Assembly (NCBI RefSeq): GCF_002557795.1
Contig: NZ_CP023777.1
Span: 4,597,001-4,661,000, forward strand
Source of the DNA: Chitinophaga caeni
Lineage (GTDB): Bacteria > Bacteroidota > Bacteroidia > Chitinophagales > Chitinophagaceae
Reading direction: 5' to 3'
Length of the DNA stretch: 64,000 nt
The notes beneath the pieces were generated by a model. The model made no database searches, was not told the DNA's origin, and saw only the letters and a list, made by a program, of their open reading frames with translations. Of this stretch, positions 1 through 64,000 are shown piece after piece (position 1 is the stretch's first letter; each line of letters opens with the position of its first letter). Position numbers and translations under genes: made by a program.

Positions 1-292
1 GGAATGGTAAATGGACATTCAATACTTCGTGGGCATCGAAAAATTTCCTGTCGAAAGTGGCGGCCACTAAGAATAAATCCCCTTTTTTAGAAGGTACATC
101 ACCGGTTGATTTCGACCTGGAAAATGCCGGCCTATCATTTGACTGAAACTGCAAATGTACACCGCGCCCGTTCGCTATAATAGTAGCATCATCTTTCCCT
201 GTTTGTTGTACATCCAGTTCTTGCATGAGGCTGATTATGCCGGGGTCGTGTATAGGTAGTCCCAAAAGTTGGGGAATAAGTTCTAGCTGCAT
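1..292 (-). CDS. Unknown protein, C-terminus beyond window
   Basis: An open frame on the minus strand starts at ATG 292-290 and stays open for 97 codons to the left edge, so the gene is truncated by the window. It begins MQLELIPQLLGLPIHDPG and later has ANGRGVHLQF and KGDLFLVAATFD. The pattern of a short LLGLP segment followed by a small beta-rich region weakly recalls small immunity-type proteins, but I do not recognise a family. A second frame just upstream (ATG 335, MVREQPFCWA then stop) ends at about the point where this frame opens, so the true N-terminus may have been lost to a frameshift. No signal peptide or membrane segment is visible. Confidence 0.5.
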   Translation of the reverse strand, partial: MQLELIPQLLGLPIHDPGIISLMQELDVQQTGKDDATIIANGRGVHLQFQSNDRPAFSRSKSTGDVPSKKGDLFLVAATFDRKFFDAHEVLNVHLPF

Positions 293-414
293 AGGCAGAT
301 GGTTAAGCCCAGCAAAAAGGTTGTTCTCTCACCATTTGCTGGTAGGTGTATTCGGTCAAAAGTTAATAATTATATTTAAATTAAACAAATAAATAATATA
401 TCAATTATTTCAAC

Positions 415-1110
415 CTATTGATTTTCAGCTATAAAATTATTAATTATTTTCAATAATACCATTGCGTTTAATTGTTCCAGCGGGTGCTTTAACCCCGGGA
501 TAACCGTAAAAGCGGATTTCAGCAGCGCCCTAGCTGCTGCTTCGGACTCCCCAACAGTTACCATCTTATCTAATTCACCGAGGTAAATATGCACGGGTAA
601 ATCCAACTGCCCTAAACCTGCATTGGTTAATATCGGGCGGTTCCCCAATTTCTCCATTAGGCTCCCGGTTTTCTCTAATAGCGATTCCCAGTTCTCCCCA
701 TGTAATTTAACCAGGTTGTCCATGAAACCCGGCGCTTTCGTCCTAATAGTTTCGGCGTTCAATTTTGCACGCTCCCCCGCGGCAGAACCCGGGTCCCATT
801 TAAACTTGGTTCCTAGGCAAATAACCCCGCCTAAAGTTCCCGGGGAAATCAATTCCGCGTACAATGCCACGTATCCTCCCATGCTATATCCAAATACAAG
901 GGGTTTCATCAATCCATTGTCATTAATAAATCCTAATAGTTGATTTGACAACAATTCGATACTTAACGATTCCGGCTGATCGACCTGTTTACCATGACCG
1001 GCAAAATCAAATGCATATACTTCGTATTCCTTACCAATAATCTTCAAATAGTCATGATACTGATCTTTTGATCCAAGGGCGCCATGAAGCAGGATGATAG
1101 GACTTGTCAT
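415..1110 (-). CDS. Alpha/beta hydrolase
   Basis: This 231-residue soluble protein has the alpha/beta-hydrolase layout. An N-terminal strand and oxyanion turn reads IILLHGALGSKDQ, the nucleophile elbow is GYSMGG (about residues 75-80), a late acid lies in YLGELDK (about 176-182), and the catalytic His is in LKHPLEQ (about 207-213). The family hydrolyses esters, thioesters or related bonds; the sequence does not show the substrate. There is no signal peptide, so it should be cytoplasmic. It stands alone: the flanking intergenic regions are AT-rich, and the next gene to the right is divergent. The start is the ATG directly before TSPIILLHG, as is typical of short esterase-like members. Confidence 0.85.
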   Translation of the reverse strand: MTSPIILLHGALGSKDQYHDYLKIIGKEYEVYAFDFAGHGKQVDQPESLSIELLSNQLLGFINDNGLMKPLVFGYSMGGYVALYAELISPGTLGGVICLGTKFKWDPGSAAGERAKLNAETIRTKAPGFMDNLVKLHGENWESLLEKTGSLMEKLGNRPILTNAGLGQLDLPVHIYLGELDKMVTVGESEAAARALLKSAFTVIPGLKHPLEQLNAMVLLKIINNFIAENQ

Positions 1111-1336
1111 ACAATTTAAATTTAATTACAATGATATAACAATATCCGCTCTCCGTTTAAAATTTATTTCTATCCTAAAACCCTTTATCCAACAAGCTTA
1201 CAGATACATTAAACAAAATTAAATACATAAAAATCAATCCAAATTATTACTGCCTACGTAATTGAACATATACCTCCTACAAGAATATAAAGTAAGATTC
1301 ATTAACTAGTAATTGTACATAATTAAATTCAAAATT

Positions 1337-2041
1337 ATGAGTGGAAACCTTTTGCCTAAAAATCCGGGCAAGCAAAACGAAACCTTCGTTCCCCCTAATG
1401 TTTCAAGGCGCCATTTCCTAGCATATGCAGGCGTCTTCGGTGGATTAACAACAGTGGCCCTGGCTTGTAGTGATGATGATAACGACAATGGTAGTGGTGG
1501 CGTAAGTTTAGGCACGGGCGATGTTGCCATCCTCAATTACGCGTATGCTTTGGAACAATTGGAAGCTGCATTTTACACGCAAGTTGTGGCCAGCCCATTT
1601 TCCGGGATTACAGATGGCGAGTTAGCCTTGTTGACCGACATCCGCGATCACGAAATCGCGCATCGAGAATTTTTTAAACTGGCCTTAAGTAGTAATGCGA
1701 TCCCGGCGCTGAGCGTGAATTTCAGCACCATAGATTTTACAAAACGCGATTCTGTTTTGGCTACGGCAAAGGCTTTTGAAGATTTGGGCGTATCGGCATA
1801 TAACGGCGCCGGCCGTTATATTCAAACGGCGGACTACCTAGTTATAGCAGGTAAAATCGTTTCTGTTGAAGCGAGGCATGCGGCCTACGTTCGCGATCTA
1901 ATCAGCAACGGGAGCTTCGCCGGTAATGATGTAGTAGCAATGGATACCGGGCTTGACCTGAGCCGGAAACCGAAAGAGGTACTTTCCATTGCATCAGCTT
2001 ACATCAATACCAAGATCAATGCCGGCGGCTTGCCTTCTTAA
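1337..2041 (+). CDS. Ferritin-like domain protein (Tat/lipoprotein-type export)
   Basis: The protein has 234 residues from ATG 1337; a TTG 24 bases upstream is less likely. The N-terminus carries a twin-arginine-like signal, SRRHFLAYAGVFGG, followed by a hydrophobic stretch ending in ALACSDDDND, so it may be a Tat-exported lipoprotein. The mature part matches the ferritin-like four-helix family (PF13668 type): ALEQLEAAFY in the first helix, IRDHEIAHREFF in the second, AFEDLGVSAYNGA in the third and VSVEARHAAYVRD in the last. These supply the Glu/His residues expected of a di-metal site. The next gene, 27 bases downstream, is a paralogue and probably shares the transcript. Function in the periplasm is unproven; metal or redox protection is the usual guess. 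Confidence 0.85.
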   Translation: MSGNLLPKNPGKQNETFVPPNVSRRHFLAYAGVFGGLTTVALACSDDDNDNGSGGVSLGTGDVAILNYAYALEQLEAAFYTQVVASPFSGITDGELALLTDIRDHEIAHREFFKLALSSNAIPALSVNFSTIDFTKRDSVLATAKAFEDLGVSAYNGAGRYIQTADYLVIAGKIVSVEARHAAYVRDLISNGSFAGNDVVAMDTGLDLSRKPKEVLSIASAYINTKINAGGLPS

Positions 2042-2068
2042 TCACATTACCCACAAAATCTTTACGCG

Positions 2069-2920
2069 ATGAACTTTCAAAATATTTTTAATCAGATTGA
2101 ACAAGTAGATCCCGAGTTTTATGCCCGCACCGATACCCGGCGCGAATCACTTAAAAAGTTTGCAGGCATCGGGAAGAAATTAGCTCTTACAGCTATTCCC
2201 TTCGCATTGGGATCTCTATTCAAAAAAGCATATGGCACACCGCCATCTTCCAACGTGGTGCTTGATGTGCTCAACTACGCGTTAACCTTGGAATACCTGG
2301 AGGCAGAGTTTTATGCTAATTCGTTAACGGCGCTGCCAGGTATGGGCGCCCCAACAGCTGCACAAAATGCGATCAAGGTAATTGCTGATCACGAAGCAGC
2401 GCATGTTACCCTGCTGAAAAATGTTATCAACAGCCTGGGAAGTACTCCCGTTCCAAAACCTACATTCGATTTTACCGCGGGCGGGGCTTTCAATGACGTA
2501 TATACGAATTATGACCTATTTTTAGCGGTAGCGCAAACATTCGAGGACACCGGGGTTAGGGCCTACAAGGGCAGGGCCGCTGAAATTGTTGGGGGCGGTG
2601 ATATACTGGAAGCCGCTTTGAATATCCATTCCGTGGAAGCAAGGCACGCTTCCCATATCCGCCAAATGCGCAGGGCCAGGAGTTCCGATACCAGCATTAA
2701 CATCAAACCATGGATCACGTTGAATGAAACAGCCGGCATCGGTAGCGCCGTGCAAGCAAGTTATAACGGGGAAGAGAACGTGGTGCAAGCAACAGTTAAT
2801 ATAGCGAACCTACCGAGTGTTTCCGGAACGATCGGCATGACTGCCGCTTCAGAGTCATTTGACGAGGGATTGACGAAAGACCAAGTACTGGCCATCGTTG
2901 CTCCTTTTATTGTCGGGTAA
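2069..2920 (+). CDS. Ferritin-like domain protein, second of pair
   Basis: This 283-residue paralogue follows the first ferritin-like gene by 27 bases. After a short N-terminal region there is a twin-arginine-like motif, DTRRESLKKFAG (about residues 22-33), then a hydrophobic segment ending near AYGTPP, which suggests Tat export without a lipid anchor. Ferritin-like helices follow, with LEYLEAEFYANS, IADHEAAHVTLL, FEDTGVRAYKGRA and HSVEARHASHIR giving the repeated Glu and ExxH residues of a di-iron-type site. A C-terminal extension of roughly 70 residues has no counterpart in the upstream gene. Such tandem pairs are common in Bacteroidota; their physiological role is not settled. Co-transcription is inferred from the spacing. 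Confidence 0.83.
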   Translation: MNFQNIFNQIEQVDPEFYARTDTRRESLKKFAGIGKKLALTAIPFALGSLFKKAYGTPPSSNVVLDVLNYALTLEYLEAEFYANSLTALPGMGAPTAAQNAIKVIADHEAAHVTLLKNVINSLGSTPVPKPTFDFTAGGAFNDVYTNYDLFLAVAQTFEDTGVRAYKGRAAEIVGGGDILEAALNIHSVEARHASHIRQMRRARSSDTSINIKPWITLNETAGIGSAVQASYNGEENVVQATVNIANLPSVSGTIGMTAASESFDEGLTKDQVLAIVAPFIVG

Positions 2921-2966
2921 TTAATTGCTAAACATTATAAAACATGGATGTTACGGTGCGTATGAG

Positions 2967-2988
2967 GAGCCAAGGTTAGCCTTGGCTC
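2967..2988. terminator. Hairpin between convergent genes
   Basis: A perfect 9-bp stem, GAGCCAAGG / CCTTGGCTC, with a 4-base loop lies between the ferritin-like gene and the convergent GH26 gene. There is no strong T-run on either side, so it is a plausible but not textbook bidirectional terminator. Confidence 0.5.
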
Positions 2989-3017
2989 TACGTGATTTAA
3001 CAGGTTAAATAACTATG

Positions 3018-4136
3018 TTATTGATACAAACCTTCTTTCAGTGCGTCCGTCGATAAATACACACCGGGCTTCTCACAAAAACTTTTAAAATCACCGGCGG
3101 ACACATCTCCCTTGAATGGCACGTAATAATGCATATTCTTCTCATGGGGCCGCCATCCGGCATTCCTCCAAAGCAGTATGTATGATAACGGAATATCCTT
3201 GATGGCAGGCCAAAGAGAATGCGTCCACCATTTTTCATACGGGATCCGCTCGTAACCTGTTTCTGCCAAGGCCAGCAATTTCTGTTTCCGGCTTGCAAGC
3301 TCGTAAACTTCTTGTAAATTTTTATGTACAGACTTGGTAAAGCTGTCATCCTTGGAAGGATCAACATATTGATATGCATCGAAGCTCAAGACATCAACAT
3401 AAGCATCGCCGGGATAACGTTCTAAAAAGGATTCTTTGTTTGGAGTTTGCGATGTATTGTAAACATAAATTAAATGATGTAGTTGCTTTACATCTCTCAA
3501 GTACATTACTGTAAACCGGAACAACTCCTTAAATTCCTCCGCGCCGGAAGATTTTGTTCCCCACCAAAACCAATCCCCTGTCAGTTCATGGAATGGCCGG
3601 AATAATACCGGTATATACTCACCATCGTTATTTTTTAAGGACTCTAAGAACGTAGCGATTTTATCTAACCAGGTAATAAATTTTTCATGGTAAGCACCGC
3701 CGGGTAAGATAGACTTCACCGTACCCGGAGCCGTATTCCAAGCCGAAGAATCATTCACTGGATTATTACCATGCCAAGAAATGGTATTGACCCCTCCCCT
3801 GTTATATGTTTCCAGGATATATGCCCGCATTTTTTCAAACGGTACACTATCCAAGTTTACTGCACTACCATTTTCAATATGCCCAAGATCCCAACCCAAA
3901 ACCGCCGGATAATCACCCGCAAGCTCTTTCATATCGCATTTCCCATCTACGTATTTCCAATTTACGCCGTAGGCGAGTGCATCTTGCTGTCCTAGTAAGA
4001 CAGCTTTACCTGATAATTTAAACAAGTTCCGGTATAAATTCTTCGTTTGCCGCGTCGCAGCCCCATCGATTAGTTGCTGGGCCAATGCAAAATGTGCTAT
4101 TAATATCGTGAAAATACAAGTAATCAGTTTCTTCAT
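3018..4136 (-). CDS. GH26 beta-mannanase
   Basis: This 372-residue secreted enzyme has a signal peptide (about residues 1-19, ending FALAQ) and a full GH26 (beta/alpha)8 domain. The acid/base Glu184 is in FRPFHELTGDWFWWG and the nucleophile Glu292 in LALAETGYE, both in the order typical of clan GH-A mannanases. The conserved GWDLGHIENG and SWHGNNPVND loops are also present. The family hydrolyses beta-1,4-mannosidic bonds in mannan, glucomannan or galactomannan. There is no lipobox, so it may act in the periplasm or be released. It is the last gene of the SusC-SusD-SGBP-GH26 set on this strand, with a hairpin terminator between it and the SGBP gene. It is the only enzyme in the locus. Confidence 0.93.
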   Translation of the reverse strand: MKKLITCIFTILIAHFALAQQLIDGAATRQTKNLYRNLFKLSGKAVLLGQQDALAYGVNWKYVDGKCDMKELAGDYPAVLGWDLGHIENGSAVNLDSVPFEKMRAYILETYNRGGVNTISWHGNNPVNDSSAWNTAPGTVKSILPGGAYHEKFITWLDKIATFLESLKNNDGEYIPVLFRPFHELTGDWFWWGTKSSGAEEFKELFRFTVMYLRDVKQLHHLIYVYNTSQTPNKESFLERYPGDAYVDVLSFDAYQYVDPSKDDSFTKSVHKNLQEVYELASRKQKLLALAETGYERIPYEKWWTHSLWPAIKDIPLSYILLWRNAGWRPHEKNMHYYVPFKGDVSAGDFKSFCEKPGVYLSTDALKEGLYQ

Positions 4137-4243
4137 AATACCGGTATAATTAAAGTTTATATTAAATGTGGAAAAGGTTTCAAATGCAGGCCCCGGCCGT
4201 TTTCATTACGCTATCAAGGTATAAATAGTAATCAATATACTAA

Positions 4244-4281
4244 AATCACCATTGCCAGGAAAATTCGTAGCAATGGTGATT
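4244..4281 (-). terminator. Terminator-like hairpin after the surface glycan-binding gene
   Basis: A perfect 12-bp inverted repeat, AATCACCATTGC / GCAATGGTGATT, with a 14-base loop lies 18 bases past the stop of the IPT lipoprotein gene. On the minus strand it is followed by TTTTAG. It would end or attenuate transcription before the GH26 gene, which could lower enzyme expression relative to the binding proteins. Confidence 0.6.
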
Positions 4282-4298
4282 CGAATGGTAACAAAAAC

Positions 4299-5336
4299 TT
4301 AGATCAATCCTATATCATCCACGTATATTTTGGTGGTAGCATTTCCTTCAAACTCCTGGATAACTATTTCCTGTAAAGTAGCGGGACTTCCGACAGCGTT
4401 TAACGGGATTGTCAGATCTTGCCATTCGCCTTCATTAACCATAAATTCGTACCCGCCATCATAGTTGCCGTTTACTACAAGTTTAACTTTCCGATTGCCG
4501 CCGCCGATAGCACCATACACAGATAATTTTATAGCTGCATATTCTGATAAATTGATTTCAGCGCCGCTATACCCAGTTTGGAAACCACTCCAAGCGCCGG
4601 TGTATTCAATCTTAATTGAGGATGCCCCACGTTTTACAACTTCAGCGCTATTCCAGGTGGTAATATTTCCCCAACCACCTTTCCACCAACTTCCCGCCAG
4701 GTCATCATCGTAAACAACGTATTTAAATCCGAATGCCGCCGCCGAAGTAGCCACACCGCCGGGTGTAAATACATGGATAAATGCCTGTACGATTCCCGCC
4801 GGCACCTTGACCTTTATTTCAGTTGAGCTACTGCTTACTACCTCGGCCTCGGTGCTGTCGAACATCACTCTTTCCAAACCATCGAATACTTCACCTGTTA
4901 TTGTAACGATATCACCTTCACCCGCAGCTTTCGGATCGAAATTGTCAATTTCAGGTCCGGGTTGTTGTATTTTAAAATCAATATCGGCCGTACCGAACAT
5001 TGTTTCCACCGTTATCTTATCGGGTTGATCCTTCCAAGGCGCATCTTTCGGAACGGTTACGATGATATTATTATCAGTAATTAATGTTGGGTTCAGGTAA
5101 GCAGCAACTCCGTTGAATGAAACTTTTACGGTTGTGCCTAGATTCTGACCGATGATCGCGTACATATTGCTGGTATAACCCAGGCTTGTTGTTGAATCTT
5201 TGGCTATCAATCGAACCCTTTCCAAGATCGGTGGACCGGGATTATCATCTTTTTCGCAAGATGTTCCGAAACATATCCATAGGCAGCATAAGCTAAGGAT
5301 TATGGTCGCTGTATGTAAATGAATAATTCTTTTCAT
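4299..5336 (-). CDS. IPT/TIG-domain surface glycan-binding lipoprotein
   Basis: The protein has 345 residues with a lipoprotein signal (GTSCEKDDNPGPP, lipobox Cys near residue 27) followed by an acidic stretch of the sort linked to surface export in Bacteroidota. Two immunoglobulin-like IPT/TIG units follow (about residues 35-120 and 125-205, with the IPT-type phrase ITGEVFDGLERVMFDS). A C-terminal beta-sandwich (about 210-345; WWKGGWGNITTWN, KLVVNGNYDGGYEF, KIYVDDIGLI) resembles a carbohydrate-binding module. This architecture is that of surface glycan-binding proteins encoded beside SusCD pairs. It should capture mannan at the cell surface. It sits 23 bases after susD, so one transcript is likely. 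Confidence 0.85.
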   Translation of the reverse strand: MKRIIHLHTATIILSLCCLWICFGTSCEKDDNPGPPILERVRLIAKDSTTSLGYTSNMYAIIGQNLGTTVKVSFNGVAAYLNPTLITDNNIIVTVPKDAPWKDQPDKITVETMFGTADIDFKIQQPGPEIDNFDPKAAGEGDIVTITGEVFDGLERVMFDSTEAEVVSSSSTEIKVKVPAGIVQAFIHVFTPGGVATSAAAFGFKYVVYDDDLAGSWWKGGWGNITTWNSAEVVKRGASSIKIEYTGAWSGFQTGYSGAEINLSEYAAIKLSVYGAIGGGNRKVKLVVNGNYDGGYEFMVNEGEWQDLTIPLNAVGSPATLQEIVIQEFEGNATTKIYVDDIGLI

Positions 5337-5359
5337 AACAATAATTTGATTTTGCCAGG

Positions 5360-6931
5360 TTAAAACTCGTAAGGTACCGGGGCTTCCATGAATTTTGGAT
5401 TCTTCGCAACTTCACTGGTCGGGATCGGGAACAGGAATTTATCTTCCGTCATGTTGATGTGCGCGGAATATATTTCCGGTGGGTTATCATTACTATAGGT
5501 TCCCCTTTCCTGGTTATTCATGATATTAATTGCCTTCGCGCGATTAATTCGTCCCAGGTCGAACCAATAATCACCTTCGATAGCAAATTCAACCCTTCTT
5601 TCCCGGAGTATATCATCCTGGGTGATGTTCGGCTTATCTCCAAGCCCCGCACGGCGACGAATTTTGTTGAAGGATGCCAAGGCCGCGGGATCACTGGTAC
5701 TTTCTTGATCTGCCAAGATCGACTCGGCATGGACCAGGTATACTTCTGCCATCCGCATGAGGTAAGTATTATTGGCCGTTTTCTGCATGGCGCCAATCCC
5801 ACCGTTATCGGCAGGCGTTCCCACGACGTATTTCTTGATCGCCGCACGCGTGCCTTGCGCGTTTGCATCTTCTGGTACGGTAAACCCTCCGGCAGCCTGG
5901 TTTATTTCCGGGTAGAAATCACCGGGAAGCATAATCGTAGATTTCCTGCGGATATCACCCGGTTCAAAAGCCCTTTGCAAATCTATAGTTGGACCTAAAA
6001 CAGCCCAGCCATCGCCGGTTCCGGTAATCGTGGAATTTAATGCGAAAGATGCTTGTACCGCGTTCTGTACACCGTATTTAACCAGGTCCACTGTCCATTG
6101 AAGCGCAACGATCGATTCTTCATTATTATTATTCTTGGTGCGGAATAAACCGTCAAAATCAGTACCCGGTACTTCCAGCCCGTAAAGTTTAAATTCGCCT
6201 GAATTAATAACCAATTCCGACTTCTCCCTTGCCTTCGGATAGTCTTTCAAGTAAAGGTAAATTTTGGCCAACATTGCCGAAGCGCTGCCACTTGATACAT
6301 GCGTATTATTGGCATAGGTGGAAGTCCTCAATTTCGAATAGCAATTTGCTTCCGCGAATGTAAAATCATTGATGATGAATTGATATACATCTTCAACCCG
6401 GTGCCTTGGCAACAAGGGATCGTACACATGCTCAAAATTATTTTCAATTATGGGCACCGCACCAAATAACCGCACCAGGAAAAAGTAAGCCATCCCCCTC
6501 ATGAAATGCGCTTCCCCGAGGGCATTGTTAACTACCGTTTGTGAAATAGACGGATCCACGTACTTCGGCAGGTTTACAAGCAACATATTACTTTGCGCTA
6601 CAACAGAATATAATGATTCCCAAGCGCTGTATAAAAGCTGGTTGTCGCCGGTGACGGTAAGATCGCTAAAATTAACAACATCCCCCGACCAGCTCCTGCC
6701 ATTACCGCCCGACAGTTCTGTAATGGCCCAGAAAGCTTTCGTATTAAAGTTAAACCAAGGCAAGCCGTACAAGATGTTGGTGCTAGCAACGACTTGTTCT
6801 TCCGTTTTATAAAAATTAGCCGTCACGATTTGATCTTCCGGCGGTTTGTTCAAGAAATCCTTGCTACAATTTGTCAGGAGCAAGATGGCCGATAAGCCGG
6901 CAATTTTTAATGAATTATAATAAAGTTTCAT
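5360..6931 (-). CDS. SusD/RagB-family nutrient-binding lipoprotein
   Basis: The protein has 523 residues from ATG 6931; an upstream TTG gives three more. The lipobox is LLLTNCSKDFLNKPP, followed by the SusD-type opening in which LNKPPEDQI precedes TPR-like helices. Family landmarks include EAHFMRGMAYFFLVRLFGAVP (first half), the RMAEVYLVHAE helix, and a C-terminal block with RERRVEFAIEGDYWFDLGR. SusD proteins bind the glycan and form the lid over the SusC transporter. The gene lies 26 bases after susC and directly before the IPT lipoprotein gene, which fixes its role in the mannan locus. Confidence 0.95.
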   Translation of the reverse strand: MKLYYNSLKIAGLSAILLLTNCSKDFLNKPPEDQIVTANFYKTEEQVVASTNILYGLPWFNFNTKAFWAITELSGGNGRSWSGDVVNFSDLTVTGDNQLLYSAWESLYSVVAQSNMLLVNLPKYVDPSISQTVVNNALGEAHFMRGMAYFFLVRLFGAVPIIENNFEHVYDPLLPRHRVEDVYQFIINDFTFAEANCYSKLRTSTYANNTHVSSGSASAMLAKIYLYLKDYPKAREKSELVINSGEFKLYGLEVPGTDFDGLFRTKNNNNEESIVALQWTVDLVKYGVQNAVQASFALNSTITGTGDGWAVLGPTIDLQRAFEPGDIRRKSTIMLPGDFYPEINQAAGGFTVPEDANAQGTRAAIKKYVVGTPADNGGIGAMQKTANNTYLMRMAEVYLVHAESILADQESTSDPAALASFNKIRRRAGLGDKPNITQDDILRERRVEFAIEGDYWFDLGRINRAKAINIMNNQERGTYSNDNPPEIYSAHINMTEDKFLFPIPTSEVAKNPKFMEAPVPYEF

Positions 6932-6957
6932 GGTCTGCAAATTTTCTGGTGGACGAA

Positions 6958-9900
6958 TTAAAATTCCGCGTTTAAGCCGAACGTAATTACGCGCGGTGTT
7001 GGATACCTACCGTTATCAATACCCAATTGCAAGGCATCCCCGTTATAGGCGCCTACTTCGGGATCGTATCCACTATATTTCGTGAAAGTGTAAAGGTTTT
7101 GCACGCTCGCGAAAGCCTTCAGCCTCGTGAGATGCAAGCGGCGTAATAAAGCGGGATTAAAATTATATCCTAAATTCACCGTTTGTATCCTCAGATATGA
7201 TCCATCTTCCATGAAGCGATCACTCAGGAAAAGGTTCGGGTTATCATCTCCCCTCCTGGCTCGCGGGATATCAGTATCCGTATTATCAGCGCGGTAAAAA
7301 TCTGCTACATCCGCAAATTGGTTCGTGTATAACCTTTGTAATCCACCGGCAGATACTTTCGTTAAATTCAAGATTTTATTCCCGTAAGAACCTTGTAAGA
7401 AGATATTTAAATCGATGTTTTTATATGAAAACGTATTATTAAAACCGAAAGTGAATTTCGGATGCGGGGAGCCGATAAATGTCCTATCCAGCTCATTTAC
7501 TTCTCCATCTCCATTTACATCTACATACTTTACGTCACCGAGCCAAGTTTCACCGTTGGCTTCGCCAAAATCGGCACCGAATTGCCTCGGTTGATCATGT
7601 ATGCTAGCGGCATCTTTGAATATTCCATCAGCCTTATAGCCATAGAACAAACCCATCGATTGCCCCTCGATCGTCCTGGTTAATGGAAATGACAAGAAGC
7701 CTGAAGTCAATGTTTTAGTTATATCAAAATCCTTTAAATATAATTCCTGTACATTGTTTTTATATTGGGAGAATGTTAAGGTACTCGACCAGTTAAAATC
7801 TTTCCCGGGCATCGTTTTGTAAGTCAGCGTAACATCGATACCCTGATTATGCATCTTACCCAAATTGACATAAGGCGGGGCAACACCACCATTATAATCG
7901 GGCGCTCCCGTTAAATAAGTTGGCAATGGCAATTGGTATAAGAAATCCTTCGAGATTTTACTATACCATTCCACCGTTGCAAACAATCTTTCGTTCAGTA
8001 CACTGAAATCGATACCGATATTGGTCTGTGTTGCAGACTCCCATTTTAGATCCGGGTTGGGGAAACGCGCCGTTCTGAAACCCGTACCCATACCGGTTGG
8101 CTCCGCGGCCAAGGAAGAACCGTAAAGGAATCCCGCGATATCTTGGTTTCCAACAACGCCCCAACCAGCTTTTAGGCGAATGTTGTTCACTACCTTGTTG
8201 ATTTGTTGCATAAAAGGTTCATTGTACAACTTCCAAGATGCCGCGAAAGCCGGGAAATAGCCCCACTGATTTTTAGCGATCTGGTCGTACTTTGAAGAAC
8301 CATCTGCCCGCATCGTAGCAGTTAAACCGTAACGGTTATTGAAATCATATAAAACCCTGCCGTAAAAAGACTGTTGCGATCCGCTACCCTTGTAGCCACC
8401 ATTCGAAGCACCGTCAACGCTACCTGCATCGATCGCGTAAATATCATTTGTATAAAATCCCTGTCGCATCGCGGAAATGCCTTCCCAGCTAGACTCCATC
8501 GCCTCGTGTCCGACCATGGCAGTAATGGAATGTTTATCAAAAACATGATGATAAGTCAAATAATTCCTTACAGACCAAAAGATACTGTTGTTCCTTCCTT
8601 CGTATAAGGTAGCGCTCTTATTTTCGAAACGGCCCCATTTGTATGTCGGCTTAAAGATAGTATTACCCGCGAAGTTAAAATCCCCGCTTAATTCAGATCG
8701 GAATGATACATCCTTGGAGAAGGTAAAGTCGGCGTAAATATTTCCCAATATTTTATTCCGCGTTACCCAGTTCTTAACACTTAAAGCCTTGGCCACCGGG
8801 TTTTCATTCCCTTCGCCATCATCTTTTCCCGCTTCCGGCCCGGCAAATGTTCCATCCATATTGTACACGGCAATATCCGGCGCCTGCTGTAGTGCCAGGC
8901 TAACGATACCTTCCTTCAGATCGTTTACCGTGATATTTTCCTTGGTACGGCTGGCCGTAATATTGGTCCCCACTTTCAACCAGCGGTTTACCTGTCCATC
9001 CACGTTGGCCCGTACCGAGTACCTTTTGAAGTATGAACCGATTACGATACCATCTTGATCCATGAAGCCCCCGGATAAATAATAGTTAACACCATCTTTA
9101 CCACCTGAAAAGGAAAGGCTGTGGTTCTGCATGGCGGCATCCTGGAAAATTTCCCTTTGCCAATCTGTTCCTTTACCTAATAAACTGATGTCAGCAAACT
9201 CTTGCCTGGGCTCTACTCCGTAAGCAGTAGCCAATTCGTTTTCAAGGGTAGCATATTGGCGCAAGTTCATTACATCCAAGTATTTGGAAGGTTGTTGAAT
9301 ACCGTAATAGCCGTCGTAATTAAGTCGCCCGGTGCCATTCTTTCCTTTCTTGGTAGTGATGATTACGACACCGTTTGAAGCGCGTGAACCGAAGATGGCA
9401 GTAGCCGAGGCATCTTTTAATATATCAATTGATAGTATATCATTGGGGTTTAAGGCGGCTAATGGACTCAAGGCTGTTTGTCCGCCACCGGATAAAGATT
9501 GTGGGCCGGAAACAACGGATCTACCGCTGCTGCTTGCATTCCTGCCATCGCCACTTATCTGCACACCATCAATAACATATAGCGGTTCATTGCTCATGGT
9601 AAGCGACGTAACGCCGCGGATCCTAACGGAGGTTAAGCTTCCGGGTTGACCGCTGTTTTGGGTAACCATCACCCCCGCGGCTTTTCCTTGTAGCATTTGA
9701 TCGATACTGCTTTGGGCCAAGTTCTCGATATCTTTAGCCTTAACGGAAGAAACGGAACCGTTTACATCCTGCCTATTTTGGGAACCGTAACCGATCACGA
9801 CTACATCACCGAGGTTCCTGGCAGCAGTTTTCAGGATGATATCGAAATGGGTTTTCTGACCGATAGGTTCTTCCGAGGTTTCCAATCCGATAAAAGAGAA

Positions 9901-10125
9901 TACCAATACCTTACCTTCAGCAGGCACGTTGATGGTAAACTTACCATCGGCATCCGTCACTACCGCTACATTTAGATTCTTTACTTTCACGGTAGCGCCG
10001 GGCAAGGCATTTCCTTTATCGTCATGAATCACCCCCTTGATATTCTTGACCTGTGCATAGGCAGGAATATGTGTAAGTATGCTGCATAGGCACAGCATTA
10101 CACTGAAGCGTAGAATTTTTTTCAT
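6958..10125 (-). CDS. SusC/RagA-family TonB-linked outer membrane transporter
   Basis: The protein has 1055 residues. A signal peptide (about 1-25, ending IPAYAQ) is followed by a carboxypeptidase-regulatory-like domain (about 28-105, GVIHDDKGNALPGATVKV), a TonB-box-like DVVVIGYGS, and a plug domain with YVIDGVQISG and GVVIITTKKG. The C-terminal beta-barrel ends in FGLNAEF with the terminal Phe expected of outer-membrane barrels. SusC proteins import oligosaccharides through the outer membrane using TonB energy. It is the first gene of the minus-strand locus, so the promoter for the whole set should lie in the 249-base gap shared with the divergent AraC gene. Confidence 0.95.
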   Translation of the reverse strand: MKKILRFSVMLCLCSILTHIPAYAQVKNIKGVIHDDKGNALPGATVKVKNLNVAVVTDADGKFTINVPAEGKVLVFSFIGLETSEEPIGQKTHFDIILKTAARNLGDVVVIGYGSQNRQDVNGSVSSVKAKDIENLAQSSIDQMLQGKAAGVMVTQNSGQPGSLTSVRIRGVTSLTMSNEPLYVIDGVQISGDGRNASSSGRSVVSGPQSLSGGGQTALSPLAALNPNDILSIDILKDASATAIFGSRASNGVVIITTKKGKNGTGRLNYDGYYGIQQPSKYLDVMNLRQYATLENELATAYGVEPRQEFADISLLGKGTDWQREIFQDAAMQNHSLSFSGGKDGVNYYLSGGFMDQDGIVIGSYFKRYSVRANVDGQVNRWLKVGTNITASRTKENITVNDLKEGIVSLALQQAPDIAVYNMDGTFAGPEAGKDDGEGNENPVAKALSVKNWVTRNKILGNIYADFTFSKDVSFRSELSGDFNFAGNTIFKPTYKWGRFENKSATLYEGRNNSIFWSVRNYLTYHHVFDKHSITAMVGHEAMESSWEGISAMRQGFYTNDIYAIDAGSVDGASNGGYKGSGSQQSFYGRVLYDFNNRYGLTATMRADGSSKYDQIAKNQWGYFPAFAASWKLYNEPFMQQINKVVNNIRLKAGWGVVGNQDIAGFLYGSSLAAEPTGMGTGFRTARFPNPDLKWESATQTNIGIDFSVLNERLFATVEWYSKISKDFLYQLPLPTYLTGAPDYNGGVAPPYVNLGKMHNQGIDVTLTYKTMPGKDFNWSSTLTFSQYKNNVQELYLKDFDITKTLTSGFLSFPLTRTIEGQSMGLFYGYKADGIFKDAASIHDQPRQFGADFGEANGETWLGDVKYVDVNGDGEVNELDRTFIGSPHPKFTFGFNNTFSYKNIDLNIFLQGSYGNKILNLTKVSAGGLQRLYTNQFADVADFYRADNTDTDIPRARRGDDNPNLFLSDRFMEDGSYLRIQTVNLGYNFNPALLRRLHLTRLKAFASVQNLYTFTKYSGYDPEVGAYNGDALQLGIDNGRYPTPRVITFGLNAEF

Positions 10126-10143
10126 AACGTAGGATTATTTGTT

Positions 10144-10151
10144 CAAAAGTA
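10144..10151 (-). promoter_or_regulatory. Putative -7 box for the mannan locus
   Basis: On the minus strand the sequence TACTTTTG fits the Bacteroidota -7 consensus TAnnTTTG, 18 bases ahead of the susC start codon. No clear TTG -33 partner is present at 19-21 bases, which suits a promoter that needs an activator. The divergent AraC protein is the obvious candidate. Confidence 0.45.
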
Positions 10152-10352
10152 TGACCACAATGCAGCTAGATATAAATACTTTTTTATCTTATGTTTATAT
10201 TTTTTCAACTTATATCTTACTATCAAGATAAAAAACGCGCATCCGGATCAATACTGTAGCCATTTTTCAGTATAATATGCTATATCAACAAACTGATACT
10301 AATTTTACAATCAATTCATTACATTTGAAGCAATAAAAGGGCAAATTCCTTT

Positions 10353-10360
10353 TATATTTG
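10353..10360 (+). promoter_or_regulatory. Putative -7 box for the AraC gene
   Basis: TATATTTG matches the TAnnTTTG consensus 14 bases upstream of the araC-type start codon. A TTG -33 element at the standard spacing is not evident; the nearest is 25 bases away. The rest of the divergent 249-base intergenic region is AT-rich, with no further convincing operator. Confidence 0.45.
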
Positions 10361-10374
10361 CAATTCCATCGATT

Positions 10375-11253
10375 ATGAAAACTGGCATATTAAAAGAAAT
10401 CACACCGCTCACTCAAAGTGACTGCTTTACTATTTTCAGCAGGCGCAAATCTAAATTTGATTTCCCGCTGCATTTACATGAAGAATATGAACTGAACTTG
10501 ATCAAGAATGCCAAGAACGCCAAGAGAGTTGTAGGTGATCATATGGATGAAATAGGCGAATGGGAGCTCGTGCTGGTTGGTCCCAACGTACCGCATGCCT
10601 GGTTCACGCATGACTGTAAAAGCCCGGAAATACACGAGGTTACTATACAATTCCATAAAGATTTATTCGATGACAGGCTGCTGCGTAGGAACCAGCTTAG
10701 TTTTATCCGCAACATGTTTGAAAAATCGAGCCGGGGCATCCTTTTTTCAGACGAAACGATCCAGTTAGTAGCCCCGAGGATTTTGCAACTCAACAAAAAA
10801 CAAGGCTTCGATTCTATATTGGAACTGATGTCCATATTACACGACCTATCTATTTCGAGAAATTTCAGGATGCTGGCAGATGTAAACTTTTCCAATTACG
10901 AACTGCCGACATATAACAGCCGCAGGATCGAGAAGACTTTTGAGTATATGAATCAAAATTTTGACAAGCCGATCAGCCTCGGGGAACTCGCCAAAATTGC
11001 CAACATGAGCGAAGTATCATTCAGCCGCTTTTTTAAACAACGAACCGGCAACACTTTCGTTGACAGTTTAAACGATATTAGGTTGGGACATGCCACGCGG
11101 ATGCTGATAGATACTACGCAATCGGTAGCGGAAGTCGCCTATAACTGCGGGTTCAATAATATTTCCAACTTCAACAGGATATTTAAGAAAAAAAAGAATT
11201 GCACTCCGAAAGAATTTAGGGACCGGTTTTCAGGAACTAGGATCTTCATTTAA
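10375..11253 (+). CDS. AraC-family regulator of the mannan locus
   Basis: The protein has 292 residues. An N-terminal cupin-like sensing half (about 1-150; FDFPLHLHEEYELNLI, LVLVGPNVPHAWF) is followed by two helix-turn-helix motifs (about 185-285; SLGELAKIANMSEVSFSRFF and the SVAEVAYNCGFNNISNFNRIF block). This is the organisation of sugar-responsive AraC/XylS activators. It is divergent from susC, and the shared intergenic region would hold its sites, so control of the GH26 locus by a mannan-derived sugar is a fair inference. Many Bacteroidota glycan loci use hybrid two-component or ECF sigma systems instead. The start is the only in-frame ATG after the -7 box. Confidence 0.88.
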   Translation: MKTGILKEITPLTQSDCFTIFSRRKSKFDFPLHLHEEYELNLIKNAKNAKRVVGDHMDEIGEWELVLVGPNVPHAWFTHDCKSPEIHEVTIQFHKDLFDDRLLRRNQLSFIRNMFEKSSRGILFSDETIQLVAPRILQLNKKQGFDSILELMSILHDLSISRNFRMLADVNFSNYELPTYNSRRIEKTFEYMNQNFDKPISLGELAKIANMSEVSFSRFFKQRTGNTFVDSLNDIRLGHATRMLIDTTQSVAEVAYNCGFNNISNFNRIFKKKKNCTPKEFRDRFSGTRIFI

Positions 11254-11322
11254 CAGGTTAAGATTAGTAGAACCCCCTAGCCTATTACTAAATCCTCTTC
11301 CATTGCCACGCTAAATTATTTT

Positions 11323-11352
11323 TTGCAACAACGTTGCATTACATTATATTTG
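11323..11352 (+). promoter_or_regulatory. Promoter with overlapping operator-like inverted repeat
   Basis: TTG (11323-11325) and TATATTTG (11345-11352) are separated by 19 bases, a full Bacteroidota-type promoter. A perfect inverted repeat, TGCAAC-AAC-GTTGCA (11324-11338), covers the -33 box and the spacer, so a bound repressor would block it. The ATG starts only 4 bases after the -7 box, which implies a leaderless or near-leaderless message. Confidence 0.6.
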
Positions 11353-11356
11353 CCAG

Positions 11357-12253
11357 ATGAAACAAGATGCAATTATAATCGGGGGAAGTTATGCCGGTTT
11401 ATCAGCGGCATTAGCATTAGGACGATCCAAGCGGAATGTTTACATCGTCGATTCAGGGTTGCCGTGTAACCGTCAAACGCCGCATTCCCATAATTTCTTA
11501 TCCAGGGATGGTATCCGGCCTGCGGAGCTTGCATCGATTGCGAAGGCAGAACTGTTGCGGTACCCAACGGTTCAATGGTTAACTGATACGGTCATTTCCG
11601 TAGAAGGAACCGATGGTACATTTACTATCAAAACAGAAGGTGGACAAGCAATAACATCCAGGAAAATAATTTTTGCGACAGGCGTACGGGATATAATGCC
11701 CAACATCCCGGGTTTTGCAGAATGCTGGGGTATATCTATCATACATTGTCCCTTTTGTCACGGTTACGAAGTGAAAGACGAGCCGATCGCTATTATGGCA
11801 GATGGCGACCATGCTTTAGAAATGAGCAAGCTACTCCGGCATTGGAACCCAGAATTGACCGTTTTAACTAATGGTCCATCGCAATTAACACCCTCGCAAA
11901 AGGAGCTGTTAACACGGAATAAAATAAATATAATCGAGGAGCCGATCAAGCGTATAACGCATAAACTTGGGTATCTCGAAGCCATCGAGTTCGCTTCTTT
12001 CCATCTCAAGGGACTTAAAGCCATGTATGCACATCCCAAGATGGAACAGCATTGCGATATCCCTATTCGCCTGGGTTGTAAATTGGATGATTACGGGAAA
12101 CTCGTTACCGACGAATTTCAGAGAACTACTGTAGCAGGAATTTTTGCAGCCGGGGATAATGCCACTATGCTAAGAAGTGTTGCTAACGCGGTATCCAGGG
12201 GACAGATGGCAGGAGTTGCTATCCAGCGGGAATTATTAAAACCCTTGGAATAA
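11357..12253 (+). CDS. Thioredoxin-reductase-like NAD(P)/FAD oxidoreductase
   Basis: The protein has 298 residues. An N-terminal FAD-binding fold (IIIGGSYAGLSAALALGRS, residues 6-24) is followed by IIFATGVRD (about 104-112), a redox-active pair C131-P-F-C134 in HCPFCHGYEV, and a C-terminal FAD motif in VAGIFAAGDNATM. This is the layout of thioredoxin-reductase-like proteins that use CPxC in place of CATC. The NADP domain between about 140 and 230 is divergent and lacks an obvious GxGxxA motif, so the electron donor is uncertain. Such flavoproteins often sit under redox-responsive regulators. The gene converges, with a 1-base gap, on an unknown gene on the other strand. Confidence 0.88.
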   Translation: MKQDAIIIGGSYAGLSAALALGRSKRNVYIVDSGLPCNRQTPHSHNFLSRDGIRPAELASIAKAELLRYPTVQWLTDTVISVEGTDGTFTIKTEGGQAITSRKIIFATGVRDIMPNIPGFAECWGISIIHCPFCHGYEVKDEPIAIMADGDHALEMSKLLRHWNPELTVLTNGPSQLTPSQKELLTRNKINIIEEPIKRITHKLGYLEAIEFASFHLKGLKAMYAHPKMEQHCDIPIRLGCKLDDYGKLVTDEFQRTTVAGIFAAGDNATMLRSVANAVSRGQMAGVAIQRELLKPLE

Positions 12254-12254
12254 A

Positions 12255-12728
12255 TCATCCTTCGATGTTATCACTTATATATTGCTGTTCATCGAATGGA
12301 GCCGGGTACGGCAATGACATTAAATATTCATAATCGACAGCCTTTTTGAACTTCGGTAAACTACCAGGTTTCAGACCGGGAAATTCGCGGCTAAATACGA
12401 GGATGACTGTATCTACCATTAATTGAATCGTGGCTTTATATGGATCTGAAGCTGATTCGATCAAAGTTTGCGGGATGAAAACTGTAAACGGTTTCCTGGC
12501 AAGCCCAGGTTTAATCTTCTTGGATGGCTGTAAAAAAATATCGCTGGGGCCCTCCGTATTGGGATCGATAAAATACAGGTCAATTAAAACATCCTGGTCA
12601 AATCCGGCATCCTTATCAGCCATGATCCATTTATCTGCTAAAGCTTGCAGGTGCTCACGAACTTTCCCTGAAATTGGCGGCCGCGAATCATGATCGGTAG
12701 CCAGTTGATGTATGAATAGTTTTGCCAT
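12255..12728 (-). CDS. Unknown 157-residue protein
   Basis: I do not recognise this family. The chosen start is ATG 12728, 12 bases after a good -7 box (TATATTTG on the minus strand, 12741-12748); a TTG 15 bases upstream would fall inside that box. The product is soluble with no signal peptide and begins MAKLFIHQLATDHDSRPP. It contains VLIDLYFIDPNTEGPSDIFL and ARKPFTVFIPQTLI, which suggest alternating strands, then an acidic tail. It is flanked by a convergent flavoprotein gene and a strong terminator, so it is likely a single-gene transcript. Confidence 0.7.
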   Translation of the reverse strand: MAKLFIHQLATDHDSRPPISGKVREHLQALADKWIMADKDAGFDQDVLIDLYFIDPNTEGPSDIFLQPSKKIKPGLARKPFTVFIPQTLIESASDPYKATIQLMVDTVILVFSREFPGLKPGSLPKFKKAVDYEYLMSLPYPAPFDEQQYISDNIEG

Positions 12729-12785
12729 ACCAGTTTTATACAAATATAATCATTCGATATTTTTACTTCCTTCTTGGTATAAACA

Positions 12786-12813
12786 AAAATGCCGGGTGTT
12801 TCCCCGGCATTTT
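12786..12813. terminator. Bidirectional terminator
   Basis: A perfect 11-bp stem, AAAATGCCGGG / CCCGGCATTTT, with a 6-base loop and T-runs on both strands. It ends the minus-strand gene that stops at 12833. Confidence 0.85.
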
Positions 12814-12832
12814 ATTAAATAACTTTTGCTAT

Positions 12833-13150
12833 CTATTTCTTTTGCTCAATATAACGCGGTAATACCAATAATCGTACAATTGAATGTGCAATCAACGAAA
12901 GTACCGCTACCACGACCAGTATACCAACTTTCTTGGTAGTGGTATCAAAAAGATCTACCGTGGAAGAAAGCCCTTTCCCGGCATAAAACCAGGTAATTAA
13001 AAAAGCAACGATACCGCAAATCCATAAAGTGAGATGCGACCATAAATACTTGGTCTTTTGATAGCCGTTTTTCCCGAACGAAGTAAACAATAGTACAACA
13101 TGCGCCACAAAAAACAATAGGGCTAAAATTGACAAGGAGGTAAGAATCAT
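12833..13150 (-). CDS. Small three-helix membrane protein
   Basis: The protein has 105 residues and is clearly membrane-embedded. Hydrophobic segments lie at about residues 3-25 (LTSLSILALLFFVAHVVLLF), 40-62 (LTLWICGIVAFLITWF) and 75-97 (VGILVVVAVLSLIAHSIV), with basic residues at the ends (RYIEQKK at the C-terminus). I do not recognise a named family or function. It lies downstream of the Crp/Fnr-family gene on the same strand, separated by 114 bases holding a 14-bp palindrome, so it may be controlled separately. A strong terminator follows immediately. Confidence 0.75.
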   Translation of the reverse strand: MILTSLSILALLFFVAHVVLLFTSFGKNGYQKTKYLWSHLTLWICGIVAFLITWFYAGKGLSSTVDLFDTTTKKVGILVVVAVLSLIAHSIVRLLVLPRYIEQKK

Positions 13151-13235
13151 GGCATATAAATTTGTAGGATGTATTAGATATTTACCAATATACGGTAATT
13201 TAATATAATTTGAAAATTTTTCACATGTGTCTACA

Positions 13236-13249
13236 GGTTTTATAAAACC
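13236..13249. promoter_or_regulatory. 14-bp perfect palindrome, candidate operator
   Basis: GGTTTTATAAAACC is a perfect palindrome with two ACATGT copies placed around it (at 13223 and 13254). It lies between the end of the Crp/Fnr-type gene and the start of the small membrane protein gene. With no T-run it looks more like a protein-binding site than a terminator. Confidence 0.4.
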
Positions 13250-13264
13250 GGTTACATGTCGGCA

Positions 13265-13822
13265 TTACAGGATATTTTTCAACTCCTTGATCGGTATATC
13301 TAGGTAAGAAGCTAAATATTGACCCGGTATTTGTGCGGCTAAGCCAGGATAATTTTCTTCAAAAGCTTTCAACCTTGCGGCGGGATCCAAGGTTGCCAAA
13401 CCGACCTCCCTCCGTTCGCGTTGTATAAAGAAATATTCTGCAAACTTGCGGATCCCCCTTTCGATCTCGGGATACTTATCGAATAATGCTTCCAACTCGT
13501 AATAATCAGCCACGAACAATTTACAATCAGTTATCGCCTGGATATTGATCATGTTTTTTGTGCGCGTTAATACCGATGTGTAAGGACAAATAAAACCAAG
13601 GTCCCTGCTAAATATTTTAGTCAGCTCTTCCCCGTTACGGTTAATAAAATATGCCCTTGTAATGCCTTGCTTTATAAATGCAATCTTTGAATCGAAGGTG
13701 CCTTCACGGGCAAAGAATGCTTCTTGCGAAAGGGTTGCCGCTGCGAAAAGTGCAGCTAAATCCTTGGCGGCTCCTGAACCTAGTGGCGAGACATCGTTGA
13801 ATGCCTTCAATAACTGCTCCAT
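13265..13822 (-). CDS. Crp/Fnr-family transcriptional regulator
   Basis: The protein has 185 residues. The N-terminal two thirds form a cyclic-nucleotide-binding-type beta-roll (about 20-120; KIAFIKQGITRAYFINRNGEE, ITDCKLFVADY). A helical linker follows (about 120-145, FIQRERREVG), then a short DNA-binding end with QIPGQYLASYLDIPIKELKNIL. In related Bacteroidota regulators the last block reads ASYLGITPESLSRIR, so the recognition helix is present in altered form and the protein ends directly after it. The effector is unknown. It is followed by a redox/stress set on the same strand (DUF1304, FMN reductase and YceI upstream), a neighbourhood often seen with this subfamily. Confidence 0.85.
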   Translation of the reverse strand: MEQLLKAFNDVSPLGSGAAKDLAALFAAATLSQEAFFAREGTFDSKIAFIKQGITRAYFINRNGEELTKIFSRDLGFICPYTSVLTRTKNMINIQAITDCKLFVADYYELEALFDKYPEIERGIRKFAEYFFIQRERREVGLATLDPAARLKAFEENYPGLAAQIPGQYLASYLDIPIKELKNIL

Positions 13823-13861
13823 GATTTCAAATATGTAAGTCTTTGTAAGGAGATGATGCTT

Positions 13862-14230
13862 CTAATTCGTGAAATATATAACCAGGATCGTAATAATTGC
13901 CGGTAAGCCCTGTTTAAAAAAGATTGATTTACTCGCGGTTAATGCCCCGTATACTCCCGCAATCACGATACATACTAGGAAAAAGAATGCCAGCTTTTGC
14001 GCCCAGGCATCTTCATCTATAAAAAAAGTCCATGCCAGTCCTGCCGCTAAAAAACCGTTATACAATCCTTGGTTGGCAGCTAATGATTTTGTTGATTCAA
14101 AAAAACCTTCCGGGTAATCCCCTTTGAAGGTCTTTTTGCCAACGGTAGTCCATGCAAACATTTCCATCCAAAGGATGTATAAATGTTCCAGGCATACGAT
14201 CAATACAAGTACCTGGGAAGTAAGATTCAT
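13862..14230 (-). CDS. DUF1304 membrane protein
   Basis: The protein has 122 residues from ATG 14230. The frame extends 20 codons upstream, but family members are about 120 residues and begin at MNLTSQVLVLIVCLEHL. The signature LEHLYILWMEMFAW is followed by three more hydrophobic helices (GLYNGFLAAGLAWTFF, LAFFFLVCIVIAGVYGAL and PAIITILVIYF), with the AANQGLYNGFLA segment typical of DUF1304. It is an integral membrane protein of unknown function, often encoded beside YceI and oxidoreductase genes as it is here. Confidence 0.88.
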   Translation of the reverse strand: MNLTSQVLVLIVCLEHLYILWMEMFAWTTVGKKTFKGDYPEGFFESTKSLAANQGLYNGFLAAGLAWTFFIDEDAWAQKLAFFFLVCIVIAGVYGALTASKSIFFKQGLPAIITILVIYFTN

Positions 14231-14337
14231 ATAGATAGTATTTAAAGGAAAGTTAAACAAATCCAGGGATTCCAGTAAATAAAAATCCATGCGATAAAGA
14301 CCTTATCACATGGATCGAAATGAATTGTACCAATTTT

Positions 14338-14910
14338 TTATAATCGATTTTCCCGGATCAGTTGCATGCCTTTAGTCCAGCGTGGCAATTCGGCAATCAG
14401 CGCATCCATGGCTTTCATGGTGGCATTATTGGGCACAAATTCCCCGGAATCGTTAATAAATTGATCGAAAAAAGGGATATTTATTGATTCCATTAAGGGC
14501 ACAACCCGGAAAGAAGACAGGTCCCCTTTCAGGCCGACGAATGCGCGGGTCCCGGCAGAAATACCACCATAACTCACGATACCGGCAGGTTTGTAGGCCC
14601 ATTCTTTACTTAAATATTCCAAAGCATTCCTCAAAGGAGCGGGATAATTATAATCGTATTCCGCCGTCACAAAAACGAAAGCATCAGCTTCATCGATTTT
14701 AGCGGCCCAGGCTTTCGTATGTTCATGTTGATATTTTTGCATCCTGGGATGGTATGGTTCATCCATCATGGGAAGATTTAATTCTCCTAAATCGATAAAT
14801 TCCACCTCGAACCCTGCTAACTGCTGCATGCTACTTTCCACCCATTTACCAACTATCGGACCTTTCCTCCCCGGCCGAACGCTAGAACTGATAATCTTAA
14901 GTTTAAACAT
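14338..14910 (-). CDS. NADPH-dependent FMN reductase
   Basis: The 190-residue product has the flavodoxin-like fold of the NADPH-dependent FMN reductase family. An N-terminal phosphate-binding loop, SSSVRPGRKGPIVGKWV, is followed by the conserved TAEYDYNYPAPLRNALEYL (about residues 101-120) and VSYGGISAGTRA (about 132-143). Such enzymes use NAD(P)H and FMN to reduce quinones, azo compounds, chromate or similar acceptors; the natural substrate here cannot be told. It lacks a signal peptide. It lies between DUF1304 and YceI on the same strand, which suggests a shared stress or redox role. Confidence 0.9.
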   Translation of the reverse strand: MFKLKIISSSVRPGRKGPIVGKWVESSMQQLAGFEVEFIDLGELNLPMMDEPYHPRMQKYQHEHTKAWAAKIDEADAFVFVTAEYDYNYPAPLRNALEYLSKEWAYKPAGIVSYGGISAGTRAFVGLKGDLSSFRVVPLMESINIPFFDQFINDSGEFVPNNATMKAMDALIAELPRWTKGMQLIRENRL

Positions 14911-14970
14911 ATATCCTTCTTGTTAAATTTCTGAATTTACAATCAAATTATCACTATAATCATAAGTTTT

Positions 14971-15501
14971 CTATGCATCAACGAGCAACAATTCAATGTT
15001 TGCTTCCAGCTGGATCATATCTCCTAAAGCAAATGGCCCCGATTCCGTCCAAGCGTTCCATGTTAGCCCGAACTGTTTGCGGTTAATCAAACCTGCCACT
15101 TCAAACCCGGCCTTCAAGATTCCTTGCTGATCCCTTTCCATCCCACCGTACACAACTTCCAAACTTACGGGTTCCGTATATCTTTTTATCGTTAGCAATC
15201 CTTCTAAATTATAACGATCGTCATACCGATGATGAAACCCCGTTGACTGAAAATGTATTTCCGGGTACTTGCTGGCTTCGAAAAAATCGGAAGAACGCAG
15301 GTGTTCATCCCGCACTGCATGGTGAGTGCTGATGCTTCCAATCATCAACTTAACTTCTATGGCCGCGTTTTCTATATTCATACCATCGGTTTGCACTTTC
15401 CCTGTGAACTCCCTAAACGCGCCGGTTACAGTTGCTGTTGTTAAATATTTTATCCTGAAATGTATTTCAGAATGGGCTTTGTCGATAATCCAGGCAGACA
15501 T
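14971..15501 (-). CDS. YceI-family protein
   Basis: The protein has 176 residues from ATG 15501. The longer frame reaches back into the adjacent repeat element and was rejected. The YceI lipocalin-like barrel starts with WIIDKAHSEIHFRIKYL and continues with the family signatures GAFREFTGKVQ, SISTHHAVRDEHLRSSDFF, KYPEIHFQS and LTIKRYTEPVSLEV. YceI proteins bind polyprenyl or amphiphilic lipids in a long cavity. No signal peptide is evident, so it may act in the cytoplasm. A 320-bp mobile element ends only 14 bases before its start codon, so its promoter must be inside or beyond the insertion. Confidence 0.92.
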   Translation of the reverse strand: MSAWIIDKAHSEIHFRIKYLTTATVTGAFREFTGKVQTDGMNIENAAIEVKLMIGSISTHHAVRDEHLRSSDFFEASKYPEIHFQSTGFHHRYDDRYNLEGLLTIKRYTEPVSLEVVYGGMERDQQGILKAGFEVAGLINRKQFGLTWNAWTESGPFALGDMIQLEANIELLLVDA

Positions 15502-15515
15502 GTATAATAATAAAT

Positions 15516-15835
15516 GATTGTTGTCCGACAAAATTTTAACCGGGGAGCAATTTGATCCCTCGATAGTTCGATTCAATGTTCACCTGCTCCTTTCTTGTAC
15601 TTTTTTGCTTGCCCAAAAAAGCACCAAAAAAGGGCATAAATTGTCCATTACGGCCACCAATTTGATCGCTCGACCTGGCCTTGCTACTACTGTATGGCCA
15701 AGCTACCCTTCGCTATCAACAGTGCGAAGTTCCACGGTTCTCTTGGCGGGGGGTGAATGTATCATCCTTCCCTTACATCCTTGACCAGGTAAGGAATTCA
15801 AGTACCTTTAAAGCATCTTTAGCCGGACAACAATG
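15516..15835 (+). mobile_element. MITE-like element, copy 1
   Basis: This 320-bp element is one of six related copies. The left end reads GATTGTTGTCCGAC and the right end, in reverse complement, CATTGTTGTCCGGC, both variants of the family terminus. It is flanked by ATAATAAAT (15507-15515) and ATTATAAAT (15836-15844), a 9-bp target duplication with one mismatch. No transposase is encoded. It belongs to subfamily A with copies 2, 3 and 6, sharing the GGGGAGCAATTTGATCCCTC segment near the left end. It sits directly upstream of the YceI gene. Confidence 0.88.
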
Positions 15836-16073
15836 ATTATAAATGATGATAGTACTCTTGTTAATATAAATAACTTTTTACCCAAGCGATTTGTTAGGCA
15901 TTCAAATATATTAACAAGAATAGCTAATGCAGCAGTATAATGTAGTTAAATTTCCACTAAAATAAAAAATTGACAGTTACCTGGTGACCAGCCCGGCAAA
16001 AAGCATCCGCCATGGTACCAGCCTCCAAGAAATTACAGGTTGAATATACATAGGGATTAACCGGCAGTTTCGA

Positions 16074-17645
16074 TCAAAAAAATAATTGTAATGCCGCATT
16101 TAAATTGAAACGCTCTTTGCCCGGTGTTGATAACACGGTCCTCGATATGCCACCACCCGGCAACTGCCCTTCTTTAACGGAAAATTGATAGTTTGCGCCC
16201 AGCTTTAGACCAACATGGACAGTCTTCCCGGTAAGAAAACTATACTGCAATTGCCCCCCGATGCCCATAATATCCGAAGCATTGTAAATATAGTCGTGAT
16301 AAATAACGTACTGTTCGAAAACATTCTCGCTGGAACCGGGCATAACAAATGTTTGATCTAAAACATAGCGGTACATGAGGCTCAAATCGTAACCCAAGCT
16401 TCTGCCGGGTGCCTTCAAGCAAAATTGTTGTCCCCAGGTTAGGTTTCCAACCAGGTGATCGTATGCAAGCACGTTTCCATATAACCCGTTTTTCTTTGAA
16501 TCGGAATTATACCGGACACCTACGCTCATATTATTAGTTTTATGTAGATTGGAGCGTGATCTTCTCACCGTTAATTCATGGTTTATAATTTCGTTAATGG
16601 TGATATTACCGAGGTATTTAAATAGGACGAAATCCTTCCCGTATAACATTTTCATATTATAATTTACTGACAAGTTCGTACTGGAATCTTGCCGGTACAT
16701 ATATAACAACCCGAGGTCATTATAATCCACACCGTAATAACTCAATTCATAAGGATCGATACTGGAACCGTACCAGGCATAATCTTGCTTTTCATGGGTA
16801 TATTCGAAATGCCCTAATGCGCGGTGGTGGCCTTGTTGATACTCGGCATATAAGCCGAACCCGGAACGTCTAAAATCGGTTTGGTAGCTGCGGTTGTTGT
16901 TATGCCAAAAATCATATTCATAACCTATAAATAGCCTGTTATTATAATCGGGATAACGGGTACTTTGATAATAAGCATCCTTCTTAAACCCGATAGCGAT
17001 CTCTTCTTTCCCGTATCCACCCCTGTACCCTGCACCGATCTTCAGCTTATCATCCAATAATTTATAACCGAGCGTAGCATTTATATCCATCTGAAAAGTG
17101 GCGATATCTGCTCGTGGATCATTATTACTAAAATGTTTGCCGATTTTGTAATCAAAACCAATAGCCAAGGGCAAGTTTTTACCGGTTAAATTTTTATACG
17201 CATTTGCTTTGAGATCATACACGGACCTTTCATAATGATTGTATTTCACCGATCCGAAAGCGTATGGCGCCGTTGGGTTATCCCTGGATTGCTGGGTCAT
17301 GCGGGTACTATCTTCCAGGACCTTTGTATAACTAAACGATCCGAATAGTTTAAATCCCGAGAGTTCCGTTATCCCTTCGCTCGAAGCCTGCACCCGTTTA
17401 ATATTGGTTGCATCGCGGGCGTCCATCAATTTACCGTTGACTATATTTCCTTTAATAATTGCTTGGCTGTACTTAGTAGGCATTAATTCTTCCATCCAAA
17501 AAGCGTGATCACGGGCTAATCGGTAGGCATTCCAGCGGGTTGAATCCGCCGCTAAACGAAAGTCTCCGGGAATATCTTGGCCTATAACAGCCAGCGAAAA
17601 TAATTCAAATACACAGAGGAGATATACTATCCGGCGCATCTTCAA
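16074..17645 (-). CDS. DUF6850-family outer membrane beta-barrel protein
   Basis: The protein has 523 residues with a signal peptide (about 1-22, ending AVIGQ). After about residue 80 it is rich in alternating aromatic strands (LKANAYKNLTG, LFIGYEYDFWHNNN, FGLYAEYQQGHHRALGHFEY) and ends FNLNAALQLFF, the terminal Phe expected of an outer-membrane barrel. The early RDHAFWMEELMPTKYSQA segment fits DUF6850. It is the third gene of an operon with a TonB-dependent receptor and a DUF4876 lipoprotein, a set that recurs in Bacteroidota. The cargo of the receptor system is unknown. A 12-bp inverted repeat lies directly upstream of its start. Confidence 0.82.
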   Translation of the reverse strand: MKMRRIVYLLCVFELFSLAVIGQDIPGDFRLAADSTRWNAYRLARDHAFWMEELMPTKYSQAIIKGNIVNGKLMDARDATNIKRVQASSEGITELSGFKLFGSFSYTKVLEDSTRMTQQSRDNPTAPYAFGSVKYNHYERSVYDLKANAYKNLTGKNLPLAIGFDYKIGKHFSNNDPRADIATFQMDINATLGYKLLDDKLKIGAGYRGGYGKEEIAIGFKKDAYYQSTRYPDYNNRLFIGYEYDFWHNNNRSYQTDFRRSGFGLYAEYQQGHHRALGHFEYTHEKQDYAWYGSSIDPYELSYYGVDYNDLGLLYMYRQDSSTNLSVNYNMKMLYGKDFVLFKYLGNITINEIINHELTVRRSRSNLHKTNNMSVGVRYNSDSKKNGLYGNVLAYDHLVGNLTWGQQFCLKAPGRSLGYDLSLMYRYVLDQTFVMPGSSENVFEQYVIYHDYIYNASDIMGIGGQLQYSFLTGKTVHVGLKLGANYQFSVKEGQLPGGGISRTVLSTPGKERFNLNAALQLFF

Positions 17646-17653
17646 TTGAATTA

Positions 17654-17693
17654 GTTAAGCCTATACCGATCACCACCGGGATATAGGCTTAAC
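17654..17693 (-). promoter_or_regulatory. Intra-operon hairpin before the DUF6850 gene
   Basis: A perfect 12-bp inverted repeat, GTTAAGCCTATA / TATAGGCTTAAC, with a 16-base loop fills most of the gap between the DUF4876 stop and the DUF6850 start. No T-run follows, so it is more likely an RNA stability or attenuation element than a simple terminator. Confidence 0.5.
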
Positions 17694-17718
17694 AGTTGAT
17701 TTTTATATAATGATAATC

Positions 17719-19068
17719 TTATTTAAACCCTAGCGGCGTAGCCACTTCGAAATAATCGAAATCGACGGTAGAGTTATTCGTGTCCTGGAGAATGGTTCTA
17801 CCATTCACCGTTTTAGCTGTTTTCCTAATAACGGACTGCGAGCTATATTTCCCTGCCGGCGCATAAGTATAACCGGCGTCCAAACTAGCTTGCAGCTTTT
17901 TCGGAATCAAGTCGCTCACATCATTTGGCATCACCTCCACCCCATCTATGATGTATGCCACCGGTAATTGAATCCTCACCTTGCTTGTTGCAGTCGGCGG
18001 CGTTATGGAAGGATCATTATAAGCCGGTAGCTTGCCCGCATCTTCACCGCCGGGCATTTTGAAGATTACGTAACTATCGCGGCCGAGGTTATCCAAAATC
18101 CATTCTGTAGCATCGTATTTTACCACGCGCAAATTAGTTACGCCGGGATTATCCAAATCGTAAGCGGCTTTATTACCGCCGTTGGCAATTACCGCATCCC
18201 CGAGGTAAGCTTCAAAATCGGCCTGTGATAAATCTACCGTTAATTCAGGCTTATTGACACTGTAATCTTTCCCATTATCATCTGTAAAAGGTTGCTTGTG
18301 GTTGATACCGGTAGATGCTATCAACAATCCTTTACCGGGCGCAACGGGATACGTTGTACCATTACCGGGAATCATGAACAGGTCCCTCATGTAAACATAG
18401 TCCTTGTTAGCATCGATACCGGTTGGCATGTTCAATGATTTTGTCCAGTCAAATTGGCCGTTAGCATCGTTTACAAGGTAATATTTATAGCCGCTACTTG
18501 GAGTTTGAAGCCCCCACAAACGGGAGATATACAAGCTATCGGCATACAATGTATCGTTGCTATTATTATAAACTTCGATGAACTGGTCACGGAAGCTGGC
18601 GCCATCCTTCAAATCCGAGCCTGCGTAATAAACTTGTTTTATAACCCAATCACCAACTTTACCGGGTACCAAGCTCAATTGCACTTTAGAAATATTGGTA
18701 GCAGCATAAATATTAACATTGTTGCCTACCGCGTTAAAAACTACGGAATCCTTTACAGACACACCGGTTTTTGCCAAATAAGCGGCCGGGGATACTTTAA
18801 ATACGGCAGAGATATTATACAGCCCTGCATTGACCTGGGGGAACAAAGCAGCCCCGGACGCATCCGTATTAGCGTAAATAGGTGCGCCACCATTTGTATT
18901 TGTTAAGGCCACTTCAATATTTTCTACAGGGAAACCGTAATCCTTATTATCAGCATCAAAACTAAGCTCCACGGTTAAGTCGATCGGCCTAATAGAAGGA
19001 GCATCATCCTTACGGCAGGCAACCAACCAGGCAATACTAAATAAACACAGGGTAGCTATTTTTTTCAT
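17719..19068 (-). CDS. DUF4876 lipoprotein
   Basis: The protein has 449 residues from ATG 19068; a TTG three codons upstream is less likely. The lipobox is AWLVACRKDDAP. The N-terminal part (about 30-120) is a beta-sandwich like a prealbumin/CNA-B domain (VENIEVALTNTNGGAPIYAN, DASGAALFPQVNAGLYNISA). The rest fits DUF4876, with KQVYYAGS, RDQFIEVYNNSNDTLYADSLY and a long beta-rich end. The gene lies 42 bases after a TonB-dependent receptor and before a DUF6850 barrel. It is probably the surface or periplasmic partner of that receptor; the ligand is not known. Confidence 0.85.
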   Translation of the reverse strand: MKKIATLCLFSIAWLVACRKDDAPSIRPIDLTVELSFDADNKDYGFPVENIEVALTNTNGGAPIYANTDASGAALFPQVNAGLYNISAVFKVSPAAYLAKTGVSVKDSVVFNAVGNNVNIYAATNISKVQLSLVPGKVGDWVIKQVYYAGSDLKDGASFRDQFIEVYNNSNDTLYADSLYISRLWGLQTPSSGYKYYLVNDANGQFDWTKSLNMPTGIDANKDYVYMRDLFMIPGNGTTYPVAPGKGLLIASTGINHKQPFTDDNGKDYSVNKPELTVDLSQADFEAYLGDAVIANGGNKAAYDLDNPGVTNLRVVKYDATEWILDNLGRDSYVIFKMPGGEDAGKLPAYNDPSITPPTATSKVRIQLPVAYIIDGVEVMPNDVSDLIPKKLQASLDAGYTYAPAGKYSSQSVIRKTAKTVNGRTILQDTNNSTVDFDYFEVATPLGFK

Positions 19069-19110
19069 TTCTATCAATATTTATAATTTGTAACAGGTTA
19101 ATGATTATGA

Positions 19111-21900
19111 TCAAGGTATTTTCCAAACCAGTTCTGCTCCGAAAGTCGGTCTGCCGTTAGGAATGCGGGCATCCGTAGATCCTTCGATGCGGAATCTCGG
19201 CCTGTAATTAAAAAAGTTGTACACGTTAAATGACAAGGTGATATTCTTTAAAATATCCTTGCTGATATTCGCATGGAAATTGCTATAAATTGCGGGCTGA
19301 TCACTATTGCTCGACTTCACATTATCCGTACGTAGCAGGTGCATCATATCCGGATCTGCCGGATCAAAATTTTTCACTTCGAAATACCTGCCGTCTGCCG
19401 TGTAGTATGCGATAGGTACACCGCTATAGCCGGGTGTGCTATTCTTATCGATGAGATCGAAAGTTCCGGTAAATCTTATCATCAGCCTCAATTTGGGGAA
19501 GTGGGTGTTAGTTGACAACCTTCCGCGGCTTTGAACATTTATGGTACGGCCATTTTCATATACCCCTACGGTTGCGTAATCCAAATTCTCGGGTTGATCA
19601 TTCGTATATGAGGTTGATTTAAGACCTTCTTTCGTTAATTCCGAACGCGTTATTCCTAATGCGGCGTTCAAAGTTGTAGCGATGGCATCGAACTTAGGGA
19701 AAGCCATCATCAGTTCTAACCCGGTATTCTTGGATGCCAGGTTATTTTCCAACGAATAATAACTAACCTGGGTATTTAAATATTCCCCTGTAGGCGTAAG
19801 GTTAGGCTTTGTCCCGGCTTGTTCTTCAACATTATACTTGGGCAAATGGAGGAACTTATACCGTGTCTCGGTACCGAATCCATTCGTACTATTCTTATAG
19901 AAAGCATTCAGCGTGAAGTTGTAACCGTTTTTATGATAAGATAGGTTCAGTTCCGTAGTGAATGATTTCATCGGCTTAATATCCTTAGGCTCCTGGTCGT
20001 AGCGATCGGTGTACAGTAAATACGTGCTGGTGCTTTCATTTCCCGTGAAATGAATAACGAGCGGGATATCAAAGAATACCGGGCCGGGGTATAGCTGTCC
20101 CAACCCCGGGGCTTTAGAAGAAAAGCCCAAGGCTAAACCGAGGTCGAAATTACCCGATAATTTGTAACGGAAATTAGACCGGGGATTCAACACTTTATAC
20201 TTGTTCTGCAAATCCAACCTCAGGCCGATACTAGAACTTAAAGGTTTGCCCAGGATATAAGTAATGAATCGATCTTCTAGATAAACACCACCATCTTTTT
20301 GAGGATAGATAAGTGAATAATCGTAATACCTTTCAGATAAGCCGGCTTTACTATTAAAATTCACATTAGCCTGTGCCCTGGGAAGTGCCGGGTCAAACAA
20401 TTGCCCCCTTCCCTTATTTGCAGAATAGTTAAAATTCCCGCCGTATGTGAAGCGGTGTTTTAAGTTACCGGTATAAAATTCTGTATTGAAATCAAGGCTT
20501 GCCGTATAATTGATAGGCTTACCTTCAATCATGGAAAGTGAAGTGTATTGGCCGGGACCGAAATTCCCTTCATGAATGCCTGGACTAGTTTCCAAGGTAT
20601 AAAGGGTAACGGGTTTATTTACATATTCTTCGGTGGAGGTAACTTGTTCACCATAGCTCAAGCGCATATTCAGGCTGGCGCTTTTCATGAAATTTTTATT
20701 TACATTGAACAAGAGGCGGTTTGCGACGGCAAAGTTCCAGCTATCGAAACGGGCTGTTTTATCCAATTCTTCATCCGGATCTTTCTTAACACCATCGAGG
20801 AACTTGCTATAATCAAGTGAAAAGGTGTTTTTCACTTTTTCATCCTTACCGAAATACTTGGTCCACATCAAGTTTGTTGTCAAACGTTTATATGCTTTCA
20901 GTTTATCACGGTTATCCATAAACGAACTGGTGTAGTTGGCACCGATGTTCAATGCCCCGAGGTTGTTTTTCAGATGAAACCCCTTGGAGAAGCCGTAATT
21001 ACTGGCATTATCCCGAAGTTGTGTCCTGATATATAAAGGGGAATATCCCGCTTGGCGCTCAATGATAACGGCGCCATCGGTCATTTCCCCATACTTGGCG
21101 GAAGCAACGCCGGAGATTACTTCTATTTTACTGATGTTCTCGGTAGGTATCTGCCTAAGATCTATGCCGCCGAAAGTATTATCCCCCGAATATGAATCCG
21201 TATTCCCAACACCTACGCTACCACCTGTTGTCACAACCGCGCCAGATAAACCTGTAGCGGATCTTAGGGGGTTGCGTGATTGCATGTTGGCATTGTTGCT
21301 AATAAGGTTACCATCCATGATAATGGCAATACCGAAGGCGTTATTCAGACCGTAATCGCTCCTGCCCGTATTCGTAGCGGTCGGGGCAATTCTCAGGTTG
21401 AGGTTTTGGACATTCTGTAAAGAAGGCGGTGTGAACTTCTGGTTGGGCAGCAGGTTCAACAGGTCGCTAATACTCAGGGCCGGTGTTTGCTCGATAACAT
21501 CACGATCGATAACGATGGCGCTATTGGAAATGCTTTTACCACTTTCGGGGCTTACCTTGATTTCTTTCAGCGAGAGGTTCAGCTCATACATCCTAAAAAC
21601 GACCAGTTGGTTCAACAGATCGCCCACGATAATCGAATCCTTGGCTGTTTGCATACCGATCCTGCTGAATAGCAAGTTAAGGCGGTCACCTTTCCTCGCG
21701 TTCAATGGCAAGGTAAAAACACCGTTTTCGTCGGCGGTAACACCATTCTTGGTTTCTTCGATAACTACTGTAGCAAAGGATACCGGCTTATTGTTGCCGT
21801 CGATGATCTTACCTTTTAACTGGAAAGTTCCTGATTGAGCCCGTGTAACAGTGCTGTTGCCCAAAAGCAAGAGCAGGCAAATACTAGCTAATAATCTCAA
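19111..21900 (-). CDS. TonB-dependent outer membrane receptor
   Basis: The protein has 929 residues. The start is a TTG (21900) preceded by AAGAGG at a suitable distance; no in-frame ATG lies before the upstream stop, so a non-AUG start is likely. A signal peptide (about 1-21, ending VTRAQ) is followed by a carboxypeptidase-regulatory-like domain (about 28-105, KGKIIDGNNKPVSFATVVI), a plug (about 115-280, with ISDLLNLLPNQKF and SGVASAKYGEMTDGAVII) and a barrel. It lacks the SusC signature VVVGYG and no SusD gene follows, so it is an ordinary receptor rather than a glycan importer. It heads the operon with DUF4876 and DUF6850 genes. Confidence 0.92.
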   Translation of the reverse strand: MRLLASICLLLLLGNSTVTRAQSGTFQLKGKIIDGNNKPVSFATVVIEETKNGVTADENGVFTLPLNARKGDRLNLLFSRIGMQTAKDSIIVGDLLNQLVVFRMYELNLSLKEIKVSPESGKSISNSAIVIDRDVIEQTPALSISDLLNLLPNQKFTPPSLQNVQNLNLRIAPTATNTGRSDYGLNNAFGIAIIMDGNLISNNANMQSRNPLRSATGLSGAVVTTGGSVGVGNTDSYSGDNTFGGIDLRQIPTENISKIEVISGVASAKYGEMTDGAVIIERQAGYSPLYIRTQLRDNASNYGFSKGFHLKNNLGALNIGANYTSSFMDNRDKLKAYKRLTTNLMWTKYFGKDEKVKNTFSLDYSKFLDGVKKDPDEELDKTARFDSWNFAVANRLLFNVNKNFMKSASLNMRLSYGEQVTSTEEYVNKPVTLYTLETSPGIHEGNFGPGQYTSLSMIEGKPINYTASLDFNTEFYTGNLKHRFTYGGNFNYSANKGRGQLFDPALPRAQANVNFNSKAGLSERYYDYSLIYPQKDGGVYLEDRFITYILGKPLSSSIGLRLDLQNKYKVLNPRSNFRYKLSGNFDLGLALGFSSKAPGLGQLYPGPVFFDIPLVIHFTGNESTSTYLLYTDRYDQEPKDIKPMKSFTTELNLSYHKNGYNFTLNAFYKNSTNGFGTETRYKFLHLPKYNVEEQAGTKPNLTPTGEYLNTQVSYYSLENNLASKNTGLELMMAFPKFDAIATTLNAALGITRSELTKEGLKSTSYTNDQPENLDYATVGVYENGRTINVQSRGRLSTNTHFPKLRLMIRFTGTFDLIDKNSTPGYSGVPIAYYTADGRYFEVKNFDPADPDMMHLLRTDNVKSSNSDQPAIYSNFHANISKDILKNITLSFNVYNFFNYRPRFRIEGSTDARIPNGRPTFGAELVWKIP

Positions 21901-22175
21901 CGTTGACCTCTTAAATTGTTCTAAAATGCTGGATGAAGGGCATAAGATGTAAAATTATTTTATATGTTAAATGAATCTTAATCGAATCGGGAAAAAAAAT
22001 AATCCAAAAAGGAATACTTCCCCGTCTTGGGGTCAAGAATCCATTAAAAACCTTATTTTAAATTTTTAATACAACATTTTCTACACATAAAAAATACCCA
22101 CTTGTAAGTAATGAAACACTCCCAGGTTGGTTGTATCTTGAAAGCCCGTGTAGATAAATAAAACTTATGTGACCT

Positions 22176-22940
22176 ATGGAGGTAGTACAATTCAAAGACT
22201 TAGAAAAAATCTGGAAGAATATTTCCCAACATGTTAACCGCCCTACTTATAAAAGCGAACAATCTGTTTCCCAACAAATACTGAATATTTTCCAAGTCGG
22301 AGACTTTTATTATTTCATCTTTAATACCCAGAATGCACAGGTTGAATACGTTGACCCAAACGTGGTCAAAGTGCTGGGATACCCGGCAGAAGACGTATCC
22401 CCGGCCTTCTTCTTTTCTGTTATCCACCCGGAAGATCAACACTGGTTCGTCAATTTCGAACATACCGTCGTAGAGTTTTTCCAACAACTCCCCCCCGACC
22501 AGGTGCTGAATTATAAAGTGCGCTACGATTTCAGGCTCCGCAAGAAAGATGGCACTTATATACGCATCCTGCAACAGGTGGTTACCTTATTAGCCGATGA
22601 AAAAGGTCTAGTAATGAAAACCCTGGGCGTACATACGGATATTACGGAACTGAAACCAAGCGGTAGGCCGGTGCTTTCTTTTATAGGCATGAACGGGGCG
22701 CCTTCATATGTTGATGTCGAGATTAAAACCGTGTTTGTTCCAAACAAGGAACTAATTTCTCCCAGGGAAAAACAGATACTGACCCTCCTTATAGAAGGTA
22801 AAACAAGTAAAGAGATAGCCACAATCCTGGGCAATACGAAACAAACCGTGGATAAGCACCGGAAAAATATGTTGATGAAGACCGGGGCCAAATCTTCGGC
22901 AGAACTCGTTGTTAAAGCGGTCAAGGAAGGTTGGATATAA
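22176..22940 (+). CDS. PAS-LuxR-type transcriptional regulator
   Basis: The protein has 254 residues. An N-terminal PAS fold (about 45-165) includes VEYVDPNVVKVLGYPAEDV and the PAC-like DFRLRKKDGTYIRILQQVV. A C-terminal LuxR/GerE helix-turn-helix (about 188-250) reads LISPREKQILTLLIEGKTS, then KEIATILGNTKQTVDKHRKN. It lacks a receiver domain and has no membrane segment, so it is a cytoplasmic one-component sensor. It is divergent from the TonB receptor operon across 275 bases and may control it, although no clear operator was seen. The start follows a short AT-rich leader; an upstream TATCTTGA is only a weak -7 match. Confidence 0.88.
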   Translation: MEVVQFKDLEKIWKNISQHVNRPTYKSEQSVSQQILNIFQVGDFYYFIFNTQNAQVEYVDPNVVKVLGYPAEDVSPAFFFSVIHPEDQHWFVNFEHTVVEFFQQLPPDQVLNYKVRYDFRLRKKDGTYIRILQQVVTLLADEKGLVMKTLGVHTDITELKPSGRPVLSFIGMNGAPSYVDVEIKTVFVPNKELISPREKQILTLLIEGKTSKEIATILGNTKQTVDKHRKNMLMKTGAKSSAELVVKAVKEGWI

Positions 22941-23003
22941 CCGGAACCGGCTAAATTATTTGAAATCAACAAGAATTAATGCATCTTTACAAAAATTGTA
23001 TCC

Positions 23004-24209
23004 GTGGGAACTACGTTTTCCAGGAGCCAATATGTTTCCATGATACTCATATTAGGTTCCTTAACGGCGCTAGGGCCGTTTACTATCGACATGTACCTTC
23101 CCGGTTTCCCCGCAATTGCTAAAGACCTGCATACGCTCCCCTCGAAAGTTTCCTTATCACTTTCCAGTTATTTCATCGGTATTTCCGTTGGGCAATTCCT
23201 ATACGGGCCGTTATTGGATAAATATGGAAGGAAACCACCGTTATTATTCGGTTTGGGATTATATGTATCGGCTTCCTTGGCTTGCGTTTTTGTAACCAGT
23301 ATCGAAGGTTTGATCGCCTGGCGTTTCTTCCAGGCACTGGGTAGCTGCGCTGCTAATGTTGCTGCCATGGCTACCGTGCGCGATATCTTTCCAGTAAAAG
23401 ATAATGCGAAAGTATTTGCCTTGCTGATGCTCGTAGTGGGCGCATCACCGATGGTTGCCCCTACCCTTGGCGGTTACCTAACCAGTAGCCTGGGATGGCA
23501 AGCCGTATTCGTGGTATTGACTTGCATGGGGATTTTAAACATCATCAACGTTGTTCTTTGGTTACCGGATAAATATGTACCAGACAGGACTTTATCCCTT
23601 GACCCCAAGTCTATCATACAAAACTTTGCTGCCGTTGTAAAGGTGCCGCAGTTTTCAACATACGCGATGGCTGGCGCGATCACCTTTTCGGGACTATTTG
23701 CTTATATATCGGCTTCTCCCAATGTATTCATGGAGCATTTTAGCCTTGACGGGAAGGTTTACGGGTGGGTATTCGCATTTCTATCGATTTTTTTCATCGG
23801 TTCCAGCCAAATCAATAGCATGTTGCTACGTTGGTATAGAAGTGAACAAATCGTGCGTACCGTGCTTTGTATCCAGGTAATCATCGCTTCCTGCTTCCTG
23901 GTTTCCAGTTTATTAGGCTGGATGAATGTTACCACCTGCATCTTATTCCTCATGGGTTATTTGAGCTGTCTCGGTATCATTAATCCCAATACCGCGGCCT
24001 TGTCCTTGGCGCCGTTTAGTCAAAAGGTGGGCAGCGCTTCCGCAGTGCTGGGCGCGTCCCAAATGACCGCCGGTGCCATTGTTTCGATGGCAATCAGCTT
24101 GTCGCCCGGAACCTCCACGTTGCCACTCGCAACGGCATTGACTGTTACAGCCAGCACCGGCTTTATTATTTTAATTGCCGGAACAAAAATCAGCAGGAAA
24201 GGGAAATGA
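23004..24209 (+). CDS. Bcr/CflA-type MFS multidrug efflux transporter
   Basis: The protein has 401 residues and about 12 hydrophobic helices. Helix 1 ends with ALGPFTIDMYLPGFPAIAKD, the hallmark of the Bcr/CflA group, and the loop between helices 2 and 3 has the MFS motif GPLLDKYGRKPPL. The helix 5 region reads LLMLVVGASPMVAPTLGG. Members export drugs, sulfonamides, cysteine or other small molecules by proton antiport. The predicted start is GTG 23004; an ATG 36 bases further in would remove the N-terminal leader but keep helix 1. It lies 63 bases after the PAS-LuxR gene and could be co-transcribed with it. Confidence 0.9.
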   Translation: MGTTFSRSQYVSMILILGSLTALGPFTIDMYLPGFPAIAKDLHTLPSKVSLSLSSYFIGISVGQFLYGPLLDKYGRKPPLLFGLGLYVSASLACVFVTSIEGLIAWRFFQALGSCAANVAAMATVRDIFPVKDNAKVFALLMLVVGASPMVAPTLGGYLTSSLGWQAVFVVLTCMGILNIINVVLWLPDKYVPDRTLSLDPKSIIQNFAAVVKVPQFSTYAMAGAITFSGLFAYISASPNVFMEHFSLDGKVYGWVFAFLSIFFIGSSQINSMLLRWYRSEQIVRTVLCIQVIIASCFLVSSLLGWMNVTTCILFLMGYLSCLGIINPNTAALSLAPFSQKVGSASAVLGASQMTAGAIVSMAISLSPGTSTLPLATALTVTASTGFIILIAGTKISRKGK

Positions 24210-24220
24210 GTGATAAAAAA

Positions 24221-24254
24221 GCCGGTAAGTCCTCTTTACGGGCGAATTACCGGC
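24221..24254 (-). terminator. Terminator-like hairpin in a 321-base gene-free stretch
   Basis: A perfect 8-bp stem, GCCGGTAA / TTACCGGC, with an 18-base loop lies 11 bases after the efflux gene. The T-run is on the minus strand, so it fits minus-strand transcripts better than the upstream gene. The rest of 24210-24530 is AT-rich. Only a weak -7-like TTTCTTTG just before the metallo-hydrolase start stands out. Confidence 0.55.
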
Positions 24255-24530
24255 AAAACATATAATAAAGATAGGGCTAAACTAATTTCAATAGGTACGT
24301 AACAAATCGGGATACTTTCGTTCGACATATGAATCGAATTTAAAAAAGTTAACGCTAAACTTATCATGTAAACGAACCGTTGGTTTATTTTTCCTGATAA
24401 CTGGTGCTTATAAGAGTAATAAATGTAGGTCTGATTTAGAAGCGGCTTAAACATGCGGACTAAGTACAATCCATAATTTCTACAAAAACATGGTGGAATT
24501 TTACTAAAATCTCGGTTTCTTTGCAGGGTC

Positions 24531-25337
24531 ATGGCAGTATATATCAGCTCGTTAAATTCAGGTAGTAATGGCAATTGCTATTATATTGGCAACGAGAACG
24601 AAGCGGTTCTTATCGATGCCGGTATTTCATGCAGGGAGATTGAGAAAAGGATGAAGTGCAACGGCTTATCCATGGAGAAGGTCAAAGCAATTTTCATTAG
24701 CCACGAGCATACCGATCATATCCGTGGCGCCAGGGTCTTATCAAAAAAATTTCAACTGCCTGTTTATATTACTCCCGGAACATTGCAAGCGGGGGCTTTA
24801 GAGATATTGCCGCACTTGAATGTGCCCTATAAAGCTTTCGATATAATTGACATCGGGAAACTGCGGGTAAAGGCATTCCCCAAGTTTCACGATGCGGCTG
24901 ACCCCCATAGCTTTACCGTTTCCTATGAAGATATACATATCGGGATATTTACAGATATAGGCCAGCCTTGCGAACAGCTCGTACAACATTTCAAACAATG
25001 CCATGCTGTTTTCCTGGAAGCTAATTATGATGTAGAAATGCTGGATAAAGGTCATTATCCATATCACCTAAAACAGCGGATTAAAGGCGGCCATGGCCAC
25101 TTATCTAATCACCAAGCATTAGAACTATTCCTACAGCACCGGCCCGAACATTTAAACCTCCTTTTACTTTCACACCTGTCGAAAGATAATAACAACCCGC
25201 AATTGGTACAGTCGATGTTCGAGAAAGTTTGCGGTGGAACTAAAATCGTCGTGGCCTCGCGTTACGAGGCCAGCCCGGTCTTCAAAGTTATTCCCAGCGC
25301 TAGTTTCAGCGCATCGGAACAGTTGAAATTATTTTAA
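24531..25337 (+). CDS. MBL-fold metallo-hydrolase, YycJ/WalJ-like
   Basis: The protein has 268 residues. It opens with YISSLNSGSNGNCYYIG and has the metal motif SHEHTDHIRG (about residues 60-69), a later FHDAADPHSF, the acidic GIFTDIG strand, and LEANYD and LLLLSHLSKDNN near the end. This is the set expected of the YycJ/WalJ group of the metallo-beta-lactamase superfamily. Members are Zn- or Mn-dependent phosphodiesterases or nucleases; WalJ-type proteins have been linked to DNA repair and cell-wall signalling. It is cytoplasmic and convergent with the DisA-type gene. Confidence 0.9.
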   Translation: MAVYISSLNSGSNGNCYYIGNENEAVLIDAGISCREIEKRMKCNGLSMEKVKAIFISHEHTDHIRGARVLSKKFQLPVYITPGTLQAGALEILPHLNVPYKAFDIIDIGKLRVKAFPKFHDAADPHSFTVSYEDIHIGIFTDIGQPCEQLVQHFKQCHAVFLEANYDVEMLDKGHYPYHLKQRIKGGHGHLSNHQALELFLQHRPEHLNLLLLSHLSKDNNNPQLVQSMFEKVCGGTKIVVASRYEASPVFKVIPSASFSASEQLKLF

Positions 25338-25430
25338 CGCTAGTGGTATATAACATTCTATACTATTTCCCTTGATATAACCTTTGATAAAGCACTACAT
25401 ATTTTATATGCAGCGATGCAAGTCCTTGTA

Positions 25431-26579
25431 TTACAGAAGGAGGATATCTACCCGGTGCGCTTGAACGATCTCCTGTTCCGCTGCCCAGGAAAAAATAGTA
25501 AAATATCCATCTTGCGAAGCAACCAAGGCGATAGCATCCCTTTGATCATGAATAAATTGCGCTGCCGACAGGTGCCGGGTTCCCCCGATGTTAGAGGGGC
25601 TTACATACTTCGGTCTGCCGCCGATTATCGGTTCTATCATCATAACACTTTCTACTTGCGTAGCGCCTTTAGCCCGCGCAATCTTAGCGCCGAAACCCAA
25701 CAGTTCATGCTCGGTATTGATGATAGTGGCACCATCTACGGCCGTTAAGCCCGTTATGTTTCCAACTTCCCTTCGCAGCGCGTTCTGCCAGAAAATTTCG
25801 CTGGCATTGCTATCGTCTAACCTGGCCAGATCTGCTACGCCGCTAAAGGAGGGAGATATACCGTATTGCATCGGGTGGATGATTGAAGAGCGCCACTTTT
25901 CTTCCCGGGCGGGCACAACCAATAAAATTCCACCCCTGCCGTGCGCCCTCATGGAAACCGCGATCTGGATCAAGATATTAACAGGATTGTTCCAAACGGC
26001 TGAAGTTTCCAAGCCCAACAAAGCCTTGATAATACCGGGAGTTTCCGTAAACGTAGAGCAGGATTCATCGACAACCTTCACCTGGTCGCCCTTCAAAACC
26101 GCCACGTTGGTAAATTTAGCCAACCCGAGGATCCTCCTATGTTTGACTACCAATAAACCCGGTTCGGGTACATCCAACACGAAACAGTAGTTGGGCAAAC
26201 GGATCGTTGTTCCCCATATATATAAACCATCTTCATCATACCAGATGCCCACATGAATACCGGCCCCTTCTACCCCGGGCGCCAATTTTGTCAGTACATC
26301 GGGGCTGAAAGCCAGTTTATGGGCAAATTGCAGCGGCTTGCTCACCTGTTCAGGGGATAGGAAAGCCAAAGATATCCTGGGGGCCACGCCCTCTTCCCTA
26401 CGCAAGCTTGTCCAAAAGGCGATATCGATCATCTTTTGCACCATCTCGGTAGAAGGAGCTTCCGCGATATCTGTTTCCTCTTCTGCCTTTGCTACTGCTA
26501 TATGTTTAGAAAAATGAAACGCGATCTTATCCGCAACATTTGCTGCTGCTTGGTATGTAGCTGTAAATTTCTTTTCCAT
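25431..26579 (-). CDS. DisA_N-domain (diadenylate cyclase-like, DACNV-type) protein
   Basis: The protein has 382 residues. The N-terminal half (about 45-260) is an uncharacterised sensor-like region with GIWYDEDGLYIWGTT. The C-terminal part (about 265-370) matches the diadenylate cyclase fold, with the catalytic VDGATIINTEHELLGFGAKI (DGA at 282-284), GGTRHLSAAQF (332-342) and ALVASQDGYFTIF. Cyclases of this fold make c-di-AMP from two ATP and use DGA plus an RHR motif; here the second Arg of RHR is Leu. It may be an altered or inactive cyclase, or use another nucleotide. There is no membrane segment. Divergent from a VOC gene. Confidence 0.8.
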   Translation of the reverse strand: MEKKFTATYQAAANVADKIAFHFSKHIAVAKAEEETDIAEAPSTEMVQKMIDIAFWTSLRREEGVAPRISLAFLSPEQVSKPLQFAHKLAFSPDVLTKLAPGVEGAGIHVGIWYDEDGLYIWGTTIRLPNYCFVLDVPEPGLLVVKHRRILGLAKFTNVAVLKGDQVKVVDESCSTFTETPGIIKALLGLETSAVWNNPVNILIQIAVSMRAHGRGGILLVVPAREEKWRSSIIHPMQYGISPSFSGVADLARLDDSNASEIFWQNALRREVGNITGLTAVDGATIINTEHELLGFGAKIARAKGATQVESVMMIEPIIGGRPKYVSPSNIGGTRHLSAAQFIHDQRDAIALVASQDGYFTIFSWAAEQEIVQAHRVDILLL

Positions 26580-26732
26580 GCTCTTGATTGTATTTTTCGT
26601 TCTTCTTACCTACCATTCCGCAAACCGATCTATCAAATTTAATATTTTCCTCATTTTCAACGGAATTGCGCGAAATTTGTTACGATACAATTACTTTAGT
26701 GGCGTATTATTAGTTTATTCAACATACAAGGT

Positions 26733-27122
26733 ATGCTATCTTTGGAAAGGGTACATCATATCGCTATTATTTGCAGTGATTATGAAAGATCGAAGCATTT
26801 TTACACGCAGATCCTCGGTTTGCAAATCATAAGGGAAATATACCGCGGTGAAAGGCTGTCATACAAGCTCGACCTGGCATTGAATGATCAGTATATAATA
26901 GAGTTATTCTCATTCCCGAACCCGCCGCCACGTAAATCGGGACCTGAAGCTACCGGCTTGAGGCACTTGGCATTTGCCGTGAAAAATATTGAAAGTTCCC
27001 GCGGTTACCTGTTACAACAAAATATTGAAGTTGAACCGGTACGGGTTGATCCCTACACGCAAAAAAAGTTTACATTCTTCGCGGATCCCGATGGATTACC
27101 ATTAGAGCTATATGAAATTTAG
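26733..27122 (+). CDS. VOC-family protein, glyoxalase-like
   Basis: This 129-residue single-module VOC protein has paired beta-alpha-beta-beta-beta units. The first metal-ligand region is VHHIAIICSD, the second FYTQILGLQIIRE, the third LRHLAFAVKNI and the last DPDGLPLELYEI. His at residue 8, Glu near IIELF, His in LRHLAF and Glu in LPLELYE are the usual metal ligands. It resembles the YaeR/SMU1112c-type group, whose substrates are mostly unknown. It is cytoplasmic. Its neighbours are the divergent DisA-type gene and, 105 bases downstream, the siderophore-interacting-like gene. Confidence 0.87.
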   Translation: MLSLERVHHIAIICSDYERSKHFYTQILGLQIIREIYRGERLSYKLDLALNDQYIIELFSFPNPPPRKSGPEATGLRHLAFAVKNIESSRGYLLQQNIEVEPVRVDPYTQKKFTFFADPDGLPLELYEI

Positions 27123-27227
27123 CTTTCACAGGTAACAAACCGGGTATAATCCTCGAATCGTCCTACCAAATCAATGAATCGTGAAATTATAATATTTCAT
27201 TTCAGCATTGCTTTGCATAAAAAAATT

Positions 27228-27935
27228 ATGCCATCATTAGCGAAATGGTTAGGAGATACCTTGGAGTCCGTAATGGCTTCTAAATTCATCCAAGTAAAAT
27301 TAACGGGCAAAGAACTGGTCGCTCCTGCTGTCGTGAAACTCTATTTCGAAGGGAATTTACAAGGCATCCCCTTCCATGAAGGCAATGCCGTAGCATTCCG
27401 CGTCAACCAAATTGATTACCGGAATTATACGCCATCTTATTGGGATGACAGCGGTTGTGAAATTATTGTTCACCTGCATAGCAATGGTCCGGGAAGCCGT
27501 TTTTTCGAACAAATACAGCCGGGAGCACAGCTAAAAATGTTGATCCCCAGGGGACGCAAAATGTTTGATAATAGCTTCGCTACACATACCGTAATCTTCG
27601 ATGAAACCGGCTTAGGCTATGCTACCTCTGTTTTTGAAGCCAGCAGCAAAAATGGGCAAGAATTTTATGCATTCGGCAATGTGCCCGGACCAGTAAATAA
27701 TATCCGGTTTCCATTTAACGCAACTAACGCTAAGAATGGTCAATATCATTTGCTGGAACAAGATTTCCAAGCTTTCCTTGACCGGTATTGGATAGCGGCA
27801 AAGCAAGGAGCTTTTTACATGGTGGGTAACGGGAAACTAGTACAAATAACTAGAAATGTCTTGCGCAGCAGGGGCATCCAACGGCAGCAACTATTTACAT
27901 ATACATACTGGATTGAAGGCAGAAAAGGCTTGTAA
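27228..27935 (+). CDS. Siderophore-interacting-like FAD oxidoreductase
   Basis: The protein has 235 residues from ATG 27228. An upstream in-frame ATG at 27174 adds 18 residues but lies in an AT-rich leader and gives an unlikely N-terminus. The N-terminal beta-barrel has FIQVKLTGKELVAPAVVKLY and the flavin-binding motif R-x-Y-T in YRNYTPSYWD, then GPGSRFFEQIQPG. The C-terminal half has a nucleotide-binding-type strand, HTVIFDETGLGYATS, and a late AFYMVGNGK segment. This fits the ferric-siderophore reductase (SIP) family, which takes electrons from NAD(P)H, but the match is moderate. Confidence 0.72.
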   Translation: MPSLAKWLGDTLESVMASKFIQVKLTGKELVAPAVVKLYFEGNLQGIPFHEGNAVAFRVNQIDYRNYTPSYWDDSGCEIIVHLHSNGPGSRFFEQIQPGAQLKMLIPRGRKMFDNSFATHTVIFDETGLGYATSVFEASSKNGQEFYAFGNVPGPVNNIRFPFNATNAKNGQYHLLEQDFQAFLDRYWIAAKQGAFYMVGNGKLVQITRNVLRSRGIQRQQLFTYTYWIEGRKGL

Positions 27936-28022
27936 TATATAAACGATTGAAATCCCAAGCGATATTGAACATCCCCGTGGTAATGTTTGTTATAGATAGA
28001 TTCAACGCTATTACGAAGAATC

Positions 28023-29606
28023 ATGATCCACCGTCAAAAGTTCATTATCAATAAACCTGTTTTTTTTAGCTCGGTAATCTTGGTGTTAATTTCTATGACA
28101 CTATGCCTAGTTTTTAAGTCCCAGGTAGATGAATGGTTTAACCGCGCCCAATATAATATTACCGAAAACCTTGGTTGGTTCTTAATCATCACGGTAAATT
28201 TCATCCTGGTATTTTGCTTGGCTTTAGCCTTTGGCAGGTATGGCAATATACGCTTGGGAGGTGAACAAGCCCGCCCGGAATTTAGCACGGGCTCATGGTT
28301 TGCCATGCTCTTTAGCGCCGGTATGGGAATTGGAATCATGTTTTTCAGCGTCGCGGAACCCATTTCCCATTTTTCACAACCTCCACGCCCCGTAGGAACA
28401 CCCATAGCGGCGGCCAAGCAGGCAATGGAGTTTACATTTTTACATTGGGGCTTGCATGCCTGGGCCATATATGCCATCGTGGGATTAGCGCTGGCTTTCT
28501 TCTCTTTTAATAAAAAATTACCCCTCACATTCCGTTCCTTGTTCTACCCCTTTCTCGGGGAACGGATACACGGCACATGGGGGCATGTTATAGATGTTTT
28601 ATCCGTATTGGCAACACTCTTCGGTTTGGCAACCTCCCTGGGCCTCGGCATTCAACAGATTAATGCCGGTACGCACTTCCTGTTCAACTGGCCCATCAAT
28701 GCCGGAATACAATCGGTCCTGATATTAGTCGTAACAGGCTTAGCCACCATTTCCGTGGTTTCCGGGCTTGATAAAGGCGTCAAAATATTGAGCAATGTAA
28801 ACATGTTCTTGGCTTTTGCTTTGATGTTACTCATCTTCGTACTCGGTCCCAGTATTTACCTTTTGAAAAGTTTCATTCAAAACACGGGATCATACTTGGC
28901 TAATTTTATCGAGATCAGCACCTGGAATGATAGTTACAGGCAATCCGGTTGGCAAAACAGCTGGACAGTTTTCTACTGGGCCTGGTGGATCGCCTGGTCG
29001 CCATTCGTAGGATCATTCATTGCAAGGATATCGAAAGGCAGAACGATCAAGGAGTTTATCCTGGGGGTGCTGATCGTACCGGCCCTGTTGACTCTATTAT
29101 GGATGACAATATTCGGAGGCACTGCCCTTTCATTTATACTCCATGGCGACCAATCCATGGTTACAGCAGTTAATGAAGATATTTCAACGGCATTATTTAA
29201 GTTCTTACAGCATATACCATTGACCGCTATCCTATCGGTAGTCGCGGTCGTTCTCATTGCATTTTTCTTTATTACATCCAGTGATTCCGGTTCATTGGTT
29301 ATCGACAATATTACGGCTGGAGGCGCCACTAAAACCCCGGCTGCGCAACGCGTATTTTGGGCCTTCCTGCAAGGGGGCGTGGCAATCGTATTATTATTGG
29401 GTGGCGGATTAAAGGCTTTACAAACGGCGGTAATCATCGCGGGCTTGCCATTCGCCATTATTATATTAATCATGTGTTACAGCTTACAGAAAGGACTATC
29501 GGAGGAGCTGCATGCTATTAAGAAGAAACAAAAACAAAGACAGGAAAAAAGTTACCGGAACTTGATGAATGATTTACTAAACGAACCGGGAAACGACGAT
29601 AATTAA
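28023..29606 (+). CDS. BCCT-family betaine/choline/carnitine transporter
   Basis: The protein has 527 residues with about 12 transmembrane helices. Diagnostic blocks are [21 protein letters not shown] (early), the tryptophan-rich [19 protein letters not shown] (about 318-336, the substrate-binding helix 8 region) and [15 protein letters not shown] (about 418-432). Members take up glycine betaine, choline or carnitine by sodium or proton symport, or exchange them. The Gly/Met-rich GMGIGIM helix resembles the sodium-coupled members, but this needs testing. The gene is followed after 6 bases by a Usp gene and is clearly co-transcribed with it, which suggests an osmotic or stress role. Confidence 0.93.
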
Positions 29607-29612
29607 ATAGCT

Positions 29613-30488
29613 ATGGAATTAAAATCATCATTAAATATATTGATCGGCTTAGACCTTTCCGAGATGGATTCCATCTTGGTGAGCTATGCCAGGGAAATCG
29701 TGCAATGGCTCCCGGTTCAAAAGATCGTTTATCTCCATAATATAAAAATTAACGAATTACCCGGCAATTTAACTAGCCAGGATAAAATTGAAACACTTTC
29801 CCGCAAGGTTAATAATAAGCTGCAACAACTGGTGAAAGAGCTGGCGCCTACAGGTTTACCTTTCGAAATTGTAACCCGCCGGGCTGCTTTTACAGAACTG
29901 GCCTTCGAGGAAACAGTCAAACAACATAAAATCGACCTGGTGATACTCGGTAATAAACAGCAACTCGAAGGAAGCGGCGGTATTAACCAGAAACTGGCCA
30001 GGATGCTCAATTGCGCCGTATTACTGGTTCCGGAAACCTTCCGGGGCGTTCCAAGAAAAATATTGCTTGCCGTTGATTTCTCCAGGTATACTACCGGCAT
30101 ATTACAATGGGGACGATTGATAGAACAATTAAATATGCAACATGCAGGGTTTAAAATCACCCCGTTATATATTTCGAAGCTGGCATACCATTTCTTCCCG
30201 TTCTTTTCAAATGAAGATGTAGAACAGTCGTACAAGATAGATATGCAGGAAAAGCAAAAGAAATGGCGGCAACATTTTGCGCAGTACCCTAAGCTGGAGA
30301 TCATACCGGCCGGTGATAAAAACATTGCATCGGCATTAATGGATTACGCGGATCAGCATAGGTATGACCTGTTGGTCCTGGGCGTGAAAGGCTCCAGCTC
30401 TTTAACAACGCTATTCATGGGTAGTGTTGCCAATGAATTGATCCAAGTTGAAACCAATATATGTTTCTTATTCGTGAAAGGTAAATAG
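29613..30488 (+). CDS. Tandem universal stress protein
   Basis: The 291-residue product has two Usp domains. The first (about 5-138) starts NILIGLDLSEMDSILVSYA and has LVILGNKQQLEGSGG near its end. The second (about 145-290) starts KILLAVDFSRYTTGILQW and ends with the nucleotide motif G-2x-G-9x-GS, seen as GVKGSSSLTTLFMGS. That motif is well formed only in the second domain, so ATP binding probably occurs there. Usp proteins are cytoplasmic and often regulate partner transporters. The 6-base gap to the upstream BCCT gene suggests it acts on that transporter. Confidence 0.9.
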   Translation: MELKSSLNILIGLDLSEMDSILVSYAREIVQWLPVQKIVYLHNIKINELPGNLTSQDKIETLSRKVNNKLQQLVKELAPTGLPFEIVTRRAAFTELAFEETVKQHKIDLVILGNKQQLEGSGGINQKLARMLNCAVLLVPETFRGVPRKILLAVDFSRYTTGILQWGRLIEQLNMQHAGFKITPLYISKLAYHFFPFFSNEDVEQSYKIDMQEKQKKWRQHFAQYPKLEIIPAGDKNIASALMDYADQHRYDLLVLGVKGSSSLTTLFMGSVANELIQVETNICFLFVKGK

Positions 30489-30571
30489 ATTGACAATATA
30501 TAGGTTAACATGGCATAAACAATACTAATCTTTAACATAACAATCATGTTTACACACCAAAACGATATTTT

Positions 30572-31564
30572 ATGAACTACTTAAAATTGTTTATAGCTGC
30601 TGCATTCTTGCTGGCAGTCACACAAATGGCCCATGCACAATCCGGCAAATTTTACATGAAAGTAGCCGGGGGATATTTTTTCAGCGTTTCTACAGGTGAA
30701 TTTCCCGATGTTGGCCCCTATCCACCGCACGATACACATTCGGAGATTAACCCAACGAACGGTAGCAGTACCGTGATCAGGGAAAAAGTATTAACAGGCT
30801 CATACGGGGAAGGGGTCCGGGGTGGATTAACCTTTGGTTATACCTTGAACAAAAACCTTTCTATCGAGGGTACTTTCAACTATTTCCATAGCATGAAAAA
30901 CCTGATGACACGCAGTCTTGCCACTATCCAAGGTACCAGTACCGTGGTGGGCAGTATAGAGTCCAGGGGCCATGTAAACGCGATTGATTTCGCGCCGAGC
31001 CTGGTCGTAAGTCCCGGGTATGAAAAGTGGAACCCATATGTAAGGTTCGGCTTTGTAGTGCCATTATGGGGGCGCTTATACATCAATACGGATGCCAGTC
31101 AAACGAGCGCGGTACCCGGCCAACCCGCTACCGTTGTTGCGCAAACCACGATCAAAAGGGAAGAAGAAATTAAGCCATCACCCACGATCGGGTTCCAAGG
31201 AGCGTTAGGGGTAAGCTACAGCATTAACTCGAGATTCGATATTTTCCTAGAAACCGAGTACAGGAATGTACCGGTAAAAAGTAAAAGTAAGGAAGTTACT
31301 ACCTACGACGAAGTAACCAAGATTATCAATACATCTACGGGAGAGGAAGTATTGCCAGAACAAAGGCGGGGATTAAGCGACTTAAGCGTGGCTGAAAGGA
31401 ATACGGATTACGTAACAACCTTGGATCAAAATTCGAATACCCCGACCGGGAGTAGCGGCACAACGACGAATTACAAGGATAACAACAAGCCTGCCAATGA
31501 CTTAAAATCTTATATTAACATCGGCGGATTAGGATTGAACTTAGGACTGAAGATCAAATTTTGA
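30572..31564 (+). CDS. Outer membrane beta-barrel protein
   Basis: The protein has 330 residues with a signal peptide (about 1-23, ending MAHAQSGKF). The mature part is a beta-barrel of the OmpW/OmpA-barrel type, with strands such as GVRGGLTFGYTLNKNLSIEG, NPYVRFGFVVPLWG and FDIFLETEYRNV. It ends with GGLGLNLGLKIKF, whose terminal Phe fits outer-membrane insertion. Two long loops (around 60 and 250-310, the latter with NTPTGSSGTTTN) are likely surface-exposed and low in complexity. No peptidoglycan-binding domain is present. It follows the Usp gene by 83 bases and may share its promoter. Its ligand is not evident. Confidence 0.82.
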   Translation: MNYLKLFIAAAFLLAVTQMAHAQSGKFYMKVAGGYFFSVSTGEFPDVGPYPPHDTHSEINPTNGSSTVIREKVLTGSYGEGVRGGLTFGYTLNKNLSIEGTFNYFHSMKNLMTRSLATIQGTSTVVGSIESRGHVNAIDFAPSLVVSPGYEKWNPYVRFGFVVPLWGRLYINTDASQTSAVPGQPATVVAQTTIKREEEIKPSPTIGFQGALGVSYSINSRFDIFLETEYRNVPVKSKSKEVTTYDEVTKIINTSTGEEVLPEQRRGLSDLSVAERNTDYVTTLDQNSNTPTGSSGTTTNYKDNNKPANDLKSYINIGGLGLNLGLKIKF

Positions 31565-31574
31565 TATAATAAGT

Positions 31575-31887
31575 CATTATTGTCCGACTAAATTTTAACC
31601 GGGGAGCAATTTGATCCCTCAATAGTTCGATTCAATGTTCATCTGCTCCTTTCTTGTACTTTTTTGCTTGCCCAAAAAACGAGTACCAAAAAAGGGCACA
31701 AATTGGCCATCACGGCCGCCAATTTGATCGCTCGATCGAGCTTTTGTACTACTGTATGGCTTCCCTATCAACGGTGCGAAGTTCCACGGTATTTTTGGCG
31801 GGGCTGAATAGAATCATCCTTCGTTTATATCCTTGACCAAGTAAGAAATTCAAGTACATTGAAAGCAATTTTAGCCGGACAATTATG
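31575..31887 (+). mobile_element. MITE-like element, copy 2
   Basis: A 313-bp copy of the family, subfamily A. Ends are CATTATTGTCCGACTAAA at the left and, in reverse complement, CATAATTGTCCGGCTAAA at the right. Flanks are ATAATAAGT (31566-31574) and ATTATAAGT (31888-31896), a 9-bp duplication with one mismatch. It lies between the barrel gene, 10 bases after its stop, and the AraC gene. Its short open frames differ from those of the other copies, so it is noncoding. Confidence 0.88.
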
Positions 31888-32272
31888 ATTATAAGTAATA
31901 ATTAAAACAACGATTTGAAAGTATCAACTGCACTATGATTGCGGTATTATTAAAACGAATCGAAAAAACAAATACGGATAACCGTAAAAGTCACTTGTAA
32001 AACCCTTGCAAGTGACTTTTCATCACTTACAACAGAGGCAATTCGAATAGCTAAGAAGCAGTAGTACAGCACTTTTCACCGATTAACATCTACTTAACAA
32101 AACGAACTATACAACTTGTCAAAATAATTCCGAAATTGAACTCGAATTAAACATTACGTCTAACCGAGTTAACATAAACTGTTTGGCTGACCCAAAAATT
32201 AATAGATACAAAATCTAAGAATCGAGACATAAACGAATCAAGATTACTGTCAATGTCAAACTCGTGTATAGT
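31888..32272. other. AT-rich intergenic region after MITE copy 2
   Basis: About 385 bases with no convincing gene. It holds one strong bidirectional terminator (31986-32020) and otherwise AT-rich sequence ahead of the AraC gene, where no clear TAnnTTTG box is visible. Confidence 0.6.
31986..32020. terminator. Bidirectional terminator
   Basis: A perfect 12-bp stem, AAAAGTCACTTG / CAAGTGACTTTT, with an 11-base loop and T-runs on both sides. It probably ends the BCCT-Usp-barrel transcript beyond the inserted element. Confidence 0.85.
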
Positions 32273-33301
32273 ATGGTGATGCAATTTAAAATTTTAGACA
32301 TAAAAGATCCACGGACTATTATTGCTAAGAATACAATTCCGAACGATTATAAAAAATATATTTATGATTTTGCCATCAGGCCTATAATTGTTATCACCAA
32401 TTATGTAGATATATTATACCAGTCTTATTCAATGGAAGGGATCACCGTAAGTAACAATATTTTCTTCGTGAAAAAGCCTTGCACGATCCAGCCAACGGTA
32501 CCCGAAGCATTTAGTGCGATTAACATTATGCTAAAAGGAAATGTACCTGTAAATATTGATGGCAAGAAAAGGGCCATTATGTATGAAGGACGGTATAACG
32601 CTTACCAGATCAATAGTGAGAAACAGCAGAAAGCATATTTTGAGAAAGAAGATGATAGTAAGCCATACCTGGTATATGAGGCTATGCATTTTGATTACAG
32701 CCTGGAAGTATTAAAGAAGATGGGCTCCGAAGAAAGCTTGATCAAGGAATGGTACGAATCTGCCCATGGAGACAACTCTGAAATCATCATGCAAACTTCG
32801 GGGTATTATGAAAAGGAGATGAAATCGATCGTCGAGGAGATTAAAAAGACGAAAATCGTAACGTACCTGGATGAAGATTGGCTGAGGCATAAAGCGGAGA
32901 ATATATTGCTAATTGCCATGAGGGATAATGAGCAGATGACGGAATCCAAGTTTAGTTACCAGGTAGATCCCAAGTTCCGTGAAATAACAAAATACATTAG
33001 GAGCAGCCTGTTTCAAGCGCATTCATTGGCTAGTCTTTCAGAATATTTTGATGTCGGGATATCTAAATTGAGAAAGGATTTTATCAAGTACGAAAATATA
33101 CCGTTTAAACAATTCTTGATCCGGGTTCGAATGGAAAAAGCTCAAGAATTATTATTACAAAATAATCATTCGATACAAGAAATCGCGGAACAAGTAGGTT
33201 ATCCTGCCAATTTCGCCAGGATTTATAAATATTATTGGGGCTATCCCCCGTCCAAAACAGCCAAATGCTTCGCTAAAGAAGATGTTAAGGTTTTATATTG
33301 A
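32273..33301 (+). CDS. AraC-family transcriptional regulator
   Basis: The protein has 342 residues from ATG 32273; GTG 32264 and ATG 32279 are alternatives. The N-terminal 230 residues are a divergent sensing domain with VTNYVDILYQSYSMEG-type strands and no named family; this half is unusually rich in Lys and Ile. A C-terminal AraC double helix-turn-helix (about 240-335) reads LASLSEYFDVGISKLRKDF, then KAQELLLQNNHSIQEIAEQV. The second motif, VGYPANFARIYKYYWGYPP, is degenerate at the usual FSRxF position. The target is not obvious: the upstream neighbour is a mobile element and the downstream gene is HxlR on the other strand. Confidence 0.85.
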   Translation: MVMQFKILDIKDPRTIIAKNTIPNDYKKYIYDFAIRPIIVITNYVDILYQSYSMEGITVSNNIFFVKKPCTIQPTVPEAFSAINIMLKGNVPVNIDGKKRAIMYEGRYNAYQINSEKQQKAYFEKEDDSKPYLVYEAMHFDYSLEVLKKMGSEESLIKEWYESAHGDNSEIIMQTSGYYEKEMKSIVEEIKKTKIVTYLDEDWLRHKAENILLIAMRDNEQMTESKFSYQVDPKFREITKYIRSSLFQAHSLASLSEYFDVGISKLRKDFIKYENIPFKQFLIRVRMEKAQELLLQNNHSIQEIAEQVGYPANFARIYKYYWGYPPSKTAKCFAKEDVKVLY

Positions 33302-33342
33302 ACCGAATGCATACATCATGTGATTGTTCAACATTCAAAAAG

Positions 33343-33370
33343 AGGTCGTCCAGTTCATCTTGGACGGCCT
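33343..33370. terminator. Bidirectional terminator
   Basis: A 10-bp stem, AGGTCGTCCA / TGGACGGCCT, with one G-T pair, an 8-base loop, and A- and T-runs on the two sides. It separates the convergent AraC and HxlR genes. Confidence 0.8.
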
Positions 33371-33389
33371 TTTCGTTTCAATGCAACAA

Positions 33390-33740
33390 CTACAACTTGC
33401 CCTGCATGGCAATCCCCCAATTCGTCAAGCCTTCCAATAAAGGGATCAGCGATTTGCCCTGTTCCGTAAGCCCGTATTCAACCCTGGGTGGAACCTCCGG
33501 AAATACTTCCCGGTGGATCAAACCGGCTTGTTCCAGCTCCTTTAATTGCGCTGCAAGCATCTTCTCGGAAATATTACCTATACTTTGCAATAAATCCTTG
33601 TAACGCATCACCCCTTCATTGAGCCGCCATATGATTGTTGGCTTCCAACGCCCGCTAATCAACTTCAACGTAAAGGCCAATCCACAATTCAGCAAAATTT
33701 CTTTTTCATTGACATGGTTGGAAGAATGCTCCTTTCTCAT
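33390..33740 (-). CDS. HxlR-family transcriptional regulator
   Basis: The 116-residue product is a typical HxlR winged helix. It begins with a short polar leader, then CGLAFTLKLISGRWKPTIIW (about 19-38), a recognition region RYKDLLQSIGNISEKMLAAQ (about 46-65), and the wing VPPRVEYGLTEQGKSLIPLL. Cys19 lies at the position often used for redox or electrophile sensing in HxlR proteins. It is divergent from an SDR gene across 94 bases, the usual arrangement of an HxlR repressor and its target, so control of the SDR gene by electrophile or quinone stress is the natural inference. Confidence 0.92.
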   Translation of the reverse strand: MRKEHSSNHVNEKEILLNCGLAFTLKLISGRWKPTIIWRLNEGVMRYKDLLQSIGNISEKMLAAQLKELEQAGLIHREVFPEVPPRVEYGLTEQGKSLIPLLEGLTNWGIAMQGKL

Positions 33741-33750
33741 TTCTAACTTT

Positions 33751-33811
33751 TTAGTAAGTAACTAACAATTGTCACAGCCCATTTTTATACACTGTGACCG
33801 GTTTACCTTTG
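33751..33811 (+). promoter_or_regulatory. Divergent HxlR/SDR control region
   Basis: Between the HxlR and SDR genes are an inverted repeat TTAGT-AAGTA-ACTAA (33751-33765), a second repeat GTCACAG / CTGTGAC with 14 bases between the arms (33771-33777 and 33792-33798), and a -7 box TACCTTTG (33804-33811) facing the SDR gene. The repeats flank or overlap where polymerase would bind and are candidate HxlR operators. Confidence 0.5.
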
Positions 33812-33834
33812 GCCTGTTTTAAATATGATAAACC

Positions 33835-34575
33835 ATGACAAAATTAAAGAAAATTGCCCTAGTTACCGGCGTTAGCCGTGGATCCGGTTTAGGATTTGCC
33901 ATGACAAAGGATCTTGCAAACCTCGGTTATAAAGTTATTATAACTTCCCGTAAAGAAGAAAATTCGGCATCATTGGCCCGCCAACTTAAAGACTTGCAAC
34001 TGGATGTGGAAGCAAAAGTACTGGATGTTACTAATCGTGACCAAATACAGTCCCTCGTTGATTGGATAGCAGCTCATTTCGGTAAGCTCGACCTACTCAT
34101 CAATAATGCCGCGATACTGGATATCCAGTATACGGGTATTGATAAAACAGATCTTGATTTTGTACAACAGGAGATCAATACCAATTTCATCGGCGCCTGG
34201 GCCATGATAAAATATTGTACCCCGCTGTTAAAGCAGAGCGAACGCGGGATAATTCTCAATATTTCAAGCGGGATGGGAGCTTTTCATGATAAGGATATGG
34301 GATTACTTAATTTCGATAAAGCCACTATCCCAAATTATTCACTCTCCAAGTTGATCATGAACGGGTTAACTGTAAAAGCTGCGAAAGACTTAAAGGATGA
34401 TGGCATCCTCGTAAATGCAGCCTGCCCTGGCTTTACAGCTACTTACGAAGCATTCGTTGCTATGGGCGCCCGACCTATAGAAGAAAGTTTACCCGGTCTT
34501 ACGTGGGCTGCTACGCTGCCTGATGGAGATAAGAGCGGCCAATTTTTCCGTGATAAGGAATTACTACCCTGGTAA
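33835..34575 (+). CDS. SDR-family oxidoreductase
   Basis: The 246-residue product is a classical short-chain dehydrogenase. The Rossmann cofactor loop is TGVSRGSGLGFA (about 12-23), the NNAA motif lies near residue 90, the catalytic Ser is in ILNISSGMGAF, and YSLSK (about 176-180) gives the Tyr and Lys. PGFTATYEA is the usual C-terminal cofactor segment. A basic residue after the glycine motif (ITSRKEENS) fits NADPH preference. It is divergent from an HxlR regulator and probably under its control; the substrate is unknown. A mobile element inserted next to its stop codon, so its original 3' region has changed. Confidence 0.92.
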   Translation: MTKLKKIALVTGVSRGSGLGFAMTKDLANLGYKVIITSRKEENSASLARQLKDLQLDVEAKVLDVTNRDQIQSLVDWIAAHFGKLDLLINNAAILDIQYTGIDKTDLDFVQQEINTNFIGAWAMIKYCTPLLKQSERGIILNISSGMGAFHDKDMGLLNFDKATIPNYSLSKLIMNGLTVKAAKDLKDDGILVNAACPGFTATYEAFVAMGARPIEESLPGLTWAATLPDGDKSGQFFRDKELLPW

Positions 34576-34583
34576 TTCATTAA

Positions 34584-34904
34584 CATAATTGTCCGACTAA
34601 AAATACTTTAAAGGTACTTGAATTCCTTACCTGGTCAAGGATATAAGCGAAGGATGATATATTCACCCCCGCCAAGAGAACCGTGGAACTTCGCACCGTT
34701 GATAGCGAAGGCTAGCTTGGCCATACAGTAGTAGAAAGGCCAGATCGAACGATCAAATTGGTGGCCGTAATGGCCAATTTGTGCCCTTTTTTCGTGCTTT
34801 ATTGGGCAAGCAAAAAAGTGTACAAAAAACGAGCAAATGAACAGTGAATCGAACTATTGAGTGATCAAATTGCTCCCAGGTTAAAATTTAGTCGGACAAT
34901 AATG
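34584..34904 (-). mobile_element. MITE-like element, copy 3
   Basis: A 321-bp copy, inverted relative to the others, subfamily A. It is flanked on both sides by the perfect 9-bp duplication ATTCATTAA (34575-34583 and 34905-34913). The first copy of the duplication begins at the last base of the SDR stop codon. Ends are CATAATTGTCCGACTAAA and, in reverse complement, CATTATTGTCCGACTAAA. Noncoding. The 184 bases from here to the next gene show no further feature. Confidence 0.92.
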
Positions 34905-35088
34905 ATTCATTAACTTATAGTCACCTGTATAATTTTTACCCTTCGGTTGTGGTTACCAGCCTACAACCGCGGAACTTACTGTACCCAGTTTGCGATCTCG
35001 TAAACACCGGTTATAAAGCTAAGATGGCCTTGACGGCACGTTTTTTGTGAATCTTGGGGATTTAGATTACTAAAATTTAATTAACCCG

Positions 35089-35637
35089 ATGAAACATCGA
35101 TTTAACACCGGCTTTAGAAAAACCTTGATTATCTTTTTATTGCCTTTATTGGCAGCATGCAACCTACGTCCATCAGCGGATGTATACTTCGGAAAAACAG
35201 TCCTCAATTCCAACTTGGTAGCGGATTTTGGCTCTGAACAATATGCAAATACACTCTATTCTTATACCGTTAGTTATCCCGGTGTGGATTCCAAACCTAA
35301 GACCGGGGAAGAAGCAACCGACATGGTAAAAACCAAGATAGCTTCACTTGAGAAAGCATTGAACGATATAAAAAAATTACCGAAAGACACGGAAACAACT
35401 GCCTTGATAGAAACAGCACAGCAATTATTTGAATTTGTACTCCCTGTCTATAAAAACGAATATACCAACTTCGCAAAGCAATGCGATGAAAAATATCCCG
35501 CGGATGAAAGAGCTGCTTACGCTCAACAAATTGCGAACCAGTATAATAAGAAATTTGAAAAGCTGTATGCCCAATTGATAAGCGAAGGTAAAAAGTACGC
35601 GCAAGCGCATGATTTAAAAGTCAAGTGGGCATTATAA
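35089..35637 (+). CDS. Unknown lipoprotein
   Basis: The 182-residue product has a lipoprotein signal with a lipobox at residues 21-24 (PLLAACNLRPS). The mature part is largely helical and charged, with heptad-like stretches (VKTKIASLEKALNDIKKL, YAQQIANQYNKKFEKLYAQL), and resembles small periplasmic lipoproteins without a named family. The function is unknown. It is a single gene between a mobile element and a strong terminator, with an AT-rich leader and no recognisable -7 box. Confidence 0.75.
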   Translation: MKHRFNTGFRKTLIIFLLPLLAACNLRPSADVYFGKTVLNSNLVADFGSEQYANTLYSYTVSYPGVDSKPKTGEEATDMVKTKIASLEKALNDIKKLPKDTETTALIETAQQLFEFVLPVYKNEYTNFAKQCDEKYPADERAAYAQQIANQYNKKFEKLYAQLISEGKKYAQAHDLKVKWAL

Positions 35638-35670
35638 AAATAATAAAGAGACATAGACACTTCGAGACAA

Positions 35671-35697
35671 GCCGTCCTAACAGGGACGGCTTTTTTA
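35671..35697 (+). terminator. Intrinsic terminator
   Basis: A 7-bp GC-rich stem, GCCGTCC / GGACGGC, with a 6-base loop followed by six T residues, 33 bases after the lipoprotein stop. It is a textbook rho-independent terminator. Confidence 0.9.
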
Positions 35698-35780
35698 ATA
35701 CGGTTCCCAACCATTCCCTAAGAGATTTGTTATAAAAAAACTGCTCAAGCAACATCTCAAACTCTAAAATAATATTAACC

Positions 35781-36572
35781 ATGAAACAACTGCAAGACAG
35801 GGTCATTATCATTACAGGAGCCGCCATGGGACTGGGTCTAGCGGCCGCGAAGCTGTGTGCAGCGAAAGGGGCGAAATTAACCTTGGTAGATTATAACAAG
35901 GTCGCCCTTGAGCAAGCCAAAGAAGAAATCCAAAAAGATTATCCCGGTGCGGAGCTGTTGCTCGTAGAAGCCGATGTTTCTGACGAAGCCGCTGTAAAAA
36001 ATTATGTTGCGGCGACAGTTAAAAAATTCAGTAAAATAGATGGGTTCTATAATAATGCAGGGATCGAAGGAAAACAAGCAGAGGCAGCTGTTTACGATCT
36101 TTCCGTTTTTAAAAAAGTGATTGATATTAACCTGATGGGCGTGTATTACGGGCTTCGCTATATTATTCCCGAGATGCAGAAAAACCAGTATGGCAGAATC
36201 GTAAATGTTGCATCCGTTGGCGGCATCAGGGGTGTGCTTCATCAAACGCCTTACGTAGCCAGTAAACACGCGGTTGCAGGTATCACGAAAAATGTTGCCT
36301 TGGAATATGGTAAAGAAGGCATTATCACGAACGCCATTGCCCCCGGCGCTATCCTAACTCCCATGGTAGCCGGTTCATTCAAACAGGTAAATCCCGCTAA
36401 CCCGGAGGCCGCGGAAAAAGAATTTGCACAATTTAATCCAACAAAGCGATTAGGCCGTCCGGAAGAAGTAGCCAATGTAGTTGCATTTTTGCTCAGCGAA
36501 GATTGCAGCTACCTGAATGGACAAGTTATAGCTATCGATGGCGGCCAGTCTAATACATATGGACCGGTATAA
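35781..36572 (+). CDS. SDR-family oxidoreductase (glucose dehydrogenase-like)
   Basis: The 263-residue product has TGAAMGLGLAAAKLCAAKG at about residues 12-30, then LVDYNK with an acidic residue after the second strand that favours NAD. NNAGIEG lies near residue 90, the catalytic Ser in VASVGGI, and YVASK at about 158-162. The C-terminal LNGQVIAIDGGQS is the standard SDR ending. It is closest to the 3-oxoacyl-reductase / glucose-1-dehydrogenase-like SDRs, whose substrates cannot be set from sequence alone. It is a single gene after a terminator, with a mobile element in its 3' region. Confidence 0.92.
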   Translation: MKQLQDRVIIITGAAMGLGLAAAKLCAAKGAKLTLVDYNKVALEQAKEEIQKDYPGAELLLVEADVSDEAAVKNYVAATVKKFSKIDGFYNNAGIEGKQAEAAVYDLSVFKKVIDINLMGVYYGLRYIIPEMQKNQYGRIVNVASVGGIRGVLHQTPYVASKHAVAGITKNVALEYGKEGIITNAIAPGAILTPMVAGSFKQVNPANPEAAEKEFAQFNPTKRLGRPEEVANVVAFLLSEDCSYLNGQVIAIDGGQSNTYGPV

Positions 36573-36593
36573 ATTAAATTGATGGAGATCGAA

Positions 36594-36815
36594 CGTTATT
36601 GTACGGCAAAATTTTCAATGAAAAAATTATCATCGCCTCAAAAGTTTGATTCAATGTCCACCAGCACATTTCTTTTCACTACTGTATGCTTCGCTATTAA
36701 CAGTGCGAAGTTCCACGGTTTTATTGGCTGGGCTGAATAGATCATCCTTCGCTTATGTCCTTGACCAGGGAAGGCATCCAAGTAAATTTAACGCAATTTC
36801 AGCCGGACAACAATG
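36594..36815 (+). mobile_element. MITE-like element, copy 4 (internally deleted)
   Basis: A 222-bp relic of the family. The left end, CGTTATTGTACGGC, has mutated; the right end in reverse complement is CATTGTTGTCCGGC. The middle third, which carries the main hairpin in the other copies, is missing. No clear 9-bp duplication remains. It belongs to subfamily B with copy 5, sharing TGAAAAAATTATCATCGCC near the left end. It ends 2 bases before the stop codon of the convergent DUF3037 gene. Confidence 0.82.
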
Positions 36816-36817
36816 AT

Positions 36818-37201
36818 TTATAATACATATTCTACGAATAAGCGTTCCATGGTTTGTTGAGGATCATCACAAAACCCGGCATGGCTGCGGGAAGTCTGCA
36901 AGATAGTACTTCTCGTGGCCGTCAACCACCGGAACCTTGACGGGAGATCTAACCCGGCAATAGGGCCGGCAGTTTTATCACCTTGGCAGATACGTTCTAT
37001 GGCTTGCAGGTATGTCCTAAGATCATCTAGATCTAATTCATCCCCGAATACGCGGAGCCTGTCAACATTCAACACGAATTTCAACCGGAGGAACTTTTTC
37101 GGTTTGCAATAAAGTATCACCCCGATATTGAGGAACTCACCACGTTCAACACGCGGCATCAAACGTATGATCGCGTATTCATATAAGTGCTTCCCTTGCA
37201 T
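36818..37201 (-). CDS. DUF3037 protein
   Basis: The protein has 127 residues from ATG 37201. A TTG 18 bases upstream would lengthen the overlap with the kinase gene and was not preferred. DUF3037 signatures are YEYAIIRLMPRVERGEFLNI and GVILYCKPKKFLRLKF near the N-terminus, then an alpha-helical end (LQAIERICQGDKTAGPIAGL). The function is unknown. It starts 23 bases inside the end of the HipA-like kinase gene on the same strand, so the two are translationally coupled. A partner, regulatory or substrate role relative to the kinase is the simplest inference. Confidence 0.87.
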   Translation of the reverse strand: MQGKHLYEYAIIRLMPRVERGEFLNIGVILYCKPKKFLRLKFVLNVDRLRVFGDELDLDDLRTYLQAIERICQGDKTAGPIAGLDLPSRFRWLTATRSTILQTSRSHAGFCDDPQQTMERLFVEYVL

Positions 37202-37988
37202 TTTCTGCTGCTTTAACAAATATTTCCGAAGAGGCTATCCTCCTGTTTAAAAATTCTTTATACACGCGTTTTCTCTCAAGCGGGCTTTCATCGATCGACG
37301 GATCTTCTAGCCAAGATCCGGGTATAAGATCAACGACATTTTCGATAGTTTCCCTAGTTAAAATTTCTTTGAACAAAACATCCACTTTACCTAGCTCGTT
37401 TGCATCTTTTAATAAGACATGATCCTTGATAGCCATGAAAGGCCGGGTTGCTTGTTCCTCCCAGTTATGCCATGTATGATGAAAATACAAGGAAGCGCCA
37501 TGATCGATTAACCACAATTCCCGGTGCCACATCAACATATTTGTATTCCTGGCGGTCCTGTCTACGTTCGTCAAAAGGCAATCCAACCAAACAATTTTGG
37601 ATGCCAGCAAAGGATCCACCTGGCACGCGGCTGGATCAAAGGTGATAGCCCCGGAGAGGTAATGTAAGCCCAAGTTCAAGCCAACGCTAAACTTAAGCAG
37701 ATCCTGGATCTCCTGGTCAGCCTCTATACGGCCAAATGCTTCATCCAGCTCTGCAAATACCAATTCCGGCACTTTTAAGCCCAGTGTACGGGCAATTTCG
37801 CCACCGATCAATTCTGCGATCAGCGCTTTCTCACCTTGTCCAGCTCCGCGGAACTTCAACACGTATTGAAACCCATCATCAGCCTCGATGATGGCGGGCA
37901 ATGATCCACCTTCACGCAAAGGCGTGATGTAGCGCATTACTTCTACGCGCCTGATCGAAACAGGCTTATTTTGATTCTTTTCATCCAT
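37179..37988 (-). CDS. HipA-like kinase-fold protein
   Basis: The protein has 269 residues. It has a P-loop-like YVLKFRGAGQGEKALIAELI with Lys45 for ATP, the catalytic LDCLLTNVDRTARNTNML (Asp136, Asn141, Asp143, Asn148) and LIDHGASLYF with Asp162 as the metal-binding DFG equivalent. This is the HipA/PI4-kinase-like pattern with all key residues retained, so it is probably an active kinase. It lacks the N-terminal subdomain of canonical HipA and no HipB-type antitoxin is adjacent; its partner is the overlapping DUF3037 gene. Whether it phosphorylates a protein or a small molecule is unknown. Confidence 0.85.
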   Translation of the reverse strand: MDEKNQNKPVSIRRVEVMRYITPLREGGSLPAIIEADDGFQYVLKFRGAGQGEKALIAELIGGEIARTLGLKVPELVFAELDEAFGRIEADQEIQDLLKFSVGLNLGLHYLSGAITFDPAACQVDPLLASKIVWLDCLLTNVDRTARNTNMLMWHRELWLIDHGASLYFHHTWHNWEEQATRPFMAIKDHVLLKDANELGKVDVLFKEILTRETIENVVDLIPGSWLEDPSIDESPLERKRVYKEFLNRRIASSEIFVKAAENAREALI

Positions 37989-38279
37989 TTTAAGCAGGTT
38001 TAATACTACCTATTTAACAAATGTAGCTAATCGAGAATTAAGAAAAAATATCCATACATAATATTCTATGCTTCAAAATGCTTTCATGCAATGATTTTCC
38101 TGCCAGAATCAATATTTCCTTGGCGAAGAAATGGAAGCTACCGCCCCCTAACAAATTGAACCGGCGGGGTGTTATAATCTTGTCGTATTTACACCTTTAA
38201 AATGTCTCGAACAACCATCAAGATGATATTGATCAATATTTAACTTTACTACATCTATTCATATTAAAAACTGTTTACA

Positions 38280-38702
38280 ATGGCCGTGTTAAATCCTTAT
38301 TTGAACTTCCAAGATAATTGTATGGAAGCCTTTGATTTTTATAAATCAGTATTCGGTGGCGAATTTGCCATGTTAATGCGTTTCAGCGAAATGCCGCCAG
38401 AACATCCTTGCGACCCATCCGAAAAAGATAAGATCATGCATGTGGCTTTACCTATAGGACAATCAGTTTTGATGGGCAGTGATAGTCCTAAAGAAATGGA
38501 CAAAGTGCAAACCGGTAATAACTTTTCGATTTCCATTAGCACAGACAGCAACGGGCAAGCCGATGAATATTTCAAGGGATTATCGCAAGGAGGCACTGTA
38601 ATCATGCCGATGGGAGATGCTTTTTGGGGTTCCTATTTCGGGATGTGCAGGGATAAATTCGGCGTAAACTGGATGATCAGTCACGATAAGCGTAGTGCTT
38701 AA
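38280..38702 (+). CDS. PhnB-like VOC-family protein
   Basis: The 140-residue product belongs to the PhnB group of the VOC superfamily. It begins VLNPYLNFQDNCMEAFDFY, followed by SVFGGEFAMLMRF, IMHVALPIGQSVLMGSD and the C-terminal DAFWGSYFGMCRDKFGVNWM, the PhnB/DUF899-like ending. These proteins are cytoplasmic dimers; the substrate is generally unknown and database names taken from methyltransferases are unreliable. It is a single gene: a 291-base gap precedes it with no obvious promoter, and a clear terminator follows. Confidence 0.9.
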   Translation: MAVLNPYLNFQDNCMEAFDFYKSVFGGEFAMLMRFSEMPPEHPCDPSEKDKIMHVALPIGQSVLMGSDSPKEMDKVQTGNNFSISISTDSNGQADEYFKGLSQGGTVIMPMGDAFWGSYFGMCRDKFGVNWMISHDKRSA

Positions 38703-38739
38703 TAGCTGTTTAATAAAGGGTATAAAACTGTAAAAAATT

Positions 38740-38767
38740 AGGGCCGATAGAATTACCGGCCCTTTTC
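38740..38767. terminator. Intrinsic terminator
   Basis: A perfect 7-bp stem, AGGGCCG / CGGCCCT, with a 10-base loop followed by TTT and preceded by AAAAAATT. It separates the VOC gene from the convergent susD gene. Confidence 0.85.
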
Positions 38768-38792
38768 ACAAGTCAAAATTCTGCTTATCACA

Positions 38793-40487
38793 TCACTCAA
38801 ATCCATTCGGCTTCAAAAGGGGGTTTGAATTTAATGCCCTGTTCGGGATCGGGAATACGGAACGATCTTTCGAATCTTGTGGTTTATCCCACCATTCATT
38901 CCCAAACCTGCCCCAACGAACAAGATCGGTCCTACGGTGACGTTCACCTAAGAACTCGCGACCCAACTCCATCACGAATTCATCATCTGTCAAGTTCGCG
39001 ATATTCATTTCGTAACTATTAGCAGGCCAAGCAGCCGGTTCAAAATTACGTTCGCGAACATCGTCCAGCAGTTGTGCCGCGGCAGTTTTATCACTAGCGC
39101 GGTATTTGCATTCCGCTAGAGCATAATATATTTCTGCCAACCGGATCTCGGTAGCAGAGTTGAACTGGAATAATCCTTCAGACATCGGCAGCCAAGGGAA
39201 TTTTAGCAAGCGCACACCGGAATTTTCTTCACCGGTAATTACATGCGACCCTTCCGACCAACGGCCACCGGGTTTTTCTGAAAATCTTGCCACTTGGTCA
39301 ACATATGCCAAGGGTTTGCCATTATATTCTTCGGTACCGAGTACAACCTTGGAGCTATCGAAGCCATATCCTTGGGCTTTATTAAACTCGTATTGTGTTC
39401 CCACTAGGAAGAAGCCTTCGTAATCGCCTTCGCTGGAAGTAGTTTTAAACGGTTGCTTCCTCTTATCTCCTGTTTTAAATCGCTCGTACGGCATACCTAA
39501 CTTGTAGGTATACAAGTTGCCATTTTCATCACGGGAAGGCGTTAAATGCACCCCGTTCCAGGAACCCCAATCATTGTCAAGCGAATAACGGGCCTGGTAA
39601 TGCATCGTGGCATTATACATCCAACTGAATTCGTAAATATTCTTAGCATGTGGAAACTCGAAAATATTTTCAGGGGAGCGGTAACCGTTTATACCTGAGC
39701 GGAATGGCCCGCGGTAATCTGTATCGAGAGCGTAAGTACCGTATTTACCATCGATGATATCCTGGGCTACGGCCGCACATTCTGTATATTTAGGAGTTCC
39801 TGTCCATGCTTCGGCATTCAGGTATAACCTTACCAACAGGGCTGCGGCACCACCTTGATCCCACCTTCCGATTTTACCGTTTTTAGGTAAATCGGGCAAT
39901 GATTCTTTCAGTTCCGTTTCGATGTAAGCGAATACTTCTTGCGGGGTCGATTGAGGCTCTATTTTTTGCGGTTCTGTAATAATAGGAACCTCGCGGAAAA
40001 AATCAATTAAGAACAGGTAGAACCAAGCGCGCAAAGTTCTTAATTCAGCAATATGATGCGCCTGGTCGGCCTGCGTTAACCCGATCTTAGTATAATCCAA
40101 ATTGGCAATATCCTGCATAATCACGTTACATTGACCGATACCTTGGTATGGACCAACCCATCCCCCGTTAATATGTCCATCATCAGGGGTCCAGGTATGG
40201 CCATGTAAGCGTACCCAATCACCGCCATCATATCCATGTTTACCTTTTTGCGTCCACACGAAATTATCAGCGGTTAGTTCACTGATGAGCCAACGATCGC
40301 CATCCCAACCGCACCAATGCCCATGTTCGTAAGGGCGGACTACGGCTGCGATCACCGAGTTTTTATCCTGGTAATATTTATCAGCCGGAAGAATATCAAA
40401 AGGTTCCTCGTCTAAGTTGGTACAACTTACCGTGGAAATTATTAGGAGTAGCAATACGCTACTTAATTTTTTCATATTCATGATCAT
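38793..40487 (-). CDS. SusD/RagB-family lipoprotein (second pair)
   Basis: The protein has 564 residues. Three in-frame ATGs are clustered at the start; the third (40475, MKKLSSVLLLLII) gives the best signal peptide. The lipobox is STVSCTNLDEEPFDILP. SusD landmarks are ELRTLRAWFYLFLIDFFREV (first half), RLAEIYYALAECKYRA and, near the end, MELGREFLGERHRRTDLVRWGRF. It differs from the left-hand SusD in length and sequence. It binds an unknown glycan. It follows susC by 32 bases, but no enzyme or regulator is attached to the pair. Confidence 0.94.
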   Translation of the reverse strand: MIMNMKKLSSVLLLLIISTVSCTNLDEEPFDILPADKYYQDKNSVIAAVVRPYEHGHWCGWDGDRWLISELTADNFVWTQKGKHGYDGGDWVRLHGHTWTPDDGHINGGWVGPYQGIGQCNVIMQDIANLDYTKIGLTQADQAHHIAELRTLRAWFYLFLIDFFREVPIITEPQKIEPQSTPQEVFAYIETELKESLPDLPKNGKIGRWDQGGAAALLVRLYLNAEAWTGTPKYTECAAVAQDIIDGKYGTYALDTDYRGPFRSGINGYRSPENIFEFPHAKNIYEFSWMYNATMHYQARYSLDNDWGSWNGVHLTPSRDENGNLYTYKLGMPYERFKTGDKRKQPFKTTSSEGDYEGFFLVGTQYEFNKAQGYGFDSSKVVLGTEEYNGKPLAYVDQVARFSEKPGGRWSEGSHVITGEENSGVRLLKFPWLPMSEGLFQFNSATEIRLAEIYYALAECKYRASDKTAAAQLLDDVRERNFEPAAWPANSYEMNIANLTDDEFVMELGREFLGERHRRTDLVRWGRFGNEWWDKPQDSKDRSVFPIPNRALNSNPLLKPNGFE

Positions 40488-40519
40488 TCATTTTGATTGA
40501 AGTATGTGAAGTATGCGCA

Positions 40520-43500
40520 TTAAAGAGTTACTTGTAAACCGATGGTGTAAGTACGAGTAACCGGGTAAACATCGAGGGCACCGTAGCCGGGCGTTAAACC
40601 TACGACGCCAATTGCTGTAGGATCAAGCCCGGTAAACTTCGTTACCGTGAATACATTTCTTATACTACCGTAAATACGGGCATTCTTAATAAAATCTGTT
40701 TTAAACTTGGGATTCCAACCCAAGGTGAGATTATCAAGCCTGAAATAATCACCATTCTCCAAGAAATAATCCGTGATGACTTTACCGGAAGTGATATGTC
40801 CATTGCGGGTATACGCATCTTTCAACAGGTTAATACCGGGTTCAGCTTGTAAGCCGTAATACATTTGATACAAGTTCAACACTTGGTAATCAAACCTTCC
40901 CCTGAAGAACAGGTTCAAATCCAAACTTTTGTATCTTAATGTATTTCCCCATCCTAATTCGTAACGGGGAGCTCCATGACCGATATAAGTCCTGTCCCTA
41001 TCGCCGTTTGCTTCGCTGGAAGCGATGATCTTTTCTTTCCCAACTACCCCATCTTTCCATACAAGGATTTTCCCATCTTCATCAACACCGGCATATTTAT
41101 AACCATAAAAGCTACCAAGTTCCGTACCCGGATCTAAGCGGTATGCGGGACCAGGATTACCCGGTGATGGAAGATCTTGCAAGTAGCGGTAATTACCTTG
41201 GAATTCATTATTAGACCAAGACACCAATTTTGATTTGGCATAAGAAGCAGCAATGGTAGTGCTATATGAGAAATTACGGGAGTTGTAAACATTCCAATTG
41301 AGTAATAACTCCACGCCCTTCGCGCTCGTTGTTCCAACGTTAACAAACATTTGTTCATGTAAATACGGCCCCACCGGAACATCGTAGTTATCGAGTATAC
41401 CATTACTTCTACGATCAAAGAAGTCCAGATTACCGGATAACTTATTATCAAACAGGGAAAAATCTACCCCGATATTATACGATACCGCTCTTTCCCAACG
41501 TAAATTCGGGTTATAGTTATTGGCTGGTCCATATACTTGAATCCATTCCCCTTCATCATTTAAATATCTTCCATAGCCCCCATAACGAGCCAGGGAGGTA
41601 TAACGGGCAAATCCTGAACGCCCCGTTTCACCGTAAGACGCTCTCAATTTTAAATCATTAACAGTTTTGCTACCTTCTAAAAAGGGTAAACTTGAGACTC
41701 TCCAAGCAGCTGATACCGCCGGAAACAACCCCCATTTATTATCCACCCCAAACTTGGTATTTCCTTCGTAACGGAAGGAAGCCGACAAGAAATATTTACC
41801 GTCAAAATTATAATTCAAGCGGCCTAAAAAGGCAATAAGCTTTTCCTTACTTTTCCATGAATCCATACCTAGGCGACCTTCTTCCCGGTTCCATTGGCCG
41901 GCTTCCAAATTATTATAGCTAAAGGCATCCGAAAGAAAGTCCATGTTTTCAGCCCAGAAACCTTGTGTAACGAACTCTTGGTATGAATATCCAGCCATCA
42001 CATCAATTTCATGCTTATCGATACGGGTGTTGTAATTATTGATCCATTCCAAGGTATAATCGTTCCAACGTTCATTTTGCAACCTGGCACGGCCAGTACG
42101 ATTGTTGAGGATCGATTCTGCTGACTTCGAAGTATAATATTCCCTTCTCAACATTTCACGACTTTGTTTTGCCAATTTAATCTCAGTACTGAGGTTGCTC
42201 AAAATATTCAGCCTAGCATTGAGATCGATGATGGAATAGTTCTGATCAGCGCCATTTTCCCGGGCTAATAAATCCTGCACGGGATTATATGTATCATATC
42301 CTTGAAAAGTATTGAACATCGTCGGATCATCGGGATCCATTACCGGGAGTGTAGGATTCAATTTTACCGCCTGTTTAAAGGCATCATAATTTGTATATTC
42401 CTCCTTGGCAGTTCTCTGTGAAAGGTTACCCGAAAAAATCAGTTTTCCTTTCAAGGCTTTCTGCCGGAAATTTGCACGGTAGCCGTATTCCTTCCTTTCG
42501 GTAGCAATATCGATAGCCGTTTTAGTACGGAAATTACCGGAGATTCTGAACATCGAATTTTCATTTCCTCCACCGACAGCTAATAATTGGTTCTGACCGA
42601 AATTATCGGTGCGGATTAGTTCATCGTACCAATTCGTCCTAGCGCCGCGATCGGTATCCCTGCCCTTATCAAGAAATTCTTCAGCGGAAAGTATATCCGG
42701 TTTATTAGCTACTACATCATGCTCAAAATAGCTATCATATGTTACAGATACATTTCCAGCTTTCGCTTGCTTAGTAGTAACCAACACCACGCCATTTGCA
42801 CCCCTTGAACCGTAAATCGCAGCGGCGGCGGCATCCTTCAAAACCGTGATGGATTCAATGTCTTGCAAAGCTATATTCCGTAAATCTCCCCCAGGCATTC
42901 CATCGATAATAATCAACGGTCCATTCCCGGCATTTAATGAAGAGGCTCCACGGATCTGGATATCGGTTCCACGGTTAGGATCCCCGGCTGCGGGATTCGA
43001 AACAGTAAGTCCGGCAACCTTACCTTCGATCATCTGCATGGGACTATTATAGCCGCCCTGCAAAAAATCTTTACTAGATATGGTGGCCACCGCGCTCGTC
43101 AAGTTCCTTTTCTGCACGGTACCATAACCTACTACCACTACATCGTTTAAGCTGTTTACATTCGTCTTCATCGCGATGTCGAGCGTTGTTTTACCCGCCA
43201 CGGAAATCTCCTGCGATTCGTATCCGATGCTACTGAAAACCAGGATGGCATCGTCTCCGGGAACCGTTAATTTGAACGTCCCATCTTGTTTGGTTAGCGT
43301 ACCGGTTGTAGTCCCCTTGATCCGGATGCTGACATTAAACATTTTTTCCCCAGTTGTTTCATCGGTCACGGAACCGGAAACCGATTTTGACTGTGCAAGC
43401 ACAGCACTCACGGTCATTAAAGCAGCGAGTAGCAGTACCCCGCACTTCAATGCCATGCTAGCAATAAATCGATTTAGCAAGAAACCGATTAAAAGCTTTG

Positions 43501-43522
43501 GATTTTGTAATGCAATTTTCAT
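40520..43522 (-). CDS. SusC/RagA-family TonB-linked transporter (second pair)
   Basis: The protein has 1000 residues. It has a long N-terminal leader (about 1-44) before the cleavage-like AVLAQSKS, then a carboxypeptidase-regulatory-like domain (SGSVTDETTGEKMFNVSIRI), a DVVVVGYGT TonB-box-like motif, and a plug with LIIIDGMPGG and GVVLVTTKQ. The barrel ends TRTYTIGLQVTL. It imports an unidentified oligosaccharide or glycopeptide. A long gene-free upstream region may hold the regulatory sequences. Without local enzymes the substrate cannot be inferred. Confidence 0.94.
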   Translation of the reverse strand: MKIALQNPKLLIGFLLNRFIASMALKCGVLLLAALMTVSAVLAQSKSVSGSVTDETTGEKMFNVSIRIKGTTTGTLTKQDGTFKLTVPGDDAILVFSSIGYESQEISVAGKTTLDIAMKTNVNSLNDVVVVGYGTVQKRNLTSAVATISSKDFLQGGYNSPMQMIEGKVAGLTVSNPAAGDPNRGTDIQIRGASSLNAGNGPLIIIDGMPGGDLRNIALQDIESITVLKDAAAAAIYGSRGANGVVLVTTKQAKAGNVSVTYDSYFEHDVVANKPDILSAEEFLDKGRDTDRGARTNWYDELIRTDNFGQNQLLAVGGGNENSMFRISGNFRTKTAIDIATERKEYGYRANFRQKALKGKLIFSGNLSQRTAKEEYTNYDAFKQAVKLNPTLPVMDPDDPTMFNTFQGYDTYNPVQDLLARENGADQNYSIIDLNARLNILSNLSTEIKLAKQSREMLRREYYTSKSAESILNNRTGRARLQNERWNDYTLEWINNYNTRIDKHEIDVMAGYSYQEFVTQGFWAENMDFLSDAFSYNNLEAGQWNREEGRLGMDSWKSKEKLIAFLGRLNYNFDGKYFLSASFRYEGNTKFGVDNKWGLFPAVSAAWRVSSLPFLEGSKTVNDLKLRASYGETGRSGFARYTSLARYGGYGRYLNDEGEWIQVYGPANNYNPNLRWERAVSYNIGVDFSLFDNKLSGNLDFFDRRSNGILDNYDVPVGPYLHEQMFVNVGTTSAKGVELLLNWNVYNSRNFSYSTTIAASYAKSKLVSWSNNEFQGNYRYLQDLPSPGNPGPAYRLDPGTELGSFYGYKYAGVDEDGKILVWKDGVVGKEKIIASSEANGDRDRTYIGHGAPRYELGWGNTLRYKSLDLNLFFRGRFDYQVLNLYQMYYGLQAEPGINLLKDAYTRNGHITSGKVITDYFLENGDYFRLDNLTLGWNPKFKTDFIKNARIYGSIRNVFTVTKFTGLDPTAIGVVGLTPGYGALDVYPVTRTYTIGLQVTL

Positions 43523-44387
43523 AACATTTATTTTAGGTTGATAAAGGATGTGTAAAGCGAATATTATATATGCATATCAATTATTTTCAGTAAAGCAAAA
43601 AAAATCCCTACGCGAGATATTAGCATAGCTCGCTTGCTTGTAAACATGAACATCAGTGAAGCATTTTTTTACAACCTGGCATACCACTCCCCTCAAGTGC
43701 TACCGGTCACTATATGCTGCTACCTTTACAGTCTTATAAATTGGCTATATGTTTGAAAACTAGGACTTCATATTCATAAACATCTGTTTTTCATTAATGA
43801 ACTGCTAAATCGTTTTTGCAAATGATCCAAACAATTTTTAAAGATCTATGGTTAAAAATCGGCCGTATAAGTTCATACTAAAAGCCATCATTATATTCCA
43901 GAGGGGAATTAAGCCCTTATGGTAATAATGAATGTAAAACGTTACGGGAATTGATCAACGTGGAATCAATGCACAATTTGTTTAGCTACCTTATTTTAAA
44001 ATTTTTTGTGATTTTACTGCCGGAATAAGCAATCATTTAACGCGGATAACTTATCCCAGCTTGACATTGGTTTAACATTTACAACCGTTTTTCAATTTTT
44101 GGCTAATCATAATTACATCACAACAAGACTGGATTTCGGCGGATAAAATACCAGCTTTCAAACGTGAACATGTATCAATTTACTAATTCTCACTGCAATA
44201 ACTCATCATATAACTATTATATCATTCGATGATATTGATATCAATGATGAATAAGCGTATTAAACACAATATACATAGTTTTTCAATTTTTTTATATCAT
44301 GATTAGTTTTTTTTCTGGAGAATGTGTAAATCTTTTATTTGTCAGAACATATAAATGTACCGGGACTATCTTTTACATATATAAAAC
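43523..44387. other. Long AT-rich intergenic region upstream of the second susC
   Basis: About 865 bases contain no supported gene. A 12-bp palindrome, ATTGATATCAAT (44234-44245), is present. No clear TAnnTTTG box faces susC. The 3' end adjoins mobile-element copy 5. The length suggests a large regulatory leader or the remains of a lost gene. Confidence 0.5.
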
Positions 44388-44692
44388 CATTATTGTCCGA
44401 CTAAATTTTCACTGAAAAAATTATCATCGCCATCAAAAGTTCAATTCAATGTCTACCTGCTCATTTCTTGTACTTCTTTGCTTGCCCAAAAAAGGTACCA
44501 AAAAAGACACTAATTGGCCATGACGGCCGCCAATTTGATCGCGCGATCTAGCTTTTCTACTACTGTATGGCTTCGCTATCAACAGTGCGAAGTTCCACGG
44601 TTCTCTTGGCGGGGCTGAATAGATCTTCCTTATATCCCGGGATAGGAAAGGATTTCAAGTACATTTAAAGCAATTTTAGTCGGACAACAATG
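44388..44692 (+). mobile_element. MITE-like element, copy 5
   Basis: A 305-bp copy, subfamily B. It starts CATTATTGTCCGACTAAA and ends, in reverse complement, CATTGTTGTCCGACTAAA. A perfect 9-bp duplication, ATATAAAAC, flanks it (44379-44387 and 44693-44701). This copy and copy 6 define the element ends most clearly. It lies just past the end of the recB gene. No transposase. Confidence 0.93.
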
Positions 44693-44729
44693 ATATAAAA
44701 CTAAATCAGGTATTCCTTATTTACCGGGG

Positions 44730-47700
44730 TTATGTGATTAAGCGTTCCAAATTGATTACTTGTTCCAAGGGCGGTCTCGCGGTGAATACCCCATTACTTT
44801 CACCGGCCCTCATGCCCCTGACGTAACAATAAATGACGCCCCCGAAATGCTGCTCGTAATCAAAATCGTCCAAGCGGCTGGCCAAATATTTTTTTACGGC
44901 AACAGTATATATCAAGTATTGTAAATGGTAATTATTATCATTCATCGCTTTGGCTATCGCTTCCCTATTATAATCTGCCGTATCATACCCGAGGTGGTTG
45001 GATTTCCAGTCAAGGATATAAAATTTTTGCCGGAACTGGAAAAACATATCAATCTTTCCATTCATTATTCCTTCCAATCCTTGATTACCGGAAATATTAA
45101 ATCGACGGGCTTCCACGCGGATACCTTCCCCGGAAAATTGGTTTAATGCTGCCGGGAAAAATGCAGGTACGGGGAAATCAAACTCTAATTCCATCAACCT
45201 CTTTCCTGGGGGAACTTGTTCCAATTGGAACTGTAACCCATCTATCTCGATGGTAGCTTTCAGTACTTCGTTTAGCAACTGCTCCAACATCGGGGCATAT
45301 ACCTCCCGCTGGTTGGGCGCATAATGATCAATTGCCTGCTGTATGTACTCAGCCCAATGCTTTGATTCATCGAACCGGATATTTTCGAAAAGAAAGTGTA
45401 GCAAATTCCCTGTCTTCGCTCCTTTCCGCAGTGTATGGAAAATAAACTGCTCATAATCCTGCAAGCCGGGTCTTTGCTTGGCAACCTGGAAATGCATATT
45501 TTTTGCCGCCAGCGAAGTATAACTAAGCTTCCGCCAATTTTCCTGGTAGAGGCTAAAATGTGCGACCACACTGGGTATTTTAGCCGGCAACCGTTGTTCC
45601 ACACGGTACATTTGTCCCGCTACTGAAGGGATTTCGGCGCCAAGCTGTACTTGTTTTAATCCTTCCGGCAATTTCTCCAGTGCTTGTATAAAGAGACCTA
45701 GCGAGGTTGCGGCAAGTTCGTTTTCACCGGCTTTGGCGATTTTCGTATTATGGAATACGTAGCAGGCATAAATGGCCCTCGTGATAGCCACGTATATAAG
45801 TCGCCGTTCTTCTTGAATTTTCTGCTGTTCGAAAGATGTAGCTAATTCACCGAGTTGTTTACTTTCAATGCTGATATAATCCCCGGAAACAGGATCGCGC
45901 AGGCTTACAAATTCCCTTTCCATCCCCTTACCGAAATCGAGATGGGGCACGATTACAATTTTGTATTCTAAGCCCTTACTTTTGTGTACAGTAACAATAT
46001 TAACGGCTTCCTCATCACTTTCTACCCTTTGTATATACTCATCCCCCTCGGTTTCCATACCGCTAATTCCTTTCTGGAGCCAGGCAATTACGTCCAGCAT
46101 TGACAAGTTCTTCCTGGTCTGTTCCTGGTGCAGCAGCTCTGTAAGCTGGATGAAATTGGTAATCACCCGCTCCCCGTCAACCTGGGTATTCATTAATAAA
46201 GTGCGCCTCGTATCGAAGTCCTTCATAAATTCCATCATCGCGGTATAGATACCATCTTGCTGCCACAGGTCATTATATTTGGTGAAATACGATAATGTAA
46301 TTTCCGGCGGCAATTGCAATATTTGCCTGATATTAAACCCTGTAAAACTAGAAAGCAAAGCCCTGTTGATCGCGGCCTGGTTAGGCTGCACGATCGCTTG
46401 CAACAAGTACAGTAATTCTACAGCTTCGTCAGATTGCAAAATTCTCGTTTCCTGCAAGGTTACCGAGGGGATGCCATACCTTGATAAATACTTCTTAATA
46501 TCCTTCCCTTCGGCGTTAGCACGAACCAATATGCCTATATCGGAAGGTTTTATTGCACGCCTATCGCCCTTTACGTAAATATGGAAGGACGGGTCTGTAA
46601 GTAAATGCAACACCAAGCCGGCTACTTTTTCCTGTATACTTTCCTTCGTCTTATCATAAATGATCGGCATTGCCTTTACCGCTTGATCGCCATAATTCAA
46701 GGTTCCCTTGGAATCTTGATCCGGACTTTCTACCGGTATATATTCAATTTTATCCCCGGAGTCTTCGAAATAAAAGGTATCGAAGCCTTCGTACGGTTGA
46801 AAAAATTGGTTCATCGCTTCGATCATATTGCGCGAGCTCCTAAAATTTTGGTTCATACCGTATACATGATCTACCGCGTTCCTCGCGCTGAAATAGGTGA
46901 ATATATCGGCCTTCCTCCAACCGTAAATACTCTGTTTCGGATCCCCGATATAAAAAAGTATGCTATGATTTTGAAATAGGTTATGAAAAATTTCATACTG
47001 GACTTTATCGGTATCTTGAAATTCATCGATAAATACAGCTTTATACTTATTTCTTAATCCCTCTAACAAGCCGCTTTTACCTTGCATAACAGCTTCATGC
47101 AAGCTGTTTATCTGCTGGTCAAAACTTAGGGATTGATTAATTTCCATAAATTGTTGAACACCGGCATAAATTTCCTGTATTGCCAAGCAATATAAATACC
47201 TGGCAATTTTTTGCCGTAGTAACTCCTGCTGATCTTCTTGTTCCTTTTTAATATTCAGCATCTCCATCAATTCCGGGAACAATTTCCATACATACTTACT
47301 TTGTTTTTGCCAATGCACAACAGCCAGCTCATAAAAAGCCCCCACATCATCCATCACCGGTAAGAAGCTCTTCTTGGCATACGAATTTTTACTGACAGGC
47401 TCCTTCCACGTTTCAATATTCGATTCAACATACAGGATATGCTCTTCGTAAACCCGCAAATCTTGTTCCTGCAATTGCTGCATTTCTCGTTGCCAGCTTT
47501 CGATTAATCCAGGGTTTAGTTGATATTGTTCAGCATGGTTATAGGCAAAATAATGCTTTCCACCCAGGTGCTCTTTCACTATGCTATAGAACTTCTTTTT
47601 CATATCGACTTTCCGTATAAAGGAAAGAAGGTTTACCGGGAGTGTCGTAATATGTGTTCTCCAGAATTTATTCACCTCGTTTTCTATAACAGGATCGATG

Positions 47701-48158
47701 CTGGGCAACATCTCTACACCGAAAACCTGGTCCGTTTCAAATGCAAATTCCCGTAAAGTTTGCCCGCAAAAACTATGAATTGTTTGCACGGCCATCTCAT
47801 CGAGCAACAAGATAGCATCCCTTAAACGCTGCTCTACAGCCTTCCCCGTATCCTGGTATATTGCTTGTTCAACAATCGAGGCGATATTTCCATCATCGAT
47901 CGGCTCCTTTCCTTGGCTCGCTTTATACGCCAGGCGGATAAACAGTCTTACCCGGTCTTGCAGTTCCGCTACGGCTGCATTTGTAAAAGTAACCATCAGG
48001 ATTTCCTTGATAGAAAGCTTTTTTTCCACGATTAGTCTCAATACTAAAATCGCGATGGAATAAGTTTTCCCCGTGCCGGCGCTTGCCTCTATTAAATTAC
48101 TACCGGATAAGTCAACCCTTGCTGCAGAAAATTCCTTGTATATAACTGGTTTCGACAT
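44730..48158 (-). CDS. recB: Exodeoxyribonuclease V subunit beta (RecB)
   Basis: The protein has 1142 residues. An SF1 helicase half has Walker A ASAGTGKT (25-32), Walker B in VFIDEFQDTDKVQYE, YIGDPKQSIYGWRKADIF, MNQNFRSS, NIVTVHKSKGLEYKIVIVPH and RLIYVAITRAIYACYVF. A C-terminal nuclease has TGNLLHFLFENI (the His-containing helix), FYILDWKSNHLG (the D-x-K motif) and HLQYLIYTVAVKKYL. The key residues are present, so it should be a complete helicase-nuclease. It acts with RecC and RecD to resect double-strand breaks. It is the last gene of the operon, 11 bases after recC. Confidence 0.95.
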   Translation of the reverse strand: MSKPVIYKEFSAARVDLSGSNLIEASAGTGKTYSIAILVLRLIVEKKLSIKEILMVTFTNAAVAELQDRVRLFIRLAYKASQGKEPIDDGNIASIVEQAIYQDTGKAVEQRLRDAILLLDEMAVQTIHSFCGQTLREFAFETDQVFGVEMLPSIDPVIENEVNKFWRTHITTLPVNLLSFIRKVDMKKKFYSIVKEHLGGKHYFAYNHAEQYQLNPGLIESWQREMQQLQEQDLRVYEEHILYVESNIETWKEPVSKNSYAKKSFLPVMDDVGAFYELAVVHWQKQSKYVWKLFPELMEMLNIKKEQEDQQELLRQKIARYLYCLAIQEIYAGVQQFMEINQSLSFDQQINSLHEAVMQGKSGLLEGLRNKYKAVFIDEFQDTDKVQYEIFHNLFQNHSILFYIGDPKQSIYGWRKADIFTYFSARNAVDHVYGMNQNFRSSRNMIEAMNQFFQPYEGFDTFYFEDSGDKIEYIPVESPDQDSKGTLNYGDQAVKAMPIIYDKTKESIQEKVAGLVLHLLTDPSFHIYVKGDRRAIKPSDIGILVRANAEGKDIKKYLSRYGIPSVTLQETRILQSDEAVELLYLLQAIVQPNQAAINRALLSSFTGFNIRQILQLPPEITLSYFTKYNDLWQQDGIYTAMMEFMKDFDTRRTLLMNTQVDGERVITNFIQLTELLHQEQTRKNLSMLDVIAWLQKGISGMETEGDEYIQRVESDEEAVNIVTVHKSKGLEYKIVIVPHLDFGKGMEREFVSLRDPVSGDYISIESKQLGELATSFEQQKIQEERRLIYVAITRAIYACYVFHNTKIAKAGENELAATSLGLFIQALEKLPEGLKQVQLGAEIPSVAGQMYRVEQRLPAKIPSVVAHFSLYQENWRKLSYTSLAAKNMHFQVAKQRPGLQDYEQFIFHTLRKGAKTGNLLHFLFENIRFDESKHWAEYIQQAIDHYAPNQREVYAPMLEQLLNEVLKATIEIDGLQFQLEQVPPGKRLMELEFDFPVPAFFPAALNQFSGEGIRVEARRFNISGNQGLEGIMNGKIDMFFQFRQKFYILDWKSNHLGYDTADYNREAIAKAMNDNNYHLQYLIYTVAVKKYLASRLDDFDYEQHFGGVIYCYVRGMRAGESNGVFTARPPLEQVINLERLIT

Positions 48159-48169
48159 GTTTCAATATT

Positions 48170-51100
48170 CTAAAGAGTATCGTCAAAAATGTTGCTCGCC
48201 TGTACCGCGGTAGCCTGTATTACTTCCATGCATGCCTCATCCAACCCGTCCTGTTCAAAATAACCGATCCTTACCGCTTTCTTTATATAAGGATCCGCTG
48301 TTGATGAAAATGCATTTTCCGAAACGCTGTCCTTTGCCCACTTTTGTACGAAACCGGGTTCCAATTCATTTAACTTCTTCAGGTTAATCCGCCAACCGGG
48401 AAAGAAGGGCACCGGTTGTTGCATTCCCCTATTAAATAAAACAATTAATTGCTGTAAACGTATGATCGCTTCCCCCGGTTGCAAGTTAATAGCCTTATAC
48501 ACCGTATTCTCCTTCTTCGTAGATAGAAAAACGCAGGAAGATATTTCGCCGGCGGCAATACCTACTAAATACTTTATATAAGCATCGATCAAATATTTCA
48601 TTTCTCCTTTCGACCAGCAAACGTATACTAATTGTTTATCAAATATATTCGTTAAGCTCCCCGTAATTTTCGTTTCGCCAACTTGCAAGTCTATATCAAC
48701 AGTTGCGGGTGACACATCTTGAACTAGCTGCCGGTAAATACGTTTAGACTCGGCCAGTTCTTCTTCCACATTTGCTATTGCAACCGTAGCCATATTTTTC
48801 AAGGGAAGTTTCCCGGTTTTCAACAACTTTTGTTGTAAATGCGGTATCCCTCCTTCATCCAGCGGCAACAGGATATTCTTCAGCTGCCATTGATCGAGCT
48901 GATCGAGGTCGAAACGTTCGGTTTCCTCAAGTAAAACGCTTTCTTCATTATAATAAATCCCTAAAACTTTATTAAAAAAAGCCTTTACTGGGTGCTTAAA
49001 GAAATTACAAAGGTCATCAAGCGGTATCGTGCCGGCATCGATCTCAACTTTTTGCGGTTCCTGTAGCAAATATTCTTCGAAGGAAGCATCCTGGTTATAT
49101 AAATAATTATACAAATTATTGTCCTGTTGATAATATTTACGGCTGAAACCCTGGAGGGGGTGTTGGGTTACCAATAAAGTTCGTACCAGCTTAGGATCGG
49201 TGCATTTATCCTCGATATAATCCAATAGCTCATCCAACAAAGGAGAAGGCGGTAGCAAGGAATTATCCTTATCATTGCGGCCTATATAGCTGATATAAAG
49301 ATATGCTTTTGCCGATAAAACCGTTTCTAAAAATAAATGCTTATCATTTTCCTTTACATTACGATCCCCCTTCCTCCGTTCTTTATCCATCAAGTTGAAA
49401 CTGGTTGATTTTTCGGTTCTCGGGAACTTATCAAAATTCATCCCAAGCAAAGCAACTACTTTGAAAGGAATGCTTCTCATCGGGATGAGGGAGCAAAACG
49501 TAATACCGCCGTTTACAAATAAACCGGAACGGGTTGCATTTTGTAAAATCTGTTCCAAACTATGATAAAAGACGTTAAAGGAAACCGCTTCTGTTACAAG
49601 TTGATGCAACGCGTTGTATTCTGTTAACTGTTTCATCAACTCCGCATAATCTTCATCTATATCATCCTGTGCATCGAAAACAAGGTTCTGGATCAGCTGC
49701 TCAATATAACTTACCCAATCCTGGATGGATTTATTTTCTTCCTGTAACTCCACGGCGGTCATCAATGTCTGCGCAAAGTGACAAAAACGTATTACTTCGT
49801 GGGTTTCAGCCCCTTCCAGGATATCAAGTGGATAAAAACTTTTACTGCCGGTTCCGTATTCAAGGCTGCCGCTCATGCAGATACCGTACATAATTCTTTG
49901 TATGCCATATTTCCAGCTAACATATTGCGTATCATCAGATTCCCTACCTTCTATCCCGAACCTGATGTTGGCGGCCTCCAGTACCGGGCGTATCGATTGC
50001 GGATCCGGTATGGCGAAACGTTTACGGATATAACTAAAATCGAGCAGCTGCAATACCTTTTCAGAAGTAAAATTTTCCCTGTTCATCGATAATATTGCCA
50101 GTAATGCATTGTAAAGATTATCGCTGTCAGCATAACTTTCATCGGCTATCGTATAACGAAACTTGTAAGGTGCATTATTAAACACGGCCTTGATATATGG
50201 AGCGTAAGTATCTATATCGCTGACCATTACCACGATATCCCTCGGTGATAGTTGCTCATTTCCCTTGTCAACTAAATGCACGAGGTAATTATACAGCACC
50301 TCTACCTCCCTGGCTACCGTGTAACAAGAATTTACTACCAATGAACCATCTTTCAAATCCGCCGCCGAGAACAGGTGCCTGTCTGCCGTTGCGGCCCTGA
50401 AGATATCATCTTGTATTTTACCTAGTAAGCTGCCGGATACAGGCGCTTGAATCCCGATCTCTTCATAGGCATTTAAAAAACTATCGTATGTAAAAAATTG
50501 GGAAAAGCTATTTTGAATCAATTGTCCCCAGCCAGTCAATAACGGGTTTCCCGTAGTGGTATACTCCGGGATCGACAATCCCTTTTGTCGCCAGCGGGCC
50601 AACTGTTTCTCGGCCCTATCTTCGAACCAGAATACTTCCGGAGCGGGATTGAGGATATGAAAATACACATCGATGTGCCGGGACAGTTCATGTAATATTT
50701 TAACGTGGAAAGCGGTGATGATTGATAAGCCAAACAGGTGAACAACCGGCATGCGGGCTGTCAAGTTATTATCTTCCACGCTATGGGAAAGCTTTTCCAG
50801 TATATAATTACCGATGGTTGTAGTACCGGGTATACGGGATTGTGTAACCTTTTTCAAGCGCACCCATAACCAGGCTTGCCAATCATTCATCTCTAAACCT
50901 TCGTCCGCCTTAGTTTCCCAATCTTCGATCATCTCCGGGCGGTACACCTGGTATTGATCGAACAGATCGGAGAGCTTATCGGCCAAGCCCATCCGCATCA
51001 ATTCTTCCTGGTGCTTTTGTCCTTGAAAATACGCTGCTACAGCCGGGAATTTATCTTTAAAATCCGCCTGTCCCATTAATTGATATATTAACCAGGATAG

Positions 51101-51364
51101 GTTTTGCCTTGACAATGTACTAGTAAACGGCCCCCCTAATATATTATATACAAAGTATAATAATTCGTTCGGGCGCATGAACTTGCAATTGGCGGCAATT
51201 CCCAAGTATTCAGCCAATTGTTGTTTCAACCAGTTGTTCATACCATCGGTTTGCGTAACGATGAAATGCGGTTGAAATACATTGGATTTGGCATCCATAA
51301 GATTGCGTGTAAATCCTATGGAAAGATTTTCTAAAGAATTGGATACTTTTAAATATAATGCCAT
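48170..51364 (-). CDS. recC: Exodeoxyribonuclease V subunit gamma (RecC)
   Basis: The 1064-residue product has RecC landmarks. The N-terminus has PHFIVTQTDGMNNWLKQQLA and KFMRPNELLYFVYN; the middle has MPVVHLFGLSIITAFHVKIL, SPRDIVVMVSDIDTYAPYI and GITFCSLIPMRSIPFKVVAL followed by LGMNFDKFPR. RecC has a helicase-like fold that has lost its Walker motifs, as seen here. It scans DNA for Chi-like sites and holds the complex together. It lies between recD (16 bases) and recB (11 bases). Confidence 0.94.
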   Translation of the reverse strand: MALYLKVSNSLENLSIGFTRNLMDAKSNVFQPHFIVTQTDGMNNWLKQQLAEYLGIAANCKFMRPNELLYFVYNILGGPFTSTLSRQNLSWLIYQLMGQADFKDKFPAVAAYFQGQKHQEELMRMGLADKLSDLFDQYQVYRPEMIEDWETKADEGLEMNDWQAWLWVRLKKVTQSRIPGTTTIGNYILEKLSHSVEDNNLTARMPVVHLFGLSIITAFHVKILHELSRHIDVYFHILNPAPEVFWFEDRAEKQLARWRQKGLSIPEYTTTGNPLLTGWGQLIQNSFSQFFTYDSFLNAYEEIGIQAPVSGSLLGKIQDDIFRAATADRHLFSAADLKDGSLVVNSCYTVAREVEVLYNYLVHLVDKGNEQLSPRDIVVMVSDIDTYAPYIKAVFNNAPYKFRYTIADESYADSDNLYNALLAILSMNRENFTSEKVLQLLDFSYIRKRFAIPDPQSIRPVLEAANIRFGIEGRESDDTQYVSWKYGIQRIMYGICMSGSLEYGTGSKSFYPLDILEGAETHEVIRFCHFAQTLMTAVELQEENKSIQDWVSYIEQLIQNLVFDAQDDIDEDYAELMKQLTEYNALHQLVTEAVSFNVFYHSLEQILQNATRSGLFVNGGITFCSLIPMRSIPFKVVALLGMNFDKFPRTEKSTSFNLMDKERRKGDRNVKENDKHLFLETVLSAKAYLYISYIGRNDKDNSLLPPSPLLDELLDYIEDKCTDPKLVRTLLVTQHPLQGFSRKYYQQDNNLYNYLYNQDASFEEYLLQEPQKVEIDAGTIPLDDLCNFFKHPVKAFFNKVLGIYYNEESVLLEETERFDLDQLDQWQLKNILLPLDEGGIPHLQQKLLKTGKLPLKNMATVAIANVEEELAESKRIYRQLVQDVSPATVDIDLQVGETKITGSLTNIFDKQLVYVCWSKGEMKYLIDAYIKYLVGIAAGEISSCVFLSTKKENTVYKAINLQPGEAIIRLQQLIVLFNRGMQQPVPFFPGWRINLKKLNELEPGFVQKWAKDSVSENAFSSTADPYIKKAVRIGYFEQDGLDEACMEVIQATAVQASNIFDDTL

Positions 51365-51380
51365 AATAAATGTTCGTAGC

Positions 51381-53162
51381 CTAATTATTTTCTTGTAATC
51401 TCCGCGCGATGCCCGATGCTCTTTCCACTTTCCGGGAAGCGGCCATCAAGATATTTTTCATGCTTCCTTGCAAGACAACTTGCTGTTTGGCGCGGCTAAC
51501 AGCCGTATAAAGTAATTCCCTCGTAAGTATTGGCGTTTCTTCCCTGGCCGGCACCAGCACTAAAACCTTGTTAAATTCGGAGCCCTGGCTTTTATGGATC
51601 GTCATAGCGAAAGCGGTTTCCGAATCCGACAAATAGCCTGGCAACACGGAGATCAAGCCACCATTACCATCATCGAACCAAGCCTTCATCGTTCCTTCTT
51701 CATCACTCCTGATAATACCGGTATCGCCGTTAAATAAACCGTGTTCATAATAATTCTTCGTAAGCATGATTGGCCTGTTTTCGTAAAATACCTGGTGAAT
51801 ATGAAGCAATTTTTCAGCCGACAAATAATCTTCTATTGCCTGATTGACCTGGTAAAGACCTTGATCGCCTTCCCGCACGGCTACTAGTACCCTCAATTGG
51901 TTGAGCTTACTTAACGCGCCGTGGATACCCGGAGTTTGGATGAACCCGCGGTACCCATCGATAAATTCGTTAAATATCTTTTTATCACTACCGGTATCAA
52001 ACAGCACGCCGGGATCAGCTTGCCCAGTGAATGCTTCGATAACTGCCGGATCATTATTTATGATAGCTTTACTCAAGCGACCGATTCCGCTCGTATCTTT
52101 AAATCGATGGCTAAATTGCAATTCAATTATATGCTGGAATAATAAATTTTGATCCCCGGTAGCGGCAGTTAACGGCAAGGAGGCTGCCGTGAATTGCTCT
52201 AAAAAACCTTTCATAGCATCATCGAAGGTGTTTATTCCCGGTAAGGATTGGCATATATCACCAAACATGCTCCCGGCTTCGACAGAAGCCAATTGATTCT
52301 TATCACCGAGCATAATTAAACGGCTCCCGGCGCCTACGGCATCCAGTAATTTCGAGAATAGCGCTACATCGATCATCGAGGATTCATCCACGATAATCAC
52401 ATCGTATGGTAAAGGATTTTCAGCGTTATATTTGAAATACGGGCTACCGTGAATGGATCTTAATAGTCGATGGATTGTTGAAGGAACCAGTTCTTGAAAT
52501 TTCTCGGCTACCCGCGGTAATCCCGAAGCGGGATTCTTCCTTAAACTTTCTGCCATACGGGCAGCAGCCTTGCCCGTGGGAGCAGCCAAGGCCACTTTCA
52601 GCCCCGGGTTTAATGTATATAGTATCGCGAGGAGCTTGGCTACCGTTGTAGTCTTCCCGGTACCGGGGCCTCCCGTGATAATCGTAAAATTGTTGAGTAC
52701 GGCTGTTAATGCAGCGATTAATTGCCAATCAATAGATAAAACGGGATTGTTGGGAGGGAATAACTGCCGGATAAAATCGCGCAGGGCCGATAATTCTTGC
52801 GTTCTCTGTGCGCGGAGTTGTTGTTCATGATGTATGATCGACTTTAACTTGCGATATACCTGTTGTTCGTATTTGAAATATCTCTGCAAGTACAATTTTC
52901 CCTTATCAACTATAAAAGGCTGGTAAGCATTTTCTTCCCAGCCGATGATAGGAATTTTCTGTAAGGCTCCATAAATATCGGAGGGTAACGTCCATCCCGC
53001 GGGGAGGTACGCTTCCATCGACGAGATATCATCCAGGTCTAGGCAAATATGCCCTTCGCTTAATTTCCTTGATAGCAAATAAGCGAAGGGCCGTATGGAT
53101 GCAGGATCAAAATATGTTGCAAACTGTTGATGAACATCATTGAAAGTTACGAAAGGGCGCAT
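51381..53162 (-). CDS. recD: Exodeoxyribonuclease V subunit alpha (RecD)
   Basis: The protein has 593 residues. The N-terminal domain (about 1-140) is the RecD interaction region. The SF1B motor follows, with Walker A GGPGTGKTT (164-172), Walker B in VIIVDESSMIDVALFSKL, MLGDKNQLASVEAGSMFGDI, AMTIHKSQGSEFNKVLVL and LLYTAVSRAKQQVVLQGS. It is the 5'-3' helicase of the RecBCD complex. It is the first gene of the recD-recC-recB operon; the E. coli order is recC-ptrA-recB-recD, so the arrangement differs. The promoter was not identified. Confidence 0.95.
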   Translation of the reverse strand: MRPFVTFNDVHQQFATYFDPASIRPFAYLLSRKLSEGHICLDLDDISSMEAYLPAGWTLPSDIYGALQKIPIIGWEENAYQPFIVDKGKLYLQRYFKYEQQVYRKLKSIIHHEQQLRAQRTQELSALRDFIRQLFPPNNPVLSIDWQLIAALTAVLNNFTIITGGPGTGKTTTVAKLLAILYTLNPGLKVALAAPTGKAAARMAESLRKNPASGLPRVAEKFQELVPSTIHRLLRSIHGSPYFKYNAENPLPYDVIIVDESSMIDVALFSKLLDAVGAGSRLIMLGDKNQLASVEAGSMFGDICQSLPGINTFDDAMKGFLEQFTAASLPLTAATGDQNLLFQHIIELQFSHRFKDTSGIGRLSKAIINNDPAVIEAFTGQADPGVLFDTGSDKKIFNEFIDGYRGFIQTPGIHGALSKLNQLRVLVAVREGDQGLYQVNQAIEDYLSAEKLLHIHQVFYENRPIMLTKNYYEHGLFNGDTGIIRSDEEGTMKAWFDDGNGGLISVLPGYLSDSETAFAMTIHKSQGSEFNKVLVLVPAREETPILTRELLYTAVSRAKQQVVLQGSMKNILMAASRKVERASGIARRLQENN

Positions 53163-53319
53163 ATTTTTAAATCGATCTTGAGATCGAAATGTACGAAATT
53201 TTCCGCGGGTGTGATTTGTTGGGACCAGGTCACTACCTCCCTAAAAATATACCCCAATCGTAAAAAGTTCCGTATATATTTATTGATATGCGCGGCGGAA
53301 AGCAGGGGAACATCTTGCC

Positions 53320-54081
53320 CTACAGTACAACACCGCCCGATACTTCAATTCTTTGAGCATTGATCCAATGCGCGGCGTCACTACACAAAAAGGCCACAAC
53401 CGGACCGATATCTTCCGGTAACCCTACCCTTCCCAATGCTGTTTGAGAAGCAATTAACGCATTTACATCTTTGTTATCGCGCACCGTGCCTCCACCGAAG
53501 TCTGTTTCGATGGCCCCCGGCGCTACCACGTTTACGTTGATCTTCCTAGCGCCCAATTCTTTTGCCATGTATTTGGTCAATGTTTCAACAGCGCCCTTCA
53601 TTGTTCCATAAGCGGCATATCCCGGCATACAGAACCTGGCCAAGCCCGAAGATAAATTCACGATATGGCCCCCGTCTGCAACCAGGCTCAACAAGGCCTG
53701 GGTTAAGAAAAATGTGCTTTTCAGGTGGATGTTAACCAAGGTATCGAATTGTTCTTCCGTTGTTTCAGCAAAGGAAGCATGTATGCCGACACCGGCATTA
53801 TTGACAAGGGAGTGAAACTCCATGGCATCCCAATACTTGCTTAAAGCTTCGGAAACTTGCGTTTTAAAAGAGAGGAAACTCTTGATATCCGCAACATCGA
53901 GTTGCAAGATCACAGCTTTTTGTCCCAGGTCGTGTACGGCAGCTTGGACTTCTTTTGCTGCTTTTTCATTACTGTGATATGTAAAGATGATGTCATGTCC
54001 GTCTTTGGCCAAGCTCATTACCATATCTTTTCCTAAACCGCGGCTACCACCGGTAACCAGGGCAATCTTTTGTTTACTCAT
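53320..54081 (-). CDS. SDR-family oxidoreductase
   Basis: The 253-residue product has TGGSRGLGKDMVMSLAKDG at about 10-28, LQLDVADI, NNAGVGIHASFAE, the catalytic Ser in NLSSGLARF and YGTMK (about 156-160) for the Tyr and Lys. The C-terminal ending is NAQRIEVSGGVVL. A Ser/Asn pattern after the second strand (YHSNEK) fits NADPH. It lies 65 bases after a short AraC-type regulator on the same strand, which is likely its controller. The substrate is unknown. Fabric-type annotations should be treated as general. Confidence 0.92.
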   Translation of the reverse strand: MSKQKIALVTGGSRGLGKDMVMSLAKDGHDIIFTYHSNEKAAKEVQAAVHDLGQKAVILQLDVADIKSFLSFKTQVSEALSKYWDAMEFHSLVNNAGVGIHASFAETTEEQFDTLVNIHLKSTFFLTQALLSLVADGGHIVNLSSGLARFCMPGYAAYGTMKGAVETLTKYMAKELGARKINVNVVAPGAIETDFGGGTVRDNKDVNALIASQTALGRVGLPEDIGPVVAFLCSDAAHWINAQRIEVSGGVVL

Positions 54082-54146
54082 AGCTAAATATGTTTTTTAT
54101 ATATCGCAAAATTAGAATTGGTACGATTAAAAAAATGGTGAATACG

Positions 54147-54533
54147 TCAGATTTTAGCCAACTCCACGTGTTTCCTGAAATTCAAGGGGGTAATTCCTAC
54201 CATACCTTTGAAAAACTTGGTAAAATTGCTCGGATCGGAAAACCCGAAACGGTTACCGATATCTGCTACCGGCATTTTTGTCTCTTTCAGCATCCGTGAA
54301 GCTTCTTCAATAATCCTGCTTTCCATCCATTCACACGGCGATTTGCCGGTGGTCAAAGTGATGGTATTCGTTAAATGCCTAGCCTGGATATAGAGCATCT
54401 TGGCAAAATCTTTCACGGAAAACCTTTTTTCCGCTTTTAGTTGCTGCAATTCCGATAGGTGCTCTTCCATTAGGTTCATAAAAGATGTCGTAATCTCTGC
54501 TTGCCGATTTGATATGTAATTAGGTAGTATCAT
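54147..54533 (-). CDS. Short AraC-family regulator
   Basis: The protein has 128 residues from ATG 54533. The frame continues 46 codons upstream, but that extension is not protein-like, and the start MILPNYISNRQAEITTSF matches short AraC proteins of this type. A helical linker (EEHLSELQQLKAEKRFSVK) leads into the double helix-turn-helix (about 40-125), with FAKMLYIQARHLTNTITL in the first and PVADIGNRFGFSDPSNFTKF in the second. There is no sensing domain, so it may respond through another partner or by abundance. Located directly upstream of the SDR gene. Confidence 0.85.
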   Translation of the reverse strand: MILPNYISNRQAEITTSFMNLMEEHLSELQQLKAEKRFSVKDFAKMLYIQARHLTNTITLTTGKSPCEWMESRIIEEASRMLKETKMPVADIGNRFGFSDPSNFTKFFKGMVGITPLNFRKHVELAKI

Positions 54534-54939
54534 ATGCCTATCTTTTTTACGGATGTAGACCGGGAAACCGTGTATCGAACTACGCCTTTCACGGTTGATA
54601 TCCCGGCGGGGTAAGCCGGGAACAAGGTAATCAATGCTGTGAACGTCGCTTTTAAATTCAAGGGATCTCAAAAATCCATTTCAAAGTATTAATTACCGCG
54701 TCTATTCCCTGTTAAGTATTTGATTTTAAATTCGTTTCCATACCAATTTCCCACTAACTAAGATATTGAACGATTCCCAATTTTATTCCCAATATCTAAT
54801 ACCATTTTCCCTTCTAAGTAGTCGAACGAAACCGGTTTATATTGTAGTTTGCAAGGAATCTACAATTCCATGACATTTGCAGGAATAATAAATTAGTTAT
54901 ATATTTACATTATACTTCATATATTTTCATCCCAATACC

Positions 54940-55557
54940 ATGAAAACTATTTATTTAAGATATTTATTGCTTTGCTTAACAGCGTTGGCATCCTGCACCA
55001 AGGCTGATATTATTGGCCCCCCGGGTGGCGGAACCCCTCAAATTGACGGTAATTTAGAATGGGTATATTTAAAAAGTCAATCGCAAACTAGTATTGAAAA
55101 TGAAGGGAGTAAAATGATCGTCGAGATGAAAGGCGAAGGGGCAAACTTTTCCGGTACCAATACCGTAACCATGTCTAATGGGAAGTTTACTTCCTCGCAA
55201 TTTACATATGACTATACTTATACACTGGTTTCCAAGACCTATTTTGATAATGAATTGTTTTATGCCGACAGTGTTTCCGATGTTGGTCCATACAATGCTA
55301 TGGCAGCGACGATGGATTATACGATGAAAGGAAAGGATTCGATTATTTTGCATAACCCGGAGATGTTTATATCGCAAACGGGTTACTCTTACAATTCAAC
55401 CGAACCAATCGATCTTAAGGGTATATATTCCTGGGATAATGATGTAATTACCATTACCGGGATGATGGAAGGTATTCTAAAAAGCAATTACCCCGGTGAG
55501 GAAGACCTACCGGTTTATCTTCATAACGAGGTGACCATGCGTTTGAAACGTAAATAA
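54940..55557 (+). CDS. Unknown lipoprotein
   Basis: The 205-residue product has a lipoprotein signal with the lipobox LTALASCTKAD (Cys19). After a Gly/Pro-rich linker (GPPGGGTP) the rest is beta-rich and resembles a small lipocalin-like or barrel sandwich (FSGTNTVTMSNGKF, FTYDYTYTLVSKTYF, NNEVTMRL-type strands), with no family I can name. It is a single gene with AT-rich flanks, 135 bases ahead of a flavin reductase gene. The function is unknown, probably periplasmic or surface. Confidence 0.72.
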   Translation: MKTIYLRYLLLCLTALASCTKADIIGPPGGGTPQIDGNLEWVYLKSQSQTSIENEGSKMIVEMKGEGANFSGTNTVTMSNGKFTSSQFTYDYTYTLVSKTYFDNELFYADSVSDVGPYNAMAATMDYTMKGKDSIILHNPEMFISQTGYSYNSTEPIDLKGIYSWDNDVITITGMMEGILKSNYPGEEDLPVYLHNEVTMRLKRK

Positions 55558-55767
55558 ACTTTTTGCTTGCTGTATAATGTACTTCCTATCGTAGCATGAA
55601 CTCATAAACGGTTCAATCGTTTAATTATTTAATGGGGCGGTTCTGCTAAAATACTTCTTCATCTTACAACTATAACTCATATCTAGGTAATTATGTCCCG
55701 GATTTTTTATTTCGGGGTGAACTCATCGCTTTGCAGGTTGTTGAAATTCTATAATACAATCCTGTAT

Positions 55768-56328
55768 ATGAAAAATGTTTATAGAAAAACAGCATTCCCG
55801 GTAGATCAAGCCAGGACTTACTTGGAACCGGGCCCAATTGTATTGGTTAGCAGTCAATATGGGCAGAAAAAAAATGTTATGACAATGGGATGGTATACCG
55901 TTATGGAATTTAATCCATCCTTGGTGGGATGCATGATTACCGCCGCCAATGATAGCTTCGAATTAATTCGTAAAAGCGGTTGCTGCGTTATCAATCTGCC
56001 CACCTACTCCATGATTGAAACAATTATTGGAATAGGAAACGATCATGGCTCTTCTGTTGATAAGTTTAAAAAATATCAATTAAAATATTCAGATGCTCAT
56101 ACGGTTGCTGCACCGGTATTAGACGACTGTTATGCCAACTTCGAATGTCGCCTGTACGATAAGAAATTGCTTAACACTTATAATTTCTTCATATTCGAAG
56201 TAACTTATGCTGCGGTCGCAAAATCCCCCAAATATCCTCAAACGGCACATTACCGGGGCAGTGGCTTATTTATGGTTAGCGGGGAAACGGCATCTTATAA
56301 AAAATTATTCAAGCGTAAAGATTTATAA
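55768..56328 (+). CDS. Flavin reductase-like protein
   Basis: The protein has 186 residues from ATG 55768. The longer frame from 55693 begins with an improbable hydrophobic leader and was rejected. The split-barrel flavin-binding fold is shown by PGPIVLVSSQYGQKKNVMTM, then GWYTVMEFNPSLVGCMI, SGCCVINLPTYSMIETI and FIFEVTYAAVAKSPKYPQT near the end. Members bind FMN and reduce it with NAD(P)H, often for a partner monooxygenase. No partner is adjacent. It lies between two unrelated genes, with a tandem repeat array downstream. Confidence 0.87.
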   Translation: MKNVYRKTAFPVDQARTYLEPGPIVLVSSQYGQKKNVMTMGWYTVMEFNPSLVGCMITAANDSFELIRKSGCCVINLPTYSMIETIIGIGNDHGSSVDKFKKYQLKYSDAHTVAAPVLDDCYANFECRLYDKKLLNTYNFFIFEVTYAAVAKSPKYPQTAHYRGSGLFMVSGETASYKKLFKRKDL

Positions 56329-56395
56329 TTCCCATTTTCTCCTTTCGCGGGTACATTTTTGGTATCACGACGCTCCTTATTAAACTATTTTCCCT

Positions 56396-56443
56396 ATTAA
56401 TCAAGGAATTAACCCCTTTATTAATCTCCTTGTTAATGGGTCT
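56396..56443 (+). repeat. Four-unit 12-bp tandem array
   Basis: Four successive 12-base units start at 56396, 56408, 56420 and 56432, each beginning RTTAAY (ATTAAT, ATTAAC, ATTAAT, GTTAAT). A further TTAA lies 17 bases upstream, at 56380. The array is inside a 385-base gap ahead of the GH92 gene. Phased copies on one DNA face and a half-turn (12 bp) pitch suggest an operator cluster. The remainder of the gap shows no gene; the short open frame at 56514 overlaps the GH92 start region and is not supported. Confidence 0.5.
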
Positions 56444-56713
56444 CCCTTTTATTTGCAAGCAGATAATTTTATGCTACCATTGATTCCACTTATGATGAAA
56501 AGGCAAAAGTTTCATGACCGCGAAAGATCTTATTCAACAGACCTTAACGGGAAAAATGCTGCACAACCATAAAAAAATATTACTTCGAATAACATTTTTA
56601 TGTGCTAGCGAACTTCTTTTCATTACATTTCGCCCGGAATTCCCGGCACAGTTAACAAATTGTGACCGGGAACATTACCGGGTTTCCAGTTCCAGATTTC
56701 TATTAACCAAATT

Positions 56714-58966
56714 ATGTATCAGAACTTAATTAAACACAGCAAAGTTGTATGCCTAGGGTTATTATTCTTTACAAACTTCCATGCTGCAAAAGCCCAAAAT
56801 CACCTAGGGAAAGGAAATTTACAATACGTAGATCCCCGGATCGGGAATGTTGGGCAGCTCCTGGTTCCAACGCGCCCTACCGTGCAACAACCCAACCAGG
56901 TGATCAGGATGTACCCATTAAGACAGGATTACCTTGATGACAGGATCAAGGCCTATCCCTTAACAATTGTTTCCCACCGGCTGGGAGAGGCTTTCAGTAT
57001 CAAACCCGTTTCGGGGGAAGTGAGCGCCGCAAGCTGGAAAAAGGCACTACCCTATGATCATGACTTGGAAATTACACGGCCCTGGTATTACGAAGCCTGG
57101 CTTGTCGATGAAGAAATAACGGTAAGGTTTACCCCTGGCAAAAAAGCCGGAATTTTTGAATTCGAGTTTGATAAAACCGGGGACGCCTACCTATTATTCC
57201 AATTACTCAACGGGAAGAAAGGCTCTTATTCTTTCCAAAATGATTCAGTATTAACGGGTATGGAGATTTACCATGATGATATACCGATTTATCTCTACGG
57301 TGTCTTCAACCGGCAAGTGATAGCCGGGACATTGCAAAATAACCAGGTAAAAATGCTCAACCACGGGGAATCAGCCAACAAATTAGTTGTAAAACTAATG
57401 GCAGCGCAACCTCGGCAGCTCAGTTTTAAATATGCTATTTCCTTTATCAGCGCGGAACAGGCTAAGCAAAATTTCGAGGAAGAGCTGCATGGAAAGAACT
57501 TTAAAAATTTATATACAGAGGCTGAAAATGCTTGGGATAATGTGATTAACCAAATAGAGGTCAGCGGTGGAACAGTGGCGCAGAAACGTTCATTCTACAC
57601 CGCGCTATACCGTTGTTATGAACGCATGGTTGACATTACCGAAGATGGTCGCTATTATAGCGGCTATGACAAAAAAGTTCATAATTCTGAAGGGAGACCT
57701 TTTTACGTTGATGATTGGACTTGGGATACTTACTTGGCGCATCATCCGTTAAGAACATTATTGCATCCGGGACAAGAAGAAGACATGCTACAATCATTTG
57801 TAAAAATGTACGAGCAAAGCGGCTGGATGCCTACCTTCCCGGTATTGTTTGGAGATCATGCATGCATGAATGGGTTTCATAGCACCGTAATGTTTTTGGA
57901 TGGCTACCGCAAAGGATTAAGAAATTTTGACAGGGAGAAAGCATTCGAAGGTATGTTGAAAAATGCCGAAGAAGCAACCATGCTACCATGGCGCAATGGC
58001 CCCAAAACGGGATTAACAGATTTCTATCATCAAAATGGCTATTTCCCGGCATTACATCCGGGTGAAAAAGAAAGCAATCCATTGGTGCATCCCTTCGAAA
58101 AAAGGCAAGCCGTGGCGGTAACATTAGGTCATAGTTATGACGATTGGGCATTGGCTTCGTTCGCGCAGGAAATCGGCAGGCAGGATACCTATAAAAAATA
58201 TATCCGCAGGGCCCAAAACTATAAAACCTTATGGAAAGCTGATCAACAACTTTTCATGCCTAAAGATGAAAAAGGTCAATGGATTAATATAGATCCTAAA
58301 TTTGATGGCGGCATGGGGGGCAGGGATTATTACGATGAAAATAACGGTTGGACATACCTTTGGCAAGTGCAACAGGACATTCCGGGTCTCGTGGAATTAC
58401 TAGGTGGTAAAAATGGATTTGAAGCTAAGCTGGACCAGCTGTTCAGGGAGGGTCTTGGCCGTTCTAAATATGAATTTTGGTCGAAATTCCCGGATGCAAC
58501 CGGTTTAGTTGGACAATATTCCATGGGCAATGAGCCAAGCTTTCACATTCCTTACCTGTACAATTTCACGAATGCCCCATGGAAAACACAACAACATATC
58601 CGTTTCCTATTAGACACCTGGTTCAAGGATAATATTTTCGGAATCCCCGGAGATGAAGATGGCGGTGGAATGACAGCCTTCGTAGTATTTTCTTCCTTGG
58701 GATTCTATCCCATTAGTCCGGGCATGCCTATTTATACATTAGGCAGTCCATTATTTGAATCATCGACGATACGATTAGAAAATGGCAAACAATTCAAAGT
58801 GATTGCGCACCATGCATCGAAAGTTAACAAGTACATTCAATCCGCTAAATTGAACGGAAAAGAATTAAAAACTCCGTTCATCAATCATCAACAAGTGATG
58901 TCCGGGGCCGTACTTGAGTTGGAGATGGGCCCGAAACCCAACAAAGATTGGGGGATTACAAACTAA
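56714..58966 (+). CDS. GH92 alpha-mannosidase
   Basis: The protein has 750 residues with a signal peptide (about 1-27, ending AAKAQ). The GH92 N-terminal beta-sandwich begins YVDPRIGNVG. The catalytic (alpha/alpha)6 domain carries YVDDWTWDTYLAHHPL, GNEPSFHIPYLYNF and the signature GDEDGGGMTAFVVFSSLGFY, then PISPGMPIYTLGSP. GH92 enzymes are calcium-dependent exo-alpha-mannosidases acting on alpha-1,2, 1,3, 1,4 or 1,6 linkages; which one is not clear from the sequence. The gene converges on the GH99-like locus, and the pair suggests breakdown of alpha-mannan or N-glycan. Confidence 0.93.
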   Translation: MYQNLIKHSKVVCLGLLFFTNFHAAKAQNHLGKGNLQYVDPRIGNVGQLLVPTRPTVQQPNQVIRMYPLRQDYLDDRIKAYPLTIVSHRLGEAFSIKPVSGEVSAASWKKALPYDHDLEITRPWYYEAWLVDEEITVRFTPGKKAGIFEFEFDKTGDAYLLFQLLNGKKGSYSFQNDSVLTGMEIYHDDIPIYLYGVFNRQVIAGTLQNNQVKMLNHGESANKLVVKLMAAQPRQLSFKYAISFISAEQAKQNFEEELHGKNFKNLYTEAENAWDNVINQIEVSGGTVAQKRSFYTALYRCYERMVDITEDGRYYSGYDKKVHNSEGRPFYVDDWTWDTYLAHHPLRTLLHPGQEEDMLQSFVKMYEQSGWMPTFPVLFGDHACMNGFHSTVMFLDGYRKGLRNFDREKAFEGMLKNAEEATMLPWRNGPKTGLTDFYHQNGYFPALHPGEKESNPLVHPFEKRQAVAVTLGHSYDDWALASFAQEIGRQDTYKKYIRRAQNYKTLWKADQQLFMPKDEKGQWINIDPKFDGGMGGRDYYDENNGWTYLWQVQQDIPGLVELLGGKNGFEAKLDQLFREGLGRSKYEFWSKFPDATGLVGQYSMGNEPSFHIPYLYNFTNAPWKTQQHIRFLLDTWFKDNIFGIPGDEDGGGMTAFVVFSSLGFYPISPGMPIYTLGSPLFESSTIRLENGKQFKVIAHHASKVNKYIQSAKLNGKELKTPFINHQQVMSGAVLELEMGPKPNKDWGITN

Positions 58967-58991
58967 ACATATTTTAACCAGGGAGAAAGAA

Positions 58992-59099
58992 AGGTTGCCT
59001 CAAAAGTAATCTGAAGGGCTTGAGAATTGCGTAAACGAAATTCCTCTCCATCAGGTGTACCCGAATAAAATCGGGCAAAAGTTACTTTTGAGGCAACCT
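58992..59099. repeat. 18-bp inverted repeat
   Basis: AGGTTGCCTCAAAAGTAA (58992-59009) and its exact complement (59082-59099) enclose 72 bases, followed by TCTTTTC. It may be a terminator for GH92 or a tiny relic of an insertion element, since ends of this GGTTGCCTCAAAA type occur in some Bacteroidota transposons. No target duplication was evident. Confidence 0.55.
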
Positions 59100-59128
59100 C
59101 TTTTCTAAATTCTTTACCTAAAAAATAT

Positions 59129-59447
59129 CATTATTGTCCGACTAAATTTTAACCGGGGAGCAATTCGATCCCTCGATAGTTCGATTCAATGTTTATCTGC
59201 CCTTTTCTTGTACTTTTTTGTTTACCCAAAAAAGCACGAAAAAAGGGCACAAATTGGCCATTACGGCCGCCAATTTGATCGCTCGATCCGGCCTTTCTAC
59301 TACTGTATGCCCAACCTACCCTTCGCTATCAACAGTGCGAAGTTCCACGGTTCTCTGGCGGGGGGTGAATGTATCATCCTTCGCTAATATCCTTGACCAG
59401 GTAAGGAATTAAAGTACCTTTAAAGCATTTTTAGTCGGACAACAATG
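59129..59447 (+). mobile_element. MITE-like element, copy 6
   Basis: A 319-bp copy, subfamily A, used here as the type example. It starts CATTATTGTCCGACTAAA and ends, in reverse complement, CATTGTTGTCCGACTAAA, an 18-bp terminal repeat with one mismatch. A perfect 9-bp duplication, AAAAAATAT, flanks it (59120-59128 and 59448-59456). It contains hairpins CAAATTGGC / GCCAATTTG (59250-59258, 59269-59277) and CTTCGC / GCGAAG (59321-59326, 59337-59342). Noncoding. Confidence 0.93.
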
Positions 59448-59571
59448 AAAAAATATCATTTTATCTAATAACCCTATTTCAAAAACATGGACAGCACAAA
59501 ATCCATTCATTCCAATAATCAATACATCTAAATATCTAAATTTCTAAACAATCCAACAACCAGTATAATGA

Positions 59572-59609
59572 AATCCGTGTAATCCGTGCAATCCGTCCTA
59601 CAATCCGTG
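59572..59609. repeat. AATCCGT short tandem array
   Basis: Four copies of AATCCGT at 9-, 9- and 12-base spacing overlap the stop codon of the beta-helix gene, so its last codons (V-H-G-L) fall within the repeat. Repeats of this ATCCGTG type recur at gene ends in several Bacteroidota genomes. Confidence 0.7.
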
Positions 59610-60830
59610 AACCTCGTTGTAAAAGTCTTCATTCTTATCAACGCATGCTACGGCCTGCACTTTTGCTTTGGGGTTCAAAATTGTAAACGGCTTATCAGCA
59701 ATATAATTCCTCATCCGGCTACCTATCACGGAAACTGTCAACAATTCGTTACCACGGATTAGCATAAAATCATTTGACTGCTGTACATTCGTCAATGCGC
59801 CGTTATCTCCTGAAAATGTTTCCACGTTAGTAAATGCCGTATGCCCTTGTCCCTCTATGATGATAGGATGGGTTTCTTCGACTGATTTACCGGCATTCGC
59901 GATAATCGAACCTTGGGCAATCTGCCAGTTCCTATTTTTCGTATTGGCGCCTTGTTTCAATATCCCAACTGCCACGCAATCCAAGTTAAAATTGGTTAAC
60001 TGGCCATAGCTTTCATCGCCCAATTTAATGCCGCCATAAGTACCGAAAGTAAATACATCCATCATCTGCGCATTATCGGTATGGTTAATGGCATATGCAA
60101 AGCTCCCTTGATTTACAACATTATCAATTACCGCCTTAGAGAAATGCAACCCGATTTTTCTCATGATAGCCGGGTTTACATGGCAATGTAAGAACCGGGG
60201 AATGTCATAACAATAATCAATCCTGATAAACTCACCGCTCAAGGGATAAGCATAACAATGTTCAATTAAGATCAGCTCGCAAATAAACCGCCGGCTAGCA
60301 TTGAAATCGAAAGTAATCCACTCCCCGTAAAACGTTAGGTTCGACAATGTTACTCCCTGCGTACTATGCGTTTTACTGACCTGTATGGTAGGCGGGTATT
60401 TAATGACCTTAGCCGGGTCTTTTAATTCCTGCTCAGCATACCAAAATTGAATACCCCTGATCTGCGTAGCAGATTCTACCGTGATAAATGCATGATCGGC
60501 ATCAACTATTTTAAAAACACTCCCAACTGGCGCATTTTTTTCCGGGTGCTTCGTTCCGCGGGGAGTTGGACCATGTACACCGATTAGGGAAACATTTTGC
60601 TTCAAGACGATGCCGCTCTTTACGGTGTAAGGTTCTTCCGAAGGATCCACGAACAAAGCCGCGCCGGACTTTGCAGCCCAATCGATGGCAGCCTGTAAGT
60701 TCTTAGCATTTTCTGCTGCCGAATTTCCCGGTAACACGTTAAAATCCCTGATACTCCTGTAAGTACTGTCGTTACCCAAACCGAACAGCGGCAAACAGCA
60801 ACAACATAACAACCAAAATAAATTCTTCAT
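59598..60830 (-). CDS. Pectate-lyase-superfamily beta-helix protein
   Basis: The 410-residue product has a signal peptide (about 1-19, LFGLGND). It opens with the Pectate_lyase_3-type motif SIRDFNVLPGNSAAENAKN, then LQAAIDWAAKSGAALFVDP. It continues as a right-handed parallel beta-helix with repeating strands (VTLSNLTFYGEWITFDF, ISQGSIIANAG-type turns, AFTNVETFSGDNGALTNV). It has no clear GH28 catalytic triplet of Asp residues, so lyase, hydrolase or binding activity is uncertain. It is the last gene of the right-edge locus, 52 bases after the GH99-like gene. Confidence 0.78.
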   Translation of the reverse strand: MKNLFWLLCCCCLPLFGLGNDSTYRSIRDFNVLPGNSAAENAKNLQAAIDWAAKSGAALFVDPSEEPYTVKSGIVLKQNVSLIGVHGPTPRGTKHPEKNAPVGSVFKIVDADHAFITVESATQIRGIQFWYAEQELKDPAKVIKYPPTIQVSKTHSTQGVTLSNLTFYGEWITFDFNASRRFICELILIEHCYAYPLSGEFIRIDYCYDIPRFLHCHVNPAIMRKIGLHFSKAVIDNVVNQGSFAYAINHTDNAQMMDVFTFGTYGGIKLGDESYGQLTNFNLDCVAVGILKQGANTKNRNWQIAQGSIIANAGKSVEETHPIIIEGQGHTAFTNVETFSGDNGALTNVQQSNDFMLIRGNELLTVSVIGSRMRNYIADKPFTILNPKAKVQAVACVDKNEDFYNEVHGL

Positions 60831-60882
60831 ATTCCAATGTTTAGTTCAAAATCTTAAGATAGCAGTGAAGCGAAACCGGCCA

Positions 60883-62211
60883 TTACCTTAACGGCCGGGT
60901 ACTATTATATCCCGGTAGGCCATGGAACCATTTTGCAGCTTCCCCGGTTAACCACAGGTAATGATCGGTGGGTAAACCATCCTCGATACCTACGAACTTT
61001 TTATCTGCATTAAGAGGCACTTTACTATCATTCAAACATTTATAAATAGCGGTTCCTTCATCGATTTCATCAAACATCGCCACATACAATGATTGTGCGC
61101 CCGAAAGCTTGGCGCCCGCCACTTGCTTCCAAAGGAAATCGCCATTTAGCCTGGGAATAGAATGGTATTCATTTGGATTTGCTTGCAGGTTCCCCCAACT
61201 AAAGCCGGGGAACACCAACGGCACGTAACCTACCTTATTATCGCGGCACCATTGTATATCAGCGGCTAATGCAGCGCCGGCAACATCGAGGTAGTTATCG
61301 TTATTGTACCTACCAACCGCCCAAGGCATTACCAGGTCAACCTTCTTGATGAGCTCATGCAAACCAGGGTTATTCTCGGTATCATTATTGAAAGTTCTCC
61401 AATAATAAGGTACTCCCAATAATATGGACACTTTATTGTTGGGGCCCTTCAGCTTTTCAATCAAAGTATTTGCATCAGCAACGGTATACTTGCGGTTATC
61501 ATTGAATCCCACGCCCCAAATCGCCAGCATTGGCCTACCGTTATGGCGCAAGTAGGTAGGATGTTGGTGGTTGTTGAACAAATCAAAATTCTCAATTAAC
61601 TCGTTCCAATCTTGTTCCACGTAGGCAACATCTCCAGGGTTGCAGCCGCTCAGGTCATACATAATAGAAATAGCGCGGCCGTATTTTTCTGCCGCAGCCA
61701 AAGCATTTTCCAAGACCTTATTAAAATGATTTTTCCCTTTCGGGTTGCTGTTTTTAATTTCAACAACGAAACGCTGCATAAATACACCATCAATACCGTA
61801 ATCTTTCATCCATTTAAAATGGAGATCTACCGATTCGGCATCATAAGGACTATACAAATAAGCGCCGGTTCCATCAGTAAATTTAAAAGGTGTTAGGTAA
61901 GTCTTGGTATATTCAGAAACATCCGGCCAAAAATCGATCGTAGAGCAACCTGGTAAAAATCCACCGCAGCTACCATTCTCATAATGGTACCAACCTCTTT
62001 GGGAGGCATCCCCTTCCGCGGCAAACCAGCCTTGGTAGCCGGCCATCACCAATTTATCATAAGCTGTATACAAGCAACCCGTTTCATCATAAACAATCTC
62101 GGTACTATCCACCAGCCCAGGTTCGGCGGAACCGTTATTATCTTCTTTGCTTTTCGAGCAACATGCACAAAATACTAGCAAGACAAATACATATACTTTC
62201 AAAAATTTCAT
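60883..62211 (-). CDS. GH99-like (GH71/99-type) lipoprotein enzyme
   Basis: The 442-residue product has a lipoprotein signal (LVFCACCSKSKEDNN). The (beta/alpha)8 barrel shows KLVMAGYQGWFAAEGD (near the N-terminus), KDYGIDGVFMQRFVVEI, RPMLAIWGVGF and YVAMFDEIDEGTAIYK (Glu382 and Glu385). In GH99 endo-alpha-mannosidases the matching block carries two catalytic Glu residues in FNEWHEGT, and both acidic positions are kept here. It may therefore cleave internal alpha-mannosidic bonds, but family assignment is by pattern. It lies between DUF3823 and the beta-helix gene. Confidence 0.85.
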   Translation of the reverse strand: MKFLKVYVFVLLVFCACCSKSKEDNNGSAEPGLVDSTEIVYDETGCLYTAYDKLVMAGYQGWFAAEGDASQRGWYHYENGSCGGFLPGCSTIDFWPDVSEYTKTYLTPFKFTDGTGAYLYSPYDAESVDLHFKWMKDYGIDGVFMQRFVVEIKNSNPKGKNHFNKVLENALAAAEKYGRAISIMYDLSGCNPGDVAYVEQDWNELIENFDLFNNHQHPTYLRHNGRPMLAIWGVGFNDNRKYTVADANTLIEKLKGPNNKVSILLGVPYYWRTFNNDTENNPGLHELIKKVDLVMPWAVGRYNNDNYLDVAGAALAADIQWCRDNKVGYVPLVFPGFSWGNLQANPNEYHSIPRLNGDFLWKQVAGAKLSGAQSLYVAMFDEIDEGTAIYKCLNDSKVPLNADKKFVGIEDGLPTDHYLWLTGEAAKWFHGLPGYNSTRPLR

Positions 62212-62275
62212 GGCAATAAAATTATACCCGGGAGGCCAGCGCCCCCCGGTAAATGAAATAATAAACGGTCAATGA

Positions 62276-62962
62276 CTAGAGGTCTATTTGCTGCGCCTGG
62301 TAGTAGTTAAACTTGGCTTCACCGATATCTATCAATGCTCCAACGCGGAAATAATAGCTTTTCCCTGCCGGGATTTCCGAGCGCCTATCATAAGTATTCA
62401 TTTCTATAGAATACAAATGATCGGGATCGCTTACGGCATTCAATTCAACTTCCTGGGCTGCCAAGCGCATCGGTTCACCAACGCGGGAATCAGTATGAAC
62501 GTATAAACCGATTTTCTTCACATTGTTGATTACGTTTTGCTCCAATTTAAAAGTGGCCAACACGGTATTCTCGGAATTCCGGGTAATATTTACATCTTTT
62601 ATACGGATGTAGGGAGTCACTTCAAAATCTAGGGTCGTTTGCCCCTTAATTGCAATATCCTGCGATTTTAGCGCGATAAAGTTGCCCCTTACCGGGGTGA
62701 TGGTATAAGTATTGGCAAACAGCATGGTGTTAGCATACGTACCATCATTCTTTACCACGAGGTATTGAGGCTGCACATTTTCATAACCGTGTTCCAATAT
62801 TTCGATAGTGGTACCCCTGATAATATCTTGTTGAACCAACTCCCCGGTTTGCACATCAATGAACCTGCCGGAAAGTCCGGCAGTAGGGCCATCGTAATTA
62901 TCCTTTTCGCAAGCCGCGAAAGCCAGCGCGAGGAAACATATCAATATTTTGATCGATTTCAT
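62276..62962 (-). CDS. DUF3823 lipoprotein
   Basis: The protein has 228 residues from ATG 62962; a TTG seven codons upstream was rejected. The signal ends ALAFAACEKDNYDGPTAGL, a lipobox followed by a surface-type linker. The mature part fits DUF3823: two beta-sandwich domains, GRFIDVQTGELVQQDIIRG then LEHGYENVQPQYLVVKNDG, and a C-terminal FRVGALIDIGEAKFNY. These proteins are encoded directly after SusD in many Bacteroidota loci and are thought to help bind glycan at the surface. It follows susD by 27 bases. Confidence 0.87.
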   Translation of the reverse strand: MKSIKILICFLALAFAACEKDNYDGPTAGLSGRFIDVQTGELVQQDIIRGTTIEILEHGYENVQPQYLVVKNDGTYANTMLFANTYTITPVRGNFIALKSQDIAIKGQTTLDFEVTPYIRIKDVNITRNSENTVLATFKLEQNVINNVKKIGLYVHTDSRVGEPMRLAAQEVELNAVSDPDHLYSIEMNTYDRRSEIPAGKSYYFRVGALIDIGEAKFNYYQAQQIDL

Positions 62963-62989
62963 GATTAAATTTTTTATATCCAAACAATT

Positions 62990-64000
62990 CTAGTATTCCG
63001 GGTTCTGAATGGCGCCATTTGAAGCAACACCCGGAATAGGCCTGTAATATGCTTTCGTTTGAAAGGTTTTAGGATTCGTGTTCTGTACATTTACCCTTAA
63101 GAAGATGTATTTTTCTTCCGGGAGAGCCCTAAGATCCCTGATAGGCATCAAGGCATGCATCATGCGGTTATTGAATTGGGTATGGTATTCCCGGCGCCTG
63201 ATCAAATCCCAGAACCTCTTGTTCTCGAATGACAATTCAACCCTCCTTTCCCTTTGTACGTTCTCAACTGTTAACGGGATGTCTACGGTATGTGCGGCCC
63301 TTCTGCGTGTGGCGTTCATATAAGTTGCAGCCAAGGAAGCATCCCCCAAACCGCTTTCAACAACAGCTTCTGCATAATTCAGTAAGATCTCGGCATAACG
63401 GAATTCTACAAAATCGGTAGTGCTATTATTCCACCCGGCTTGAATCGGTTGGTTTTGATTCATAAATTTCTTAAATGAAAAACCGCTACGGGTATTATTT
63501 CCCCCGTAAGTATCGAAGCCTGAATATTGACTTGGTCCCGCGGCGCCATAACTATAATATGTTTGTCCATCTACAGTAACCTGGTCCGTGGTACGAATTA
63601 CCACTTGCCCGCCCGGTTTGATATAACCGGCCTGGATAATAATCGGTATACCTTTCCATTCAGTACCCGGTAAGATGGCTGTGCCCCATAGCCTGGCATC
63701 TTTGCCATCGAAGATATCGTAAGGGTGGTTATACGCTAAATAATCTCTTGATGGAGTATACCCGTTGTAATCGGTAATATTACCATCAACGGTAGTTATG
63801 ATCGGGGCATCGTGCCCGGGGTTATTATAATTTTCATAAATATCCACAAAATCCAATGAAGGGTTCATCCTGCCCGGATGCGGCCATCCGTTTGCAACCT
63901 GCGCTGGTTGATACCATATATCATAGTTGTGACCCAAGAAATTCCCTTGCAAGGTATAACCCTTTATCATGATAGCTTCGTCATCCGCGATGATATTCGG
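62990..64000 (-). CDS. SusD/RagB-family lipoprotein, N-terminus beyond window
   Basis: The gene continues past the right edge; 336 residues of the C-terminal part are present (the codons before ATG 63970 remain in frame: ADDEAI). SusD signatures are FVEFRYAEILLNYAEAVVESG, then QRERRVELSFENKRFWDLIRR and a typical ending KAYYRPIPGVASNGAIQNPEY. The matching SusC should lie further right. The gene belongs to the same strand and cluster as DUF3823, the GH99-like gene and the beta-helix gene, and the set may target alpha-linked mannosides. Confidence 0.92.
   Translation of the reverse strand, partial: PNIIADDEAIMIKGYTLQGNFLGHNYDIWYQPAQVANGWPHPGRMNPSLDFVDIYENYNNPGHDAPIITTVDGNITDYNGYTPSRDYLAYNHPYDIFDGKDARLWGTAILPGTEWKGIPIIIQAGYIKPGGQVVIRTTDQVTVDGQTYYSYGAAGPSQYSGFDTYGGNNTRSGFSFKKFMNQNQPIQAGWNNSTTDFVEFRYAEILLNYAEAVVESGLGDASLAATYMNATRRRAAHTVDIPLTVENVQRERRVELSFENKRFWDLIRRREYHTQFNNRMMHALMPIRDLRALPEEKYIFLRVNVQNTNPKTFQTKAYYRPIPGVASNGAIQNPEY

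Follow-up and report, generated by a model that had tools for sequence, protein, structure and literature searches.

MIC231 of Bacillus is a non-autonomous element served in trans by an IS4-family transposase; its host, ends and interior differ from those of the element described here. In the consulted parts of PMC4596501, BrickBuilt of Porphyromonas gingivalis is described with 19 copies, ends similar to those of an IS5-family element and irregular duplications, and 10 to 20 copies are given as typical for bacterial MITEs. REP/BIME sequences with RAYT, a class treated in PMC3733652, are palindromes of 20 to 40 bp with a GTAG or CGTC tag and have neither inverted ends nor a target duplication. 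The REP/BIME class was rejected for the element of this study on account of its length, inverted ends and duplications.

The window, a 64-kb stretch of DNA (positions 4597001 to 4661000 of the single 5.28-Mb contig of Chitinophaga caeni), contains six copies of a non-coding, MITE-like element of approximately 320 bp with inverted 18-bp ends (CATTRTTGTCCGRCTAAA). All six copies of the original prediction were recovered with their coordinates, orientations and common ends.

MITE copy 1, 15516 to 15835, plus strand: 320 bp, 9-bp flanks at 15507 to 15515 and 15836 to 15844 with one mismatch
MITE copy 2, 31575 to 31887, plus strand: 313 bp, 9-bp flanks at 31566 to 31574 and 31888 to 31896 with one mismatch
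MITE copy 3, 34584 to 34904, minus strand (inverted): 321 bp, perfect 9-bp duplication ATTCATTAA at 34575 to 34583 and 34905 to 34913
MITE copy 4, 36594 to 36815, plus strand: internal deletion and degraded left end, matched by the profile in two pieces (model positions 2 to 81 and 166 to 319)
MITE copy 5, 44388 to 44692, plus strand: 305 bp, perfect duplication ATATAAAAC at 44379 to 44387 and 44693 to 44701
MITE copy 6, 59129 to 59447, plus strand: 319 bp, perfect duplication AAAAAATAT at 59120 to 59128 and 59448 to 59456
Motif inside copy 6, 59208 to 59251, plus strand: approximately 43 bp, two interlocked potential stems

With up to three mismatches allowed, the 18-mer end was found at 12 sites in the window, compared to 0.17 expected from shuffled sequence. 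The six copies account for eleven of these sites, with copy 4 contributing one end because its left one is too degraded to be counted, and the remaining site is isolated (58504). The three perfect duplications and the two with one mismatch were confirmed, while no 9-bp duplication is visible at the flanks of the deleted copy 4. Among the window's five near-full copies, copy 5 has diverged furthest (14.5% from the consensus). The high density noted earlier holds in so far as these five copies exceed the 1.8 expected per 64 kb from 48 copies in 1.74 Mb, but it is not extreme (Poisson P about 0.03, calculated by hand for a window chosen after the fact).

Copy 6 served as DNA query for the genome searches and gave at least 44 BLAST matches in its own genome (40 of 150 candidates scored). 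The exact 13-mer end TTGTCCGRCTAAA occurs 165 times in the genome and its reversed control once. A profile search of 2.05 Mb of sampled sequence yielded 147 non-nested matches, among them 109 near-full copies of 287 to 347 bp. Forty-eight of these are located within the contiguous 1.74 Mb from 3,540,001 to 5,279,921, which was included in full; sampling of the first 3.54 Mb relied on exact ends and best BLAST hits, and copies with damaged ends are under-counted there. Extrapolated from the contiguous stretch, the genome would harbor about 146 near-full copies. The copy lengths cluster near 309, 320 and 332 bp, in steps of approximately 11 to 12 bp. In line with the earlier observation that none of the copies encodes a transposase, the longest stop-free run in the consensus of the 109 copies is about 100 residues, too short for a transposase in any frame.

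The 9-bp sequences flanking the copies are identical in 51 of the 109 near-full copies and differ at a single position in 31 more, which brings the number of copies with no more than one mismatch to 82. In comparisons of left flanks with the right flanks of other copies, this level was reached in 1.6% of cases (192 of 11,772), and flank lengths of 7, 8, 10 or 11 bp gave no comparable peak. Three or more mismatches were found in 20 copies, which are decayed, rearranged or were never duplicated. The duplications of the 82 copies have a G+C content of 5%, compared to 34% in the DNA 12 to 60 bp away, and show a preference for A at position 1 (62 of 82), T at position 2 (61), A at position 8 (53) and T at position 9 (59). 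In the next 40 bp of flanking DNA, more than 70% identity was observed in three of 5,886 copy pairs on the left side, all from one tandem array, and in none on the right side; alignment past the ends of the element was therefore not found among dispersed copies. The element is thus short and non-coding, with terminal inverted repeats, a fixed 9-bp duplication and dispersed copies in unrelated flanks, the array being the sole exception. These duplications and flanks, together with an empty site in relatives, support the original prediction of a MITE inserted via transposition.

The empty site was found for a copy at genome positions 4740463 to 4740757 (duplication TAATTTTAT), which is located in a 326-bp gap between two genes. 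Three relatives (L270, L271 and L273) have this gene pair side by side, with approximately 36, 36 and 9 bp from stop to start, and no end-like sequence within two mismatches of the 13-mer was found at these loci. This is the one orthologous site examined; 26 of the 29 relatives' loci were uninformative, with the upstream gene missing in the fetched stretch. The MITE itself was found in none of the 78 other genomes of the genus (up to nine candidates scored per genome), and among 58 relatives searched initially there were two partial matches, of 38 and 49 bp. No MITE match was obtained in the phages and plasmids searched, nor did an exact pattern of 37 bases from the MITE interior match among named genomes, a set that possibly excludes the own genome.

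The transposase family, left unnamed in the original prediction, could be assigned via IS elements of relatives as IS4 with a DUF4372 domain. The relatives search detected DUF4372 (PF14294) in 11 of 58 other genomes, and 24 of 79 genus genomes contained matches to the transposase protein of one DUF4372 IS (0 to 21 matching pieces per genome, fragments included). Many such matches were seen in G097 (21, mostly pieces at contig ends) and G093 (12). The IS elements of the genus have ends CAYTNTTGTCCGRSTAAA spaced 1,390 to 1,421 bp and are flanked by 9-bp duplications, for example ATTTTTTAT, ATTAAAAAT and ATTAATTAT. The duplication is perfect at L070 to L073, L077, L083 to L085, L087, L089, L090, L092, L107 and L112, several of these loci being one element fetched twice, and has one mismatch at L086. 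Among more distant loci it measures 9 bp at L094 and L110 and 10 bp at L096. Two end-like sites without duplication were found at L091, L108 and L109, and no complete end pair at L088, L093, L095, L097 to L106 and L111, some of which are fragments or contig ends. The proteins of L073 and L086 match the NCBIfam IS4 model (NF033592) with 220 and 222 bits (cut-off 115) and carry both PF01609 and PF14294. The transposase gene is a single open frame in L072, L073, L086 and L089 and is interrupted in L070 and L071. No paper joining DUF4372 with the IS4 family and none on MITEs (term spelled out) in Chitinophaga was found in the literature.

IS and MITE are alike in the duplication length and in the AT-rich form of the target (compared by eye for the IS). 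A large excess of the end sequence TTGTCCGRSTAAA is confined to the own genome, with 79 + 90 sites compared to at most nine in any of the 78 other genus genomes. Compared with 11 of these IS elements, the MITE aligned in the terminal 12 to 30 bp, while elsewhere only matches of 12 to 17 bp at chance level were obtained. Since the likeness is confined to the terminal 30 bp or so, the MITE did not arise from one of these 11 elements by internal deletion. Among the elements found, none was autonomous with both the MITE ends and a MITE-like interior. Judged from the matching ends, duplication and target, the MITE was probably moved by a transposase supplied in trans; in principle, its ends could be served by a related transposase.

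A full-length element with the same type of ends and a transposase is thus present in relatives, but no such parent IS was found in the own genome, where the original prediction had placed an unseen mobilizing element. In the whole genome, neither a DUF4372 domain nor a match to the related IS4/DUF4372 transposase was obtained at E ≤ 0.001. PF01609 matches two genes in the 5.28-Mb genome (L061 and L062), which were rejected as mobilizers, as they are of the IS982 and IS1182 type and have no MITE ends within 1.5 kb. PF01610 genes were not found. In a scan for end-like pairs (up to four mismatches, sampled 39% of the genome), two pairs at IS-like spacing outside MITEs were discarded, with no matching 9-bp flanks and with frames that are not the transposase.

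It is very probable that the copies represent a MITE swarm, which was mobilized in trans by an IS4/DUF4372 transposase and amplified in one lineage, and which has been decaying since the transposase was lost. An IS4-family DUF4372 transposase acting in trans would recognize the 18-bp ends CATTRTTGTCCGRCTAAA and would insert the element at cuts with a 9-bp stagger in target DNA consisting solely of A and T (AT-W5-AT); joining at such cuts would leave the 9-bp duplications. A single lineage of the genus would then have amplified the MITE to roughly 150 copies, and with the transposase now absent, the copies would decay as intergenic DNA. The family of the mover, amplification within the lineage, the end of activity and the total of about 150 copies are all probable on the basis of these comparisons.

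The sole part of the element that may be new in kind is the interior motif (GTWCTTTTTTG-CTTGCC-CAAAAAAGWAC-CAAAAAA-GGGCA), the second stem of which pairs the loop with the downstream arm and interlocks with stem 1, similar to an H-type pseudoknot. In the own genome, the motif pattern has 34 matches, and all ten of those listed are inside MITE copies; a stem-based scan of the sampled genome gave no motif outside MITEs (70 other hairpin matches, judged by eye). Without MITE ends, the motif recurs in other Bacteroidota and a Nitrospirae MAG (L299 to L307, L311, L315 to L327). An order-wide search gave matches in 13 of 395 other genomes, restricted to MITE positions of approximately 65 to 122 (two candidates scored per genome), and the strict pattern with up to three mismatches matched three of 395 phylum genomes, including the own genome. 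Among named genomes, the exact pattern was found in 13 stretches: a single Nitrospirae MAG has five, Xanthocytophaga flavus has four, and four Bacteroidota MAGs have one apiece; 11 of the 13 are located outside stop-free frames of at least 110 codons. A BLAST match of 91% lies in a stretch of an Ilyobacter plasmid that is gene-free by annotation, one of six places there. The exact pattern was found in no viral contig, and a degenerate pattern gave no match over the gathered loci. Either the distribution of the motif is patchy or the search pattern was too narrow. At several loci (e.g. L299, L301, L304 and L307), another hairpin follows the motif, and after it a tail resembling CTTTTGTACTACTG, as in the MITE (by eye). 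At two loci, opposite-facing copies of the motif, or of similar sequences, are located approximately 300 to 350 bp apart, as if bounding a small element.

Locus L304, about 1500 to 1800 (by eye): pair of opposite-facing motifs
Locus L322, 2003 to 2045 and 2313 to 2354: pair of opposite-facing motifs

Pairing in the two stems was counted in 28 sequences, namely 30 loci minus L310, L306 and L312 (repeats of L300, L314 and L305, respectively) plus the window copy; an earlier locus list selected on pairing was left out. Anchored parsing succeeded for 25 of the 28, with L314, L064 and the window copy unparsed; in the window copy, part of stem 1 has decayed, as judged by eye. The variable length of stem 1 puts stem 2 out of register in the MAFFT alignment, and counting was done instead on four outer pairs per stem. 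For stem 1, 90 of 100 cells were formed, compared to a mean of 67 and a maximum of 81 with shuffled partners (2,000 shuffles), and for stem 2, 92 of 100, compared to a mean of 80 and a maximum of 88. The pairs are not kept in L308 and in part not in L313, L303 and L327. These compensatory changes are suggestive of covarying stems in sequences that are few and partly related, with most positions fixed in the 13 pattern loci by the pattern itself. Rfam gave no match in the window, and for L001 and nine motif loci (E up to 1) the matches were far below the gathering scores, save a tRNA in L323. Nothing on the 43-bp motif was found in titles and abstract openings of the literature. It is doubtful, albeit conceivable, that the MITE is a vehicle for a captured, independent and widely scattered structured element. 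If so, the motif could represent a mobile or regulatory nucleic-acid element not described so far, which was amplified piggy-back in the MITE. Of all leads, this motif alone might open an unexpected direction.

The covarying stems in other bacteria would also fit copies that are retained as functional repeats (structured RNA, terminator, protein- or DNA-binding site), for which transposition was the mode of spread; this is improbable. According to a crude gene finder, all 48 near-full copies of the contiguous stretch are intergenic; the neighboring genes are co-directional for 22 copies, convergent for 15 (three in one array) and divergent for 11, and convergent intergenic sequence makes up 18% of intergenic bases. 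The consensus can fold stably, at −93 kcal/mol for one strand and −102 kcal/mol for the other (without shuffle control). Gene avoidance, however, is expected from selection against disruption, and the consensus fold of the MITE alignment (83 of 109 copies) is weak, with −5.6 and −8.1 kcal/mol and little covariation. Rare substitutions are found throughout the element and are mildly uneven (mean 2.25, variance 4.3 per column), and no Rfam family was matched.

A still-active family, recently mobilized by a transposase of the own genome that the searches missed, is very improbable, even though the ends are well conserved and perfect duplications are kept in 51 copies. The two most similar of the 109 copies share 97.4% identity without counting gaps, which leaves every pair below 98%; the whole genome has no match to the related transposase, and neither its PF01609 genes nor the two IS-spaced end pairs of the sampled 39% qualify as a source. 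The distance from the consensus has a median of 7% and a minimum of 2.8%, with a mean pairwise identity of 85%. The duplications with at most two mismatches (89 copies) show 0.51 differences per 9 pairs, approximately 2.8% per site and branch. Since the elements have diverged more than the duplications, several sub-families might predate the insertions. The divergence of the copies and the missing transposase point to a finished burst, in contrast to the recent mobilization suggested in the original prediction. That the repeats are segmental or tandem duplications instead of transposon insertions can practically be dismissed, as the flanks of dispersed copies are unrelated and most copies carry their own 9-bp duplication, while the array at 3612340 to 3613595 (L145; three copies and a partial fourth, 76–77-bp spacer), the one case in favor, has common flanks only within itself and, with units 94–96% identical, is a tandem duplication after insertion.

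The element is of an ordinary kind, in a population unusually large and old. The MITE family is genuine, with a great many old copies left orphaned, and the transposase family has been identified. The element offers a clear example of a bacterial MITE population of very large size (approximately 1.8 near-full copies per 64 kb) that has outlasted its transposase, and the comparison assigns the CATTRTTGTCCGRCTAAA ends to IS4/DUF4372 elements. Now that the transposase family has been identified along with a target rule and one empty site, the duplications can be used to measure how fast the burst, the loss and the decay proceeded. The MITE shares the 18-bp ends, the 9-bp duplication and the AT...AT target with the IS4/DUF4372-PF01609 elements of the same genus (L070, L072, L073), which in contrast are approximately 1.4 kb long, carry a transposase gene and show no likeness to it beyond chance inside the terminal 30 bp or so. 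As far as BrickBuilt of the same phylum is characterized in the consulted parts of its description, both elements are short and non-coding, with inverted ends as in a full IS and no transposase remnant, whereas the MITE of C. caeni differs in its 109 near-full copies sampled, its regular 9-bp duplications and a genome in which no such IS was found.
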